Below are positions 1 through 64,000 of a stretch of 64,000 nucleotides of DNA, piece by piece (within the stretch, counting starts at the first letter, position 1; each line of letters starts with the position of its first letter). A program made the translations under genes and the position numbers. The DNA is taken from assembly GCF_038002225.1 (NCBI RefSeq), contig NZ_JBBOCA010000001.1, forward strand, positions 992,001 through 1,056,000. The letters run 5' to 3'. The notes beneath the pieces were generated by a model. It was not told the DNA's origin and ran no database searches. It was given only the letters and a program-made list of their open reading frames with translations. Origin of the DNA: Paenibacillus sp. FSL R7-0204 (GTDB lineage Bacteria; Bacillota; Bacilli; Paenibacillales; Paenibacillaceae).

Positions 1-1
1 T

Positions 2-340
2 GCCATCTACGAAGTAGCAGTCCGGCAGTATCTGATCTCGCTGCCCAATCTGCGCCCCCAGCATCTGCACCGCTCGGCTACCGGGCTGGTCTCCGCCAGG
101 GCGCAGAGCACCATTCTTGCTTTTCTGGACCCGGTACTCACTGAGGATGAGAAGGATGTGGTCAGACGGGGACGCAACGCCAAATCCGGCAGCATTCCCA
201 AAAATGCGGATGTGCTGGAATACCGCCACGCCACTGCTTTTGAATGCATGATCGGTTATTTATATTACACAGGACAGCAGGCAAGAATCCAGGAGCTTGT
301 TCACAGCAGTATCGAATATATGATGCACCGCCCCAAGTGA
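2..340 (+). CDS. mrnC: Mini-ribonuclease III (partial, 5' end outside window)
   Basis: The reading frame is open from the first bases and ends at TGA 338-340, leaving about 112 residues of a family normally about 130-145 long, so only the N-terminus is missing. The visible part carries the RNase III-like helical core: an arginine-rich stretch (RRGRNAKSGSIPKNAD) and the helix with AFECMIGYLYYTG, where the acidic residue lies in a typical RNase III active-site helix. Mini-III lacks the double-stranded RNA-binding domain and in Bacillus matures 23S rRNA ends. rlmB starts 24 bases downstream, as in the usual cysS-mrnC-rlmB-yacP order, which supports the call. Confidence 0.9.
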   Translation, partial: AIYEVAVRQYLISLPNLRPQHLHRSATGLVSARAQSTILAFLDPVLTEDEKDVVRRGRNAKSGSIPKNADVLEYRHATAFECMIGYLYYTGQQARIQELVHSSIEYMMHRPK

Positions 341-364
341 GTATACAGAACAGGAGATAAAACA

Positions 365-1126
365 ATGGAAGAATTGAGAACTGAAGAGGAAATACTGGCA
401 GGCAAGCATTCGGTGCTTGAAGCCCTTAGAGCGGGACGTACACTCAACAAAATATGGATCGCCGAAACTGCACAAAAGCACCTGACCGCACCTATCGTTG
501 CGGAAGCGCGCAAGGCGGGCATTGTCATTCAGCATGTGGACAAGCGCAAGCTGGATCAGCTCGCACCGGGCGTTCAGCACCAGGGAGTGGTGGCGCAGGC
601 GGCGCCTTTTGCCTACACGGAGGTTGCTGATATTCTGGCAATTGCTGAAGCCAAGGGAGAACCGCCGTTTCTGCTCCTGCTGGACGAAATTGAAGATCCG
701 CATAACCTCGGGTCTATCCTGCGTACGGCTGACTGCACAGGTGTGCACGGAGTCATTGTGCCGAAGCGCCGCTCCGCGCAGATTACTGCCACCGTATCCA
801 AGACCTCGGCTGGTGCAGTTGAATATGTGCCCGTGGCCCGCGTGACGAATCTAGGACAGACCATTGACCGGCTGAAGGAGCTGGGAGTCTGGGTAGTCGG
901 CACGGATGTGGATACCGATCAGAATTTGTTCGGATCGGATATTGTCACCGGACCGGTAGCCGTGGTGATCGGCAATGAGAATAAAGGGATGGGCCGCCTG
1001 ATCCGTGAGAAATGCGATGTGCTGCTTAAGCTGCCGATGGCGGGAAGAATCAACTCTTTAAATGCATCGGTGGCAGCGGGTGTAATCATGTACGAGGTAC
1101 TCCGCCGCCGCCAAGAACAGGGATAA
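365..1126 (+). CDS. rlmB: 23S rRNA (guanosine-2'-O-)-methyltransferase RlmB, TrmH family
   Basis: 253 residues. A short N-terminal substrate-binding domain (from about residue 12, GKHSVLEALRAG) is followed by the SPOUT methyltransferase domain with its three knot motifs: NLGSILRTADCTG, VVIGNENKGMGRL and LPMAGRINSLNASVAAG. The family 2'-O-methylates a guanosine (G2251 in E. coli numbering) of 23S rRNA, using S-adenosylmethionine bound in the C-terminal knot. ATG 365 follows an AGGAG site. The gene is 24 bases after mrnC and 2 bases before rae1, so the three are probably co-transcribed. Confidence 0.93.
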   Translation: MEELRTEEEILAGKHSVLEALRAGRTLNKIWIAETAQKHLTAPIVAEARKAGIVIQHVDKRKLDQLAPGVQHQGVVAQAAPFAYTEVADILAIAEAKGEPPFLLLLDEIEDPHNLGSILRTADCTGVHGVIVPKRRSAQITATVSKTSAGAVEYVPVARVTNLGQTIDRLKELGVWVVGTDVDTDQNLFGSDIVTGPVAVVIGNENKGMGRLIREKCDVLLKLPMAGRINSLNASVAAGVIMYEVLRRRQEQG

Positions 1127-1128
1127 CT

Positions 1129-1650
1129 ATGGCAGACTGGCGCGATATCCTGCTCGTGGACGGATACAATATGATCGGCGGCTGGCCGGAGCTTGCGGCA
1201 TTGTCGCAGACCGGTATGCAGGGGGCACGCGACCGGCTGCTCGATATGCTGGCCGATTATCAGGCATTCTCCGGGCTGCGCGTCATTGCTGTATTCGATG
1301 CCTACCGTGTGCCGGGACTGGGAAGGTCGTTTGAACAAGGGAAGATCCAGGTCTTCTTCACCAAGGAGAAGGAAACGGCAGATGAATGCATTGAACGGCT
1401 CGTTGGGGAATTCACGCACCGCCGCAGACAGATCTCGGTAGCCACCAGTGATTTTGTGGAGCAGCATGTCGTTTTTGCCCAGGGCGCACTCCGGATTTCG
1501 GCCAGGGAACTGAGGCTTGAGATTGAGGAGAACCAGAAGCAGGTGAAGAAGGCCATCGAGCCGGGAAGCGTGAGCGGGACCCGTCACTCGCTGGAAGACA
1601 AGCTGCCGCCGGAGACGCGTAAACGGCTGGAGGACTGGCGCAGACAGTAG
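1129..1650 (+). CDS. rae1: NYN/PIN-like ribosome-associated endoribonuclease Rae1 (YacP)
   Basis: 173 residues of the YacP/NYN family. It begins with the acidic PIN-like signature LLVDGYNMIGGWPEL, continues with VIAVFDAY and an internal ATSDF segment that supply further acidic metal-binding positions, and ends in a basic C-terminal helix (ETRKRLEDWRRQ). In Bacillus subtilis the family member cuts mRNA inside translating ribosomes at the A site. It starts two bases after rlmB, implying translational coupling. The neighbourhood (rRNA maturation, then sigH) is the standard one for Bacilli. Confidence 0.88.
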   Translation: MADWRDILLVDGYNMIGGWPELAALSQTGMQGARDRLLDMLADYQAFSGLRVIAVFDAYRVPGLGRSFEQGKIQVFFTKEKETADECIERLVGEFTHRRRQISVATSDFVEQHVVFAQGALRISARELRLEIEENQKQVKKAIEPGSVSGTRHSLEDKLPPETRKRLEDWRRQ

Positions 1651-1724
1651 GACAGGAATAGCAGTTGCCTCATACAAGAAAATGACATAATATGTTATTG
1701 AAGATTGTTTTTGGACAAATCCGG

Positions 1725-1754
1725 TTGACGGTGTAAGGTAACATAATATATACT
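1725..1754 (+). promoter_or_regulatory. SigA-type promoter for sigH
   Basis: TTGACG (1725-1730), 18-base spacer, TATACT (1749-1754), about 58 bases before the sigH start codon. It lies in the 161-base gap after rae1, so sigH can be transcribed independently of the upstream rRNA-processing genes. Predicted by eye from consensus match. Confidence 0.6.
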
Positions 1755-1811
1755 GTTCCTATATTTCGAGAAGTAACGATGTGTCTTGCGTTGCAGCCGG
1801 GGGGATTCTTG

Positions 1812-2456
1812 GTGAGTGTCGACCTCAAGGAATTAATGCTGTCCGAGTATGATTTCATAAGTGATGAAGAAATTGTCGAGATCTTCCGTGGTGGCGACAG
1901 TGGCGCATTGGAGCATTTAATTAACAAGTACCGTAATTTTGTGCGTGCCAAGGCTCGTTCCTATTTTTTGATCGGGGCAGATCGTGAAGATATTGTGCAG
2001 GAAGGAATGATTGGCTTATACAAGGCCATCCGTGACTTCAAGGGTGACAAGCTGTCATCATTCAAAGCCTTTGCCGAGCTGTGCATCACCCGTCAGATTA
2101 TAACCGCCATTAAGACCGCTACCCGCCAGAAGCATATTCCGCTTAATTCATATGTCTCGTTAGACAAGCCCATCTATGATGAGGACTCCGACCGGACATT
2201 GATGGATGTGATATGCGGAAGTCAGGTGCTGGACCCGGAAGAGCTGATTATCAACCAGGAGGAGTTCATCGGACTGGAAGATAAGATGGCCGAGATTCTG
2301 AGTGATCTGGAACGGAAGGTTCTGATGCTCTATCTGGACGGACGTTCCTATCAGGAGATTGCCGAGGATTTGAAGCGGCATGTGAAGTCCATTGACAATG
2401 CTTTGCAGCGAGTGAAACGTAAATTGGAAAGATATCTGGAAGTGCGTGACAATTAA
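1812..2456 (+). CDS. sigH: RNA polymerase sigma factor SigH (sporulation transition-state sigma)
   Basis: 214 residues from GTG 1812. An in-frame ATG at 1779 would add 11 residues, but only the GTG has a good site (GGGGGG ending at 1804, 7 bases upstream). Region 2 contains YRNFVRAKARSYFLIGADRE followed by DIVQEGMIGLYKAIRDF, which binds core polymerase and the -10 element. Region 4 has the helix-turn-helix DGRSYQEIAEDLKRHVKSI for the -35 element. SigH directs early sporulation and stationary-phase genes. Its presence, with cwlD, gerD and kbaA further on, marks the organism as a spore former. A terminator follows directly. Confidence 0.95.
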   Translation: MSVDLKELMLSEYDFISDEEIVEIFRGGDSGALEHLINKYRNFVRAKARSYFLIGADREDIVQEGMIGLYKAIRDFKGDKLSSFKAFAELCITRQIITAIKTATRQKHIPLNSYVSLDKPIYDEDSDRTLMDVICGSQVLDPEELIINQEEFIGLEDKMAEILSDLERKVLMLYLDGRSYQEIAEDLKRHVKSIDNALQRVKRKLERYLEVRDN

Positions 2457-2473
2457 TGATATAATGACTAGGA

Positions 2474-2498
2474 AGGCTCGGGACTCGAGTCTTTTTTT
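2474..2498 (+). terminator. Rho-independent terminator after sigH
   Basis: AGGCTCG (2474-2480), loop ggact, CGAGTCT (2486-2492), then a seven-T tract to 2498. It starts 18 bases after the sigH stop. The following 320 bases to rpmG hold no convincing gene, only the rpmG promoter and leader hairpin. Confidence 0.85.
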
Positions 2499-2692
2499 AG
2501 TGTCCGCTAGATTTGGATAAGGTGAATTTGCGATAGGTGAAGCGTTGGTGGATGGCAGGTTTATACACAAGCGAATTGCAGCATAATGATTATGGAAGAC
2601 AGCTGGCGCACAGGAAGAAGCAGGATCAAAGATGACTTATGGCATAAGGCTACAGCACCCGGAATTACCCAGTGCGATGGGGGAAACTTTCG

Positions 2693-2722
2693 TTGACACA
2701 GACATTGATATTATGCTAAAGT
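2693..2722 (+). promoter_or_regulatory. SigA-type promoter for rpmG-secE-nusG
   Basis: A perfect -35 TTGACA (2693-2698) is followed after 18 bases by TAAAGT (2717-2722), within the string TATGCTAAAGT. The -35 is certain by eye; the exact -10 register is not. It would give a 5' leader of about 90 bases before rpmG. Confidence 0.55.
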
Positions 2723-2768
2723 GTTTTAGGTAGGCCTAAATTCGCGGCTTTTTTTTGAATCAATATCT

Positions 2769-2799
2769 ACGTCTTCTAATTTGATGATTAGAAGTACGT
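2769..2799 (+). promoter_or_regulatory. Leader hairpin immediately upstream of the rpmG ribosome binding site
   Basis: Arms ACGT-CTTCTAAT (2769-2780) and ATTAGAAG-T-ACGT (2787-2799) pair with one bulged base and a six-base loop. The ribosome binding site GGGAGGTG begins about five bases after the stem. It has no T tract, so it is not a standard terminator. It may stabilise the mRNA or modulate L33 translation; the function is unknown. Confidence 0.4.
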
Positions 2800-2817
2800 C
2801 TTCGGGAGGTGCACATC

Positions 2818-2967
2818 ATGCGGGTAATTATCACTTTGGCTTGTACAAGTTGCAAACAAAGAAACTATGCAACAACCAAAAACAAGCGAAATCACCCCGA
2901 CCGCTTGGAGATGAAGAAATTTTGCAAGTTCTGTAACGAGCAAACTCCTCATCGCGAAACCAGATAG
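2818..2967 (+). CDS. rpmG: 50S ribosomal protein L33 (zinc-binding form)
   Basis: 49 residues from ATG 2818 behind GGGAGGTG. The order of residues is typical of L33: [16 protein letters not shown] near the N-terminus and [13 protein letters not shown] at the C-terminus. The two CxxC pairs (residues 9/12 and 38/41) form the zinc ribbon of the C+ paralogue, the form that needs zinc. secE follows by 21 bases, and this rpmG-secE-nusG order is common in Firmicutes. Confidence 0.95.
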
Positions 2968-2988
2968 TCTTTTGGAGGTGTAGTCGGC

Positions 2989-3180
2989 GTGAAACGTAGT
3001 TTCAAGTCTTTGTTTTCCTTTTTCACTGAGAGCTGGAGTGAACTCAAAAAGGTTCGCTGGCCTAGCCGTAAAGAATTGAAAAACTATACATTGATCGTTC
3101 TTGGTACAATTGTAGTTATTTCTCTTTACTTCTGGGTTCTGGACATCGGTATTTCCGCTGTGATTGAAGCGATTATTTAG
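2989..3180 (+). CDS. secE: Preprotein translocase subunit SecE
   Basis: 63 residues from GTG 2989, preceded by GGAGGTG. It has the short single-span Gram-positive form: an amphipathic cytoplasmic helix (SWSELKKVRWPSRKEL), then one membrane segment from about residue 32 to 58. SecE clamps the SecY channel; SecY is encoded at 31 kb in this window. nusG follows 21 bases downstream, the almost universal arrangement. Confidence 0.95.
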   Translation: MKRSFKSLFSFFTESWSELKKVRWPSRKELKNYTLIVLGTIVVISLYFWVLDIGISAVIEAII

Positions 3181-3201
3181 AGAGGTCCCAGGTGGCTTGA
3201 T

Positions 3202-3735
3202 ATGGAAAAAAGATGGTACGTTGTTCATACCTATTCCGGGTATGAGAATAAGGTCAAGGCCAATTTGGAAAAACGCGTTGAGTCCATGGGCATGGAAGAC
3301 AAAATATTCCGCGTTCTTGTTCCTATGGAAGAAGAACTGGTAAACAAGGATGGCAAGAAAAAAACTGTCATGCGCAAAGTTTACCCTGGTTACGTTTTGG
3401 TCGAAATGGTTCAGACTGATGATTCTTGGTATGTTGTCCGCAATACGCCGGGCGTTACCGGATTTGTCGGTTCAACTGGTTCGGGCTCTAAGCCTACCGC
3501 TCTGCTACCCGAAGAGGTTGAACAGATTCTGAAGCATATGGGCATGGTTGAACCTAAAGCGAAGATTGATTTCGAAATTAAGGAATCCGTGCGTATTATG
3601 GTCGGTCCGTTTGCGAATTTTGTGGGCTCCGTGGAAGAGATTTTGGCAGACAAAAGCAAGATCAAGGTACATGTCAACATGTTTGGACGGGAAACCCCGC
3701 TGGAGTTGGATTTCACTCAAGTGGAGAAGATATAA
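3202..3735 (+). CDS. nusG: Transcription termination/antitermination factor NusG
   Basis: 177 residues. The N-terminal NGN domain begins WYVVHTYSGYENKVKANLE and includes the conserved PGYVLVEM strand. The C-terminal KOW domain is VRIMVGPFANFVGSVEEI. NusG rides on RNA polymerase, affects pausing and links transcription with translation or Rho. Its linkage to secE and rplK is standard. The stop is followed by two small hairpins before rplK. Confidence 0.96.
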   Translation: MEKRWYVVHTYSGYENKVKANLEKRVESMGMEDKIFRVLVPMEEELVNKDGKKKTVMRKVYPGYVLVEMVQTDDSWYVVRNTPGVTGFVGSTGSGSKPTALLPEEVEQILKHMGMVEPKAKIDFEIKESVRIMVGPFANFVGSVEEILADKSKIKVHVNMFGRETPLELDFTQVEKI

Positions 3736-3810
3736 CAAGCACAAGGGTTTCTTGTGGGAGAATGCTGTTTAGCATTCGAATACCACTATTTACGCAAGGA
3801 GGTGTCACTC

Positions 3811-4236
3811 ATGGCTAAAAAAGTTATTAAAATGGTGAAACTGCAGATTCCTGCAGGGAAAGCGAATCCAGCGCCTCCAGTAGGTCCGGCGTTAGGTCAA
3901 GCGGGTGTCAACATCATGGCATTCTGTAAGGAATTCAACGCTCGTACTGCCGACCAGGCTGGTCTGATCATCCCGGTTGAAATTACAGTATTTGAAGACC
4001 GTTCGTTTACCTTCATCACCAAAACTCCTCCGGCTGCTGTTCTGCTTCGCATCGCTGCAAAAGTAGAAAAAGGCTCCGGTGAACCAAACAAGAAAAAAGT
4101 AGCGAAGCTGGGCCGCGCAGCGGTTCGTGAAATCGCTGAAACCAAAATGCCCGATCTGAACGCTGCATCTGTTGAAGCTGCAATGCGTATGGTTGAAGGT
4201 ACTGCCCGCAGTATGGGAATCACAATCGAAGACTAA
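3811..4236 (+). CDS. rplK: 50S ribosomal protein L11
   Basis: 141 residues from ATG 3811 with AAGGAGGTG six bases upstream; an in-frame codon at 3754 would add 19 residues but has no binding site. The N-terminal domain has the proline-rich [20 protein letters not shown] that contacts the GTPase-associated centre and thiopeptide antibiotics. The C-terminal rRNA-binding domain ends [15 protein letters not shown]. It is the first gene of the L11-L1 pair; rplA follows after 80 bases. Confidence 0.96.
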
Positions 4237-4316
4237 TATGTATTCGATGAACCGGTCATTCATGACCGCAATATGTGGGAGGAATTTCCGCTAATACCAC
4301 AAAGGAGGAACATTTC

Positions 4317-5009
4317 ATGGCTAAACATGGTAAGAAGTACCAAGAATCCGCGAAGCTGATCAACAGCGAAGCGACTTACGAGCCTTCAGAAGCTGTAGAG
4401 CTTGTGAAAAAGGCGGCAACTGCCAAATTCGACGAAACCGTTGAAGCAGCAGTTCGTCTGGGTGTAGACCCGCGTAAACAAGACCAGGCAGTTCGTGGTG
4501 TTGTTGTCCTGCCTCACGGCACAGGCAAAACACAACGCGTGCTTGTATTTGCAAAAGGTGAAAAAGCGAAGGAAGCGGAAGCTGCTGGCGCTGATTTTGT
4601 TGGTGATGCTGACATGATCAACAAGATTCAACAGGGCTGGTTCGAATTCGACGTCTGCGTAGCTACACCTGATATGATGAGTGAAGTCGGTAAACTGGGT
4701 CGTCTGCTCGGTGGTAAAGGTCTCATGCCTAACCCTAAAGCAGGTACAGTTACTTTCGACGTTACCAAGGCTGTTCAAGAAATCAAAGCCGGTAAGATCG
4801 AATACCGTCTCGACAAAGCGGGCCAAATTCACGCGCCAATCGGCAAAGTGTCTTTCAACGCTGAACAATTGAACGAGAACCTTAAAGCTCTTATGGACGC
4901 TCTGAACCGTGCGAAACCGGCTGCTGCCAAAGGTGTATACCTTAAAGGTATCGCTATTTCGTCCACAATGGGACCTAGCGCTCGTGTGAACGCAGCTGCT
5001 TTCAGATAA
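4317..5009 (+). CDS. rplA: 50S ribosomal protein L1
   Basis: 230 residues from ATG 4317, eight bases after AAAGGAGG; an upstream in-frame codon at 4275 lacks a site. Characteristic segments are [11 protein letters not shown], the [15 protein letters not shown] loop and the second-domain [19 protein letters not shown]1 forms the mobile stalk at the E site and in many bacteria represses its own operon by binding a mimic of its rRNA site. A 286-base leader region separates it from rplJ. Confidence 0.96.
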
Positions 5010-5280
5010 TTAAAGGTTGACTCCTTGAGTAATCTTTGATAATCTATAACAGTTGTGAACATTAAGGCGATCAATCTTAAATGTGAATATGCTTACCGTA
5101 GACAGTAGGTGCCGTAGGGCTTAATTTCCTACCGAGGTGTTGTGATAGAAACAAAAAGTGCCAGGCTCGCCTGATTAACTTTCCGTTTTATCAAGCCTTC
5201 GTGAATCTGCGGAGGCTTTTCTAATGCCTGCGTAGGAACGGCGCGGTTTCTCCGGAAGAATCGCCGTGACATAAATTTTC
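5010..5280 (+). promoter_or_regulatory. L10-type autoregulatory leader upstream of rplJ-rplL
   Basis: The 286-base gap between rplA and rplJ holds structured RNA and no gene. It has the TACCGAGGTGTTGTGATAG segment typical of Firmicute L10 leaders, then an attenuator-like hairpin: AAGCCTTCG (5193-5201), eight-base loop, CGGAGGCTT (5210-5218), followed by TT. The family binds the L10(L12)4 complex and lowers rplJ-rplL expression. The assignment rests on position and these segments; no covariance search was done. Confidence 0.65.
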
Positions 5281-5295
5281 AGGAGGTGTATACAA

Positions 5296-5799
5296 TTGGC
5301 AAATGCAAAAGTAATCCAAGCAAAACAGGATGCGGTTGATGTTGTTACTAGCAAACTGCAGAACAGTGTCTCCACTGTTGTTGCAGACTACCGCGGATTG
5401 AACGTATCGCAAGTGACTGAACTGCGTAAGCAGCTTCGTGAAGCTGGCGTTGAGTTTCAAGTCCTGAAGAACACATTGCTTCGCCGTGCAACTGTGGCAG
5501 CTGAGCTGACTGATCTGGACGCTGTCCTGACGGGTCCTACAGCGATCGCATTCAGCGAGACTGATGCGGTAGTAGCAGCTAAGATTCTAAATGACTTCGC
5601 TAAGAAGAACGACGCTTTGAAACTGAAAGGCGGCGTTGTAGAAGGTAAAGTTATCGATGCGGACCAACTGAAAGCACTGGCTGAACTGCCATCCCGCGAT
5701 GGTTTGCTCTCCATGCTGCTTAGCGTGCTTCAAGCTCCAATGCGCAACTTCGCGCTTGCAGTTAAAGCTGTTGCTGAGAAAGAAGAACAAAGCGCGTAA
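5296..5799 (+). CDS. rplJ: 50S ribosomal protein L10
   Basis: 167 residues from TTG 5296, seven bases after AGGAGGTG. Recognisable segments are the [20 protein letters not shown] strand-helix, [12 protein letters not shown], and a C-terminal helix ending [13 protein letters not shown] that binds L7/L12 dimers. L10 anchors the stalk to 23S rRNA near L11. It is expressed with rplL, 63 bases downstream, probably under the L10 leader. Confidence 0.95.
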
Positions 5800-5862
5800 G
5801 CCTTTGCTTCTGGCTTCATAATCAAGACCACAAACCAATTCAAATATAATGGAGGTTCAATC

Positions 5863-6222
5863 ATGAGCAAAGAAACAATCTTAGAAGAAATTAAAGGCAT
5901 GAGCGTACTGGAACTGAACGACCTGGTAAAAGCAATCGAAGAAGAATTCGGCGTAACTGCAGCAGCTCCAGTAGCAGCTGGCGGCGCTGTAGCAGCTGTT
6001 GAAGCTGAACAGTCCGAATTCGACGTAATTTTGACAAGCGCTGGCGCTTCCAAAATCAACGTTATCAAAATCGTTCGCGAAATCACAGGTCTTGGCTTGA
6101 AAGAAGCTAAAGAAGTTGTAGATAACGCTCCAAAAGCAATCAAAGAAAAAGTAAGCAAAGAAGAAGCCGAAGCTACCAAAGCAAAATTGGAAGAAGCAGG
6201 CGCAGCTGTAGAAGTAAAATAA
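5863..6222 (+). CDS. rplL: 50S ribosomal protein L7/L12
   Basis: 119 residues. An N-terminal dimerisation helix ([20 protein letters not shown]) leads into an alanine-rich hinge (residues about 30-50). The C-terminal factor-binding domain contains [18 protein letters not shown] and [19 protein letters not shown]. It is the multicopy stalk protein that recruits elongation factor GTPases. Codon use is highly biased, as expected for the most abundant ribosomal protein. Confidence 0.97.
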
Positions 6223-6274
6223 GTTGATTCAATAGGTACTGCCCCGGAGCAGAAATGATTCTCTCCGGTTCCCG

Positions 6275-6304
6275 CAACCCCCTTGAACTTGTTCAAGGGG
6301 GTTG
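6275..6304 (+). terminator. Strong hairpin after rplL (possible partial terminator)
   Basis: A perfect 13-base-pair inverted repeat, CAACCCCCTTGAA (6275-6287) and TTCAAGGGGGTTG (6292-6304), has a four-base loop. The bases after it are CTCTATAAGG rather than a T tract, so it may only reduce read-through or protect the 3' end of rplL mRNA. Confidence 0.5.
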
Positions 6305-6358
6305 CTCTATAAGGGAGCCTTGCGGGTATTTGTAGTTCAACGTGAAAGGGAGGATGGT

Positions 6359-6955
6359 ATGTCGCAGCATTATTACTCGCAGCAGCCGGAAGCGCGTCAT
6401 GACAGACGGAGCATCGATACGGAGCTGAGAGGCAAACGCCTCCGCTTTACAAGCGACGCCGGTGTTTTTTCTAAAGGAGATATTGATCATGGCAGTCGTG
6501 TTCTGATTGAGGGGATGGAAATTCCTGAGGATGCGAAGGTACTAGACGTGGGCTGTGGTTACGGGCCTATAGGGATTAGTGCGGCGCATCTCGCTTCTAA
6601 GGGACATGTGACGATGGTTGATATCAACAGCCGTGCGGTAGAGCTTGCCCGCGAGAATGCGCAGCATAATGGAATCCGCAATGTTACGGTGATGGAAAGT
6701 GATGTGCTATCGGCAGTGCAGGGGCAGACATTCGATGTGATTCTAACCAACCCGCCGATTCGCGCCGGCAAGGCCGTAGTGCATGCGATTTTTGAACAGG
6801 CGTATGATCATTTGAATGAGGGCGGTTGTCTGTGGGTTGTCATTCAGAAGAAGCAGGGTGCGCCGTCGGCGGTTTCCAAGCTGGAGAGTATGTTCCCGGT
6901 AGTAGAAGAAGTAGGGAAAGACAAGGGCTATAGAATCTTAAAAGCTCAGAAATAA
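6359..6955 (+). CDS. Class I SAM-dependent methyltransferase, YbxB/RsmC-like
   Basis: 198 residues from ATG 6359, which sits five bases after AAAGGGAGG; the frame is open further upstream into the rplL hairpin, but without a binding site. The Rossmann fold shows motif I VLDVGCGYGPIGI, an acidic end of strand 2 (MVDINSRAVELARENA) and the catalytic motif LTNPPIRAGK, the NPP(I/F/Y) tetrad typical of nucleic-acid N-methyltransferases. Relatives RsmC and RlmG methylate guanines in rRNA, so an rRNA target is likely but not shown. The place between rplL and rpoB is conserved in Bacilli. Confidence 0.8.
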   Translation: MSQHYYSQQPEARHDRRSIDTELRGKRLRFTSDAGVFSKGDIDHGSRVLIEGMEIPEDAKVLDVGCGYGPIGISAAHLASKGHVTMVDINSRAVELARENAQHNGIRNVTVMESDVLSAVQGQTFDVILTNPPIRAGKAVVHAIFEQAYDHLNEGGCLWVVIQKKQGAPSAVSKLESMFPVVEEVGKDKGYRILKAQK

Positions 6956-6968
6956 ATAATAATACTCA

Positions 6969-6997
6969 TTGACATGCGATGTCCGTAGTGGTATTAT
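6969..6997 (+). promoter_or_regulatory. SigA promoter upstream of rpoB-rpoC
   Basis: TTGACA (6969-6974), 17-base spacer, TATTAT (6992-6997), starting 14 bases after the methyltransferase gene. The predicted start near 7004 leaves a leader of about 375 bases before rpoB. Confidence 0.75.
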
Positions 6998-7004
6998 TAT
7001 AAAA

Positions 7005-7380
7005 TGTCAGTATTAAGCTAGGCTCCATGTCTTTAGTTTGCTGAAATGTCAAGTGATATATTGTCGCCCGGTAAGCGCATGCCGCACGGCAGGTTTTTGC
7101 GAATTCCGTTCTCTATGTTCCTGTCACGGCGAAGGTCGCCGGGGCAATAGATAATAGCGCATGAACTGTAGCCTGGTGACGTATAATACGCACGTTTTGG
7201 GCAAATCTACTGGATAAGGAGTATTTTGGCCGTGGATAGATGTGCTCTTTTTTCGAAAGATTTCGATAAGGGGCTTTTCTGTATTTATGGCCGAATCCTT
7301 GTGATATGGTTCCATTATACGGGTCCAAACAAGGGTTCGCAATCAATTTTTAAGTGAGTAGACATGAGGGGTGAGTAAAG
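7005..7380 (+). promoter_or_regulatory. Long 5' leader of rpoB, no gene found
   Basis: No open frame with a ribosome binding site is evident in these 376 bases. The leader contains several dyads: TGCC-GGCA followed by GGTTTTT (about 7079-7097), CGGCGA-agg-TCGCCG (7127-7141) and TCGAAA-ga-TTTCGA (7253-7266). An isolated TATAAT lies at 7182-7187 without a convincing -35. Such structure could attenuate or stabilise rpoBC mRNA; no known riboswitch class is recognised. Confidence 0.45.
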
Positions 7381-10926
<3,546 letters not shown>

Positions 10927-10966
10927 TTCACCAGCAAGCCACTAATTTCATTACACAAAAGGACCC

Positions 10967-10998
10967 GCCCTCTGTTGACTTCAGCGTCAAGAGAGGGC
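10967..10998 (+). promoter_or_regulatory. Hairpin between rpoB and rpoC
   Basis: GCCCTCT-G-TTGAC (10967-10979) pairs with GTCAA-G-AGAGGGC (10986-10998), 12 base pairs interrupted by one G-G mismatch, with a six-base loop. No T tract follows. It is a candidate RNA-processing or mRNA-stability element that could set the beta to beta-prime ratio. Confidence 0.45.
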
Positions 10999-11039
10999 TG
11001 TGGTACTAAATCAGGATATAGGTTAAGGAGGGTTGCTCC

Positions 11040-14000
11040 TTGTTGGACGTTAACAATTTTGAATTTATGAAAATCGGGCTCGCTTCCCCGGAGAAAATTC
11101 GTTCTTGGTCCCGCGGAGAAGTTAAAAAACCGGAAACCATTAACTATCGTACATTGAAACCGGAAAAAGAGGGTCTCTTTTGCGAACGTATTTTTGGACC
11201 GCAAAAGGACTGGGAATGTCACTGTGGTAAATACAAACGCGTCCGTTATAAGGGCGTAGTATGCGACCGCTGCGGCGTGGAAGTTACCCGCGCTAAAGTC
11301 CGCCGCGAACGTATGGGCCACATTGAACTGGCAGCTCCGGTATCTCATATCTGGTATTTCAAAGGTATTCCAAGCCGTATGGGTCTGGCACTGGATATGT
11401 CTCCTAGATCCCTCGAAGAGATTATCTACTTTGCATCTTATGTTGTAACCGATCCGGGGGAAACTCCGCTGGAGAAGAAACAATTGCTGTCCGAGAAAGA
11501 ATACCGCAGCTACCGTGAGAAATATGGTTACGGATTCCAGGCTGGCATGGGTGCGGAAGCCGTCAAAAAACTGCTTCAGGATATCGATATCGATAAAGAG
11601 CTGGAATTCCTCAAAGAAGAGCTGCGTACCGCTCAAGGCCAGCGCCGCAACCGGGCGATCAAACGTCTGGAAGTCATTGAGGCCTTCCGCAACTCCGGCA
11701 ACAAGCCTGACTGGATGATCATGGATGTACTCCCGGTTATACCTCCGGAGCTTCGTCCAATGGTTCAGCTGGATGGCGGCCGGTTTGCTACGTCTGACCT
11801 TAATGACCTGTACCGCCGTGTAATTAACCGGAACAACCGTCTGAAAAGACTGCTGGATCTTGGCGCTCCTGACATTATCGTTCAGAATGAGAAACGGATG
11901 CTTCAGGAAGCAGTAGATGCACTCATTGACAACGGCCGCCGCGGCCGTCCTGTAACGGGGCCTGGTAACCGTCCGCTCAAATCGCTCAGCCATATGCTGA
12001 AAGGTAAACAGGGACGTTTCCGCCAGAACTTGCTCGGTAAGCGTGTCGACTATTCCGGCCGTTCGGTTATCGTAGTAGGGCCTTACCTGAAAATGTACCA
12101 ATGCGGTCTTCCGAAGAAAATGGCACTGGAGCTTTTCAAACCGTTTGTAATGAAAGAGTTGGTTAACAAAGGGCTTGCCCACAACATAAAGAGCGCGAAG
12201 CGTAAGGTAGAACGCGTTAGTCCAGAAGTCTGGGATGTGCTTGAAGAAGTGATCAGAGAGCATCCGGTTCTGCTGAACCGTGCCCCTACGCTGCACAGAC
12301 TGGGTATCCAGGCGTTTGAGCCGATTCTGGTAGAGGGCCACGCGATCCGACTTCACCCGCTCGTATGTACGGCTTACAATGCCGACTTTGACGGTGACCA
12401 GATGGCGGTACACGTTCCTCTGTCCGCTGAAGCTCAAGCCGAAGCCCGTATTCTTATGCTAGCGTCTGGTAACATCTTGAACCCTAAGGATGGTAAGCCG
12501 GTTGTTACTCCTTCTCAGGATATGGTCCTTGGTACGTTCTATCTGACCATGGATAACAATGAAGAAAAAGGAACAGGTATGATTCTGCGTACTGTGAACG
12601 AAGCGGTCTCCGCTTATCAGCGTGGAACTGCCGGTCTGCATGCGCGTGTTGCTATTCCAGCTAAAGCTCTGGGCAAAACCTGCTTCACAGAAGCGCAGCA
12701 AAATGCATTGCTGATCACTACGGTGGGTAAGATTATCTTCAATGAAATCTATCCTAGCAGCTTCCCGTATATCAACGAAGCGACCAAAACCAACCTGCTG
12801 CAGGGAACACCTGAGAAGTACTTCATCTATGAAAAGGGTGCGGATGTCCGCGAACTGATCATGGCTGCTCCGGAAGCCAGTGCTGTAGGTAAAGAATATC
12901 TGGGCCTCATTATTGCCCGCTGCTTTGAAACGTATCACACTACCAAGACCTCAGTAATTCTGGATAAAATTAAGCAACTCGGCTTTACGTACTCTACTCG
13001 TTCCGGTGTTACGGTTGCCGTATCGGATGTTATCGTGCCTGAGGAAAAAGTCACCATCCTTAAAGAATCCGAAGCTAAGGTTGATGTAGTGGCGAACCAA
13101 TACCGCCGCGGTCTGATCACCAATGATGAGCGGTATGACCGCGTTATCGAGATTTGGTCGAAGACCAAGGATGATCTGACTAACGTATTGCTTAAATCGA
13201 TGGACCGCTTCAACTCCATCATGCTCATGGTCGACTCCAAGGCGCGTGGTAACAAATCGCAGATCACCCAGCTCGGTGGTATGCGTGGTCTGATGGCAAC
13301 ACCTTCGGGCCGAATCTTTGAATTGCCAATCAAAGCGAACTTCCGTGAAGGCCTAACCGTCCTCGAGTACTTTATCTCCACTCACGGAGCGCGTAAAGGT
13401 CTGGCCGATACAGCGCTGCGTACAGCGGATTCCGGGTACCTGACACGCCGTCTGGTTGACGTAGCGCAGGATGTTATTGTCCGTGAAGAAGATTGCGGTA
13501 CTGATAAAGGCTTCATGGTTAGCCGGATTCAGGATGGCAAGGAAGTCATTGAGGATCTTTACGACCGTATTGAAGGCCGTTATTCCTTCGAGACCGTCCG
13601 TCATCCGGAGACGAAGGAAATCATCGTTCACCGTAACGATCTGATTGATTCGGATAAGGCTGAAGAGATCGTGAATGCTGGCGTTACCAAGCTGCAGATC
13701 CGCTCTGTATTGAGCTGCCGTGCCCGTCACGGTGTCTGCAAGAAATGCTACGGACGTAACCTGGCAACAGGTAAATTCGTGGAAATCGGGGAAGCTGTCG
13801 GTATTATTGCCGCACAATCCATCGGTGAACCAGGAACACAGCTTACCATGCGTACATTCCATACCGGTGGTGTAGCCGGAGACGATATCACGCAAGGTTT
13901 GCCGCGTATCCAGGAGCTGTTTGAAGCGCGTAACCCTAAAGGTCAGGCTACGATCAGTGAGATTGACGGGGTAGTTAAGGAAATCCGTGAAACCAAGGAC

Positions 14001-14651
14001 CGCCGTGAAATCGAAGTCCAGGGTGAAGCAGAGTCCAAGACGTATTCCATCACTTACGGCTCCCGTCTGCGTGTCAGCGAAGGCCAGGAGATTGAGGCCG
14101 GCGATGAATTGACAGACGGTTCAATTGACCCTAAAGAAATGCTGCGTATCAAAGGGATCCGTGGGGTACAGAACTACATTCTGCAAGAAGTACAGCGTGT
14201 ATACCGTAACCAGGGCGTTGAAATCAATGATAAGCACATTGAAGTTATGATCAAGCAGATGCTGCGCAAAATCCGCATTATCGATGCCGGAGATACCAGT
14301 CTCCTGCCGGGTGCTTTTGCGGATATTCATGAATATGAAGCAGCCAACAAGGAAGCCATTCTTGCCGGAAATGAACCAGCAGTCGCCAAACCGGTTCTGC
14401 TCGGGATCACCAAGGCTTCCCTGGAAACTGATTCATTCCTGTCTGCGGCATCCTTCCAGGAAACTACCCGCGTCTTAACAGATGCAGCTATCAAGGGTAA
14501 AGTGGATAAACTGCTTGGTCTGAAAGAGAATGTAATTATCGGTAAGCTGATTCCTGCAGGTACTGGCATGAATCGTTACCGTAATGTGAAGCTGAGCGAC
14601 CCGAATGCTGAAAGCAGTGAAGAAGCTTTGGAGCCGGTACCCGCTGAATAA
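11040..14651 (+). CDS. rpoC: DNA-directed RNA polymerase subunit beta'
   Basis: 1203 residues, the length usual in Bacilli. It starts at TTG 11040, seven bases after AAGGAGGG; a second TTG at 11043 is the next codon. It begins [20 protein letters not shown], has the N-terminal zinc site CHCGKYKR with CDRCGVE, and the absolutely conserved catalytic magnesium site [12 protein letters not shown]. The trigger-loop region includes [18 protein letters not shown], and a second zinc site is [14 protein letters not shown]. It is followed by a strong hairpin and then a new promoter. Confidence 0.98.
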
Positions 14652-14675
14652 TTGAATACTCATGGCAAACAGTAT

Positions 14676-14706
14676 CCGCGTCACGCAGAAATCTGGCGTG
14701 ACGCGG
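14676..14706 (+). terminator. Hairpin after rpoC, terminator-like but with a poor T tract
   Basis: CCGCGTCACGC (14676-14686) and GCGTGACGCGG (14696-14706) form a perfect 11-base-pair stem with a nine-base loop. The downstream sequence CTGTCTGCTG is only moderately T-rich. Together with the new promoter at 14747 it marks the end of the rpoBC unit, perhaps with some read-through. Confidence 0.55.
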
Positions 14707-14746
14707 CTGTCTGCTGTGATTATTAATAAATTAATTGTCGTTTTTC

Positions 14747-14775
14747 TTGACATCATGTGCTGAGGATGCTAATAT
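14747..14775 (+). promoter_or_regulatory. Strong SigA promoter for the L7Ae-rpsL-rpsG-fusA genes
   Basis: Perfect TTGACA (14747-14752), 17-base spacer, TAATAT (14770-14775). It lies 41 bases after the rpoC hairpin and 55 bases before the L7Ae-family start codon, so the str group can be transcribed separately from rpoBC. Confidence 0.8.
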
Positions 14776-14830
14776 GTCTAAGGTGCGTGAGTAGTCTTGT
14801 CATTCTTATTCAGTGGAGGTAATGGTTTTC

Positions 14831-15082
14831 ATGACTGATGACAGAGGGTTACAGGATACTCAGGTCAAGATCGGTTCCAAGCAAACCGTTAAGGCGGTGG
14901 AGTTGGGCCAAGCCGCAGAAGTCTATGTGGCAGAGGACGGAGATCAACGGCTTACTTCCAGAATTGTAATGCTTTGCAACAAACAAGGTGTGAAGGTCAC
15001 GTATGTGGACACAATGCTGAATTTGGGCAAGGCCTGCGGTATAGAAGTTGGTGCTGCGATGGCAGCCGTCTTAAAACAATAG
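14831..15082 (+). CDS. Ribosomal protein L7Ae family, YbxF/RplGB-like K-turn-binding protein
   Basis: 83 residues from ATG 14831. In-frame GTG 14813 and ATG 14822 overlap or crowd the GGAGGT site (14815-14820), so 14831 is preferred although its spacing is long. The fold is L7Ae/L30e: KQTVKAVELGQAAEVYVAED, then VMLCNKQGVKVTYVDTM, then GKACGIEVGAAMAAV. Bacterial members bind kink-turn RNA, but their cellular partner is unsettled. The position between rpoC and rpsL is conserved in Firmicutes. Confidence 0.85.
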   Translation: MTDDRGLQDTQVKIGSKQTVKAVELGQAAEVYVAEDGDQRLTSRIVMLCNKQGVKVTYVDTMLNLGKACGIEVGAAMAAVLKQ

Positions 15083-15216
15083 CAGCAAGAGAACGTTTTT
15101 GTACCGGGGTACACTTCGGCAGCAAGGACTTTTCATTTGTCTTTTTATGAACCACCTGGGTCTGTGGACTTAATGTTTGTAAATTGACTATCATTTTAGG
15201 AAGGGGGTGGCACAAC

Positions 15217-15636
15217 ATGCCAACTATCAATCAATTGGTTCGTAAAGGCCGTCAAGCCAAAATCGAAAAATCCAAATCTCCCGCTCTTCAAAAAGGGTTC
15301 AACGCCCTCAAGCGTGAGGCTACAAATTTGAGCGCTCCGCAGAAACGCGGTGTATGCACTCGTGTAGGCACAATGACTCCACGTAAACCAAACTCAGCAC
15401 TTCGTAAGTATGCCCGTGTTCGTCTGACGAACCGTCTTGAGGTGACTGCTTACATTCCGGGTATCGGACACAACCTTCAAGAGCACAGTGTAGTATTGCT
15501 GCGCGGAGGTAAAGTTAAGGACCTTGCAGGAGTTCGTTACCACATCGTTCGTGGTGCACTGGATACTGCAGGTGTTGCTAACCGGATGCAGGCTCGCTCC
15601 AAGTATGGTGCGAAACGTCCTAAAGTCAAGAAATAA
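15217..15636 (+). CDS. rpsL: 30S ribosomal protein S12 with unusual accuracy-loop residues
   Basis: 139 residues from ATG 15217 after AAGGGGGTGG; an upstream in-frame codon at 15184 is rejected. S12 sits at the decoding centre and controls tRNA selection. The first conserved loop reads [19 protein letters not shown]: Arg replaces the Lys equivalent to E. coli K42 (B. subtilis K56). The second reads [18 protein letters not shown]: Ala replaces the Pro equivalent to E. coli P90. LTNRLEVT also departs from the LTNG(F/I)EVT of E. coli and B. subtilis. Both main positions are classical sites of streptomycin resistance or dependence. The gene is otherwise intact and is the native str-operon copy. 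Confidence 0.97.
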
Positions 15637-15681
15637 GATGAGCTTATCAGAATAATAACCATATAAGAAAGGGGGATATCC

Positions 15682-16152
15682 ATGCCACGCAAAGGTCCAG
15701 TTACTAAAAGAGATGTATTGCCAGATCCATTGTATAATAGCAAGTTGGTTACTCGTTTGATCAACCGTATTATGCTGGGTGGTAAAAGAGGTGTCGCTCA
15801 AAGCATTTTGTACAATTCGTTCAAGTTGATTCAAGAACGTACAGGTAAAGAGCCGATGGAAGTTTTCGAAGCTGCCATCAAGAATATCATGCCTGTATTG
15901 GAAGTTAAAGCTCGTCGTGTCGGCGGTGCTAACTACCAAGTACCTATTGAGGTTAAACCTGAAAGACGTACTGCTTTGGGATTACGTTGGCTTGTAAACT
16001 ACTCACGCAACCGCGGTGAGAAGACTATGGAAGAGCGTTTGGCGGCTGAGATTATCGATGCTTCCAACAACACAGGCGCTTCCGTTAAGAAACGTGAAGA
16101 TACACACAAAATGGCTGAAGCGAACAAAGCGTTTGCTCACTACCGCTGGTAG
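15682..16152 (+). CDS. rpsG: 30S ribosomal protein S7
   Basis: 156 residues, standard length. It has [19 protein letters not shown], the rRNA-binding [17 protein letters not shown] and the end [14 protein letters not shown]7 nucleates assembly of the 30S head and contacts E-site tRNA. It lies 45 bases after rpsL and 47 before fusA in the usual str order. Confidence 0.97.
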
Positions 16153-16199
16153 GATTACAGTCGTTCAAATAACTTCTATTTTGAAAGGAGATCCATTTC

Positions 16200-18278
16200 A
16201 TGGCAAGAGAGTTCTCCTTAAAAAATACACGTAATATCGGGATCATGGCACATATTGATGCTGGTAAGACTACTACCACAGAGCGGATTCTTTTCTACTC
16301 AGGCCGTACGCACAAAATCGGTGAAGTTCACGAAGGTGCTGCTACAATGGACTGGATGGAGCAAGAACAGGAGCGCGGAATTACGATTACTTCCGCTGCT
16401 ACCACCGCTGCTTGGAAGGGTAACCGCGTTAATATCATTGATACCCCAGGACACGTTGACTTCACTGTTGAAGTTGAACGTTCCTTGCGTGTATTGGATG
16501 GGGCAGTAGGCGTATTTAGCGCCAAAGAGGGTGTTGAACCTCAGTCCGAGACTGTTTGGAGACAAGCTGACCGTTATAGTGTTCCGCGGATCGCCTATGT
16601 CAACAAAATGGATATTATCGGTGCTGATTTCCTTAATGTAATTGATTCTATGCGTGATCGTTTGATGGCGAATGCAGTTGCTATTCAATTACCGATCGGC
16701 GCAGAGAATGACTTCATTGGTATTATTGACCTGATCGAGCAAAAAGCTCATATGTTCAAAGACGATCTGGGTCAAAACATTGAAGTTACGGATATTCCGG
16801 CTGAATACCTTCCGAAGGTTGAGGAGCTTCGTCTTGAGTTGATCGAGAAAGTTGCTGAACTTGACGAAGAACTTACTATGAAGTACCTTGAAGGCGAAGA
16901 ACTAACAATTCCAGAAATCAAAGCTGCGTTGCGCAAAGGCGTATGTGAAGTTAAGATTTTCCCTGTAATTGTTGGGTCCTCTTACCGTAACAAAGGGGTT
17001 CAACTTATGTTGGACGCTGTTGTTGATTACTTGCCATCGCCTCTTGATGTACCAGCTATTGTTGGTCATCATGATGATGGATCTGAAGGGGTTCGCCATT
17101 CTTCGGATGAAGAGCCTTTCTCAGCTTTGGCATTTAAAATCATGACAGACCCTTATGTGGGCAAGCTTACGTTCTTCCGCGTTTACTCTGGTGTTCTGGA
17201 GTCCGGATCATACGTAGTCAATGCTACTAAGAACAAACGTGAGCGTATCGGCCGTATTCTACAAATGCACGCGAACAGCCGCCAAGAGATTTCCATCGTG
17301 TACTCTGGTGACATCGCTGCTGCAGTAGGATTGAAAGATACTAGCACGGGCGATACTCTGTGTGATGAGAAGAATCCAATTATCTTGGAATCCATGAACT
17401 TCCCTGATCCGGTTATCGAAATCGCTGTTGAACCAAAAACCAAAGCCGACCAAGATAAATTGGGCGTTGCTCTCGGTAAGCTGACCGAAGAAGATCCAAC
17501 TCTTCGTGCTCATACTGATGAAGAAACTGGCCAAACTATCCTGGCAGGTATGGGCGAACTTCACTTGGATATTATCATTGATCGTATGCGCCGTGAATTC
17601 CACGTTGAAACTAACGTTGGTAAACCACAGGTTGCTTACCGTGAAACATTCAATGCGCCTGCTCGCGTCGAAGGTAAATTCGTTCGTCAATCCGGCGGAC
17701 GCGGTCAATACGGTCATGTATGGGTTGAATTCGAACCTCTTGAGGCTGGTACTGGCAACCAATTCGAAAGTAAAGTAGTCGGCGGTTCTGTACCTAGAGA
17801 ATATGTCGCTCCTGCACTTGCGGGTATTGAAGAAGCTATGAAAAATGGTGTTATCGCAGGCTTCCCGCTTGTTGATGTTAAAGCCACTATCGTAGATGGT
17901 TCTTATCATGATGTTGACTCCAATGAAATGGCGTTTAAAGTTGCCGGATCATTGGCGCTTAAGGCTGCAAAAGACAAGTGTAAACCTGTCTTGCTCGAGC
18001 CAATCATGAAAGTGGAAGTAACTGTTCCTGAGGAGTATATGGGCGATGTTATGGGGATGCTTAGTTCCCGTCGCGGTAAGATCGAAGGTATGGACTCCCG
18101 TGGTGGAGCTCAGATTATCCGGTCTAAGGTGCCTCTCTCCGAAATGTTCGGTTACTCTACAACACTTCGTTCCGGTACTCAAGGACGCGGCGTATTCTCA
18201 ATGGAGCTTTCTCACTATGAAGAAGTTCCAAGAAGTATTGCAGAAGAAATCGCAGCCAAGAATAAAGGCGGAGAATAA
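16200..18278 (+). CDS. fusA: Elongation factor G
   Basis: 692 residues from ATG 16200. The GTPase domain has the P loop [19 protein letters not shown], switch [20 protein letters not shown] and the guanine-specificity NKMD. Domain IV (about residues 480-600) includes [18 protein letters not shown], and domain V includes [16 protein letters not shown]. It catalyses tRNA-mRNA translocation and, with RRF, ribosome recycling. A long-armed dyad (GCCGTCCG 18296-18303, CGGACGGC 18341-18348) lies in the 109-base gap before tuf. Confidence 0.98.
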
Positions 18279-18387
18279 TTCAGAGTTTTTAACTTGCCGT
18301 CCGGATATACCACTTAAGACATCTTAGAATTGCAAATAGGCGGACGGCTCAAATATATGGACCCCACAATAAGGAGGAACTGTTCAA

Positions 18388-19578
18388 ATGGCAAAGGCAA
18401 AGTTTGAACGTAACAAACCGCACGTTAACATTGGTACTATTGGTCACGTCGACCATGGTAAAACAACTCTTACTGCTGCAATCACAACTGTATTGTCCAA
18501 AAAATACGGTGGTGCTGCTGTAGCATTCGACCAGATTGATAAGGCTCCTGAAGAACGCGAACGCGGTATCACTATCTCCACCGCTCACGTTGAATATGAA
18601 ACTCCTAACCGTCACTACGCTCACGTAGACTGCCCTGGACACGCCGACTATGTTAAAAACATGATCACTGGCGCAGCGCAAATGGACGGAGCAATCCTGG
18701 TTGTATCCGCAGCTGACGGCCCTATGCCACAGACTCGTGAACACATCCTGCTGTCCCGTCAAGTAGGCGTTCCTTACATCGTTGTATTCCTGAACAAATG
18801 CGACATGGTTGAGGACGAAGAGTTGCTTGAATTGGTTGAAATGGAAGTTCGCGATCTGCTTAGCGAATACGACTTCCCAGGCGATGACACTCCAATCGTT
18901 CGTGGATCTGCTCGTGAAGCTCTGCAGAACCCTGATGGCGAGTATGCACAGAAGATCGTTGAAATGTTCGAAACGATCGACACATACATCCCGCTTCCAG
19001 AACGTCAGACTGACAAGCCTTTCTTGATGCCTGTCGAAGATGTATTCTCCATCACTGGCCGCGGTACTGTGGCAACTGGTCGCGTAGAACGCGGAACAGT
19101 TAAAGTCGGAGAAGAAATCGAAATCGTTGGTATTCACGAAGAAACTAAGAAGTCTGTAGTTACTGGCGTGGAAATGTTCCGTAAATTGCTTGATTCCGCT
19201 CAAGCTGGCGACAACATCGGCGCATTGCTGCGTGGTGTTGACCGTAACAACATCGAGCGTGGCCAAGTATTGGCTAAGCCTAACTCCGTTAAGCCACACA
19301 CTGAGTTCACTGCTCAGATCTACGTTCTGACTAAAGAAGAAGGCGGACGTCACAAACCATTCTTCACTGGTTACCGTCCACAGTTCTACTTCCGTACAAC
19401 TGACGTAACTGGCATCATCAACCTGCCAGAAGGTACTGAAATGGTTATGCCTGGTGACAACATCACTGTAACTGTTCAACTGATCTCCCCAATCGCTATT
19501 GAAGAAGGTACTAAATTCTCCATTCGCGAAGGCGGACGTACAGTTGGTGCCGGTTCCGTAGCTTCCATCCAGAAATAA
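18388..19578 (+). CDS. tuf: Elongation factor Tu
   Basis: 396 residues. P loop [14 protein letters not shown], switch [22 protein letters not shown], specificity motif NKCD, and the domain II/III segments [13 protein letters not shown] and [15 protein letters not shown]. It delivers aminoacyl-tRNA to the ribosomal A site as the GTP form. Codon bias is extreme. It is the last gene of the str group and ends in a strong terminator. Confidence 0.98.
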
Positions 19579-19615
19579 TTCAGGCTCTATCCGTTAGGAT
19601 AGACCGAATATAAGT

Positions 19616-19650
19616 CAGGCCCCCTTCATTTGAAGGGGGCCTGTTTTGTT
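19616..19650 (+). terminator. Rho-independent terminator of the str operon
   Basis: CAGGCCCCCTTC (19616-19627), loop ATTT, GAAGGGGGCCTG (19632-19643), then TTTTGTT. A 12-base-pair GC-rich stem with a T-rich tail 37 bases after tuf. Confidence 0.92.
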
Positions 19651-19670
19651 GTTATGACAAAGATTATGAA

Positions 19671-20012
19671 TTAGATTTCTTTCGCATACTCCGCATTAGG
19701 CAGCTTGGACAGAACGACATGCAGGCTGGACGGGGAAGAACTATTATTCGTATAAGCGAATGACTCGTCACCGGCGATGTAGATGGTCTCTCCTTGGATG
19801 AAGGAGAACTCTTCCTCATTAACATGAATGGTACCGTCACCGTGTAAGGCAAGGATGTAGACATCTGCTCCGGGGTGTTTGTGAACGGGAAGCTTTTGAC
19901 CAGGCATGAAATTAAGCACGAATACGACGCTATCCCCTTTTTGGAAAATGATCTTTTTGGTAAAGCGGTCCTCTTGATACTGTACTGCCTCAGCTATTGT
20001 TTTCTTTTCCAT
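19671..20012 (-). CDS. Small cupin-domain protein
   Basis: 113 residues. Single-domain cupin: motif 1 is PGQKLPVHKHPGADVYIL with the metal-binding HxH, and motif 2 is the strand pair around EEFSFIQGETIYIAGDESFAY. A glutamate usual in motif 1 is replaced by Asp (GADVY), and the motif 2 His is not evident, so metal binding or catalysis is uncertain. It follows the V4R gene by 31 bases on the same strand and is probably in its FNR-controlled operon. A role in anaerobic or redox metabolism is inferred from context only. Confidence 0.75.
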   Translation of the reverse strand: MEKKTIAEAVQYQEDRFTKKIIFQKGDSVVFVLNFMPGQKLPVHKHPGADVYILALHGDGTIHVNEEEFSFIQGETIYIAGDESFAYTNNSSSPSSLHVVLSKLPNAEYAKEI

Positions 20013-20043
20013 TATAAATCCCTGCTTTCATTAATTGTATTGT

Positions 20044-20499
20044 TCAAAGCTTAACTTCATACTCGCAATGCTCATGACCGGTGACATTACATTTGATCTC
20101 TTTCACTGATACCTTACGGCCAAGAATCCGGCACAGCGCACCTTCAATGATAGCTCCCTCTAGATCACAGACCATTCTTTCATCTTCAAGGGAAGGTAGC
20201 CCTTTGCAAAAGCAATCGTCAACAGCGATATTAATTCTGCGCTCATCGGAATGAACAATTCGGGGGATCCCAATTTTGAGCTCCTCAAAGATCTGAAGCA
20301 GTTCTTCTACGGAATGGACAGGCAGGCTCCCGCCGATTTTTCTGCCAATGGTCACAGTCGTTCCCTTTCCCCCTAACGGAAGTCCCTGGTTCATTCCAAT
20401 TAGACGGATGGTCCGGAATAGCTCAAGGGGTACCATATTGCCCAGAGTTGTTCTATTCATCTGGCGCATATCCTCAAAAGTGTATTGCTGCAAGCCCAT
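20044..20499 (-). CDS. V4R (4-vinyl reductase-like) domain protein
   Basis: About 151 residues. The C-terminal half matches the V4R domain, with cysteines at VDDCFCKGLP, ERMVCDLEGAIIEGALCRIL and the terminal CNVTGHEHCEYEV. V4R domains bind small hydrophobic ligands or metal and occur in sensors and in enzymes such as bacteriochlorophyll-pathway proteins. The start is uncertain: AAAGGAG touches TTG 20502, ATG 20499 is three bases on, and TTG 20493 has better spacing. The cupin gene follows 31 bases later. An FNR-type promoter lies directly upstream, so expression is probably oxygen-controlled. The molecular function is unknown. Confidence 0.7.
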   Translation of the reverse strand: MGLQQYTFEDMRQMNRTTLGNMVPLELFRTIRLIGMNQGLPLGGKGTTVTIGRKIGGSLPVHSVEELLQIFEELKIGIPRIVHSDERRINIAVDDCFCKGLPSLEDERMVCDLEGAIIEGALCRILGRKVSVKEIKCNVTGHEHCEYEVKL

Positions 20500-20524
20500 C
20501 AACTCCTTTTCTCTCTATGAACCT

Positions 20525-20566
20525 ATTGTATAGACAGACGGAACGTTAATCCTTGATATAGATCAA
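20525..20566 (-). promoter_or_regulatory. FNR-activated (class II) promoter of the V4R-cupin operon
   Basis: A perfect FNR box TTGAT-ATAG-ATCAA (20553-20566) is followed on the minus strand by a -10 TACAAT (20530-20525). The start point would be the A at 20518, which puts the box centre (20559.5) exactly at -41.5, the class II activator position. No SigA -35 is needed in that design. The adjacent regulator has the matching recognition residues. Not tested by experiment. Confidence 0.75.
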
Positions 20567-20654
20567 GTTTTATGAAAATCTGTGCGTTCAGTCACCCGGC
20601 AGCGCTTCGATCATTGATATGGTGGGATAAGCGACAGTAGAGGAGGAATGAGGT

Positions 20655-21374
20655 ATGGATTGTAATACGTGCAGCTCTCATGCTTGTGTGCGCCAGGTTC
20701 CGGTATTCAGGAGTTTATCCGATGAAGAATTGGTTATCATAGAATCAATTACAGAATCCCATTCTTATAAAAAGGGCAGCCAGGTCTGCAGAGAAGCAGA
20801 GCCGTCTGAAGCGTTGTATGTGGTGAAGAGCGGTCTTATCAAACTGACGAAGAACAGTAAAGAAGGCAAGCAGCATATTGTCCGCTTTCTTTTCCCGGGG
20901 GATTATTTCGGGCAGTTTGCCCTGCTTCACAATAAAAATAATGATGTAACGGCGGAGATAATTGAGAGCGGAGTGGTCTGCCGGATGCACCGGAAGGATT
21001 TCATTCCCCTACTGGAGCAGAATGCGGGTCTGGCGTTTAGCTTTCTGATGTCTGTCAGTGAGCAACTGCATCTGGCGGAAGAAACAGCAGGGGCATTGCA
21101 TATGTTTGAAGTTGAAAAACGGTTAGCCCGGCTTCTGGTCTACTTATACATGAGAAATCTACCAGAACCAGCAGTGACTATGCAAGACTTGAGACATACC
21201 GTAGATCTCCCGTCGGCGCAAAAAGAAGTGGCAGCAATGATCGGCACTACCGCCGAGACCCTAAGCCGTAAGCTGAACAAGCTGGAAGCGCTGAAGATCA
21301 TCGCTATGCATAAAAGAACCGTGAATATTCTGGAGATGGAGGCTCTAATTCAGCTCGCTGAAATCAGTAATTAA
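20655..21374 (+). CDS. Crp/Fnr-family regulator with FNR-like cysteines
   Basis: 239 residues from ATG 20655, eight bases after AGGAGG. The N-terminus MDCNTCSSHACVRQVPVF has Cys 3, 6 and 11, and Cys 109 lies in GVVCRMHRKDF, which aligns with the strand carrying the fourth cluster cysteine of E. coli FNR (SMVCEIPF). This pattern suits an oxygen-labile [4Fe-4S] cluster; the C-x2-C-x4-C spacing differs by one from FNR. A cyclic-nucleotide-type beta roll spans about 15-115. The recognition helix TTAETLSRKLNKL keeps the E-xx-SR of FNR. It is divergent from the V4R-cupin pair and the FNR box lies between them. Confidence 0.85.
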   Translation: MDCNTCSSHACVRQVPVFRSLSDEELVIIESITESHSYKKGSQVCREAEPSEALYVVKSGLIKLTKNSKEGKQHIVRFLFPGDYFGQFALLHNKNNDVTAEIIESGVVCRMHRKDFIPLLEQNAGLAFSFLMSVSEQLHLAEETAGALHMFEVEKRLARLLVYLYMRNLPEPAVTMQDLRHTVDLPSAQKEVAAMIGTTAETLSRKLNKLEALKIIAMHKRTVNILEMEALIQLAEISN

Positions 21375-21444
21375 TAATTTTCAGATAAAACCGTGTGTTT
21401 TATAATTTTTTTTCTGGAAAAGGTGATTTGTTTTGCAAAGGCTC

Positions 21445-21473
21445 TTGCAATATAGCCGCCTATTAGATATAAT
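21445..21473 (+). promoter_or_regulatory. SigA promoter of the S10-spc-alpha superoperon
   Basis: TTGCAA (21445-21450), 17-base spacer, perfect TATAAT (21468-21473), 138 bases before rpsJ. The 236-base gap between the regulator gene and rpsJ holds no other gene. Confidence 0.75.
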
Positions 21474-21508
21474 AATAAATGTTGTTCTGAGACGTTGCGA
21501 TGATGTGA

Positions 21509-21919
<411 letters not shown>

Positions 21920-21957
21920 TTCATTAAGTAATCAGGAAAAGAAAAGAGGTGTCAACA

Positions 21958-22581
21958 TTGAAAGGTATCTTAGGAAAAAAACTCGGTATGACTCAAGTGT
22001 TTACTCCAGAAGGTAACGTAATCGCGGTTTCTGTTATCGAAGCTGGACCTTGTGTGGTACTGCAAAAGAAAGACCTGAATATCGACGGATATGAAGCAGT
22101 GCAGTTGGGCTTTTCCGATAAAAAGGAAAGTCGCTCCAACAAGCCTGAACAGGGTCACGCCAAAAAGGCAAATGCAACACCTAAGCGCTACGTTCGCGAA
22201 ATTCGCGGTGTTGACCTCGGGTCACTCGAGGTTGGACAAGAGCTTAAGGCTGACATCTTCGCTGAAGGCGAGTTTGTTGACGTAACAGGTACTTCGAAGG
22301 GTAAAGGCTTCCAGGGTAACATCAAACGCTGGGGACAAAGCCGCGGACCAATGGCACACGGATCGCGTTACCACAGAAGACCGGGCTCGATGGGTTCCAT
22401 CCAGGCTAACCGTGTTCCTAAGGGCAAACGCCTGCCAGGACATATGGGTCACACGACCATAACGGTTCAAAAGCTTGAAATCATCCGGGTTGACGTAGAA
22501 CGTAATGTACTGCTGGTTAAAGGCGCTATTCCGGGCCCGAAAAACAGCTTCGTGAAAGTTAGACAAACCGTTAAGAAATAA
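21958..22581 (+). CDS. rplC: 50S ribosomal protein L3
   Basis: 207 residues from TTG 21958, six bases after AGAGGTG; the in-frame GTG at 21949 is part of that site and is rejected. It begins [15 protein letters not shown], and the extension reaching the peptidyl transferase centre includes [20 protein letters not shown] and the glutamine-methylation region. It lies 38 bases after rpsJ. Confidence 0.96.
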
Positions 22582-22606
22582 TTACTGAAGAAAGGAGGAA
22601 CATGAA

Positions 22607-23230
22607 ATGCCAAAAGTAACACTTTTCAATACTAGTGGTAACGAAGTTGGCGAAGTTGAACTGAGTGATTCAGTTTTCGGTATCGAACCGAATGTACATG
22701 TGCTGCATGAAGCTGCACTTATGCAAAGAGCTTCCCTTCGTCGCGGTACACACAAAGTAAAAGGACGCTCTGAAGTGCGTGGCGGCGGACGTAAACCTTG
22801 GAAACAAAAAGGTACAGGTCGTGCTCGTCAAGGCTCCATTCGTTCTCCACAATGGAAAGGCGGCGGCGTAGTCTTCGGACCAACACCACGCAGCTATTCC
22901 TGGAAATTGCCTAAGAAGGTTCGCCGGTTGGCCATCAAATCCGCGTTGTCCTCGAAAGTACTTGAGAATGACATCATCGTATTGGATAGCTTGACTCTGA
23001 ATGCTCCGAAGACGAAAGAATTCGCAGCGATTCTGAACAACCTTAAAGTGGGCAGCAAAGCCCTGATCGTAGCTCCTAGCTATGATGACAATGTAGCACT
23101 TTCCGCTCGTAACATCCCTGGGGTGAAATTCGTAGCGGCTGACGGCATCAATGTTCTTGACGTACTGACGTACGACAAACTGATCATCACTAAAGAAGCA
23201 GTTCTGAAGGTAGAGGAGGTGTTCGCGTAA
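22607..23230 (+). CDS. rplD: 50S ribosomal protein L4
   Basis: 207 residues. The exit-tunnel loop reads [19 protein letters not shown], with no obvious macrolide-resistance change, and is followed by [14 protein letters not shown]4 lines the peptide exit tunnel and in some bacteria controls the S10 operon. Its TAA overlaps the ATG of rplW by one base. Confidence 0.96.
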
Positions 23231-23523
23231 TGAAAGATCCTCGTGATATAATTAAGCGTCCAGTGATTACGGAACGCACATCCGAATACATGAGCGAACT
23301 GAAGTACGCTTTTGAAGTGGATATCCGTGCTAACAAGACCGAAATCAAAAAAGCTGTCGAGGCTATTTTTAAAGTGAAAGTCGTTAGTGTGAACACAATG
23401 CGCGTACCTGGTAAACTGAAACGTTACGGCAAATATTCCGGTTATACTCCGGAGTGGAAAAAAGCCATCGTGAAGCTTAGCCCGGACAGCAAGCCGCTTG
23501 AGTTCTTTGAAGCGGTAGAATAA
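23230..23523 (+). CDS. rplW: 50S ribosomal protein L23
   Basis: 97 residues. It begins [20 protein letters not shown], with the core [20 protein letters not shown] and the loop [17 protein letters not shown]23 sits at the tunnel exit and docks trigger factor and SRP. It shares one base with the end of rplD, which suggests translational coupling. Confidence 0.96.
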
Positions 23524-23550
23524 TACTCTTAAAGTAAGGAGGAAACTATA

Positions 23551-24381
23551 GTGCCAATCAAAAAGTACAAACCGACCTCTCCGGCAAGACGCAACATGTC
23601 TGTGTCTACGTTTGAAGAAATCACAACAAACCAGCCAGAGAAATCGTTGCTGTCCCCGCTGTTCAAGCATGCCGGACGCAACAACCAAGGTAAAATTACG
23701 GTTCGTCACCATGGCGGCGGACACAAACGTAAATACCGTATTATCGACTTCAAGCGGACTAAAGACGGCATACCAGGTAGCGTTGCTACAATTGAGTATG
23801 ACCCGAACCGCACTTCCAATATTGCTTTGATCCACTATGCTGATGGAGAGAAACGTTATATCATCGCTCCTAAAGGCCTTAAAGTTGGGGATAAAGTTGA
23901 GTCCGGCCCTGCTGCGGATATCAAAATTGGTAACAGCCTTCCGTTGATCAATATCCCGGTAGGTACAGTTATCCACAACATCGAGTTGAAACCAGGCAAA
24001 GGCGGACAATTGGTTCGTGCTGCCGGTACTGAAGCTCAGTTGCTGGGTAAAGAAGATAAATACGTATCTGTTCGTTTAAACTCGGGTGAGGTTCGCAGAA
24101 TCCTCAGCGTTTGCCGTGCGACTATCGGAGCCGTTGGTAACGGAGATCACGAACTGATCAAGATTGGTAAAGCCGGACGCAGCCGCTGGCTCGGACGTCG
24201 TCCTGAAGTACGCGGTGTTGTCATGAACCCTAACGATCACCCACACGGTGGTGGTGAAGGCCGCGCTCCAATCGGACGGAAATCGCCAATGTCACCTTGG
24301 GGCAAACCAACCCTCGGCTACAAAACGCGTAAGAAAAACAAAGCATCTGATAAATACATCGTTCGTCGCCGCACAAAATAA
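23551..24381 (+). CDS. rplB: 50S ribosomal protein L2
   Basis: 276 residues from GTG 23551 after AAGGAGG. It has [35 protein letters not shown], and the C-terminal [20 protein letters not shown] with the conserved histidine near the peptidyl transferase centre. L2 is needed for subunit association. A 77-base gap with a dyad (GACGCTTC ... GAAGCGTC) precedes rpsS. Confidence 0.97.
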
Positions 24382-24458
24382 GACGCTTCAGGCAAGTTAG
24401 TTAAGCGCGAAGCGTCGATTCGCGGTTTTGAAGAACCGGATGAAGGGAGGATTCACAC

Positions 24459-24737
24459 ATGGGTCGCAGTTTAAAGAAGGGGCCGTTCATCGATGGCTAC
24501 CTGCTGAAAAAAGTTGAGGATTTGAACGAGACAGACAAGAAAGTCGTAGTAAAAACCTGGTCCCGTCGCTCAACCATTTTCCCTCAGTTTATCGGACATA
24601 CGTTTGGTGTATATGACGGCCGCAAACACGTGCCTGTATACGTAACAGAAGATATGGTAGGTCACAAGTTGGGCGAGTTCGCGCCAACACGTACTTACAA
24701 AGGCCACGCGGGTGACGATAAGAAAACCAGAAGATAA
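24459..24737 (+). CDS. rpsS: 30S ribosomal protein S19
   Basis: 92 residues. [40 protein letters not shown] and [20 protein letters not shown] are diagnostic. It is a 30S head protein contacting S13 and the inter-subunit bridge. It lies 31 bases before rplV. Confidence 0.97.
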
Positions 24738-24768
24738 TTGACGTCTTCGTTTGAGAGGAGGGAAAACA

Positions 24769-25101
24769 ATGGAAGCAAAAGCACATGCAAGATCGGTGCG
24801 GATTTCCGCTCGTAAAGCGAAACTGGTTGTTGACTTGATTCGCGGCAAGCAAGTGGGGGAAGCAATTGCAATTCTTCGCCACACTCCGAAGTCCGCTTCT
24901 CCGGTTGTTGAGAAGCTACTAAACTCGGCGATTGCGAACGCTGAGCATAACTACTCTATGGACGTTAACAGCTTATTCGTAAGCGAAGTTTTCGTTAACC
25001 AGGGTCCTACAATGAAACGTTTCCGTCCGCGCGCCATGGGCCGCGCAAGCCGGATCAATAAACGTACCAGCCACATTACTTTGGTGGTATCTGAGAAATA
25101 A
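24769..25101 (+). CDS. rplV: 50S ribosomal protein L22
   Basis: 110 residues from ATG 24769 behind GAGGAGGG; an earlier in-frame codon at 24751 overlaps that site. It begins [20 protein letters not shown], and the tunnel loop [20 protein letters not shown] is intact, so no macrolide-resistance deletion is visible. It is 13 bases from rpsC. Confidence 0.96.
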
Positions 25102-25114
25102 GGAGGGATAACAC

Positions 25115-25780
25115 GTGGGTCAAAAGGTAAATCCAGTCGGACTCCGAGTCGGTATTATTCGCGATTGGGAATCAAAATGGTATGCAGGCAAAGATTTCGG
25201 TACTCTTTTAATGGAAGACGTCAAAATCCGGGAATACCTTAAAGGCAAGTTGAAAGATTCCTCTGTTTCCCGCATCGAGATCGAAAGAGCGGCAAGCCGA
25301 GTGAACGTTACAATTCACACTGCCAAGCCAGGTATGGTAATTGGTAAAGGCGGAGCAGAAGTAGAAGTACTTCGCAGCGCAGTTACAACTATCGCCGGCG
25401 GTAAGAAAGTGCACATCAACATCAATGAAATCAAACACCCTGAACTGGATGCTATTCTTGTTGCTGAAAGCATTGCACAACAGCTGGAACGTCGCGTATC
25501 GTTCCGTCGTGCTCTGAAGCAAGCGATTCAAAGAACAATGCGTTCCGGCGCAAAGGGAATTAAAACTCAGGTTGGCGGACGTCTTGGCGGCGCTGAGATT
25601 GCCCGTTCAGAAGGCTATAGTGAAGGAACAGTTCCACTTCATACGCTTCGTGCTGATATCGATTACGGAACAGCTGAAGCACATACAACTTACGGTCTTA
25701 TCGGCGTAAAAGTATGGATTTATCGTGGAGAAGTTCTTCCCCCAGCTAAGAAACAAGCTGCTCAGGAAGGAGGCAACTAA
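25115..25780 (+). CDS. rpsC: 30S ribosomal protein S3
   Basis: 221 residues from GTG 25115 after AAGGAGGG. The KH domain has the [14 protein letters not shown] loop. The C-terminal domain has [20 protein letters not shown] and [18 protein letters not shown]3 shapes the mRNA entry site and has helicase activity with S4 and S5. It is followed by rplP after two bases. Confidence 0.97.
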
Positions 25781-25782
25781 TC

Positions 25783-26217
25783 ATGTTGGTACCAAAGCGC
25801 GTTAAACACCGCAAGCAACAACGCGGTCACATGAAGGGTATGGCAAAAGGCGGAACTGAACTCAACTTCGGCGAATTCGGTTTGCAGGCTCTGGAGCCAT
25901 CTTGGATCACTAACCGTCAGATCGAAGCTGCTCGTATCGCAATGACACGTTACATCAAACGTGGCGGTCAGGTTTGGATCAAGATTTTCCCGGATAAGCC
26001 AATCACTCAGAAGCCTCTCGAGGTTCGTATGGGTAGTGGTAAAGGTAACGTTGAGAAATGGGTAGCCGTAGTTAAACCGGGTAAGATTATGTTCGAACTC
26101 GGAGGCGTGTCGGAAGAAATCGCTCGTGAAGCGATGCGTCTTGCCGCTCACAAGCTGCCTGTAAAGACTAAGTTTGTGAAACGTGAAGAATTGGGTGGTG
26201 AAGCAAATGAAAGCTAA
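25783..26217 (+). CDS. rplP: 50S ribosomal protein L16
   Basis: 144 residues. [40 protein letters not shown] and [20 protein letters not shown] are diagnostic. L16 organises the A-site tRNA binding region. Its last 11 bases overlap the start of rpmC. Confidence 0.97.
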
Positions 26218-26404
26218 TGAACTTCGCAACTTAACCACTGCTGAGATTGAACAGAAAATCGCCGGATTCAAGGAAGAACTTTTCAATCTCCGTTTCCAAT
26301 TGGCAACAGGCCAACTGGATAACCCGACTCGGATTCGTGATGTGCGTAAGGAAATAGCTCGTGCTAAAACCGTTATCCATCAAAGAGTACTTGGGATTAG
26401 TTAA
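26207..26404 (+). CDS. rpmC: 50S ribosomal protein L29
   Basis: 65 residues from ATG 26207, eight codons into the frame that opens at 26183; the binding site GGGTGGTG lies inside rplP. It begins [20 protein letters not shown] and contains [20 protein letters not shown]. It is a two-helix protein near the tunnel exit. The 11-base overlap with rplP implies coupled translation. Confidence 0.95.
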
Positions 26405-26447
26405 GTGACGGCGGATGCATAATCCGTAATCAGGAAGGAGGCTAATT

Positions 26448-26714
26448 ATGAGCGAAGAGCGTAATGCACGTAAAGTGCTGATCGGTAAAGTAGTCAGCGA
26501 CAAAATGGATAAAACCATCGTAATTGCTGTTGAAACCTATAAAAAGCACAGTCTGTATCACAAACGCATCAAGTCCACGAAGAAATTCAAGGCACATGAT
26601 GAAGAGAATGTAGCTAAAATTGGTGATGTCGTGAAAGTCATGGAAACTCGTCCATTGTCGAAGGACAAACGGTGGAGACTGGTTGAAGTGGTAGAAAAAG
26701 CGGTAATCATCTAA
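26448..26714 (+). CDS. rpsQ: 30S ribosomal protein S17
   Basis: 88 residues. [40 protein letters not shown] and [19 protein letters not shown] are diagnostic of this OB-fold primary rRNA binder. It is preceded by AAGGAGG and lies 43 bases after rpmC. Confidence 0.97.
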
Positions 26715-26759
26715 GACACGACATGAAGCAGATCCCTTTCCGGAAGGAGGAAAATAATA

Positions 26760-27128
26760 ATGATTCAACCATTTACACGTTTGCATGTGGCTGACAACTC
26801 TGGTGCGAAGGAACTGATGTGTATCCGCGTACTGGGTGGTACTGGACGCCGTACAGCAGCAATCGGCGATCTGATCGTTTGTTCCGTTAAACAAGCAACA
26901 CCAGGCGGCGTTGTCAAAAAAGGTGATGTTGTTAGAGCGGTAGTTGTTCGTACAAAACGTTCGGTACGCCGTAAAGATGGATCTTACATCGCATTCGACG
27001 AAAATGCAGCTGTTGTTGTCAAAGACGACAGAAGCCCGCGCGGAACACGTATCTTCGGACCAGTTGCTCGCGAACTTCGCGACAAGGACTACATGAAGAT
27101 CGTTTCCTTGGCACCGGAAGTAATCTAA
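26760..27128 (+). CDS. rplN: 50S ribosomal protein L14
   Basis: 122 residues. [40 protein letters not shown] and [20 protein letters not shown] are diagnostic. L14 forms inter-subunit bridges and is the binding site for the silencing factor RsfS. It is preceded by AAGGAGG. Confidence 0.97.
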
Positions 27129-27184
27129 AAAATCGAGTGATGCTCGGTTGTACTTGATAAGGTCAGTTATAGGAGGTGTAATCA

Positions 27185-27538
27185 ATGCCTAGAGTTAAAA
27201 AAGTTCTGGAATCCCATAACAATAAACTGCATGTGAAAAAAGATGATGTGGTGCTTGTGATCAGCGGGAAAGACAAAGGTAAAAAAGGCCGTGTCATCGC
27301 TGCTTATCCTCGTGAAAACCGCGTCCTGGTAGAAGGCGTGAACATGGTGAAGAAACACCAGAAGCCTAACCAGTTGAATCCGCAAGGCGGAATCATCGAG
27401 CAAGAAGCTTCGATCCATGTGTCCAACGTAATGCACATTGATCCGAAGAGCGGGAAAGTTACTCGCATCGGCTATAAAGTACTAGATAACGGTAAGAAGG
27501 TTCGGGTAGCAAAAAGATCCGGAGAGATTATCGACTAA
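27185..27538 (+). CDS. rplX: 50S ribosomal protein L24
   Basis: 117 residues. The KOW motif is [20 protein letters not shown], followed by [20 protein letters not shown] and the C-terminal [11 protein letters not shown]24 initiates 50S assembly at the 5' end of 23S rRNA. A GGAGGTG site precedes it. Confidence 0.96.
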
Positions 27539-27568
27539 TACAGTCCTAATGAAAGGAGGTAAATCTTC

Positions 27569-28111
27569 ATGGCAGCAAGAATGAAAGAACGTTATCTGAA
27601 TGAAATCACACCATCTTTGATGCAGAAGTTTAACTACACAACAGTTATGCAAGTGCCTAAGATCGAGAAGATCGTCATCAACATGGGTGTGGGTGACGCT
27701 GTTCAAAACTCCAAAGTACTTGACGCTGCAGTTAATGACATGCAGTTGATCACTGGTCAAAAGCCAGTTATCACTAAAGCAAAGAAATCCATCGCCGGTT
27801 TCAAACTGCGCGAGAATATGCCGATCGGGGTTAAAGTAACACTGCGCGGCGAGCGTATGTATTACTTCCTGGATAAATTGATCAACGTAACGCTTCCACG
27901 CGTTCGTGACTTCCGTGGTATTTCCAGCAAAGCCTTTGATGGCCGCGGTAACTACACACTGGGTCTTAAAGAGCAATTGATCTTCCCGGAAATCGAGTAT
28001 GACAAAGTGGATAAGGTTCGCGGTATGGACATCGTTATTGTAACGACTGCTAAGACGGACGAGGAATCCCGTGAGCTGCTGAATCAGCTGGGAATGCCTT
28101 TCACAAAATAA
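27569..28111 (+). CDS. rplE: 50S ribosomal protein L5
   Basis: 180 residues. [40 protein letters not shown] and [20 protein letters not shown] are diagnostic. L5 carries 5S rRNA into the large subunit with L18. It is preceded by AAAGGAGGT. Confidence 0.97.
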
Positions 28112-28155
28112 GAATCATCCATTTCTCCGAAAATGTTTAGGAGGTGTCAGTCTAA

Positions 28156-28341
28156 GTGGCAAAAACTTCAATGAAAGTTAAACAACAACGCGAGCCTAAG
28201 TTCAAAGTACGTGCATACACACGTTGCGAGCGTTGCGGTCGTCCACATTCGGTACTGCAAAAGTTCAAAATTTGCAGAATTTGTTTCCGTGAATTAGCTT
28301 ATAAAGGCCAGATTCCTGGCGTGAAAAAAGCAAGTTGGTAA
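28156..28341 (+). CDS. rpsN: 30S ribosomal protein S14, zinc-binding type Z
   Basis: 61 residues from GTG 28156 after AGGAGGTG. The short form carries the zinc ribbon [20 protein letters not shown] with two CxxC pairs, unlike the longer zinc-free S14 made by some bacteria under zinc limitation. It begins [20 protein letters not shown] and ends [12 protein letters not shown]. Confidence 0.96.
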
Positions 28342-28373
28342 GAAGTTTATAAACGGGAAGGAGGTTTACACAC

Positions 28374-28772
28374 ATGACTATGTCTGATCCTATTGCAGAT
28401 ATGCTTACTCGTATTCGTAACGCCAACACTGTGCGTCACGAGACAGTAGAAATGCCTGCTTCTACTATGAAAAAACAAATCGCGGACATCTTGAAGCGTG
28501 AGGGCTTCATCCGTGATGCTGAATTCGTTGAAGATAGCAAACAGGGGATTATCCGTATTTTCCTGAAATACGGCCCAAGCCAGGAACGCGTTATCACTGG
28601 TCTGAAAAGAATCAGTAAACCAGGTCTTCGCGTATACACGAAGAGCAATGAAGTGCCTCGTGTACTCGGTGGCCTTGGAATCGCGATTATCTCCACATCT
28701 AAGGGAGTTATGACCGACAAAGAAGCTCGTCAATCTAAATCCGGCGGAGAAGTTGTCTGCTACATTTGGTAA
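28374..28772 (+). CDS. rpsH: 30S ribosomal protein S8
   Basis: 132 residues from ATG 28374; the next in-frame ATG (28380) would remove two residues. [40 protein letters not shown] and [18 protein letters not shown] are diagnostic. S8 binds helix 21 of 16S rRNA and, in many bacteria, represses the spc operon. It is preceded by AAGGAGG. Confidence 0.97.
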
Positions 28773-28802
28773 TAAACGTCACAAGATAAGGAGGTGCAAC
28801 AC

Positions 28803-29345
28803 ATGTCTCGTATTGGTCGCAAACCAATCGCAGTACCTAGCGGTGTAGATGTCACTTTGGACAACACCGTTATTACAGTAAAAGGTCCTAAAGGCACTTT
28901 GACTCGTGAGCTTCATAAAGACATGAAGATTACAGTTGAAAATAACGAAATCACTGTTGTTCGCCCGTCGGACAATAAATTGCATCGTTCACTTCACGGC
29001 ACAACCCGCTCCGTTGTCAATAACATGGTGAGTGGTGTGACTGAAGGTTTCTCGAAATCTCTGGAACTGGTTGGGGTCGGATATCGTGCAAGCAAATCCG
29101 GAGATAAAATCGTATTGAACGTTGGTTACTCCCACCCGGTTGAAATTACACCGGAAGCGGGTATCGAGTTTGATGTTCCTGCTAACACGAAGATCATCGT
29201 TAGAGGAATTGACAAAGAACGCGTTGGCGCTTATGCTGCCAAAATCCGTTCCGTACGTGAACCTGAACCATACAAAGGTAAAGGTATCAAATATGAAGGC
29301 GAGCGTATCATCCGCAAGGAAGGTAAAGCTGGTAAGAAGAAATAA
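28803..29345 (+). CDS. rplF: 50S ribosomal protein L6
   Basis: 180 residues from ATG 28803 after [48 protein letters not shown] and the basic tail [18 protein letters not shown] are diagnostic. It lies at the base of the L7/L12 stalk near the sarcin-ricin loop. An 84-base gap to rplR follows. Confidence 0.97.
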
Positions 29346-29429
29346 CCAGCTCTACCTTAATTGTAAGATACCCCGTGCATCTTAAAGTGAAGCTGTTTAC
29401 GGCAAACTGAAGGGAGTGAAAGGGAAGTC

Positions 29430-29798
29430 ATGATTACAAAAGAGGATAAAAACAAGGCTCGTCTCAAAAGACACCTGCGTGTTCGTAAGAAGATCCAGGG
29501 TACTACTGAGCGTCCACGTTTGAATGTGTTCCGTTCTTCGAAACACATCTACGCTCAACTGATCGATGATGTGACAGGCGTTACTATCGTATCTGCCTCC
29601 ACACTTGATAAGGAATTGAGTGCTACAATCGGAAATGGCGGCAGCGTTGAAGCTGCAAGCAAAGTGGGTCAATTGATCGCTGAGCGCGCTAAAGAAAAGG
29701 GTTATGCAGTGGTTGTATTTGACCGCGGTGGATACTTGTACCATGGACGGATTCAGGCTCTGGCTAGCGCAGCTCGCGAAGCTGGTCTTGAATTCTAG
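29430..29798 (+). CDS. rplR: 50S ribosomal protein L18
   Basis: 122 residues. The basic N-terminus is [20 protein letters not shown], then [20 protein letters not shown], and the end [20 protein letters not shown]. It binds 5S rRNA with L5. It is preceded by GAAGGGAGTG. Confidence 0.97.
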
Positions 29799-29824
29799 AA
29801 TATTTCTAAAAGGAGGTTAACGAC

Positions 29825-30322
29825 TTGCGTGTAGATCCGAACAGTTTAGAACTGACAGAAAGAGTTGTACACATCAACCGTGTTGCAAAAGTTGTAAAAG
29901 GCGGACGCCGTTTCAGCTTTAGTGCACTTGTTGTTGTGGGCGACGGCAACGGCTACGTTGGTGCTGGTATCGGTAAAGCCGGCGAAGTTCCGGATGCCAT
30001 CCGTAAAGGCATTGAAGACGCCAAGAAAAACCTGATCCACATTCCAATCGTAGGAACTTCGATTCCTCACCTGGTTACTGGACATTTCGGCGCAGGACGC
30101 GTTCTGTTGAAACCAGCATCCGAAGGTACCGGCGTTATCGCTGGTGGACCGGTTCGTGCGGTGCTTGAATTGGCAGGCGTTGGCGATATCTTGACAAAAT
30201 CTTTGGGTTCTTCGAATTCCATGAATATGGTCAATGCTACTTTAGAGGGTCTTTCCCGTCTGAAGCGCATTGAAGAGGTCGCGAAGCTTCGCGGCAAATC
30301 TGTCGAAGAATTACGCGGTTAA
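29825..30322 (+). CDS. rpsE: 30S ribosomal protein S5
   Basis: 165 residues from TTG 29825 after AAAGGAGG. The decoding-region loop reads [20 protein letters not shown], intact at the spectinomycin-resistance positions. The C-terminal domain has [21 protein letters not shown]5 acts in translational accuracy and mRNA entry. rpmD follows by 14 bases. Confidence 0.97.
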
Positions 30323-30336
30323 GGAGGGGAACGTCA

Positions 30337-30522
30337 ATGGCTAAATTGCAAATTACCCTCGTACGCAGTGTAATTGGACGTCCAGAAACACAACGTGTTA
30401 CTGTTAAGACGCTCGGCCTGCGCAAAACCAACTCGTCCGTGGTTCACAACGACACTCCTGCAATTCGCGGAATGATCAACAAAGTGAGCCACTTGCTGTC
30501 CGTTACTGAAATTGAAGGCTAA
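30337..30522 (+). CDS. rpmD: 50S ribosomal protein L30
   Basis: 61 residues. [40 protein letters not shown] and [13 protein letters not shown] are diagnostic of bacterial L30 (uL30). It is preceded by AAGGAGGGG at the end of rpsE. Confidence 0.96.
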
Positions 30523-30563
30523 TAAGCCTCGCATAAATTAACAAACATAAGGAGGTGCAAACG

Positions 30564-31004
30564 ATGAAGTTACATGAACTTGCTCCAGCTCCTGGATCAC
30601 GGAAAGAACGCAACCGCGTTGGTCGTGGACCAAGTAGCGGTAACGGTAAAACTTCGGGCCGTGGTCACAAAGGTCAAAACTCCCGTTCCGGCGGTGGTGT
30701 ACGTCCAGGCTTCGAGGGTGGACAAAACCCACTCTATCGTCGTCTGCCTAAACGTGGTTTCGTCAATCCTACCCGTAAAGAGTACGCGATTGTGAACCTG
30801 GAAGATCTGAATAGCTTTGCAGAAGGAACAGAAGTAACTCCTGAGCTTTTGCTTGAAACTGGTGTTGTCAGCAACACTAAGAGCGGCATCAAGATTCTCG
30901 GCAATGGTGAACTGGCTGTTAAATTGACTGTCAAAGCAAATAAGTTCTCTCAATCTGCGGTAGAGAAAATCGAAGCTGCCGGCGGTAAAACCGAGGTGAT
31001 CTAA
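30564..31004 (+). CDS. rplO: 50S ribosomal protein L15
   Basis: 146 residues from ATG 30564 after AAGGAGGTG; a codon nine bases earlier is rejected. [20 protein letters not shown], the glycine-rich [20 protein letters not shown] and [15 protein letters not shown] are diagnostic. Its final TAA shares a base with the secY ATG. Confidence 0.97.
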
Positions 31005-32302
31005 TGTTCAAGACGCTTAAGAATATATGGCATGTTGAAGATTTGCGCAAAAAGATCCTGTTTACCCTGTTCGTTCTGATCATTTACCGCATCGGTTCGT
31101 TTGTACCGGTTCCCGGTGTGAACAAAGAAGTACTGGAATCAACAAATCAGGGCGGAGACGCTTTGATGGGTCTTTTGAACACCTTCTCGGGCGGAGCGCT
31201 CAAAAACTTCTCGATTTTTGCGATCAGCATTTACCCGTATATCACAGCATCCATCATAGTTCAATTGCTTTCGATGGATGTTGTTCCTAAGTTTGCCGAA
31301 TGGGCTAAGCAAGGGGAGCACGGGAAAAAGCAACTGGCGCAAATTACGCGTTACGGCACAGTAGTGCTAGGTTTGATTCAAGCGTTTGCCACATCTATCG
31401 GGTTTAACCGGATTTATGGCACTGAGATGATTCCAAATGCAACCTTTGCGGATTACCTGCTTATTGCGATCATACTGACGGCGGGTACATCGTTCTTGAT
31501 GTGGTTAGGTGAGCAGATCACTGAAAAGGGTATAGGAAACGGGATTTCGATCCTGATTTTTGCGGGAATCGTCGCCGCCTTTCCGGGATATATCACCACT
31601 ACGGCGCAATCAAGCTTCATCCAGCCGGGTCAGATGTTCCTGAATATTCTTAAAGTCGTTATTGTACTGATCGTGGTTGTTGCGATTATTGTCGGGGTGA
31701 TCTTTGTTCAACAAGGTATCCGTAAAATCCCTGTACAATATGCCAAACGCGTAGTCGGTAACAAAATGTACGGTGGACAGAATACGCACATTCCGCTTAA
31801 AATTAATGCGGCTGGTGTAATTCCTGTTATCTTCGCCGTTTCGCTGCTTCAATTCCCAATCGTTTTATCGAGCTTCTGGTCCACCCACGCTTGGGCTAAA
31901 TGGGTCTCGGCTAATCTGGATCATACCAAGCCGCTCGGCATGCTGCTGTATGTAGTCATGATCATCGGATTCACGTTCTTCTATACGTTTGTCCAGATGA
32001 ACCCGCAGCAAATGGCTGACAATATGAAAAAGAATGGCGGATACATTCCAGGTATACGTCCAGGTAAGGCTACAGAGAAATACCTGACTAGAGTAATGTC
32101 GCGTCTGACGATGTCCGGTGCGCTGTTCCTATCACTCATCTCTGTACTGCCAGTGTTATTTGGATCGTTGTCCGGGTTGCCGAAGCAAGTACAGATTGGT
32201 GGTACTGCACTCCTGATCGTTATTGGTGTTGCACTGGATACCATGAAGCAGATCGAGAGCCAATTGATCAAACGCCATTACAAAGGCTTCATCAATAAAT
32301 AG
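31004..32302 (+). CDS. secY: Protein translocase channel subunit SecY
   Basis: 432 residues with ten predicted membrane segments, the first around residues 18-37 (LFTLFVLIIYRIGSFVPVPG). The SecY signatures are ALKNFSIFAISIYPYITASI and the cytoplasmic loop GQNTHIPLKINAAGVIPVIF. It forms the export channel with SecE, encoded at 3.0 kb. It overlaps rplO by one base; a 99-base gap precedes adk. Confidence 0.97.
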   Translation: MFKTLKNIWHVEDLRKKILFTLFVLIIYRIGSFVPVPGVNKEVLESTNQGGDALMGLLNTFSGGALKNFSIFAISIYPYITASIIVQLLSMDVVPKFAEWAKQGEHGKKQLAQITRYGTVVLGLIQAFATSIGFNRIYGTEMIPNATFADYLLIAIILTAGTSFLMWLGEQITEKGIGNGISILIFAGIVAAFPGYITTTAQSSFIQPGQMFLNILKVVIVLIVVVAIIVGVIFVQQGIRKIPVQYAKRVVGNKMYGGQNTHIPLKINAAGVIPVIFAVSLLQFPIVLSSFWSTHAWAKWVSANLDHTKPLGMLLYVVMIIGFTFFYTFVQMNPQQMADNMKKNGGYIPGIRPGKATEKYLTRVMSRLTMSGALFLSLISVLPVLFGSLSGLPKQVQIGGTALLIVIGVALDTMKQIESQLIKRHYKGFINK

Positions 32303-33046
<744 letters not shown>

Positions 33047-33050
33047 TGTA

Positions 33051-33803
33051 ATGATCATTTGCAAATCCGAACAGGAACTTGTCTTTATGAGGGAAGCTGG
33101 TCGAATTGTTGCCGAGAGTCACCGTCTTATTGCTGAAGCTATCCAGCCAGGCATTACTACCGGTGAGCTCGACAGAATCGCCGATGGGTACATTCGCAGT
33201 CAGGGTGCTGTGCCGTCTTTCAAAGGCTACAACGGTTTTCCTGCCAGCATTTGCGCTTCAGTCAACGAACAATTGGTGCATGGATTTCCAGGGAAACGCA
33301 AACTGGTAGAAGGCGACATCGTTACGCTGGATATCGGTGCAGAGTACCGTGGTTATCACGGTGATTCCGCCTGGACTTACGGGGTGGGCAGCATTTCCGA
33401 AGAGGCTCAGCGTCTGCTGGACGTCACGGAAGGCTCCCTGTACGCTGGACTGGCGTTAGTCAAACCGGATGTGCGCTTGTTTACAATCTCCCATGCAATT
33501 CAAGCATACATTGAAGACGCCGGGTTCTCCGTTGTCCGCGAGTATGTTGGTCATGGCATTGGGGCAGAACTGCATGAAGAACCGCAAATTCCGAACTATG
33601 GCATAGCGGACCGCGGACCACGTTTGAAGCCGGGTATGGTACTCGCCATTGAACCGATGGTTAACGCGGGAGAACGTTATGTCAGAACGCTGGATGATAA
33701 CTGGACGGTCGTTACGGTTGACGGTTCACTGTGCGCTCACTTCGAGCATACAGTAGCAGTTACACCGGACGGCATGGAGATTTTCACAAAACTGAATGCG
33801 TAG
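33051..33803 (+). CDS. map: Type I methionine aminopeptidase
   Basis: 250 residues from ATG 33051. The pita-bread metal ligands are present in order: the Asp of TLDIGAEY, the Asp of [10 protein letters not shown], the His of [12 protein letters not shown], the Glu of [10 protein letters not shown] and the Glu of HFEHTVAV. It removes the initiator methionine from nascent proteins, in keeping with its place among ribosomal genes. There is no N-terminal SH3 zinc extension. Confidence 0.96.
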
Positions 33804-33814
33804 GTGATCTTCAC

Positions 33815-34123
33815 GTGAATACTGGGAGCAGCCCGCAGGTTGGTCAAATCGTGAGAATTCTCAAAGGCAAGGATGCCGGAGAGGCTGCCGTTGTTATCGC
33901 AGTTGTGGATAGCAGATTTGTATATATTGCTGATGGGGACAAACGTAAGTTTGACAGCCCAAAGAAGAAGAATATTCAGCACCTGGAGCTCATACCCTCC
34001 ATCAGCAGTGAGATTGTAGACAGTTTGGAAGAAACCGGCCGGGTCACCAACGGAAAGCTGCGGTTTGCAGTGATGAAGTATGGCGCGCCCGCTGGAAAAA
34101 GTGCTAATGAGAAAGGAGACTAA
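33815..34123 (+). CDS. KOW-domain RNA-binding protein (L14e-like)
   Basis: 102 residues from GTG 33815, six bases after AGGTGAT that overlaps the map stop; the frame is open inside map but that part is map coding sequence. The KOW motif is [20 protein letters not shown], followed by a basic patch ([14 protein letters not shown]). Homologues of this size lie between map and infA across Bacilli and are annotated only as KOW RNA-binding proteins. A ribosomal or translation role is likely but unproved. Confidence 0.8.
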
Positions 34124-34125
34124 CT

Positions 34126-34508
<383 letters not shown>

Positions 34509-34527
34509 GAAGGGGGTGTAGCGTAAA

Positions 34528-34896
34528 ATGGCTCGTATAGCTGGAGTGGATTTGCCACGTGATAAGCGCGTTGAGATCGCCTTGACTTATATTTTCGGAA
34601 TCGGTAAAACGACTTCCCAGAAAATTCTTAATGGAACAGGCATTGACGTTAACACACGTGTCCGTGATTTGACGGAAGATGAAGTCAGCAAACTGCGTGA
34701 AACGATCGACAAAGAGGTTAAGGTTGAAGGTGACCTTCGTCGTGAAATTTCCTTGAATATTAAGCGTCTTACTGAGATCGGCTGTTACCGCGGTGTTCGT
34801 CACCGTCGTGGATTGCCTGTTCGCGGTCAACGTACCAAAACCAATGCTCGTACCCGTAAAGGCCCGCGTCGTACTGTAGCAAACAAAAAGAAATAA
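34528..34896 (+). CDS. rpsM: 30S ribosomal protein S13
   Basis: 122 residues. [40 protein letters not shown] and the basic end [16 protein letters not shown] are diagnostic. S13 makes the main head bridges to the 50S subunit. It is preceded by AAGGGGGTG. Confidence 0.97.
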
Positions 34897-34915
34897 GAAG
34901 AGGTGATAAGAGACA

Positions 34916-35311
34916 ATGGCTAAACCGAAAAAAGTCGTACGTACGAAACGTCGCGACCGGAAAAATATCGAGTCTGGCGTGGCACATATCCGTTCCACGT
35001 TCAATAACACTATCGTTACGATCACGGATCCCCACGGAAATGCAATTTCCTGGGCAAGCTCCGGTGGTCAAGGATTCAAAGGTTCCCGTAAATCGACTCC
35101 ATTTGCAGCGCAAATGGCAGCCGAAACAGCTGCTAAGGCAGCTATGGAACACGGCATGAAGTCCGTTGAAGTTATGGTTAAAGGACCGGGCGCGGGCCGC
35201 GAAGCAGCCATCCGTTCCCTTCAGGCCGCTGGTCTTGAAGTAAACCTCATTAAAGACGTTACTCCAGTTCCTCACAATGGATGCCGTCCGCCGAAGCGTC
35301 GCCGCGTTTAG
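34916..35311 (+). CDS. rpsK: 30S ribosomal protein S11
   Basis: 131 residues. [40 protein letters not shown] and the end [12 protein letters not shown] are diagnostic. It lies on the 30S platform near the Shine-Dalgarno helix. A 131-base gap with a candidate promoter precedes rpoA. Confidence 0.97.
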
Positions 35312-35317
35312 TACAAT

Positions 35318-35344
35318 CAGAATTGTGATTGTGGTATAATTCTG
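35318..35344 (+). promoter_or_regulatory. Candidate internal promoter for rpoA-rplQ
   Basis: An extended -10 TGG-TATAAT (35332-35340) lies in the rpsK-rpoA gap without a clear -35. It is embedded in an inverted repeat, CAGAATT (35318-35324) and AATTCTG (35338-35344). Either an internal promoter or a processing hairpin is possible. Confidence 0.4.
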
Positions 35345-35442
35345 ACGCATCTGCTAATAATAGGTGTTTAGGCATACTACATGATACACCTGATGGGGTG
35401 ACTGTTTCATATAGGAGCGACGTTTGAAGGAGGGGTACACTC

Positions 35443-36387
35443 GTGATAGAAATCGAAAAGCCGAAGATTGAGACCGTAGAAGCCAATGATGATGGGACCT
35501 ATGGGAAATTCGTAGTTGAACCGCTGGAACGTGGATATGGCACGACTCTGGGGAACTCGCTTCGCCGGATACTGCTTTCCTCCCTTCCGGGAGCCGCAGT
35601 GACTTCGGTCCAAATTGACGGCGTTCTGCATGAGTTCTCGACCGTTCCCGGCGTAATGGAAGATGTGACGGAAATCATCCTGAACCTTAAAGCTCTTTCT
35701 CTGAAGATTCATTCGGATGAAGAGAAAGTGTTCGAGATTGATGCTGAAGGAGAAGGCATCGTTACCGCAGGTGATATCCGTGCGGACAGCGATGTTGAGA
35801 TCCTGAACCCGGATCTTCATATTGCAACGCTGGGACCTGGCGCGAGACTGCACATGCGCATTTTTGCAGGCCGTGGTCGCGGCTACGTCCAAGCGGACCG
35901 GAACAAACGCGACGATCAGCCAATTGGTGTAATTCCAGTTGACTCTATCTACACTCCTATTTCACGTGTGAATTACGGTATTGATAATACCCGTGTTGGT
36001 CAAGTGACTAACTACGACAAGTTGACGCTGGAAATTTGGACAGATGGCAGTATCCGACCGGAAGAAGCCGTTAGCCTTGGAGCCAAAATTTTGAACGAGC
36101 ACCTCGTTCTGTTCGTAGGTCTTACGGATGAAGCGAAAGACGCCGAAATTATGGTTGAAAAAGAAGAAGACAAAAAAGAAAAAGTACTTGAGATGACTAT
36201 CGAGGAGCTTGATCTTTCTGTCCGTTCCTACAACTGCCTCAAACGTGCCGGTATTAATACCGTGCAAGAGCTGACTACGAAAACTGAAGAAGATATGATG
36301 AAGGTTCGTAACCTGGGCCGCAAATCTTTGGAAGAGGTTCAAGAGAAGCTTGAGGAACTTGGTTTGGGACTTCGTACAGAAGAATAG
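35443..36387 (+). CDS. rpoA: DNA-directed RNA polymerase subunit alpha
   Basis: 314 residues from GTG 35443 after GAAGGAGGGG. The N-terminal dimerisation domain includes [20 protein letters not shown] and the insert domain. An acidic/lysine linker ([11 protein letters not shown]) leads to the C-terminal domain [20 protein letters not shown] and [19 protein letters not shown], which binds UP elements and activators such as the FNR-like protein encoded here. rplQ follows by 41 bases. Confidence 0.97.
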
Positions 36388-36428
36388 TACCCGGAGTTCT
36401 TGAGACTTGAGTGAAGGAGGGAAAACAA

Positions 36429-36794
36429 ATGGCATACCAAAAATTGGGCCGTGATTCCAGCGCGCGTAAAGCTTTGTTCCGCGATATGGTAACGGATCTG
36501 TTCCTATACGAACGTATTCAGACAACAGAAGCCAAAGCGAAGGAAGTTCGTTCCATCGCTGAGAAACTGATCACTAAAGCGAAAAAGGGCGATCTTCATG
36601 CTCGCCGTCAAGTAGCTGCATTTGTTCGTCGTGAGACTGTAGATGGTGAACAAGATGCAATCCAAAAATTGTTCTCTGACATTGCTCCACGTTACACAGA
36701 GCGTCCAGGCGGATACACTCGTATCCTGAAGCTGGGACCTCGCCGTGGCGATGCTGCGCCTATGGTTTATCTTGAACTGGTAGACCGCGCGTAG
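36429..36794 (+). CDS. rplQ: 50S ribosomal protein L17
   Basis: 121 residues from ATG 36429 after [48 protein letters not shown] and the end [15 protein letters not shown] are diagnostic. It is the last ribosomal gene of the superoperon and is followed by a terminator at 36910. Confidence 0.97.
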
Positions 36795-36909
36795 TTTCAC
36801 AAGCTATGATTTCCGGATGTACGCTTTACGTATTTAACGTTATTGTACTGCAGGGCATATTACCCTGCCGTGCAAATAACCGCGGGAATCACCTTGTATA
36901 GAGTAGAAG

Positions 36910-36935
36910 GAGCTCCCGCCGGGGCTCTTTTTTTT
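36910..36935 (+). terminator. Terminator of the S10-spc-alpha superoperon
   Basis: GAGCTCC and GGGGCTC form a seven-pair stem with one T-G wobble and a short GC loop (36910-36927), followed by eight Ts. It lies 115 bases after rplQ and separates it from truA. Confidence 0.85.
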
Positions 36936-36973
36936 GAGAGTAAATCAAGTATATGGATCAACAGGAGAATGAA

Positions 36974-37753
36974 ATGCGCAATCTATTGATGAAAGTCAAT
37001 TATGACGGCACCCACTATGATGGCTTTCAGACCCAGCCTCAGGGCAATACGATTCAGGACAAGCTGGAGCATGCTATTCAGCATCTGACCGGTGAGACGC
37101 TCAAAATCACGGGCTCAGGACGGACTGATGCGGGGGTGCATGCTTATGGCCAACCTTTTAACTTCATAACCTCCTCCCAGATTCCGCTGGAGCGCTGGTG
37201 CCTGGCTCTAAATGCCAGACTGCCGCAGGACATCGTGGTTACAGAGGCCGCTGAGGTTCCGCTCTCGTTCCACTCCCGTAGAGGGGCGAAGCGTAAAACC
37301 TACCGGTACACGATTAACGGCAACCGGTTCCCGGACCCGTTCCAGCGGCGCTGGCAGCATCATCATCCGATGAAGCTGAACGTTCCTGCGATGGAACTGG
37401 GGCTAAACGCACTGCTGGGTACCCATGATTACACCTCGTTTGCTTCCAGGAAGTCCACTAAGACTTCGCATGTGCGGACCATTTATGAGGCTTATCTTGA
37501 AGTTGACCGCAGCATGTGCCGCCCGGGCTCTCCAGACCAGGGAGTGATCCATACCTATATTACAGGCAGTGGCTTTTTGCAGCATATGGTGCGCATTATT
37601 ATGGGGACGCTGATGCAGGTCGGGCAAGGTAAAATCAGCGCAGATAGAATGCCTGCCATTCTTGCGGCTTGTGATCGTGCAGCAGCCGGACCTACGGCTG
37701 TGTCAAAGGGGCTGGCACTCTGGAGTGTGGAATATGATGAGACGGAAGACTAA
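36974..37753 (+). CDS. truA: tRNA pseudouridine(38-40) synthase TruA
   Basis: 259 residues from ATG 36974, six bases after AGGAG; an ATG at 36953 lacks a site. The substrate loop is VNYDGTHYDGFQTQPQGNTI and the catalytic Asp lies in GSGRTDAGVHAYGQ. Later segments SFHSRRGAKRKTYRYTI and GSGFLQHMVRIIMGTL complete the family. It isomerises U38-40 in tRNA anticodon stems. It follows the superoperon terminator. Confidence 0.95.
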   Translation: MRNLLMKVNYDGTHYDGFQTQPQGNTIQDKLEHAIQHLTGETLKITGSGRTDAGVHAYGQPFNFITSSQIPLERWCLALNARLPQDIVVTEAAEVPLSFHSRRGAKRKTYRYTINGNRFPDPFQRRWQHHHPMKLNVPAMELGLNALLGTHDYTSFASRKSTKTSHVRTIYEAYLEVDRSMCRPGSPDQGVIHTYITGSGFLQHMVRIIMGTLMQVGQGKISADRMPAILAACDRAAAGPTAVSKGLALWSVEYDETED

Positions 37754-37805
37754 ACGGCCGGCACTATATTTTTTATAAAAATAGTACTGAATGTTTAAAA
37801 ATCAC

Positions 37806-37881
37806 TTGCGCTTGTCATGTTTATACTGTAATATAAAAGTTGTGTTTTCTTGATGGCTATCCCACAGCCCCGATCAAGGAA
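37806..37881 (+). promoter_or_regulatory. Candidate promoter and L13-type leader of rplM-rpsI
   Basis: In the 230-base gap before rplM a weak promoter TTGCGC-17-TAATAT (37806-37834) can be drawn. It is followed by a hairpin with TTCTTGAT-GGCT (37847-37858) against AGCC...ATCAAGGAA (37866-37881). Bacilli commonly carry an L13 leader RNA here that binds its own product. The family assignment is by position only. Confidence 0.4.
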
Positions 37882-37983
37882 ATGCCAACAAATAAGTTTT
37901 TTAACTCACTAAATTGTAATTCAATCGCGAAACAAGATATACGAAACAGATGATTTTCGTACGAGAACAAGGAGGAAACATTC

Positions 37984-38421
37984 ATGCGTACCACCTACAT
38001 GGCGAAGCCGAACGAAGTTGAACGCAATTGGCACATCATTGATGCCGAAGGCAAAACACTTGGCCGTTTGGCAAGCGAAGCCGCTGCCCTGATCCGCGGC
38101 AAACACAAACCGCAATTCACTCCACACGTTGATACCGGTGATTTCGTAATTGTTATCAACGCTGAGAAGATTCACCTCACAGGTAAAAAAATGCAAAACA
38201 AGAAATACTACCGTCACTCGATGCACCCAGGCGGCTTGAAGGTTACTGTTGCAGAAGACCTGATCAAGACCAAACCTGAGCGTATGATTGAATTCGCAGT
38301 TCATGGCATGATTCCTAAGACTCGTCAAGGTAATCACATGAAGCTGAGACTTAAAGTATATGCAGGCGCTGAACATCCACATGCAGCACAAAAACCTGAA
38401 GTTTACGAACTTCGCGGATAA
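37984..38421 (+). CDS. rplM: 50S ribosomal protein L13
   Basis: 145 residues from ATG 37984 after [45 protein letters not shown] and [20 protein letters not shown] are diagnostic. L13 is an early 50S assembly protein. rpsI follows after 20 bases. Confidence 0.97.
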
Positions 38422-38441
38422 GAATAAAGGAGGACAGTTTC

Positions 38442-38834
38442 ATGGCACAAGTACAATACTATGGGACAGGTCGTCGTAAACATTCGGTAGCACGTGTTCG
38501 CCTTGTACCGGGTGAAGGACGCATTGTCATTAACAAACGTGAGATGGACGAATATTTCGGTGTTGAAACACTGAAAATGATCGTAAGACAACCTTTGAAC
38601 CTGACTGAAACTCTGGGCAGCTACGATGTAATCGTGCTTGCACATGGTGGCGGCATTTCCGGTCAAGCTGGCGCAATCCGTCACGGGATCTCCCGTGCAT
38701 TGCTCAAAGTAGACCCTGAATATCGCGGTACGCTGAAGAAAGCCGGCTTCCTGACACGTGACCCACGTATGAAGGAACGTAAGAAATACGGCCTCAAAGC
38801 TGCTCGTCGCGCTCCACAGTTCTCGAAACGTTAA
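38442..38834 (+). CDS. rpsI: 30S ribosomal protein S9
   Basis: 130 residues. [40 protein letters not shown] and the basic C-terminal tail [13 protein letters not shown] that touches P-site tRNA are diagnostic. It ends the conserved ribosomal region; the tail-particle block begins directly after its terminator. Confidence 0.97.
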
Positions 38835-38858
38835 GATTTCCATGTTCTCAAGGAATGA

Positions 38859-38891
38859 AAGCTCCTGGCCTTTATGGTCAGGAGCTTTTTT
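38859..38891 (+). terminator. Terminator of rplM-rpsI
   Basis: AAAGCTCCTG (38859 onward) pairs with CAGGAGCTTT, closed internally by GCC/GGT around a TTTAT loop, and runs into a TTTTT tract. The reverse strand also gives a stem followed by TTTC, so it may also serve the convergent metallopeptidase gene. Confidence 0.85.
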
Positions 38892-38931
38892 ATCTTTGCG
38901 TGCCGTATTAAATTTTGCCTTGCGCAGAAAT

Positions 38932-39822
38932 TCACAGAAATCTTCGTATCGTACTCTGATCTGCTTCGAGGATCTGTTCGATGTCCCGCATCTGTAATAC
39001 AAAATTCCCTTTAGTTAATCCGTAACGATAAACAAGCTGATGAATTTGTAAAGTAAGCTGACCATCGAAGCAAATTAAATCCCCTCTCGTTGCTGACTCA
39101 AGCGCAATATTTTTTAATGCATCCAGCTCTATCTCCTGAAACCGTTCTTCCATCGGGACGATCCATTCATGCTGAGTGGACAATGTTCTCTGATCCAGAC
39201 AGACAATAAGCTGATCGGGACCATCCAAGGTGCTATAGGGATCGTAATAAGCAAAGATTACAGGTTTATCTATATGAGCCTCTAAAATCGGTTGACCAGA
39301 ATGAGATGATTTATACTCCTCGTAACCCCTAGGCAACATTTCACCCTCATACTCACGGCGCAATATTTGATCGAAGCGTATTTTTGCCATATCTCTGGAT
39401 ACCCCAAATATCTTAGAAATCTGCTGGATGGCTATATTGTAATCTGCAGATAAATTAAAGGGCTGAATCATGAAAAAAGGCATTGTGGCATAAAGAACAA
39501 ACTTTTCAGCATCTTCTTCTTGTGCTTTGATAAAAGGAACAGGAAGTACCATCTGATTCCCGGCATGTCTCAGCATGTGGCATAATTCATGCAGAAAATC
39601 AAATCGCTGCTTCATTGGTGTAGAACGGTTGTCCAATAATATACAGCGCAGACCCGATGAAGATTCGTATGCACGGCTTGGGACAGGAGCAAAATCTGTA
39701 TGTATATTTAGCTCAGCTGAAAGCCTGGAAATCGTAATGTCTTCAGGTTGGAGAATGGAATGATTTATATAGAGATTTTCTACGAAATTTTCTAAATGTG
39801 TTTTTTTATAGTGAATAAACAT
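38932..39822 (-). CDS. ImmA/IrrE-family metallopeptidase
   Basis: 296 residues from ATG 39822, six bases after GGAGG; an in-frame codon at 39906 would add 28 residues but lacks a site. The zinc motif HELCH is at residues 78-82, with a downstream acidic helix EEDAEKFVLYATMP that supplies the third ligand, as in ImmA and IrrE. The C-terminal 150 residues are a helical/beta extension of unknown role. It lies directly downstream of an XRE repressor gene on the same strand, the arrangement in ICEBs1 and PBSX-like elements where the protease cleaves the repressor upon DNA damage or signalling. Induction of the tail particle by this route is inferred. Confidence 0.85.
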   Translation of the reverse strand: MFIHYKKTHLENFVENLYINHSILQPEDITISRLSAELNIHTDFAPVPSRAYESSSGLRCILLDNRSTPMKQRFDFLHELCHMLRHAGNQMVLPVPFIKAQEEDAEKFVLYATMPFFMIQPFNLSADYNIAIQQISKIFGVSRDMAKIRFDQILRREYEGEMLPRGYEEYKSSHSGQPILEAHIDKPVIFAYYDPYSTLDGPDQLIVCLDQRTLSTQHEWIVPMEERFQEIELDALKNIALESATRGDLICFDGQLTLQIHQLVYRYGLTKGNFVLQMRDIEQILEADQSTIRRFL

Positions 39823-39909
39823 ATGAAACCTCCGAGTGGGAATGTATGTTCGTATATATAGATATGAGGAATCAGCCCGTTGGCTGAAACCACGATTTTC
39901 CTGCACATA

Positions 39910-40311
39910 TTAATTAATGTTGTCTGAAGATTCTGCTTTTTTCTTTTCAAGATCTTTAATAAAATGCCAAAACGTTAACATTTCCCGTTTACGTTCTTCT
40001 GGTGCATCTAAATAATCCTTGAAGAACAGTCCATGCTCGGGATTGCTTAAAAAGGCTTCAAATTCAGAAAGCTCAGGAATTGGTGATGCGCCCTCCACTT
40101 CGCTAGACCCAAATGCAAGACGCTCCATTTCTTCAGCAGTTATGCCTAGAGCACGACAAACCTTAAGGACATTATCGACGGAAGCTCCTCCTACACCTCT
40201 CATTAAGATGGATCTCAGTGTCGTATAAGGAATCCCCGCTTTTTCTGAAAAAGCCTTTGTGTTCAGGCCGGTTTCTTCAATTAACCTCTTTAAGACTTCA
40301 GCCCGCTGCAC
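39910..40311 (-). CDS. XRE-family helix-turn-helix repressor
   Basis: 133 residues. The Cro/CI HTH is at residues 3-66 (ETGLNTKAFSEKAGIPYTTL, then ASVDNVLKVCRALGITAEEM). A short variable C-terminal region contains FKDYLDAPEERKREMLTFWH. It is the likely repressor of the tail-particle genes: it is divergent from the Xpf-like sigma gene, the intergenic region carries five copies of one operator half-site, and the metallopeptidase partner lies downstream. The half-site pattern suggests it also represses itself. Confidence 0.88.
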   Translation of the reverse strand: MQRAEVLKRLIEETGLNTKAFSEKAGIPYTTLRSILMRGVGGASVDNVLKVCRALGITAEEMERLAFGSSEVEGASPIPELSEFEAFLSNPEHGLFFKDYLDAPEERKREMLTFWHFIKDLEKKKAESSDNIN

Positions 40312-40367
40312 ATGTAGCCCCTCCCCATAATCATCGGTATATACGCTACTTCGTATTATTTACCTTT

Positions 40368-40396
40368 ATTGTAGAAGCTTTAATGCGAATTGTAAA
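40368..40396 (-). promoter_or_regulatory. Promoter of the XRE-ImmA operon
   Basis: On the minus strand TTTACA (40396-40391), 17-base spacer, TACAAT (40373-40368). The predicted start near 40361 is 50 bases before the XRE start codon. The half-site at 40382-40389 is inside the spacer, pointing to autoregulation. Confidence 0.7.
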
Positions 40397-40428
40397 TATG
40401 CATATTCGTATTTTTAGGCAAACAAGTC

Positions 40429-40457
40429 TTGACATAATGCGAAATTGAGCATATTAT
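40429..40457 (+). promoter_or_regulatory. Promoter of the Xpf-like sigma gene
   Basis: TTGACA (40429-40434), 17-base spacer, TATTAT (40452-40457). The operator dyad ATGC-N8-GCAT fills the spacer, and a second dyad begins just after the expected start (about 40464). Repressor binding would exclude polymerase. Confidence 0.8.
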
Positions 40458-40516
40458 GATCTAAAAATACGAAATTGAGTATATTATCGATATTTTAACA
40501 GGAATGAGGGATAAAG

Positions 40517-41041
40517 ATGAGTATTATCGAACAGGAGCACATGGTATTTGAAAATTCTGATTTAGTACAAAGAATGCTTCCGGAATACCAGATTTCATTA
40601 AAAAGTGTAGAGCGGTTATACAGAGTTGCAGACGAGGATGATAAAAAGATAATCGCCGGGATGGTTAGTGACTGTAAATATGTGATTGATTGGCTGAGCC
40701 ATGGCCGGCGACCGGGAAATAAGCGGGGAATTGAACGCCGTGCTGGTTATGAGCGGGAAATTCTTTTAGAGCCTATTCGTATGCAGAACTTCACCTGCGA
40801 CTTCAAAGCGATCCCTTCACAAGGACTGACAGAAGATGAACAGTATCAATTGGACTATATCCTTGGGCTGCTTAGCAGAAGAGAGCGAGAGTGTTATATG
40901 CTGGCTAACGGTGAAGGATTCTCGCATGTTGCTATTGCTGGAATGCTCATGATTTCGGCGGGCAGTGTAAGTGAGTATATCCAGCGTGCGCAAAAAAAGA
41001 TCAGTTCCGTAATGGACGAATTTGGTTCACTTCTCAGATGA
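40517..41041 (+). CDS. Xpf-like phage sigma factor / positive control factor
   Basis: 174 residues from ATG 40517 after AATGAGG. The C-terminal third (about 103-170) is a sigma-70 region 4: LSRRERECYMLANGEGFSHV followed by AIAGMLMISAGSVSEYIQRA. The N-terminal part contains WLSHGRRPGNKRGIERRAGY, as in PBSX Xpf and related phage late-gene activators. There is no region 2, so it may work with core polymerase as a late-gene factor or with SigA. It is the only gene between the operator and the tail genes and is probably their activator. Confidence 0.8.
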   Translation: MSIIEQEHMVFENSDLVQRMLPEYQISLKSVERLYRVADEDDKKIIAGMVSDCKYVIDWLSHGRRPGNKRGIERRAGYEREILLEPIRMQNFTCDFKAIPSQGLTEDEQYQLDYILGLLSRRERECYMLANGEGFSHVAIAGMLMISAGSVSEYIQRAQKKISSVMDEFGSLLR

Positions 41042-41116
41042 AGCACACTGCACGAAATATGAATAATGGGTTTGTCTAGTGAAAGCCCCTAATAAATAGA
41101 AGGGAGGTTAATCATC

Positions 41117-41155
41117 ATGAATCCGTTACGTGCGACCCGCACGGTTCAGAAATGA
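41117..41155 (+). CDS. Possible 12-residue peptide ORF
   Basis: ATG 41117 lies nine bases after AGGGAGG and is followed by 11 sense codons and TGA, encoding MNPLRATRTVQK. A separate AAGGAGGG precedes the next gene. It may be a leader peptide, a gene remnant or chance; no family is recognised. Confidence 0.25.
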   Translation: MNPLRATRTVQK

Positions 41156-41179
41156 GTCCTAAATACAAGGAGGGCGAAA

Positions 41180-41602
41180 GTGACCATTACGCTGTTAATT
41201 ATGGCAATCCAGAAATTTCTGCAAAATGAATTAGCGGATGATACGCAGCCTGTTCCCCCAGTGCTGCTAGGTTATCTTTTGCCGGATACCACTGTAAATC
41301 TGGACTATCCGGTAATTATGATTCTGCCTGCTGAAGGAGAAGGAGATTCTGGGCAAGGGAAAATTCAAATTAAACTTCAATTTGGAACCCATTCCGAAGA
41401 GGATACAGGCTTGATTATGCTGCTAAATCTAATGGAGCGGGTACGTATCCTGCTATTGCGCCAGAGAGTTCTTGAACAGAAATTCAGTTTGGACGCCGTT
41501 TGGACATGGAAGCTTGACGAAGAGCACCCTTCAGCAGTGTGGAGGGGCGAACTTACAACAACCTGGGCATTGCCCCAAATTCGACAGGAGGTAGTATTGT
41601 GA
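41180..41602 (+). CDS. Phage tail protein, probable tail-terminator or completion protein
   Basis: 140 residues from GTG 41180 after AAGGAGGG. The sequence has the layout of small tail-completion proteins: an N-terminal helix (LLIMAIQKFLQNELAD), beta strands (YPVIMILPAEG, KIQIKLQFGTHSEED), a helix (LIMLLNLMERVRILLLRQRV) and a final strand (GELTTTWALPQIRQEV). The position just before the sheath gene is where P2-like elements encode completion or terminator proteins. The assignment is by context and shape, not by clear homology. It overlaps the next start by four bases. Confidence 0.5.
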   Translation: MTITLLIMAIQKFLQNELADDTQPVPPVLLGYLLPDTTVNLDYPVIMILPAEGEGDSGQGKIQIKLQFGTHSEEDTGLIMLLNLMERVRILLLRQRVLEQKFSLDAVWTWKLDEEHPSAVWRGELTTTWALPQIRQEVVL

Positions 41603-41871
41603 ATTCTATTGAAAATAATGACCAACCTCAAACCGGGCAGGAGCCCATACAAATTTATCTGGGTCCTAACTTGCGTGGCGGCCAACTGCTGCAAGCGGCC
41701 GTATTCCGGTCGGGCATTCCATCTTATTTAACGCCCCTAATGGCTGAACAGCCGGATGTGGCTGAATTGATTGTACCAGTTGAGGAAATGACCGCAGTGC
41801 AGGAGCGCATTCTTCAAGCAGGAACCGCAGAATATACAGTCTATCAAAGGCTTTTAGGGAAGGGGATCTAA
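41599..41871 (+). CDS. Small conserved phage protein upstream of the sheath
   Basis: 90 residues from GTG 41599, six bases after AGGAGGT and overlapping the previous stop (GTGA). It has an unstructured N-terminus (NSIENNDQPQTGQEP) and a compact domain IQIYLGPNLRGGQLLQAAVF, ending in LQAGTAEYTVYQRLLGKG. No family is recognised. Its place between the completion-like gene and the sheath suggests a structural or assembly role. Confidence 0.5.
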   Translation: MNSIENNDQPQTGQEPIQIYLGPNLRGGQLLQAAVFRSGIPSYLTPLMAEQPDVAELIVPVEEMTAVQERILQAGTAEYTVYQRLLGKGI

Positions 41872-41874
41872 TCA

Positions 41875-43320
41875 ATGTCATTTAAACATGGTGTAAGCAT
41901 TATTGAACAATCAACTTCGGTTCTGGCTCCGGCAAAAGCAACAAGCGGTATTCCTTTTGCAGTAGGTACAGCTCCCCTCCATATGGCAACGGCGGCTGTA
42001 CCTGTTAATACTCCTGTGCTTGTGTATAGCTACGCGGAAGCCGTTGCGGCTCTGGGATATAGTGAAGACTGGTCAAAATATACGCTGAGCGAATTAGTGT
42101 ATTCTCATTTTGCCTTGTACGAGAGAGCTCCTATGATCCTGGTCAATGTGCTTGACCCGGCTATCCACAAAACAACGGTTGCTCCAGCAGCGGTAGTTGT
42201 CAGTAACCGGCTGGCAACTTTGCAGGCTGATGGGGTACTACTGCCGACACTGATTGTTAAATCTTCAGATGGTACTTCTACTTATATATCCGGTAAGGAT
42301 TACACAGCTGCTTTTGATGAGAATGGACATGTGTTAGTCACAACGAAGTCTTCTGGTGCAATTGCATCCAGTATTGATCAGCTTTCTATTGGATATGACA
42401 AGCTGGACCCTGATGCTGTAAAAGCTGAGGATATCATTGGGGGCGTAACATCTTCCGGTGAATATACCGGTTTTGAGCTGGTTCATCAAGCTTATCCGCG
42501 TTTTGGTATCCTTCCGGATCTGCTGCTGGCTCCGGGCTGGTCGCATTTGCCTGCGGTTGCTGCAGTGATGAAGGCGAAAGCCGGAAATATCAACGGGAAT
42601 TTCAAGGCGATTGCGCTGACGGATATTGATCCCTCCCGGTCTTACACAGACGCCGGTACATGGAAAGCCAACAATAGTTACACGGGTGCTTTGCAAGTTG
42701 CCGCTTACCCGATGCTGACGCTTGGGGGTAAGAAATATCATTTCTCCACCCAGCTTGCCGGCCTTATTGCCGCGACCGATGCGGGTAATGGCGGCATTCC
42801 TTTTGTATCCCCTTCTAATAAATCTTTGCAGGCGGACGGCACTGCATTGTCTGACGGGACAAACCAATTCCTCGGGATTGATCAGGCCAGCTTCCTGAAC
42901 AGTGCAGGCATTGTAACAGCACTTAATTTGGGAACAAGCGGCTGGAAGAGCTGGGGGAACAACACCGCTGCCTATCCGGGCGTAACCGATCCTAAAGACA
43001 GCTTTATTCCGGTCCGCCGGATGTTCAACTGGATCAGCAACAGTCTGATTCTGACCTATATGCAGAAGGTGGATGACCCGATGAACAAGCGGCTGGTAGC
43101 CGCGGTTACGGATTCAGTTAACATTTGGCTGAATGGCCTGACGGCATCGGGAGCACTGTTGGGCGGTCGGGTAGAGTTCAATGAATCCGAGAATCCGGTG
43201 ACAGATCTGATGGCCGGTAAAATTACATTCCATCTGCATCTTACGCCGCCTGGACCGGCACAGGAAATTTCATTCCTGCTTGAATACGACACAACATACT
43301 TGGCTGCGCTGGTAGCGTAG
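41875..43320 (+). CDS. Contractile tail sheath protein (P2 FI-like)
   Basis: 481 residues from ATG 41875. N-terminal MSFKHGVSIIEQSTSVLAPA and IPFAVGTAPLHMATAAVPVN lead into the polymerising domain. The C-terminal domain carries RRMFNWISNSLILTYMQKVD and GGRVEFNESENPVTDLMAGK, typical of sheath proteins of P2-like myophages and R-type pyocins. The sheath contracts around the tube, driving it through the target envelope. It is the first of the clear structural genes; the tube gene follows by 14 bases. Confidence 0.92.
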   Translation: MSFKHGVSIIEQSTSVLAPAKATSGIPFAVGTAPLHMATAAVPVNTPVLVYSYAEAVAALGYSEDWSKYTLSELVYSHFALYERAPMILVNVLDPAIHKTTVAPAAVVVSNRLATLQADGVLLPTLIVKSSDGTSTYISGKDYTAAFDENGHVLVTTKSSGAIASSIDQLSIGYDKLDPDAVKAEDIIGGVTSSGEYTGFELVHQAYPRFGILPDLLLAPGWSHLPAVAAVMKAKAGNINGNFKAIALTDIDPSRSYTDAGTWKANNSYTGALQVAAYPMLTLGGKKYHFSTQLAGLIAATDAGNGGIPFVSPSNKSLQADGTALSDGTNQFLGIDQASFLNSAGIVTALNLGTSGWKSWGNNTAAYPGVTDPKDSFIPVRRMFNWISNSLILTYMQKVDDPMNKRLVAAVTDSVNIWLNGLTASGALLGGRVEFNESENPVTDLMAGKITFHLHLTPPGPAQEISFLLEYDTTYLAALVA

Positions 43321-43334
43321 AAGGAGGAGCAATA

Positions 43335-43853
43335 ATGCCAAACAGATCAGAACGGGTTATTGATTATTCGGTGTACTTGAATGCCGTCGATTACTTGGGA
43401 ACAGCAACCGCGACCTTGCCGGAAATTACTTACTTGGTAGATACAATCAAAGGGGGCGGGATTGCAGGAGAAATGGCGGCACCTTCCCCAGGGTACACGG
43501 GAGCGATGAGTCTGGCGCTTAAATGGCGCACGATCGAGAAGGCAGCAGCCTCTCTACTGGCACCAAAGGTCCACACGTTGGATCTGCGTGCTTCCATTCA
43601 GACGTTCGATACCGCGACAAGTGAATACCGCGAGGTGCCGTTTAAGGTTACCGTTCGGGCGAGACCGCTCGGCTTGACACTTGGTAATCTGGAGACTGGA
43701 GCCGCAATGGATACCACCAACAACTTCTCGGTTAACTATTTGAAGGTCACGCTGGATGGTGTTCAGGTGTTGGAAATTGATAAGTATAACTACATTCATA
43801 AAGTATACGATGTCGATTACCTTGCGGCTACCAAACAGAATCTGGGTCTATAA
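43335..43853 (+). CDS. Tail tube protein (P2 FII-like)
   Basis: 172 residues. The start MPNRSERVIDYSVYLNAVDY and the segment LPEITYLVDTIKGGGIAGEM match the phage major tail tube family. The end DGVQVLEIDKYNYIHKVYDV is the beta-barrel/linker region. It forms the rigid inner tube that is exposed when the sheath contracts. It is preceded by AAGGAGGAG, 14 bases after the sheath. Confidence 0.9.
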   Translation: MPNRSERVIDYSVYLNAVDYLGTATATLPEITYLVDTIKGGGIAGEMAAPSPGYTGAMSLALKWRTIEKAAASLLAPKVHTLDLRASIQTFDTATSEYREVPFKVTVRARPLGLTLGNLETGAAMDTTNNFSVNYLKVTLDGVQVLEIDKYNYIHKVYDVDYLAATKQNLGL

Positions 43854-43865
43854 GGAGAGTGCACG

Positions 43866-44186
43866 ATGGGAACAAAAGAATTGGAGGAGACCGGAGCGGA
43901 AGTATACACTTTCGCCCGGCCCGTTAACTTTGAGGGCGATACGTTTGAAAGCCTGAGTATTGATTTTGACAAGTTAACCGGCGAGGACATCCTTACCTGT
44001 GACCGGCAATATCAGATGGAATCTGCCCGTCAATCCGGTGGAGAATTGATTAAAGAGACCAATAAAGCTTATCAGGCTTATATTGTGGCCAGGGCTGCTG
44101 GTGTTCATGTGGGGCTGATTAAAGCTCTGCCCGCTAAGGATTTCACAAAACTGACCTTACAGGCACAAAGTTTTTTGCTGCTGTAG
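43866..44186 (+). CDS. Tail assembly chaperone GpE-like (0-frame product)
   Basis: 106 residues from ATG 43866 after AAGGAGAG. ARPVNFEGDTFESLSIDFDK followed by LTGEDILTCDRQY, then SGGELIKETNKAYQAYIVAR, matches the phage tail-assembly (GpE/gp41) family that binds the tape measure protein during tail building. It ends at TAG 44184-44186, nine codons' worth before which a slippery T-TTT-TTG allows -1 slippage into the E' extension. It lies 12 bases after the tube gene. Confidence 0.85.
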   Translation: MGTKELEETGAEVYTFARPVNFEGDTFESLSIDFDKLTGEDILTCDRQYQMESARQSGGELIKETNKAYQAYIVARAAGVHVGLIKALPAKDFTKLTLQAQSFLLL

Positions 44187-44226
44187 GCTGCGGAGACGGC
44201 GATGGGATCAAAGACATCGCCGTCTC
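44171..44226 (+). other. Programmed -1 ribosomal frameshift signal
   Basis: The heptamer T-TTT-TTG (44171-44177) is in the GpE frame (AGT TTT TTG). Fifteen bases later a perfect 12-base-pair stem follows, GAGACGGCGATG (44193-44204) and CATCGCCGTCTC (44215-44226), with a ten-base loop. The heptamer type, spacer and stem are those of known tail-chaperone frameshifts, including P2 E/E'. Confidence 0.88.
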
Positions 44227-44332
44227 TTTGGCCATGCTTACCCACACTCCAATCCCCTATTTTCTCGGCCTGCCTGTTGAGGAACTGGGGGATTGGGCAG
44301 AGCGGGTGGCGAGAATTAAAGGAGGGAGGTAA
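44177..44332 (+). CDS. GpE' extension made by -1 frameshift
   Basis: After slippage at 44171-44177 the -1 frame is open for 51 codons and stops at TAA 44330-44332, giving a fusion of about 155 residues. The extension includes GIKDIAVSLAMLTHTPIPYF and then LGLPVEELGDWAERVARI, which resembles the LP-x-x-EL-x-x-W-x-E signature of P2 GpE' products. No start codon with a binding site exists for independent translation. The stop is four bases before the tape measure ATG. Confidence 0.82.
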   Translation, partial: AAVGCGDGDGIKDIAVSLAMLTHTPIPYFLGLPVEELGDWAERVARIKGGR

Positions 44333-44335
44333 CCT

Positions 44336-47266
44336 ATGGCAGGTTCAGGTTCAGGCAATCCAAGCAGCATCAGTGAGCTTATTGTCCGGCTGAATGTATT
44401 GGTGAATCCAAATGTTCCCCGCTCTGTCGAGGAAGTGGAACAGCAAATTAAGGATTTGGAAGACGTGCTTAAGGAGCTGGCCAGGGCGGGCTACTTCGAT
44501 CAACTGCGCGGAGATGCTGAGGACGCTGGCGACGAAGCCGAACAACTTGGTGACAAACTTAAGGCTGCTTTCGAAAAAGTGGATTTCTCCATGCTGACTA
44601 AAGCGGTTGAACCCCTAAAAGCCGTATGGACGGCTGTGAATGATTCTGCCGGGGCAATGGCGCAGCTTCAGGCATCAACCGGATTAACCGCCGCTGAAAT
44701 GAGCGGAATGAAAGAAATCTCGGATAACCTGTACAGTCAGAATTACGGTAAAAACTTCGAAGATATCGGTGACGCGGTTGGAACGGTGAAGCAAGTTCTG
44801 GGTCAAACCGGAGATGAGCTGGAGAAGACCACCCAGACAGCTATGACGTATCGCGATGTTTTTAAGGGGGATATACCAGACTCTGTACAAGCCGTTGACG
44901 CGATGATGCAAAAATTCGGCATCTCTTCAGAACAGGCCTATAATCTGATGGCTCAAGGTGCGCAGAAGGGGATGAATACATCCGGCGGGCTTCTAAGTGC
45001 CGTAGAGAAGTACAGCGCGGACTTCAAAAAGATGGGGTATTCTGCTGACGAGATGTTTGAATTATTAAGCTCTGGCATGGACAATGGGGGGGATTCCCTT
45101 GAGGGTCTTGCCGGGGTTGTGAAGAAATTCAGCTCAACGGTGAAAGAGGGCTCAGATTCCACAAAGGCCGCAGTCTATGAGTTATTTGCTCCTGAGCAGC
45201 TGAATCAATTCAGTGCTGCGCTTGTAAGCGGTGGGACGAAGTCGAAGGAATTCGGCGAATTAGTGAAAGTGGCCGGGAAGAATGGAGCTGTTGCCCTGGT
45301 CAAGGATTTGAAGGCAGGGGGAGATTCGGCGAGCAAGGCCATGCTTCAACTGCGCAAAACAATGGGCAGCGGGGATGAAATCTTCAAAGGGCTGGCAGAC
45401 GGGTCCATGACCGGCAAGGATGCCATGAATCAGGTGATTGCGAAATTAAAAGCAGTTAAAGATCCGGTTCATCAAGCGGCCCTTGCCAGCGCTATATTCG
45501 GGGCTCAGTTTGAGGAGATAGGAAATAAAGCAGTGTTGTCGCTGGGCCAGACGCGGCATCAGTTTGATATGACCCGGCAGACGATGGATGAAGTATCTGC
45601 GATTAAGGACAATACGTTAACAGAGCAGTTCGCAGCTATAGGGCGGGAGTTGATGTCCGGTCTAGTGGTTCCTCTGGGAGAGAGCGTGATGCCTGCGCTT
45701 CAGGGGCTGACTAGCTGGGCGTCAGACAACAAAGAAGTGCTGATGGTTATAGGTCTTGCAGCCCCTACTGCAGTGCTGGCAACCAAGACTGTGAAGATTG
45801 TTCAGGAGTTCTCGAAGATCATCAAGGCGGCCAGCGGGGCCAGCGGAGCGGCTGGAGGATTTGCGGGTGCACTGGGATTGCTGACGAATCCCGTAGGTCT
45901 CGCTATTGCCGGTGTCGGACTGGTCACAGCCGGTGTCATTGCCTTCAAAAAGCATCAGGAGGATGCGCGCCAGGAGCTTTTGAATATGGGGGATGTGCTG
46001 GGTGAATCCTATGCTAATTATTCAGCGATTGAGGAGGCTAATTCCAAGACCCAGAATCTAATCACTGAGCATGACCGGTTGACAGGGAAGATTAAGGATG
46101 CAAAAACTCCTGCTGATGAATTGTTAGAAGCCAGACGAAAACTGAAGGATGTAGAGCAGAAACTTATCGATATGAATCCGAATATTCTGTCTGCTGAAGG
46201 CTCCAAGAATGATAAATTCCGAGAACAGATGGGTCTTGTCGGAGATATTGCCAAAGCCCGAGAAGAAATGGGACGTCGTGAACTAGAACATGAGGCCCTT
46301 ACTGCACAAGCCAAATTGCCTGAATTAGAAAATAACTATTCAAAGCTGACTCAGGATCTTAAAGATCAAAGTGCCGCCTATGAGGAGATGAAGGTAAAGT
46401 ATAGGGACTATGTCGTGCTTATGGAGGAGTACAACGAAATAGAATATAGTGATCTCGATCCTAATCAAAAAGGTGAGAAAATTTTAGCGTTTTCTAAAAA
46501 AGCAAGCCAAGTGACTGGGAAAGATTATACAATAATAGATCACTTTGAAGATGACTATTCTAAAATGGAGGAATCCATTAATAAAAAGAATACCCAAATT
46601 AAGAAAACAGATAGTGATAGGAAAGAGGCAGAAGATGGACTGGTAAATTATTATAATACTCAGAAAAAAATAGTTGAACTTGATCTTGGTGGTACCTTGC
46701 AAGAGCAAGCAGCCAAGTACAAGGATATGTCTGCTGCTGAACAAGAGCGATTCAGGCAGGCTCTGGATAAGGTGATGCTTCTTAACGCTGCACTTGATAA
46801 GCTGCCTACTGAAATGAAAGTGAATTTGCAGCTTATTTGGGAGCAGATAGGGAAAGTCCCGAATGCTACTGGAGTTCCAGGGGGAGAAGGCAAAGAAGGT
46901 GTCAAACCGAAAGAGAAATCATACCACCCGCTCTATGGCGGACCAACCATTGCAGAATACGCTGAAGGCGGTATCGCATACGTTCCCTCTATTTTTGGTG
47001 AGGCTGGCCCTGAAATCGCCATTCCCTTAAACCGCAAGCCCCGGTCGAGGTCTTTGCTTGAGAAGGCAAATGATTTGATGGGATATAATAACAATTCCGT
47101 TAACAATGGGGATATTCATGTAACCTGGGCGCCTAGTGTAACTCTTCAGGGTGGCGATACATCTGTAGCTGAACAGGTGCGGGAGGCTTTAAGGCAGACA
47201 GAGGACGGATTTGAACGCAGGTTCAAGTCGATGCTAGTGCAACAGAGGCGGGTGAGCTTCCAATGA
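44336..47266 (+). CDS. Tail tape measure protein
   Basis: 976 residues from ATG 44336 after GGAGGGAGG. A helical N-terminal part is followed by the conserved tape-measure core (ASTGLTAAEMSGMKEISDNL; FGISSEQAYNLMAQGAQKGM). Two hydrophobic segments near residues 464-490 and 508-540 may enter the target membrane. A charged coiled-coil region (about 570-800) precedes a C-terminal FGEAGPEIAIPLNRKP motif common in these proteins. Length sets tail length. Between about 46440 and 46690 the DNA becomes markedly A+T-rich (many AAA/AAT codons), unlike its neighbours, suggesting an exchanged segment. Confidence 0.92.
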   Translation: MAGSGSGNPSSISELIVRLNVLVNPNVPRSVEEVEQQIKDLEDVLKELARAGYFDQLRGDAEDAGDEAEQLGDKLKAAFEKVDFSMLTKAVEPLKAVWTAVNDSAGAMAQLQASTGLTAAEMSGMKEISDNLYSQNYGKNFEDIGDAVGTVKQVLGQTGDELEKTTQTAMTYRDVFKGDIPDSVQAVDAMMQKFGISSEQAYNLMAQGAQKGMNTSGGLLSAVEKYSADFKKMGYSADEMFELLSSGMDNGGDSLEGLAGVVKKFSSTVKEGSDSTKAAVYELFAPEQLNQFSAALVSGGTKSKEFGELVKVAGKNGAVALVKDLKAGGDSASKAMLQLRKTMGSGDEIFKGLADGSMTGKDAMNQVIAKLKAVKDPVHQAALASAIFGAQFEEIGNKAVLSLGQTRHQFDMTRQTMDEVSAIKDNTLTEQFAAIGRELMSGLVVPLGESVMPALQGLTSWASDNKEVLMVIGLAAPTAVLATKTVKIVQEFSKIIKAASGASGAAGGFAGALGLLTNPVGLAIAGVGLVTAGVIAFKKHQEDARQELLNMGDVLGESYANYSAIEEANSKTQNLITEHDRLTGKIKDAKTPADELLEARRKLKDVEQKLIDMNPNILSAEGSKNDKFREQMGLVGDIAKAREEMGRRELEHEALTAQAKLPELENNYSKLTQDLKDQSAAYEEMKVKYRDYVVLMEEYNEIEYSDLDPNQKGEKILAFSKKASQVTGKDYTIIDHFEDDYSKMEESINKKNTQIKKTDSDRKEAEDGLVNYYNTQKKIVELDLGGTLQEQAAKYKDMSAAEQERFRQALDKVMLLNAALDKLPTEMKVNLQLIWEQIGKVPNATGVPGGEGKEGVKPKEKSYHPLYGGPTIAEYAEGGIAYVPSIFGEAGPEIAIPLNRKPRSRSLLEKANDLMGYNNNSVNNGDIHVTWAPSVTLQGGDTSVAEQVREALRQTEDGFERRFKSMLVQQRRVSFQ

Positions 47267-47463
47267 TCTATAGAACTGTACAAGGCGATATGTGGGATGG
47301 GATTGCTTTTAAAATATATGGAGATGCCCGTTTCCTGACGCTGCTCCTGAATGCTAATCCGGCACATGCTGCTGTCAGTGTATTCGCAGGCAATATTGTA
47401 CTGAATGTACCAGACCTGCCCACAGACATATCCAGCTCACTGCCTCCCTGGCGAAGGGAGTAA
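47263..47463 (+). CDS. Tail protein X (GpX-like, LysM-type)
   Basis: 66 residues overlapping the tape measure stop by four bases (ATGA). YRTVQGDMWDGIAFKIYGDA then LNANPAHA then NIVLNVPDLP is the LysM-like layout of P2 protein X. Such proteins help join hub and tube. It has the same order as in P2-like tailocins, before the D gene. Confidence 0.85.
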   Translation: MIYRTVQGDMWDGIAFKIYGDARFLTLLLNANPAHAAVSVFAGNIVLNVPDLPTDISSSLPPWRRE

Positions 47464-47468
47464 AGCAT

Positions 47469-48500
47469 ATGGAAATTATGCAGGACGCACGCAGAGCGGT
47501 ACTGGAATTGCGCTATAACGGAAAGGATGTTACGGAGGATATCACTAAATCGCTGACAGACTTTCAGTATAATGATGCTGCCTCAGGTTCTTTGGATGAT
47601 CTTACAGTCACGCTGGAGGACAGGGGGCACAATTGGCAGGGGCCTTGGTCACCGGTTGAAGGCGATCAACTAATTGCTGCCATCCGTACGGTCAACTGGG
47701 ATAAGCCGGGGGAAATCAAGAAGCTGCCACTGGGCACCTTTGAGGTAGACAGTATTGATTTTAGCGGTCCTCCTGACACGATCTCGATTAAGGCGGTCTC
47801 GCTTCCCGTGACCTCCGAGATTCGGATGCAGCGCAGCTCACGCAGCTGGGAGAAAACCAATCTGAAAACAGTAGCTGCCCAAGTGGCCAAACGCGCGAAG
47901 CTCAAATTAATCTATGAGGCTCAGGACAACCCCTCTTATGACCGGCTGGAGCAGTCGGAGGTGTCGGACTTGGCCTTTTTGCTGAACACAGCTACGCAAG
48001 AAGGCATCGCGATTAAAGTATCTTCTGGAAGCCTGGTACTTTTTGATGAACAAGAATATGAACAAAAAGAAGCGGTGGCCACGATTGTGCGCGGGGAGGA
48101 CAATGTGACGGATTACAGCTTCGCTTACAATACTGCCTATGCAGCTTTCCGGGCATGTACAGTGACGTATACTCCCTCACAGGGCAAAGAGCCTCTCAAG
48201 GCTACGTATACCCCTCTAGGCGCACCTAAGAGCGGCCCTGTACTTAAGATTAATGAACAGGTTGACTCGCAGGCAGATGCGATGCGGCTGGCCCGTAAAA
48301 GGCTTCGCGAAAAGAATAAAGAGGGCGCCAAAGGGACTCTCTCGCTTATGGGAGATCTACGGATGGCTGCCGGACTCACAATTAATATCAAAGGCTGGAA
48401 GCGGTTTGACGGCAAATACATTGTTGAATCAGCAAGGCACTCAATTGGAAGCAGCGGATACACAACCAGTCTGGACATTCGTAAAGTATTGGGGTGGTGA
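47469..48500 (+). CDS. Tail hub protein (late control gene D / gp27-like)
   Basis: 343 residues from ATG 47469. It has the GpD/gp27 layout: N-terminal barrel (DDLTVTLEDRGHNWQGPWSP; LPLGTFEVDSIDFSGPPDTI), a middle domain with RSWEKTNLKTVAAQVAKRAK, and a C-terminal barrel ending GKYIVESARHSIGSSGYTTS. It is the central hub connecting tube, spike and baseplate. The V gene follows with no gap. Confidence 0.88.
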   Translation: MEIMQDARRAVLELRYNGKDVTEDITKSLTDFQYNDAASGSLDDLTVTLEDRGHNWQGPWSPVEGDQLIAAIRTVNWDKPGEIKKLPLGTFEVDSIDFSGPPDTISIKAVSLPVTSEIRMQRSSRSWEKTNLKTVAAQVAKRAKLKLIYEAQDNPSYDRLEQSEVSDLAFLLNTATQEGIAIKVSSGSLVLFDEQEYEQKEAVATIVRGEDNVTDYSFAYNTAYAAFRACTVTYTPSQGKEPLKATYTPLGAPKSGPVLKINEQVDSQADAMRLARKRLREKNKEGAKGTLSLMGDLRMAAGLTINIKGWKRFDGKYIVESARHSIGSSGYTTSLDIRKVLGW

Positions 48501-48917
48501 ATGGTGATACTTATTGGCAGGGTATCTACAGCTAATCCGGCAGCCGGAAGTGTCAGGGTTACTTTTGCAGACCGCGATGATATGGTTTCCGGCGAGTTAC
48601 CGGTTCTAACACCGGGCGGCTGGGGAAAAGGCAATGCAGTACCGTTGCCGGGAGAGCGGGTCGTGTGTGCTTTTTTGAATCATGCGCGTTCCGCTGGCAT
48701 CTGTTTGGGAACCTATTTTGCGGATGATGGTCAGCCTTCCGGTACCCAGGATCAGCGGGGGGTATGGTTCGAGGATGGCAGCTATGTCTATTACGACCGA
48801 ACAGCCCAGAAGCTGAATGTTAAGGCAACCGGCGGGGTGCGGATCGAGGGAGACTTGACGGTTACCGGCAAGCTGTCTGCCAGCTCAGTTCATGATGGAG
48901 GAGGCAGAACCGGATGA
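48501..48917 (+). CDS. Baseplate spike protein (GpV-like)
   Basis: 138 residues starting directly after the D stop. The OB-fold part (LIGRVSTANPAAGSVRVTFA; LPGERVVCAFLNHARSAGIC) leads to GVWFEDGSYVYYDRTAQKL and a short beta-helical stem GVRIEGDLTVTGKLSASSVH. This is the membrane-piercing tip in P2-like particles. It is short for the family, with no enzymatic domain. It overlaps the U gene by four bases. Confidence 0.85.
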   Translation: MVILIGRVSTANPAAGSVRVTFADRDDMVSGELPVLTPGGWGKGNAVPLPGERVVCAFLNHARSAGICLGTYFADDGQPSGTQDQRGVWFEDGSYVYYDRTAQKLNVKATGGVRIEGDLTVTGKLSASSVHDGGGRTG

Positions 48918-49354
48918 GTAATAAGGGCAGTAAAGAGCAGAAGCAAGATTATAAAATGAATAAGATTGGCAGCCTGGGCCCTGTGGTATTTGTCGTTGCT
49001 GAAGGCGCTATTCGTACCATAGATGAATTCAAACGCAGCAGCTCCAGCCGGTGGGCGCAGCATGACATTATCGGCAAGAAGCCCAAGAAGGAATTCCTTG
49101 GACCGGGGGCAGATTCGGTTTCTTTCTCCGTTCATTTCTCGGCGGCGCTTGGCCTTAATCCGCGAAAAGAGTTAGACAGGCTTACCGAGCTGGACCGTGC
49201 CGGCAAGGCGATGCCGTTAATCATAGGGCGTAAGAATGTGGGGGTTGGGCTATGGGTCATCAGCAGTTTGTCGCAGGATTGGAACAGGTTGGATAGCATC
49301 GGCAATGTGCTGGACGCACAGGTCACGATCTCACTTGAGGAGTATGTGAAATGA
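48914..49354 (+). CDS. Tail protein GpU-like
   Basis: 146 residues. IGSLGPVVFVVAEGAIRTID, HDIIGKKPKKEFLGPGADSV and LGLNPRKELDRLTELDRAGK match the P2 GpU family, which terminates the tail tube at the head-proximal end in phage. Retention in a headless particle fits a capped free tail. It overlaps both neighbours by four bases. Confidence 0.82.
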   Translation: MSNKGSKEQKQDYKMNKIGSLGPVVFVVAEGAIRTIDEFKRSSSSRWAQHDIIGKKPKKEFLGPGADSVSFSVHFSAALGLNPRKELDRLTELDRAGKAMPLIIGRKNVGVGLWVISSLSQDWNRLDSIGNVLDAQVTISLEEYVK

Positions 49355-49680
49355 TATATACCATTGATATGACTCAGCCCGCCCTAATTGATTTTAGCCC
49401 GGCAACGGTAGAAGAGGAAGTCGCTCAGAATATAAGAATGATCCTTGCTACTCCGCTTGGGAGTGCACCGTTGGCCCGGGGAGTTGGCCTGGACTACTCA
49501 ATTATTGATGAACCGGCATATATCGCAGAATCCCGCCTGACGGCAGAGATCATCACAGCCATTACAGAGCAGGAGCCGCGTGCGATAGTGGCCGATGTTT
49601 CTTTTCATAAGGATATAGAAGAGCAGCTTACAGGCAGTTTGGCCGTTGTACTGAAATATAGCCTGGCAGAGGAGGAGTAG
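49351..49680 (+). CDS. Baseplate wedge protein GpW/gp25-like
   Basis: 109 residues. The conserved gp25 pattern is VAQNIRMILATPLGSAPLAR followed by GVGLDYSIIDEP, and ITAITEQEPRAIVADVSFHK. The protein joins baseplate to the first sheath ring and starts sheath polymerisation. The EPR motif typical of gp25 is present (EQEPRA). Confidence 0.9.
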   Translation: MIYTIDMTQPALIDFSPATVEEEVAQNIRMILATPLGSAPLARGVGLDYSIIDEPAYIAESRLTAEIITAITEQEPRAIVADVSFHKDIEEQLTGSLAVVLKYSLAEEE

Positions 49681-49683
49681 GAA

Positions 49684-50811
49684 TTGGAATATGCAGAATT
49701 ACCGGATATCCGCTTTTCAGAGGAGGATGCAGCAGCCATACAGCAAAATGTAATCACAGTGTATGAAGGCCTTGCCGGACGCACTTTACAGCCTGCCGAT
49801 CCGGTGCGGCTTTTTTTGTCTTCGCTCGCAGCTGTGATTATCCAGCAGAAGGTGCTGATCAATCAGACAGCCAAAGGAAATTTGCTGCGCTATGCCTCAG
49901 GCACGTTATTGGATCACATGGGGGCTTTTCAGGGAGCGAAGCGGTTAGAGGCATCGGCGGCAATCGTTACGCTTCAGTTTGTTTTATCGATCCCGCTGGC
50001 TTCAGCAACTTCGATACCAGCAGGGACACGCGTCGGAGTACAGGGCGGTAAGGGTTCGATATATTTTATAACCATGGAGTACTTGGAGATTCCTCCAGGA
50101 GAGACTGCGGGGATGATTAAGGCAAAATGCTCCGAATCGGGGACAACAGGGAACGGGTTCTTGCCGGGGCAGATTAATGTTCAAATGGACCCGCTGCCTT
50201 TTGTCCAGTCTGTAAGTAATCTAACTACCAGCTCTGGCGGAGCTGCTGCTGAGACGGATGAAGCCTTCAAGGAACGCATCCGCCATGCGCCGGAATCGTA
50301 CTCAACGGCGGGGCCTCAGGGAGCATATGAATTCTGGGCTAAGTCCGCTTCCCCGGCAATTAAGGATGTTCATGCTTACTCTTCGGCACCCGGGCGTGTT
50401 ACCGTTGTTCCGTTACTGGCAGAGGGGGGGATTCCAAGCGAGGATGTCCTGAATTCTATTGCTGAGACTTTGGAAGACCGGGGAATCCGGCCGCTTACCG
50501 ATCTAGTAACCGTGAGTGCACCGCAGCCAATCAGTTACAATACTTCGCTGGTCTATTATATTAGCCGCAGCCGGGCTGCTGAGGTTCCGGGTATCCAGGC
50601 GGCAGTATCGGCAGCTGTTGCTGCTTATCAGCTATGGCAGCGCTCCAAGCTTGGCCGGGATATCAACCCGTCAGAGCTGATATCCCGTGTTATGGCTGCT
50701 GGGGCACTCCGGGTGACAGTGACAGAGCCCGTGTATAAAACCATGTCCGCAACCCAAGTGGCTCTGGCCGGCACAACGGCAATGACTTACGGAGGGTTGG
50801 CAGATGATTAA
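49684..50811 (+). CDS. Baseplate protein GpJ-like
   Basis: 375 residues from TTG 49684 after GAGGAGGAG. The family pattern is ASGTLLDHMGAFQGAKRLEA, IPAGTRVGVQGGKGSIYFIT and GGAAAETDEAFKERIRHAPE, ending in the trimer-forming DINPSELISRVMAAGALRV. It forms the baseplate wedge with GpW and GpI and holds the fibres. Its last eight bases overlap the I gene. Confidence 0.9.
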   Translation: MEYAELPDIRFSEEDAAAIQQNVITVYEGLAGRTLQPADPVRLFLSSLAAVIIQQKVLINQTAKGNLLRYASGTLLDHMGAFQGAKRLEASAAIVTLQFVLSIPLASATSIPAGTRVGVQGGKGSIYFITMEYLEIPPGETAGMIKAKCSESGTTGNGFLPGQINVQMDPLPFVQSVSNLTTSSGGAAAETDEAFKERIRHAPESYSTAGPQGAYEFWAKSASPAIKDVHAYSSAPGRVTVVPLLAEGGIPSEDVLNSIAETLEDRGIRPLTDLVTVSAPQPISYNTSLVYYISRSRAAEVPGIQAAVSAAVAAYQLWQRSKLGRDINPSELISRVMAAGALRVTVTEPVYKTMSATQVALAGTTAMTYGGLADD

Positions 50812-51355
50812 TATCCAGACTTTAAGCCTGATCGATCTGCTGCCGCTTCCCATTCGTAAGGACCCTGCCATGGCTGCGGCTGCGGCTGCGTTAGATATAC
50901 AGTTACAAGAGACGAATGCTATGATCGCCGGTTTGAATATTTTTGGCCGGTCAGCGGAATGGACAGATGCGGAAACGGATGAGCTGGCCTGGCAATTCAA
51001 GCCACCGTATTATGATCCAGCTCTGCCTGTTGAACAGAAGCGGCTACTGATTCAAAATGCAATACCCTTTCACAGACACAAAGGTACTGCAGGTGCAGTA
51101 GAAGATCTGATCGCCATCCTGTTTGGCCAGGGTGCAGTCGAAGAATGGTGGCAATATGGGGGAGACCCCTGTCATTTTCGGGTGGTCACCAATAATGCTG
51201 ATGTGACTGCTGCACGGGCACAGGAGTTTATCGCCGCTGTTGATGCAGTGAAGCGGTTGTCTGCTGTACTGGATAGCGTCACTATTTCACAAGCGGAGCA
51301 GCTGCCTCTTTACTTTGGCGGCTTTTTACATTTTGGGGAACACATTAAGATATAG
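50804..51355 (+). CDS. Tail protein I (GpI-like, fibre attachment)
   Basis: 183 residues. The P2 GpI pattern is seen in LLPLPIRKDPAMAAAAAALD, ELAWQFKPPYYDPALPVEQK and FHRHKGTAGAVEDLIAILFG. It connects the wedge to the fibre. It overlaps J by eight bases, and the fibre gene follows 12 bases on. Confidence 0.88.
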   Translation: MINIQTLSLIDLLPLPIRKDPAMAAAAAALDIQLQETNAMIAGLNIFGRSAEWTDAETDELAWQFKPPYYDPALPVEQKRLLIQNAIPFHRHKGTAGAVEDLIAILFGQGAVEEWWQYGGDPCHFRVVTNNADVTAARAQEFIAAVDAVKRLSAVLDSVTISQAEQLPLYFGGFLHFGEHIKI

Positions 51356-51367
51356 GGAGGGAATCAT

Positions 51368-54300
51368 GTGGCAGTATTTGGAGGCATGACACTGACCAAC
51401 AAAGGTCTTGTGCTGCAGGGAAAGGCCCAAGCGGGGGGCAAGTTGAATTATACCCGCATTGCTGTAGGCGACGGTTCACTTACAGGACAGGCTGTTCCGG
51501 CGATGAATGGACTGATTTCGCAAAAGATCAGTTTGCCGATTACACGAATAACTACACAGCCGCCTAATAAGGCGATTATTGGTTCGGTGCTGCGGAACGC
51601 GGATGTCTCTACAGGATTTTACTGGCGGGAAGTGGGAGTCTTCGCACAAGACCCGGATGCGGGGGAAATCCTCTACGCCTACGCTAATGCCGGAGTAACC
51701 GCAGATTACATTCCGCCAGGCGGCGGATCAGACATTATCGAGAAGACGTTCGATTGTGTCGTAGTAGTAGGCACAGCCGCCAATATTACGGCGGTCATTG
51801 ATGAGTCGCTGGTGTTTGCGAAGAAGTCTGAGCTCAATAATGTTGAAGCTGCCAAAGTGGATAAAGTATCAGGCAAGGGATTATCAGCGAATGATTACAC
51901 CACAGCCGAAAAGACTAAACTGGCTGGGATCACTGCGGGGGCAGGCGGGGGAAGCTCAGCAACGGATACGGTTATTGGGAGCCGGACGATTTCAGATACT
52001 ACGGCACCAACAGGAGATAGCGGCACTATTACCAATCTGCTGGGTTGGCTGGCGAACACGGTCAAATCCATCACAGGCAAGTCTTCCTGGCGGACTGCTC
52101 CGGCCACAACACTGGAGGCTGCAAAAGCACATGCGGACGATGCCACCCGGCATCTGACGGCAGCGGATCGGACGGCAATCGCCGGGGCTATTCCTTCTTC
52201 GCAGAGGAATGTTGCGAACGGGGTGGCTGCTTTAGACAATGCATCGCTGGTAGTGGGCCAAGGGTTGAGACTTGGAGGCAGTGAGCAGTACATCGAAAAG
52301 GTGTTCTCATTCCAAACCGTTAATGGTACCGCTAATCAGAAGATAGATTACACATTTGGTCCAGCCGTCATGTCTGGATTTATTGAGGTGACAGTAACTG
52401 GGGCTTGGGGTAACTCTTCATCTGAAGGTAGATTGACAAAGCGGATGGATGTTATGGGTAGCACTGCGGGCACCATTAACCGTCAAAGCTCACAATATAC
52501 CGAGGTTTCTGGCGCTATTAGAGGGCAGTTGTCAATCTCAGATGTGTATTGGAAAGAGGGTAAATGGACCGTAACAGTGGAAGCAAGAACTAGTGCAGGG
52601 AACAACTATACTACCCACGTTAAGCATCACGGACCACTTGGGGCTAAAGATTGGGTGCAGGGGAGTATCTACACGGGATCACCAACAACCTTGCCAATAG
52701 CAGTGCAGGTTATCTCAGATGATACGAAAACAAAGAGCGGGCAGCAGATTGAAACGGTTATAGGCTCTCAATCTAAGGCAGATGCAGCGCAGGCTGCTGC
52801 TATTGCCTACACCGATACAAAGGTAGGTCGGGTAGACCTGACCCAGACTCTGGGGCCGGGCACATCGATAATCCAAGCGGACCAGAACGGCAGCGAGTTG
52901 GACCTGACGGTTCAGGGAGTGACGCGGAATAACGTGCTGGCAATCTATGGGGACGCAGAGAGTTTGGCGGGGTGGACCCAATCTAGCGGCGAGCCGGTCA
53001 TTTTGTCTTCCACTCAAAAGCGATCTGGTAGTTACTCCTTCAAGGCTGTGCCGAATGCGAGTAAGGGCAGTTATGTGTACAGAGACTTCACCACATCTCT
53101 GGAAGCAACCAAACAATATGTCTTAGCATTCGCGGTATTTGTGGAGACGTATACCAACGGCAATCAAGAGGTAAGTCTGCGGGACATTGGAACTTTTACA
53201 CCGAAGTATAATGTCTACCTGGGAGCATCGGTTCCCGTGGGAAGCTGGCAGACTTACTACCTGAAGATTCCGCCAGGTAATACACTGGTGGGCAACGGCT
53301 TCAGGCTGTTGGTCGGTGCGGGCGGGGCAATGGTTAACTATATGTATTTCGATGACATACGGATGTATGAAGTCACCGCAGCGGAGTATGCGGCCATTGG
53401 TGCAACAATCACCGGAGCCGCGATTGATTCATATTTCCCACATGTTTCAGGCAAGCAGCACGTGCAGGGCGTGTCCGTCACAAAGCAAGGAAAAAATGCA
53501 GCTAGTGTATCTGTTTTATCAATGACCAATACAGTTAACGGGGCCACTTTAATTGAAGATAGGTCCACTAACTCCATTACTGTGAATTCCGGCACAGTGG
53601 CCGGCTACAACTACGCTGCAACAAGCAGGATACAGGTTATTCCTAACACCGTGTACACTTTGTCTGCAATTTTGACTAATGTATCAGGACCTGACTTACC
53701 TTCCCTTAGCGTAAGAAAAGGTAGCGATAATGGAGTGAGTAATATTACAGGATTAGGAGGGGTTGGCTCCAAAAGCTTCAGTTTTAATTCGGGTGCTGAA
53801 ACTGAAATTATCCTTTTTGCCTATGGATCGGTTGCAACGGCTGCTGTCCAAACAAAGCGTTATGAGAACATTCAGCTTGAACTCGGCAGCGCAGCCACCT
53901 CATTCACGCCAGCAGAGCCGCAGTCCGTTATCCTCCCGGTCACGCTTGGGCAGATCGGGGATGTGCGGGATAGTGTGTACTCGCAGGGTACGGAGTGGAT
54001 GTATGTGGAGCGTATAAAAAAGGGTATCGTTCTGGATGGGGCGCTTGCTTGGACGTATGGTGGAGGTTATCCCGGATTCCATCGTGCCATGCATACGAAT
54101 TATCCTAATGCTGTTATTTTGAGCGGCTTGTATACCAAATATGATGGATTTACATCTCAATTTAAAGAGACTAGCGCCTCTGATGATTGCGCCAATATAT
54201 ATCCCACCAATGGCGGGAGCTTATACTTATCGCTGCCGCATAGCAAAACAGGGTGGTCGGACTCAATTAATCCGTCTAATAACGCTATCAAGGCCCTCAT

Positions 54301-56911
54301 GAATGGATGGAAGGCAACAGCAAACGATGGATCAGCCTATTCATCTTGGGTGGCTATCCTGGACGGCAGCGCCCCGGCAACGAATACTTCAACCTATGTA
54401 GCCGCCAATAAAGCCCCGGGCTGGACGGCATGGGCTACGCTGGATTACGTGCTTGCTTCTGCCGCAGCTCCGGTGCCGATTCCAAACGCTGAGGGGAGCA
54501 TTACGCTGCACCCGGGCGGGAACCAAATTAATATCGAGACCGGAGTTATTCAGAGAGAAAAGGTTACCCCTGTATTTAATTCTGGTGCCAACTACTGGGA
54601 GATAAATCGAAGTGACTCACCTTATGTTGCGTCAAAAACGTCAAAACGGTGCGGGAAATTTGTAGAGGTTTATGCGGGCAGTGAGGCGATACCAAGGGTA
54701 TGGGCTGTAAATGCGATAGGTGTTGTCGGGACAGATAACGGCGTGCGTATGGGCATCCCCGTAGCCTACTATGACCCATCAGCGACCTACTACGTAACTT
54801 ACATCGCCCTCGACAAATACGCCCTCACCGCCAATGTCACCGAGACAGCAGCCACATGGCGGACTGGCCTGGGCGGCGCGGTCTCGGATGTTCTCCAGGC
54901 TGTCGCGGAGATACGGCAGAATAATGATCTGCAGGACTTTGCCGATGATTATATTGAGGCAAAGGTTGATAACCTGAAGTTAGGGGTTGCCAATGGTTCA
55001 GCACTGCCTGCTACCATTCAGAAGTACAAGCTGACTGAGGATGGTGGATGGGCTACGAGGTATACAGGCACATTAAATAACTTGACCACTCCAGGCTACT
55101 ACTATATACCAAGCACCCCATCAGATGCACCTATCGGCTATACTGATTCCGGTATTTTAGAGGTAATCAGGCTAGCAGACAGCACTACAAATACAATTCA
55201 AAGGCTGACTACTTATGGAGCGGGGAGGAGAACATTTACCAGAGGTGGCGGAAATGGCGGTATCTGGGGAGCTTGGCAAGAGACCGTCATGAAAGCCACA
55301 CAGTTAGCCAATACTATGGACTTAAACACGCTGACGGAAGGAGAGTACTACGCTGTAAGCAACGCCTCTGCTGCAACTCACATAAATATGCCTGCCGAGG
55401 TTGCAGGTGTGTCGTATGCCTTGAAAGTTTTAAGGAATGTGGGAGATGGTGTGACACAGCTTTTAACGACTTATCTAGTAAGCTCTCCGAGAATGTTCGT
55501 TCGGAGCAATTACAACGGATTATATGGGGCTTGGTATGAAATTGAAACCACTCGTACCAAAAATGTTGCCGGAGGGTATGCCGGACTGGATACAAACGGG
55601 GATATCCTACTGACGGCAGTTCCTGACGCAGTTCAGAAGTACAGCCTCACCAAAGATGATGGGAAAGCACTAGTCCTAGCCGGGGGAACCGATCTAAATA
55701 CTGTTCTTACAACAGGATTCTACTCAGCACAGAGCCTTGTCAATGCTCCCGGAGACTCCAGCGCATGGTTCCACATTATAGTCCAGACTCATTCTGGCAA
55801 TACAGACGGCACCAGCTATGTGGTGCAAAGAGCGATAAATTTAACATCCGCCGGAACTCCTCCCGAATGGATCAGGAGACGGGTAGCAAATGTATGGGGA
55901 GCATGGGTTAATATTCCGAACAGCAGTATGTATAACGTTGCAAACGGATTAGCTTTTCTTGATGCAAACGGCGATCTATCTTTAAATACTATCCCTGATG
56001 CGATTATTCAGGGTACGGTTGCTTATGCCGTCACCACCGGTACAGTACCGAATCTCTACGTTCAAATATCATCCTTTTCCACAACTGCCCTAGTCACTGG
56101 AATCCGGCTGTCTATCAAGATTCATGTCGCTACCTCCGGCCCGATTACACTCAACGTCAACGGCCTGGGAGCTAAGTCCATCAAAAAGCCAAACGGCAAT
56201 AACCCTCCGTTGGTGCAGGGCGGGGTGTACACAGTGGTGTACGATGGAACGGCTTTTATCTTACAGGGTGAAGGGGGTGAGTATGGTACAGCTGAAGCAG
56301 CACAGGTACTAACCGGCTATAGCGTTGGGAGAGAGTACGGGGTGGTGGATGGCTCCATGCCTAACCGATCCACTGAGAATCATCACATGCCTGCATCGCA
56401 ATACACGGTTTGGGAGGGGGATCGAGTCTTCCTAAATCCACCTGAGGGATATTACAATGGTTCATCGTGGGTTACAGCTCCCGCGACAGATATTAGACCT
56501 GAAAATATTTTAGTCGGCAAGAATATACTTGGGGTGTCAGGTAATGGTAAAAGCCCAATGAAAGAAGCAGTTCGGACGTTTAAGTCTAACGGAGGGACAG
56601 TTTCAGTTTCGTTTGAAGGGCTTCCATTTGTCCCTATGCTTTTAATTTGTTCGCAAAATGTAGTATGTACTAACAGCTCTGTTCCGGGAACTTCTGGCTT
56701 AACTGAAGGTTACGGATTTGCAGTACGCAACACAGTGTCAGGTACAGCAAGGGGAGGGGCACTTCGTACAGCGTATACTCCGGTTTCTGGAGGATCTTCG
56801 TATTCTCAGTTCGGGTCATTCAACGTAACATGGACGGACAATTCAGTCACAATCACCATGTTTGATAATGGAAGTGTGGGCAATAAGGTCGCATTTATTT
56901 ATGGTATTTAA
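51368..56911 (+). CDS. Modular tail fibre / receptor-binding protein
   Basis: 1847 residues from GTG 51368. The N-terminal 150 residues are a phage tail-collar/fibre attachment domain (MAVFGGMTLTNKGLVLQGKA; VSTGFYWREVGVFAQDPDAG). Then come a linker NVANGVAALD (about 281), a beta-sandwich region (about 520-668) ending YMYFDDIRMYEV that resembles carbohydrate-binding jelly rolls, and a second such region to about 860. Three repeats of pyocin-knob type end in GAWQE, GAWYEI and GAWVNI (about 1200-1520), with repeated linkers VAGGYAGLDTNGD and VANGLAFLDANGD. The C-terminal tip is glycine/serine-rich beta structure. No separate fibre chaperone gene follows. It should determine the target strains. 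Confidence 0.88.
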   Translation: MAVFGGMTLTNKGLVLQGKAQAGGKLNYTRIAVGDGSLTGQAVPAMNGLISQKISLPITRITTQPPNKAIIGSVLRNADVSTGFYWREVGVFAQDPDAGEILYAYANAGVTADYIPPGGGSDIIEKTFDCVVVVGTAANITAVIDESLVFAKKSELNNVEAAKVDKVSGKGLSANDYTTAEKTKLAGITAGAGGGSSATDTVIGSRTISDTTAPTGDSGTITNLLGWLANTVKSITGKSSWRTAPATTLEAAKAHADDATRHLTAADRTAIAGAIPSSQRNVANGVAALDNASLVVGQGLRLGGSEQYIEKVFSFQTVNGTANQKIDYTFGPAVMSGFIEVTVTGAWGNSSSEGRLTKRMDVMGSTAGTINRQSSQYTEVSGAIRGQLSISDVYWKEGKWTVTVEARTSAGNNYTTHVKHHGPLGAKDWVQGSIYTGSPTTLPIAVQVISDDTKTKSGQQIETVIGSQSKADAAQAAAIAYTDTKVGRVDLTQTLGPGTSIIQADQNGSELDLTVQGVTRNNVLAIYGDAESLAGWTQSSGEPVILSSTQKRSGSYSFKAVPNASKGSYVYRDFTTSLEATKQYVLAFAVFVETYTNGNQEVSLRDIGTFTPKYNVYLGASVPVGSWQTYYLKIPPGNTLVGNGFRLLVGAGGAMVNYMYFDDIRMYEVTAAEYAAIGATITGAAIDSYFPHVSGKQHVQGVSVTKQGKNAASVSVLSMTNTVNGATLIEDRSTNSITVNSGTVAGYNYAATSRIQVIPNTVYTLSAILTNVSGPDLPSLSVRKGSDNGVSNITGLGGVGSKSFSFNSGAETEIILFAYGSVATAAVQTKRYENIQLELGSAATSFTPAEPQSVILPVTLGQIGDVRDSVYSQGTEWMYVERIKKGIVLDGALAWTYGGGYPGFHRAMHTNYPNAVILSGLYTKYDGFTSQFKETSASDDCANIYPTNGGSLYLSLPHSKTGWSDSINPSNNAIKALMNGWKATANDGSAYSSWVAILDGSAPATNTSTYVAANKAPGWTAWATLDYVLASAAAPVPIPNAEGSITLHPGGNQINIETGVIQREKVTPVFNSGANYWEINRSDSPYVASKTSKRCGKFVEVYAGSEAIPRVWAVNAIGVVGTDNGVRMGIPVAYYDPSATYYVTYIALDKYALTANVTETAATWRTGLGGAVSDVLQAVAEIRQNNDLQDFADDYIEAKVDNLKLGVANGSALPATIQKYKLTEDGGWATRYTGTLNNLTTPGYYYIPSTPSDAPIGYTDSGILEVIRLADSTTNTIQRLTTYGAGRRTFTRGGGNGGIWGAWQETVMKATQLANTMDLNTLTEGEYYAVSNASAATHINMPAEVAGVSYALKVLRNVGDGVTQLLTTYLVSSPRMFVRSNYNGLYGAWYEIETTRTKNVAGGYAGLDTNGDILLTAVPDAVQKYSLTKDDGKALVLAGGTDLNTVLTTGFYSAQSLVNAPGDSSAWFHIIVQTHSGNTDGTSYVVQRAINLTSAGTPPEWIRRRVANVWGAWVNIPNSSMYNVANGLAFLDANGDLSLNTIPDAIIQGTVAYAVTTGTVPNLYVQISSFSTTALVTGIRLSIKIHVATSGPITLNVNGLGAKSIKKPNGNNPPLVQGGVYTVVYDGTAFILQGEGGEYGTAEAAQVLTGYSVGREYGVVDGSMPNRSTENHHMPASQYTVWEGDRVFLNPPEGYYNGSSWVTAPATDIRPENILVGKNILGVSGNGKSPMKEAVRTFKSNGGTVSVSFEGLPFVPMLLICSQNVVCTNSSVPGTSGLTEGYGFAVRNTVSGTARGGALRTAYTPVSGGSSYSQFGSFNVTWTDNSVTITMFDNGSVGNKVAFIYGI

Positions 56912-56955
56912 GAGGAAGAAAGCAGAATGAACAATGGAATAAGCTATCCATTGCA

Positions 56956-56984
56956 GCCTCTCCAGAAACGGAGGGGCCTTTTTA
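56956..56984 (+). terminator. Terminator of the tail-particle operon
   Basis: GCCTCTCC (56956-56963), loop agaaac, GGAGGGGC (56970-56977), then C and a T-rich run. It lies 44 bases after the fibre gene. No gene is seen between it and the cysH promoter. Confidence 0.85.
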
Positions 56985-57042
56985 TTTTATAAGCTATCAT
57001 CTGCCTCCACTCCATACTTTATTCCAAAATGAACAAAACCCA

Positions 57043-57070
57043 TTGACTTCGCTGCATAAACGGATATACT
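57043..57070 (+). promoter_or_regulatory. SigA promoter of cysH-sat
   Basis: TTGACT (57043-57048), 16-base spacer, TATACT (57065-57070), 73 bases before cysH. The A+T-rich dyad-like stretch just after it (ATATACTATATCTTATAG) could bind a regulator. The leader is too short for an S-box riboswitch. Confidence 0.6.
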
Positions 57071-57143
57071 ATATCTTATAGAATTAGTCGGGATTAACCT
57101 CGTAGGTTTCGATCTTGACGATATCCGGATGGAGGAAACTTAG

Positions 57144-57836
57144 ATGAACCTGCTCGAGAAAGAGGATTTAATCAAAGTGAAAGCGGAAGAGCTGGAGCAT
57201 GCGGCTCCAGAAGAAATTATCCGCTGGGCGGTGGAGACCTTTCCGAATATAACCTTTGCCTGCAGCTTCGGGGCGGAGGATGTGGTGCTGGTGGATATGA
57301 TCCAGAAGGTTAGTCCTTCGACAGATGTGTTCTATCTAGATACGGATTATCATTTCAAGGAAACCTATGAGACTAGAGATATTATGGCTGACAAGTACGG
57401 TATGGAATTTGTCCGGGTATCTCCGCAGATAACGGTGGAGGAGCAGGCCTTGCAATATGGGGAGGCGTTATGGAATACTGACCCTAACCAGTGCTGCGCC
57501 ATCCGTAAGGTGGAACCTTTGACCCGTATTCTCTCACAATACGACGCTTGGATTACCGGGATTCGCCGGGACCAAGCCCCTACCCGTGCCAATGCGAAGA
57601 AGATAGAATATGATAATAAGTTCGGGCTGGTCAAGTTCAATCCGATTGCGAACTGGACTACGGAGGATGTGTGGAATTATATCCGCGAGAATGATGTAAT
57701 CTACAATCCGCTGCATGACCGCAATTTCCCGAGTATCGGCTGTGAGCAATGCACCCGGGCTGTTATGCCTGGTGAAGATCCGCGTGCCGGCAGATGGTCC
57801 GGTTCGGACAAGACAGAATGCGGATTGCACAAATAA
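57144..57836 (+). CDS. cysH: Phosphoadenylyl/adenylyl-sulfate reductase, iron-sulfur type
   Basis: 230 residues. The PP-loop-type nucleotide fold starts [16 protein letters not shown]. Cysteines CC at 117-118 and CxxC at 200-203 are the four ligands of the [4Fe-4S] cluster that marks APS-reducing enzymes; the catalytic Cys226 is in the terminal ECGLHK. It reduces APS (or PAPS) to sulfite using thioredoxin. sat follows by 58 bases, and no APS kinase gene is nearby, which fits direct use of APS. Confidence 0.94.
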
Positions 57837-57894
57837 GATAGGGCTAAATAAGTATCAGCACTACACAGGCACTGCACAGGAGGAGAGAACAGGG

Positions 57895-59070
57895 ATGACT
57901 TCAATACTTCCTCACGGAGGAACGCTGATCCGGCGCATAGCAGACGGAGAAGAGAGAGTAGAACTGCTGAAGCAAGCTTTAGGCCAGCAATCGATTGCCC
58001 TTAATACTTGGACCTTATCTGATCTGGATTTAATTGGTGTAGGCGCCTTCTCGCCGCTTACCGGATTCCTGAACGAAGAGGATTATCACTCGGTAGTAAG
58101 CAATATGCGGCTGGCTAACGGTACGGTATGGAGTATACCGGTTACACTGGCTGTCGGTGACGAGCTTGCAGCAACTCTTAAGACAGGCGACAGGGTTTCT
58201 CTAATCGGTGAAGACGACGGTGTTATCTACGGTCTGCTGGATATTGAGAGTATTTATACGGTAGATCAGCAGGTTGAAGCGCACAATGTGTTCAAAACAA
58301 CCGATCCAGCGCATCCCGGAGTCAGCAAGCTGCTGTCCCGTCCGGCAACGTATGTAGGCGGACCCATAACGGTACTGAACCGCCCGCAGCCGGAGAAATT
58401 CGCCGAATTCTATTTTGACCCCGCCGAGACCCGCCGGATCTTCGCAGATAAGGGCTGGAGAACGGTTGTAGGCTTCCAGACGCGTAACCCGGTACATCGT
58501 GCCCATGAGTATATCCAGAAATGCGCTATGGAGGTTGTAGACGCCCTGTTCCTCAATCCCCTCGTAGGTGAGACCAAGTCGGATGATGTTCCGGCCAACG
58601 TACGGATGAAGAGTTATCTGGCCTTGCTGGAGAATTATTATCCGGAGAACCGTACTTTCCTAGGCGTCTTCCCGGCAGCGATGCGTTATGCGGGTCCGCG
58701 TGAAGCCATCTTCCATGCCATGGTGCGTAAGAATTACGGCTGTACACACTTCATTGTCGGGCGTGATCATGCAGGTGTGGGAGATTACTATGGTACGTAT
58801 GAAGCGCAGGAGATCTTTGCTAACTTCACCGCCGAGGAGCTTGGGATTACACCGCTATTCTTCGAGCACAGCTTCTTCTGTGTGAAGTGCGGCAACATGG
58901 CCTCCAGCAAAACCTGTCCGCACCGGGCTGACCAGCACCTGACACTTTCGGGTACGAAGGTACGGGCACTGCTGCGTGACGGACAATGTCCGCCTCCAGA
59001 GTTCACACGCCCTGAGGTAGCACAAATTCTAATTGAAGGTATGTCACCGGAAGTCTCTGTAAACTCCTGA
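57895..59070 (+). CDS. sat: Sulfate adenylyltransferase (ATP sulfurylase)
   Basis: 391 residues from ATG 57895 after AGGAGGAG; the frame is open inside cysH but that part is cysH coding sequence. The PUA-like N-terminal domain includes [20 protein letters not shown]. The catalytic domain has [14 protein letters not shown] with the HxxH pair at 201-204, and [20 protein letters not shown] zinc-type segment is [17 protein letters not shown]. It makes APS from sulfate and ATP, feeding cysH. No APS kinase domain is fused. Confidence 0.95.
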
Positions 59071-59076
59071 CAGCCA

Positions 59077-59107
59077 GTACTATTTGGCCCTCTTGTCCCA
59101 TATAGAT
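59077..59107 (+). promoter_or_regulatory. Candidate SigE promoter of cwlD
   Basis: GTACTATT (59077-59084) resembles the SigE -35 and CATATAGAT (59099-59107) its -10, with the usual 14-base spacing. In B. subtilis cwlD is expressed by sporulation sigma factors, so such a promoter is expected. The start near 59113 falls inside the hairpin at 59088-59133. Two -35 mismatches keep this tentative. Confidence 0.5.
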
Positions 59108-59133
59108 GAGTAGAATCTATCGGGACGAGGGGG
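59088..59133 (+). terminator. Hairpin overlapping the cwlD ribosome binding site
   Basis: CCCTCTTGTCCC (59088-59099) pairs with GGGACGAGGGGG (59122-59133) over 12 pairs, two of them G-U, with an inner ATAGAT/ATCTAT stem. TCTTTGTT and then the cwlD ATG (59142) follow. The 3' arm contains the cwlD binding site GAGGGGG, so it can act both as the sat terminator and as a block to cwlD translation. Confidence 0.65.
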
Positions 59134-59141
59134 TCTTTGTT

Positions 59142-59888
59142 ATGTCTGGAGGGCAGAAGCATAAAGTCTCGGTCTGGATCTCTTGGCGCGGCATCAAAAA
59201 AAGTATCCTGGGCGCAATGCTGCTCACTATAATGATTGGAATCATTGCCTACGACATGCCGACTGCCAAGACGGTCAATTATTGGAGCCTGCCGCTCTCC
59301 GGCAAGGTGATTGCCATTGATGCAGGTCACGGGGGACCGGACGGGGGAGCAGTGAGCCGCTCAGGCCTGATTGAGAAGGATATCAATCTCTCCGTGTCTC
59401 TGTATTTGCGCGATTATCTGCAGCAGGCTGGGGCGATTGTGGTGATGACCCGTGAAGGGGATTATGATCTGGCCCAGGGCAGCACCAAAGGGTACGCAAG
59501 GCGCAAGACGGAGGATCTCAAGCAACGGGTGCGTAGCATTGAAGAGAAGGGGGCCGATCTGTTTGTCAGCGTACATATGAACAGCATTCCTTCCAACCGC
59601 TGGAGCGGGGCACAGACCTTCTATTATCCGAGCAACGAAGGGAATAAGGCTTTGGCCGGGCTGGTACAGGATGAACTGAGAGCTACCCTTGAGAATACGG
59701 ACCGCGTGGCGAAGACCGCGAATACCATTTATTTGTTAAAAGTGTTAAAGATGCCGTCCGTGCTCGTTGAGGTAGGCTTCCTGTCACATCCTCAGGAGTC
59801 CTTGCTCCTGGGGGATGATCTGTACCAGCGGAAGGTGGCAACCAGTATCTACAGGGGCATCCTGCGGTACAGCTCCGAGCAGCCATAG
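59142..59888 (+). CDS. cwlD: Germination-specific N-acetylmuramoyl-L-alanine amidase CwlD
   Basis: 248 residues from ATG 59142, eight or nine bases after GAGGGGG; an ATG at 59106 lies in the hairpin loop and has no site. A signal/membrane segment spans about residues 22-38. The Amidase_3 fold has the zinc ligands in IDAGHGGPDGGA, IEKDINL and SVHMNSIPSN, and the catalytic Glu in LVEVGFLSHP. CwlD makes the muramic-delta-lactam of spore cortex, needed for germination. It is a host sporulation gene and not the lysis enzyme of the neighbouring tail particle. Confidence 0.93.
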   Translation: MSGGQKHKVSVWISWRGIKKSILGAMLLTIMIGIIAYDMPTAKTVNYWSLPLSGKVIAIDAGHGGPDGGAVSRSGLIEKDINLSVSLYLRDYLQQAGAIVVMTREGDYDLAQGSTKGYARRKTEDLKQRVRSIEEKGADLFVSVHMNSIPSNRWSGAQTFYYPSNEGNKALAGLVQDELRATLENTDRVAKTANTIYLLKVLKMPSVLVEVGFLSHPQESLLLGDDLYQRKVATSIYRGILRYSSEQP

Positions 59889-59984
59889 CGGCGTAGGGTG
59901 GGACTACTCTTCCCTCCGGGGGTAATGCTATAATGGGTACAAATACCGGGGCTTACCGCCGGATAGGAACAGAGGTGCTTTTCC

Positions 59985-61094
59985 ATGCAGACCAGGGAAC
60001 AAATTCAGGAACTTTTACAGCCGCTTACAGACCCGGAATCCGGAAAAAGCCTGATCGAACTACAGTTAATCCGCGATATCATGATCAAGGAAGACCGTAT
60101 TTCGTTATCCATCGTATGTCTGGATTCGGATGAGAAGAAGCGGATGGAGCTGGAGCAGCAGGTGCGCGACCTGCTTACGGAGGGCGGGGCAGAACAGATT
60201 CACATCCGCCTGCGTGATGCCACCGACTATGAACGGGCTATGCTTCTCGGCGAGGGCGGCGGGGATGAGCCGGATTCAGAGGAAGGGGAGAAGCTCAAAG
60301 GACACGCAGCGGGCCTTGAGGGGCATGAGCTGATCAATGAGAACTCAGGGGTGAACTTCATCGCAATTGCCAGCGGCAAGGGCGGGGTCGGGAAATCAAC
60401 CGTAACCGTGAATCTGGCGGTGGCACTGGCCCGCAAGGGCAAGAGAGTCGGCCTGATCGATGCAGATATTTACGGCTTCAGTATTCCGGACATGATGGGA
60501 ATTGAAGAAGGGCCGATCGTGGAAGAAGGCACGATTATTCCGGTAGAACGCTTCGGTGTGAAGGTTATGTCGATGGGCTTCTTCATCCGGGAGAATAGTC
60601 CGGTCATCTGGAGAGGACCCATGCTTGGTAAAATGCTGCGACAGTTCTTCAGTGATGTCGGCTGGGGGGAACTGGATTACCTGCTGCTGGATTTGCCTCC
60701 AGGTACGGGCGATGTTGCCCTTGATGTCCACCAGATGCTGCCGCACAGCAAGGAGATCATTGTCACTACCCCGCATGCTACGGCTGCCTTTGTGGCGGCG
60801 AGAGCGGGCTCTATGGCTCTGCAGACGGAGCATGAGATTCTTGGCGTCATTGAGAATATGGCATATTACGAATGCTCCTCCTGCGGCAAAAAGGATTACA
60901 TCTTCGGCAGAGGGGGCGGAGCCCGTCTGGCTGAGACGCTGCATACAGAGCTGCTGGCCCAGGTGCCGCTGGGTGCCCCGGACAACCATATCTCCGAGCC
61001 GGACTTCTCACCGTCAGTATATAAGGCGGATACGGCTACCGGAGTATTGTTCGCAGACATTGCAGACAAGCTGATTGCCAAGTACGAGCAATAA
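59985..61094 (+). CDS. salA: Mrp/ApbC-family P-loop ATPase (SalA)
   Basis: 369 residues from ATG 59985 after AGAGGTG. An N-terminal MIP18-like domain (about 4-80) is followed by an acidic linker. The ParA-type ATPase has the deviant Walker A SGKGGVGKST (about 129-138), LLLDLPPGTGDVAL and the CxxC (about 297 and 300) that binds an Fe-S cluster in Mrp proteins. It may carry iron-sulfur clusters; B. subtilis SalA is also described as a regulator of scoC. It lies in the conserved cwlD-salA-gerD order. Confidence 0.9.
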   Translation: MQTREQIQELLQPLTDPESGKSLIELQLIRDIMIKEDRISLSIVCLDSDEKKRMELEQQVRDLLTEGGAEQIHIRLRDATDYERAMLLGEGGGDEPDSEEGEKLKGHAAGLEGHELINENSGVNFIAIASGKGGVGKSTVTVNLAVALARKGKRVGLIDADIYGFSIPDMMGIEEGPIVEEGTIIPVERFGVKVMSMGFFIRENSPVIWRGPMLGKMLRQFFSDVGWGELDYLLLDLPPGTGDVALDVHQMLPHSKEIIVTTPHATAAFVAARAGSMALQTEHEILGVIENMAYYECSSCGKKDYIFGRGGGARLAETLHTELLAQVPLGAPDNHISEPDFSPSVYKADTATGVLFADIADKLIAKYEQ

Positions 61095-61125
61095 TCACCC
61101 TTTGACCTTGCCGTGCACATAAACA

Positions 61126-61165
61126 AATAAGGCCTGTCCCTTCCAAGGGGCACGGCCTTATTTTG
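61126..61165. terminator. Bidirectional terminator between salA and gerD
   Basis: AATAAGGCC-T-GTCCC and GGGGC-A-CGGCCTTATT form a long stem around TTCCAA (61126-61162), followed by TTTT on the plus strand; the minus strand also ends in a T-rich run. It serves two convergent genes. Confidence 0.85.
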
Positions 61166-61166
61166 A

Positions 61167-61877
61167 TTAAGAACCTGAACCGGAACCGGAATCGTCTCCG
61201 CCTTCCTGCTTCTGGCTGTCACCGCCCTGCTTGTCCTCCCCGCCACTTTCGCCTTTACCACCATCCTTTTTCTCAACCTTAGGCTGCAATTCATCCTGGA
61301 CTACGGATTTGAGAAGCGTAAGTACCTCCATACGGAATAGCGGGTTCTGCATGGCTTCCTGCATAATGGTCATGGACTGCTTGCGGTAATCCGGTGTCTT
61401 CGTAAGATCGAGGAACATTTTCGTCATTTCGGGCGACTTCATAATTTCTCCAACCGACTTCTGATAAGTAGGGTCCTTGATTAATTGAAGATGAAGTTCC
61501 TTGCTCTCTTTGTTAATCGCTTTGGCGAAATCTCCGGCAAACTGCGGATCGGTCATGATTTTTTCGATTTCCTTCTGATACTCCGGCGCAGTGAGGGTAT
61601 CTTTAACAGCGATGCGGATCTGCTCAGTTGTCTGCATAGGCATCATCTTCATGCTTAAACCACTGGTGGCGCTGCCCCCCTCTGAGCTTGGAGTAGACAA
61701 GGCCTCCTCTACAGCCTTTTTCCCTTCATCGCTTTTCAATATATCGACAACCATCGTCTTCATTTCCTTATATCCGCCTTGCCCCGAAGAAGAACTGCTC
61801 TGTTCGCCCCCGCAGGCCGTCAAAGTGATCATCAAGCCAAGTGCCAAGCCTCCAGACCAGATAGCCCTCCATTTCAT
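61167..61877 (-). CDS. gerD: Spore germination lipoprotein GerD
   Basis: 236 residues with a lipoprotein signal: LGLMITLTAC places the lipidated Cys at 22. The central helical region (EMKTMVVDILKSDEGKKAVE to about 190) is typical of GerD, which forms a trimeric helical rod that clusters germinant receptors in the inner spore membrane. The tail is a Gly/Ser/Asp/Lys-rich low-complexity stretch. It has its own SigG-type promoter and a GGAGGG site. Gene order with salA and kbaA is as in Bacillus. Confidence 0.93.
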   Translation of the reverse strand: MKWRAIWSGGLALGLMITLTACGGEQSSSSSGQGGYKEMKTMVVDILKSDEGKKAVEEALSTPSSEGGSATSGLSMKMMPMQTTEQIRIAVKDTLTAPEYQKEIEKIMTDPQFAGDFAKAINKESKELHLQLIKDPTYQKSVGEIMKSPEMTKMFLDLTKTPDYRKQSMTIMQEAMQNPLFRMEVLTLLKSVVQDELQPKVEKKDGGKGESGGEDKQGGDSQKQEGGDDSGSGSGS

Positions 61878-61910
61878 TGGCGCTGCCCTCCTTTATAGAA
61901 TTACTGCTTG

Positions 61911-61939
61911 TAGTATGCCGCGCGAGGGAACATTTATGT
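61911..61939 (-). promoter_or_regulatory. SigG-type promoter of gerD
   Basis: On the minus strand a perfect forespore -10 CATACTA (61917-61911) follows ACATA (61939-61935) at 17 bases, close to the SigG -35 consensus. It lies 34 bases before the gerD start, consistent with forespore expression of gerD in Bacillus. Confidence 0.65.
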
Positions 61940-61995
61940 TGAAGCGGAATGGTTTTTTGACGGTAACCTTGGTAAAATAAATCTGACACGGGGAG

Positions 61996-62595
61996 GTGAA
62001 AGCGCTGAGCTTGAGAAAATGGTTTTATTTGTTCTGGACCACGCTTTTGATCGGTGCAGGCGGGGCGGTCATTGCTGGACTTGCTCTGCAGATAGGGAAT
62101 GGCGGTATACAATTTAAAGGCACTGCCGATCTTCTCCTGTACTCACTGATTCTTTTGGGCTACGGAGTGCTTGTAAGCGTATACGCCCAGCTCGGATTTT
62201 TTGCGTATCTGATCCTCAACTATACGGGCATCGGGGTGTTCCCGCGCAAGGCGTGGCGCTACATACAACTGGTGCTGGCTGTGCTGGCACTGTTTGAGCT
62301 GATGTTCCTGCGCACCTTTGTCGGCGGAGACCAGAGCGCCCGGACGGATGTGACGCTAGGTGTGGCTATTCTGTTCACTGCACTTATTGTATCCTGGCTC
62401 AAGATACGCAGCACGAACGTGTCGGCCTGGGTCCCGACCTTTTTCTTCATGACAGCCATCACTATAGTGGAGATTATCGGCGTGCTGCGGATCGGCGTGG
62501 ACAGCGCCACCATCTTTATTCTTGTACCGCTTGTCGCCTGTAATGCCTTCCAGATTCTGATGCTGCACCGTGTACTGAAGCCGGCTTCAATTTGA
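61996..62595 (+). CDS. kbaA: KinB-signalling pathway activation protein KbaA
   Basis: Up to 199 residues with six or so hydrophobic segments (for example LFWTTLLIGAGGAVIAGLAL; YIQLVLAVLALFELMFL). The family is a membrane protein needed for KinB input to the sporulation phosphorelay. The start is unclear: GTG 61996 is part of the GGGGAGGTG site itself, CTG 62005 has the best spacing, and TTG 62011 is rather far. It is divergent from gerD, in the place expected for kbaA. Confidence 0.88.
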   Translation: MKALSLRKWFYLFWTTLLIGAGGAVIAGLALQIGNGGIQFKGTADLLLYSLILLGYGVLVSVYAQLGFFAYLILNYTGIGVFPRKAWRYIQLVLAVLALFELMFLRTFVGGDQSARTDVTLGVAILFTALIVSWLKIRSTNVSAWVPTFFFMTAITIVEIIGVLRIGVDSATIFILVPLVACNAFQILMLHRVLKPASI

Positions 62596-62611
62596 CGATA
62601 GCAATCATGCT

Positions 62612-62654
62612 CAAAACCCCGCCCTCTGTATACAACCAGGGAGGCGGGGTTTTG
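62612..62654. terminator. Terminator after kbaA
   Basis: CAAAACCCCGCC (62612-62623) and GGCGGGGTTTTG (62643-62654) form a 12-base-pair stem with a 19-base loop. The T run is inside the 3' arm and followed by GG, so it resembles a symmetrical terminator. Confidence 0.7.
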
Positions 62655-62729
62655 GCACTGTTTGCACGGGAGCGGTTAGAATGAATATGAAGAGGTTAAT
62701 CTTAAAGAACAGAGTGGAGGAGGGAATAT

Positions 62730-63551
62730 ATGAACATCAAGCGCTATATGATAAAAGACACCAGTGAAACACGCCTGAAGGACCTCGATCCTAATGAACG
62801 GGGAGACTTCAAATCCAAAGAAGAAGCCGAAGCCAAAATGGAGAAGCTGATTGAACGGCTGGTCAAACTGCAGGATATCCTTTTTGCACAGAAAAAGCAT
62901 TCGCTGCTGGTTATCCTTCAAGGAATGGATTCAAGCGGTAAGGACGGAACCGTCAAACACATCTTCTCCGGCATCAATCCGCAAGGGTTCATCGTAACCA
63001 GCTTCAAGAAGCCCTCACTGGAGGAGGAAGCACACGATTTCCTGTGGAGAGTCCATATGAAGACCCCGCCCAAAGGCTATATTGCCGCATTCAACCGTTC
63101 GCATTATGAGGATGTGCTGGTGCCCCGCGTGCATGGCAGTCTTAGCAAGGAGGATGCCAAGCGGCGGTTCCGCTACATCCGCCAGTTCGAGGAGATGCTG
63201 GCGGAAGAGGGAACGACAGTTATTAAGCTCTTTCTGCATATCTCCAAGGAGAAGCAGCTCGAGAAGATTAAGGAGCGGCTTGAAGATCCGGCGAAGCACT
63301 GGAAATTCGATGCCAGTGATCTGCAGGAACGCGAATACTGGGACGATTATCAAAAGGCGTATGAGGATGTTTTTCAGGAGAGCAGTATAGATAAAGCTCC
63401 TTGGTACTGGATTCCGGCGAATCACCGCTGGTACCGCAACTATCTGGCCCTCAAGATTGTAGTCAAAACGCTGGAGGGGCTTGACCTGAGCTACCCGAAG
63501 CTGAATACACCGACGCCTGATATCTCTCAGCTGATCTCACCGCGTCACTGA
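62730..63551 (+). CDS. ppk2: Polyphosphate kinase 2 family phosphotransferase
   Basis: 273 residues from ATG 62730 after GGAGGAGGG. Walker A GMDSSGKDGT is at residues 65-74, with the PPK2 signatures SGINPQGFIVTSFKKPS and AAFNRSHYEDVLVPRVHG, and the conserved WYWIPANHRWYRN near the end. Family members move phosphate between polyphosphate and AMP, ADP or GDP. The single-domain size fits a polyphosphate:ADP or AMP enzyme; the class cannot be fixed by eye. Stand-alone gene. Confidence 0.9.
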   Translation: MNIKRYMIKDTSETRLKDLDPNERGDFKSKEEAEAKMEKLIERLVKLQDILFAQKKHSLLVILQGMDSSGKDGTVKHIFSGINPQGFIVTSFKKPSLEEEAHDFLWRVHMKTPPKGYIAAFNRSHYEDVLVPRVHGSLSKEDAKRRFRYIRQFEEMLAEEGTTVIKLFLHISKEKQLEKIKERLEDPAKHWKFDASDLQEREYWDDYQKAYEDVFQESSIDKAPWYWIPANHRWYRNYLALKIVVKTLEGLDLSYPKLNTPTPDISQLISPRH

Positions 63552-63571
63552 TGCATACACAGGTAAGGGAA

Positions 63572-64000
63572 TTACATTCCTGCAGCGTCTTCCAGGCCAT
63601 TATTCAGCAAGGCGGAATCGCGGACTTCCTTGCCGTTTGCACTGCTTTGGCTGATTAGCTCGGAGACGGTTACGAACTCATACCCCTGGCTGCGCAGCTT
63701 ATCAATAATCTGAGGCAGGGCTTCATGCGTTTGTTTGCAGGAGTCGCTGGCATGCAGCAGCACAATATCTCCGGGATGGGCTTTGCGCGTTACACGGTTA
63801 ACGATGTTATCCACACCTATGTTCTTCCAGTCCAGTGAGTCCGTGTCCCATTGAATGACTTTATAGCCGAGATCGGTCGCCACCTGCAGGACTCTTTTGT
63901 CAAAATCACCATTAGGCATTCTGATCAGGTTGGGCTGAGAACCGGTTAACTCCGTCAATACTGAATGGGCCGTACTGATCTGCGTGCGGATTTCATCATT
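63572..64000 (-). CDS. pdaB: Polysaccharide deacetylase, PdaB-like (partial, N-terminus outside window)
   Basis: The frame stays open to the last base of the window on the minus strand, leaving 142 residues of a NodB-homology domain. Visible motifs are the RMPNGDFD segment (usually R-P-P-x-G), VIQWDTDSLDWKNI and the catalytic-site DIVLLHASDS with its His. PdaB proteins act in cortex and spore formation. The place after kbaA agrees with B. subtilis gene order, apart from the inserted ppk2. Confidence 0.85.
   Translation of the reverse strand, partial: NDEIRTQISTAHSVLTELTGSQPNLIRMPNGDFDKRVLQVATDLGYKVIQWDTDSLDWKNIGVDNIVNRVTRKAHPGDIVLLHASDSCKQTHEALPQIIDKLRSQGYEFVTVSELISQSSANGKEVRDSALLNNGLEDAAGM

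Follow-up and report, generated by a model that had tools for sequence, protein, structure and literature searches.

A headless P2-like tailocin locus in Paenibacillus that may depend on a second tailocin for release

In a Paenibacillus genome of 7.71 Mb (G000), we find an 18.1-kb locus, here termed T1, that encodes a headless P2-like contractile tail between rpsI and cysH, at 38.9-57.0 kb of the 64,000-nucleotide stretch of DNA that was analysed (the window). We consider T1 to be a functional headless contractile tailocin that descends from a P2-like temperate phage and depends for its release on a second tailocin, T2, and we assign this reading a probability of roughly 0.6. It draws on the anatomy of T1, the constraint on its genes, the stepwise decay of its lysis cassette across related genomes, and the co-occurrence of T1 lysis state with T2, all of which are observed. 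How a tailocin without a linked lysis gene leaves its cell is an open point, and the tailocins of Gram-positive bacteria have been little studied. If our reading is true, the weapons of one genome would hold lysis in common, and tailocin searches keyed on a linked lysis cassette would overlook loci of this kind. The relatives of T1 form an ordered series from full cassette to none, with constraint on the weapon unchanged, and the pattern makes tailocin exit testable by the removal of one gene in a soil bacterium.

Anatomy and control of T1

T1 comprises 17 proteins within window positions 38932-56911, the control unit included. By its genes it is an R-type tailocin, with sheath, tube, tape measure, baseplate and fibre all present. 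Its borders were placed by comparison with five empty rpsI-cysH sites, to which homology ends at about 38891-38897 and restarts at about 57013-57016, with no terminal repeat at the insert borders in that comparison. The left border is the end of a 117-bp block consisting of the rpsI end and a terminator. The features are given below in window coordinates, with reference to the 13 genus genomes in which T1 adjoins cysH.

38892..57013, unstranded: T1 insert, borders approximate (homology to the empty rpsI-cysH sites of five genomes)
38932..39822, minus: M78 (ImmA/IrrE-like) metallopeptidase (PF06114, E 1e-10; the listed ORF reaches a GTG at 39906)
39839..39852, minus: conserved site just before the M78 start, resembling an SOS box and an Xre operator (position kept in 13/13)
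39910..40311, minus: Xre/Cro-type repressor (PF13443, E 1.4e-5; phrog_4583)
40350..40473, unstranded: predicted cluster of five AATRCGAA operator sites, between the repressor and activator genes
40429..40457, plus: sigma-70-type promoter of the activator gene, operator overlapping (TTGACA-17-TATTAT, 11/12)
40517..41041, plus: sigma-like late activator (phrog_1190, E 8.7e-42; PF08281)
41072..41098, plus: late promoter motif TTGTCTAGNNAANGCCCNNNATNNATA (at most one mismatch in 13/13 T1 loci)
41180..41602, plus: small virion structural protein, by position a putative tail-end protein (phrog_2581, E 4e-23)
41539..41871, plus: conserved small protein (phrog_4089, E 3e-16)
41875..43320, plus: tail sheath, FI (phrog_23, E 1.2e-87)
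43335..43853, plus: tail tube, FII (PF04985, E 2.5e-39)
43866..44186, plus: tail assembly chaperone E (phrog_3140, E 3e-30)
44171..44332, plus: E' extension, -1 frame from slippery T TTT TTG (44171-44177)
44336..47266, plus: tape measure protein (PF10145, E 1.7e-14)
47263..47463, plus: tail protein X (PF05489, E 1e-7)
47469..48500, plus: baseplate hub D (PF05954, E 2.3e-10)
48501..48917, plus: baseplate assembly protein, V-like (phrog_6142, E 6.9e-9; no Pfam match)
48914..49354, plus: tail protein U (PF06995, E 4.7e-30)
49351..49680, plus: baseplate wedge W/gp25 (PF04965, E 6.4e-7)
49684..50811, plus: baseplate J (PF04865, E 1.2e-54)
50804..51355, plus: tail protein I (PF09684, E 1e-20)
51368..56911, plus: tail fibre, 1847 aa (PF12571 at residues 8-153)
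56956..56977, plus: terminator-like hairpin 3' of the fibre gene (8 pairs, T-run next)

An earlier note on this DNA had described a headless P2-like tail block with a control unit of its own, and both descriptions hold. The tail genes that it named are all present and open, and they follow the P2-like order of FI/FII, E/E' with a -1 slippery site, X, D, V, U, W, J and I, with two short genes (phrog_2581, phrog_4089) preceding the sheath. The sequence AGT TTT TTG ahead of the E stop is kept in 13/13 T1 loci, and phage P2 uses the same E/E' slippery site. A Pfam scan of the 17 T1 proteins gave no match to capsid, portal, terminase, integrase, holin, endolysin or AAA+ families, as the note had also claimed, and the start of cysH lies only 232 bp from the fibre stop. 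Having no AAA+ ATPase of the eCIS kind among these 17 proteins, T1 is not filed as an eCIS; the lysis cassette that pseudomonad tailocin loci usually contain is also missing, a trait that we do not count as defining. Cytoplasmic contractile systems have been described for Streptomyces, and a locus without a lysis gene could likewise act inside the producing cell, its release never intended. However, the P2-like baseplate and diverse fibre of T1, the lysis cassettes of its sister loci (below), and the want of an AAA+ ATPase among the 17 proteins scanned argue against such a role, which we regard as very improbable.

The control unit consists of an M78/ImmA-like peptidase, an Xre repressor and a sigma-region-4 activator, each of which was matched. 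The probable start of the M78 gene is the ATG at 39822 rather than the GTG that lies upstream of it (39906): that ATG and the ribosome-binding site before it are common to the 13 loci. The site that lies 15 bp upstream of this ATG in 13/13 loci is the only match in the window with at most one mismatch to the Bacillus SOS consensus, from which it departs by one mismatch in four loci and by two in nine; it also fits 7/8 letters of AATRCGAA. Between the Xre and M78 genes there is, in addition, a conserved inverted repeat, TCAGCC-AACG-GGCTGA (window 39853-39885 region, minus strand), with paired changes in G061 and G055, which could be an RNA hairpin or a dyad operator. The AATRCGAA cluster to which the earlier note drew attention is real, with five copies in 124 bp (40350-40473) and 11 in the 64-kb window against 5.78 expected from shuffles. 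Two of the sites are dyads of the form ATRC-N8-GYAT, at 40437-40452 (ATGC-N8-GCAT, inside the TTGACA-17-TATTAT promoter) and at 40467-40482 (ATAC-N8-GTAT), and the sites are recognisable, with changes, in eight aligned loci. The late promoter motif occurs in 16/100 genus genomes, as against 2/100 for a reversed-pattern control. In three genomes besides the 13 (G007, G134 and G146; L097, L096, L098) it trails a related activator gene (57-58% identity), and two of these stretches, those of G007 and G146, look like prophages, the motif standing ahead of terminase-, portal- and capsid-like genes (names read off ORFs). Its presence in these three genomes indicates that promoter and activator occur as a recurring pair in Paenibacillus phages. 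Against G072, the control genes (38932-41041) show dS of 0.59-4.75 and the tail genes 0.29; since control-gene dS thus exceeds tail-gene dS with the closest relatives, the control unit, or immunity region, has probably been exchanged.

Distribution, ancestry and selection

T1 sheath matches were found in 31/100 genus genomes. In 13/100 (G000, G072, G145, G059, G143, G028, G130, G122, G132, G051, G061, G022 and G055) T1 adjoins cysH, with rpsI immediately to the left in 11 and another element between in G072 and G055. From the 18 other sheath-match genomes, stretches of 13 were taken (the sheath locus of G146, and G138, G121, G142 and G032, were left out); the G133 stretch was left out of the analysis, and Cohnella nanjingensis and the other named sheath loci served for mapping only (15/57 loci). 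The 3' end of rpsI is a hot spot for integration. In G072 a prophage of ~38.6 kb, equipped with integrase, HK97-type capsid and terminase, separates rpsI from T1; in G055 another island does so; and the rpsI-end block (116-117 bp) is duplicated where these elements sit (L191, L192; L195, L196). T1 may therefore have arrived there as a prophage. Its ancestor would have been a complete phage of the kind found in P. monticola (G018), where a relative of T1 (sheath 80%) is preceded by terminase, portal and capsid genes, with holin and endolysin coming after it. As a separate observation, sat (window 57893-59070) is only ~42-86% identical across species, as compared with 90-100% for cysH and 85-98% for cwlD, its neighbours, a divergence that looks like allele replacement.

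With head and lysis genes gone and an integration hot spot at its border, T1 might be taken for a prophage remnant in decay, a view that we hold to have very little chance of being correct. Its tail genes are full length in 13/13 loci, no frameshifted structural gene was seen in sister strains, and the slippery site and late promoter are kept in 13/13. Moreover, for a concatenate of nine tail genes (sheath, tube, E, X, D, U, W, J and I; the set excludes tape measure, V, fibre and both small genes), nine pairs of lysis-less loci give omega values of 0.064-0.101, and G061/G022, the pair with lysis genes, gives 0.087; single-gene values reach 0.25 (tape measure) and 0.38 (first small gene). Because omega is alike in lysis-less and lysis-equipped loci, there has been no relaxation after lysis loss. 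Judged from these substitution patterns, T1 is maintained by selection and is not decaying, as the earlier note had argued. The fibre is diverse: among the four closest loci its first 160 residues agree at 96-98%, but in three of them long segments further on are only 47-58% identical, and its length spans 594-2144 aa across T1 loci. Such diversity in length and sequence is expected if the fibre meets outside targets.

Lysis genes, their loss and the second tail locus

T1 recurs at this site in 13/100 genus genomes, and in 3/13 of these T1 loci an intact endolysin, of a different type in each, lies between fibre and cysH. The remaining 10/13, G000 included, have none or relics. The cassette of G061 holds a PF08924 endolysin and a PF06946 holin, that of G022 a PF01832 endolysin with no holin family matched, and that of G055 an M15 endolysin and a PF04531 holin. 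The first protein of the G061 cassette is XhlA-like only by a weak phrog_937 match (E 2e-5), and that of G055 only through 58% identity to it. G130 and G122 retain two small membrane-protein homologues, along with an endolysin reduced to residues 2-36; G132 has one membrane-protein ORF and a trace of the other, and G051 one, both without endolysin. Nothing recognisable as a lysis gene lies between fibre and cysH in G000, G072, G145, G059, G143 and G028. The missing cassette is accordingly best described as a loss, since 3/13 loci keep an endolysin at the same place and others keep relics. It follows that T1 is not the self-contained unit that had been proposed, the more so as a tail locus with lysis genes lies nearby. 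The relics are of the type tm105, tm136 and M15, which is the cassette type carried by T2; tm105 and tm136 have no Pfam match and are called membrane proteins by sequence appearance only.

T2 was reached through relatives of the G055 endolysin, which led to C1:1080835. It is a headless PBSX-like contractile tail locus at C1:1064628-1081823 (L170, L156), between tRNA-Pro and ppc, 8.6-25.8 kb past the window end and ~15 kb beyond cysH. It opens with M78, Xre, an activator-like protein of 168 aa (no Pfam match) and a tail terminator, continues with a sheath containing all four sheath domains, a DUF2001 tube, an XkdN-like chaperone, a LysM protein and YqbQ, and proceeds to J, a Mu gp48-like protein and fibres. 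A complete lysis cassette of tm105, a 73-aa ORF, tm136, an M15 endolysin and a PF06946 holin follows, and then ppc. Its XkdK-, XkdM-, XkdN-, YqbQ-, J- and gp48-type proteins make T2 PBSX-like, and it is filed only as such, the head genes of PBSX proper not being found (the ORF list holds no head gene between activator and sheath). The T2 lysis genes are constrained, as indicated by omega of 0.00-0.40 and by the lack of internal stops in the 35 alignments computed (of 36). Just 3' of the T2 M78 gene, at L170:8608-8631, lies a near-perfect palindrome, TTAAAGGAACGTATGTTCCTTTAA, the position of which is kept in 12/12 T2 control regions, with paired changes in G143. It is SOS-like in look, yet it stands 3' of the M78 gene, and its reading as a T2 SOS box was not used.

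A T2 sheath (75-100% identity) is present in 10/10 genomes with an endolysin-less T1 and in 0/3 with a T1 endolysin. In the nine of these T2 genomes besides G000 the T2 lysis cassette is near full length and followed by ppc; in G055, G022 and G061 the rRNA-tRNA cluster ends in tRNA-Pro with ppc next and no tail locus. Both sheaths lie on one contig in 7/10, on the same strand and 30.7-35.0 kb apart. As an independent case, a T1-like locus at another site in P. spiritus (G041), which has no T2 sheath match, keeps a cassette of tm105, tm136, M15 endolysin and a 93-aa membrane ORF. An intact endolysin is thus retained by each of the four T1-type loci that were examined in genomes lacking T2 (G061, G022, G055, G041). 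The 10/0 versus 0/3 split gives a Fisher p of 0.0035, a value that ignores relatedness. In the T1 tail tree the three lysis-equipped loci fall together, and in the host tree G028 is placed with G055, apart from the other nine, at only 60% support; independent loss events appear to have been few. T2 is in any case common, T2-like sheaths (at least 72% identical) being found in 48/100 genus genomes, 38 of the 48 without T1. These two points would suit the alternative that T1 needs no dedicated lysis at all, its particles being freed at cell death or at mother-cell lysis after sporulation, with T2 co-occurrence reflecting shared ancestry only; Paenibacillus does sporulate. Yet if lysis were dispensable, intact endolysins in all four loci without T2 would be unexpected, and we consider this alternative unlikely.

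The earlier note had further suggested looking elsewhere in the genome for a holin/endolysin pair that shares the AATRCGAA operator. No such pair was found. The 22-nt T1 operator occurs nowhere else in G000 at up to three mismatches, and AATRCGAA is absent from the 14.2-kb stretch holding the T2 control region. In the eight genomes searched, no second late promoter site with fewer than three mismatches was found; the extra sites carry three mismatches, none is near T2, and a reversed control gives similar 3-mismatch numbers. Lysis under T1's own control elsewhere was rejected on these grounds. Searches of G000 for the PF05105 holin, PF10779 XhlA (present in 1/13 genomes) and PF03354 terminase were likewise negative; the terminase search covered this one family, and relatives' prophages also use another type (PF05876).

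Release could also be owed to some other lysis source in the same genome, whether a resident prophage or a solitary third cassette at C1:2236-2238 kb (L166:4139-6068). This cassette contains a tm105-like ORF, a 386-aa ORF joining tm136-like and M15 endolysin parts, and a PF04531 holin, with no tail genes on either side in the ORF list and with transposase-like ORFs upstream. It could also serve T1. However, M15 matches of its kind are not common to the ten genomes; in G072, G145, G059, G143 and G132 the T2 copy is accompanied only by one further full-length copy, of ~228-250 aa, and the three lysis-equipped genomes likewise have a full-length M15 copy (228-358 aa) that belongs to neither T1 nor T2. 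Such a source strikes us as more doubtful still than release without dedicated lysis.

On balance, we favour the explanation that T2 lyses the cell for both particles and that the T1 cassette, made redundant by the presence of T2, then decayed; we think this somewhat more probable than all else. DNA damage would lead the M78 peptidase to disable Xre, allowing the activator to be made, which would switch on the tail operon so that tails assemble in the cytoplasm. The same stress would induce T2, whose holin and endolysin would burst the cell and let both particles escape. Common induction of T1 and T2 is an assumption here, because no shared regulatory site was found, and the service of T1 as a weapon and its release in trans are likewise what we infer. 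Selection would have persisted on the T1 tail genes and fibre, as T1 particles would continue to reach their targets. More broadly, it is an even bet that evolution has divided the labour of lysis between two tailocins that are unrelated, occupy different sites and answer to different regulators, T1 being an obligate dependent that exploits the suicide of T2-induced cells and that has shed its cassette in steps visible across species.

Comparison with known systems

The nearest phage sheaths in our collection are those of the P. larvae phages phiERICV and Lily, at 51-52% identity to T1, and Lily has the same tail order. Unlike T1, both are complete phages: they have terminase, portal and capsid, and their tail genes are followed by an endolysin-holin pair. 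Closer still is the P2-like prophage of P. monticola (G018), which shares the tail order of T1 along with a sheath 80% identical, and differs in possessing a GpA-type terminase (PF05876), portal, capsid E, holin (PF05105) and M15 endolysin. T2 resembles PBSX of Bacillus subtilis in its XkdN-like chaperone, YqbQ-like protein, DUF2001 tube and Mu gp48-like protein. PBSX has a head, unlike T2, in which no head gene lies between activator and sheath.

Pseudomonad tailocin loci usually contain a lysis cassette (PMC7815802). In that account, the R-tailocin loci of P. protegens CHA0 and its relatives are, like T1, headless contractile tails with a regulator at a fixed site; unlike T1, they contain holin, endolysins and spanins under PrtR-type control (PMC7815802). 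The closest parallel is P. chlororaphis, in which two divergent R-tailocins in one cluster are described as having a single lysis cassette for both (PMC12090994). As with T1 and T2, two tailocins of different origin occupy one strain, and the single lysis cassette documented there is what we propose here (PMC12090994). The P. chlororaphis pair sits in one cluster, whereas a stretch of ~15 kb that includes an rRNA operon and host genes separates T1 from T2; T1 and T2 are further distinguished in that each has its own M78/Xre/activator set, one is P2-like and the other PBSX-like, and sister species retain relics of the lost cassette. In the part of the open-access literature that was searched, subscription papers and preprints apart, we found nothing that describes T1, and no Paenibacillus in which tailocins at different loci are reported to share lysis. 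In Pseudomonas, tandem tailocins are known to share it; T1 and T2 stand apart on the chromosome, differ in ancestry and are each under their own control.
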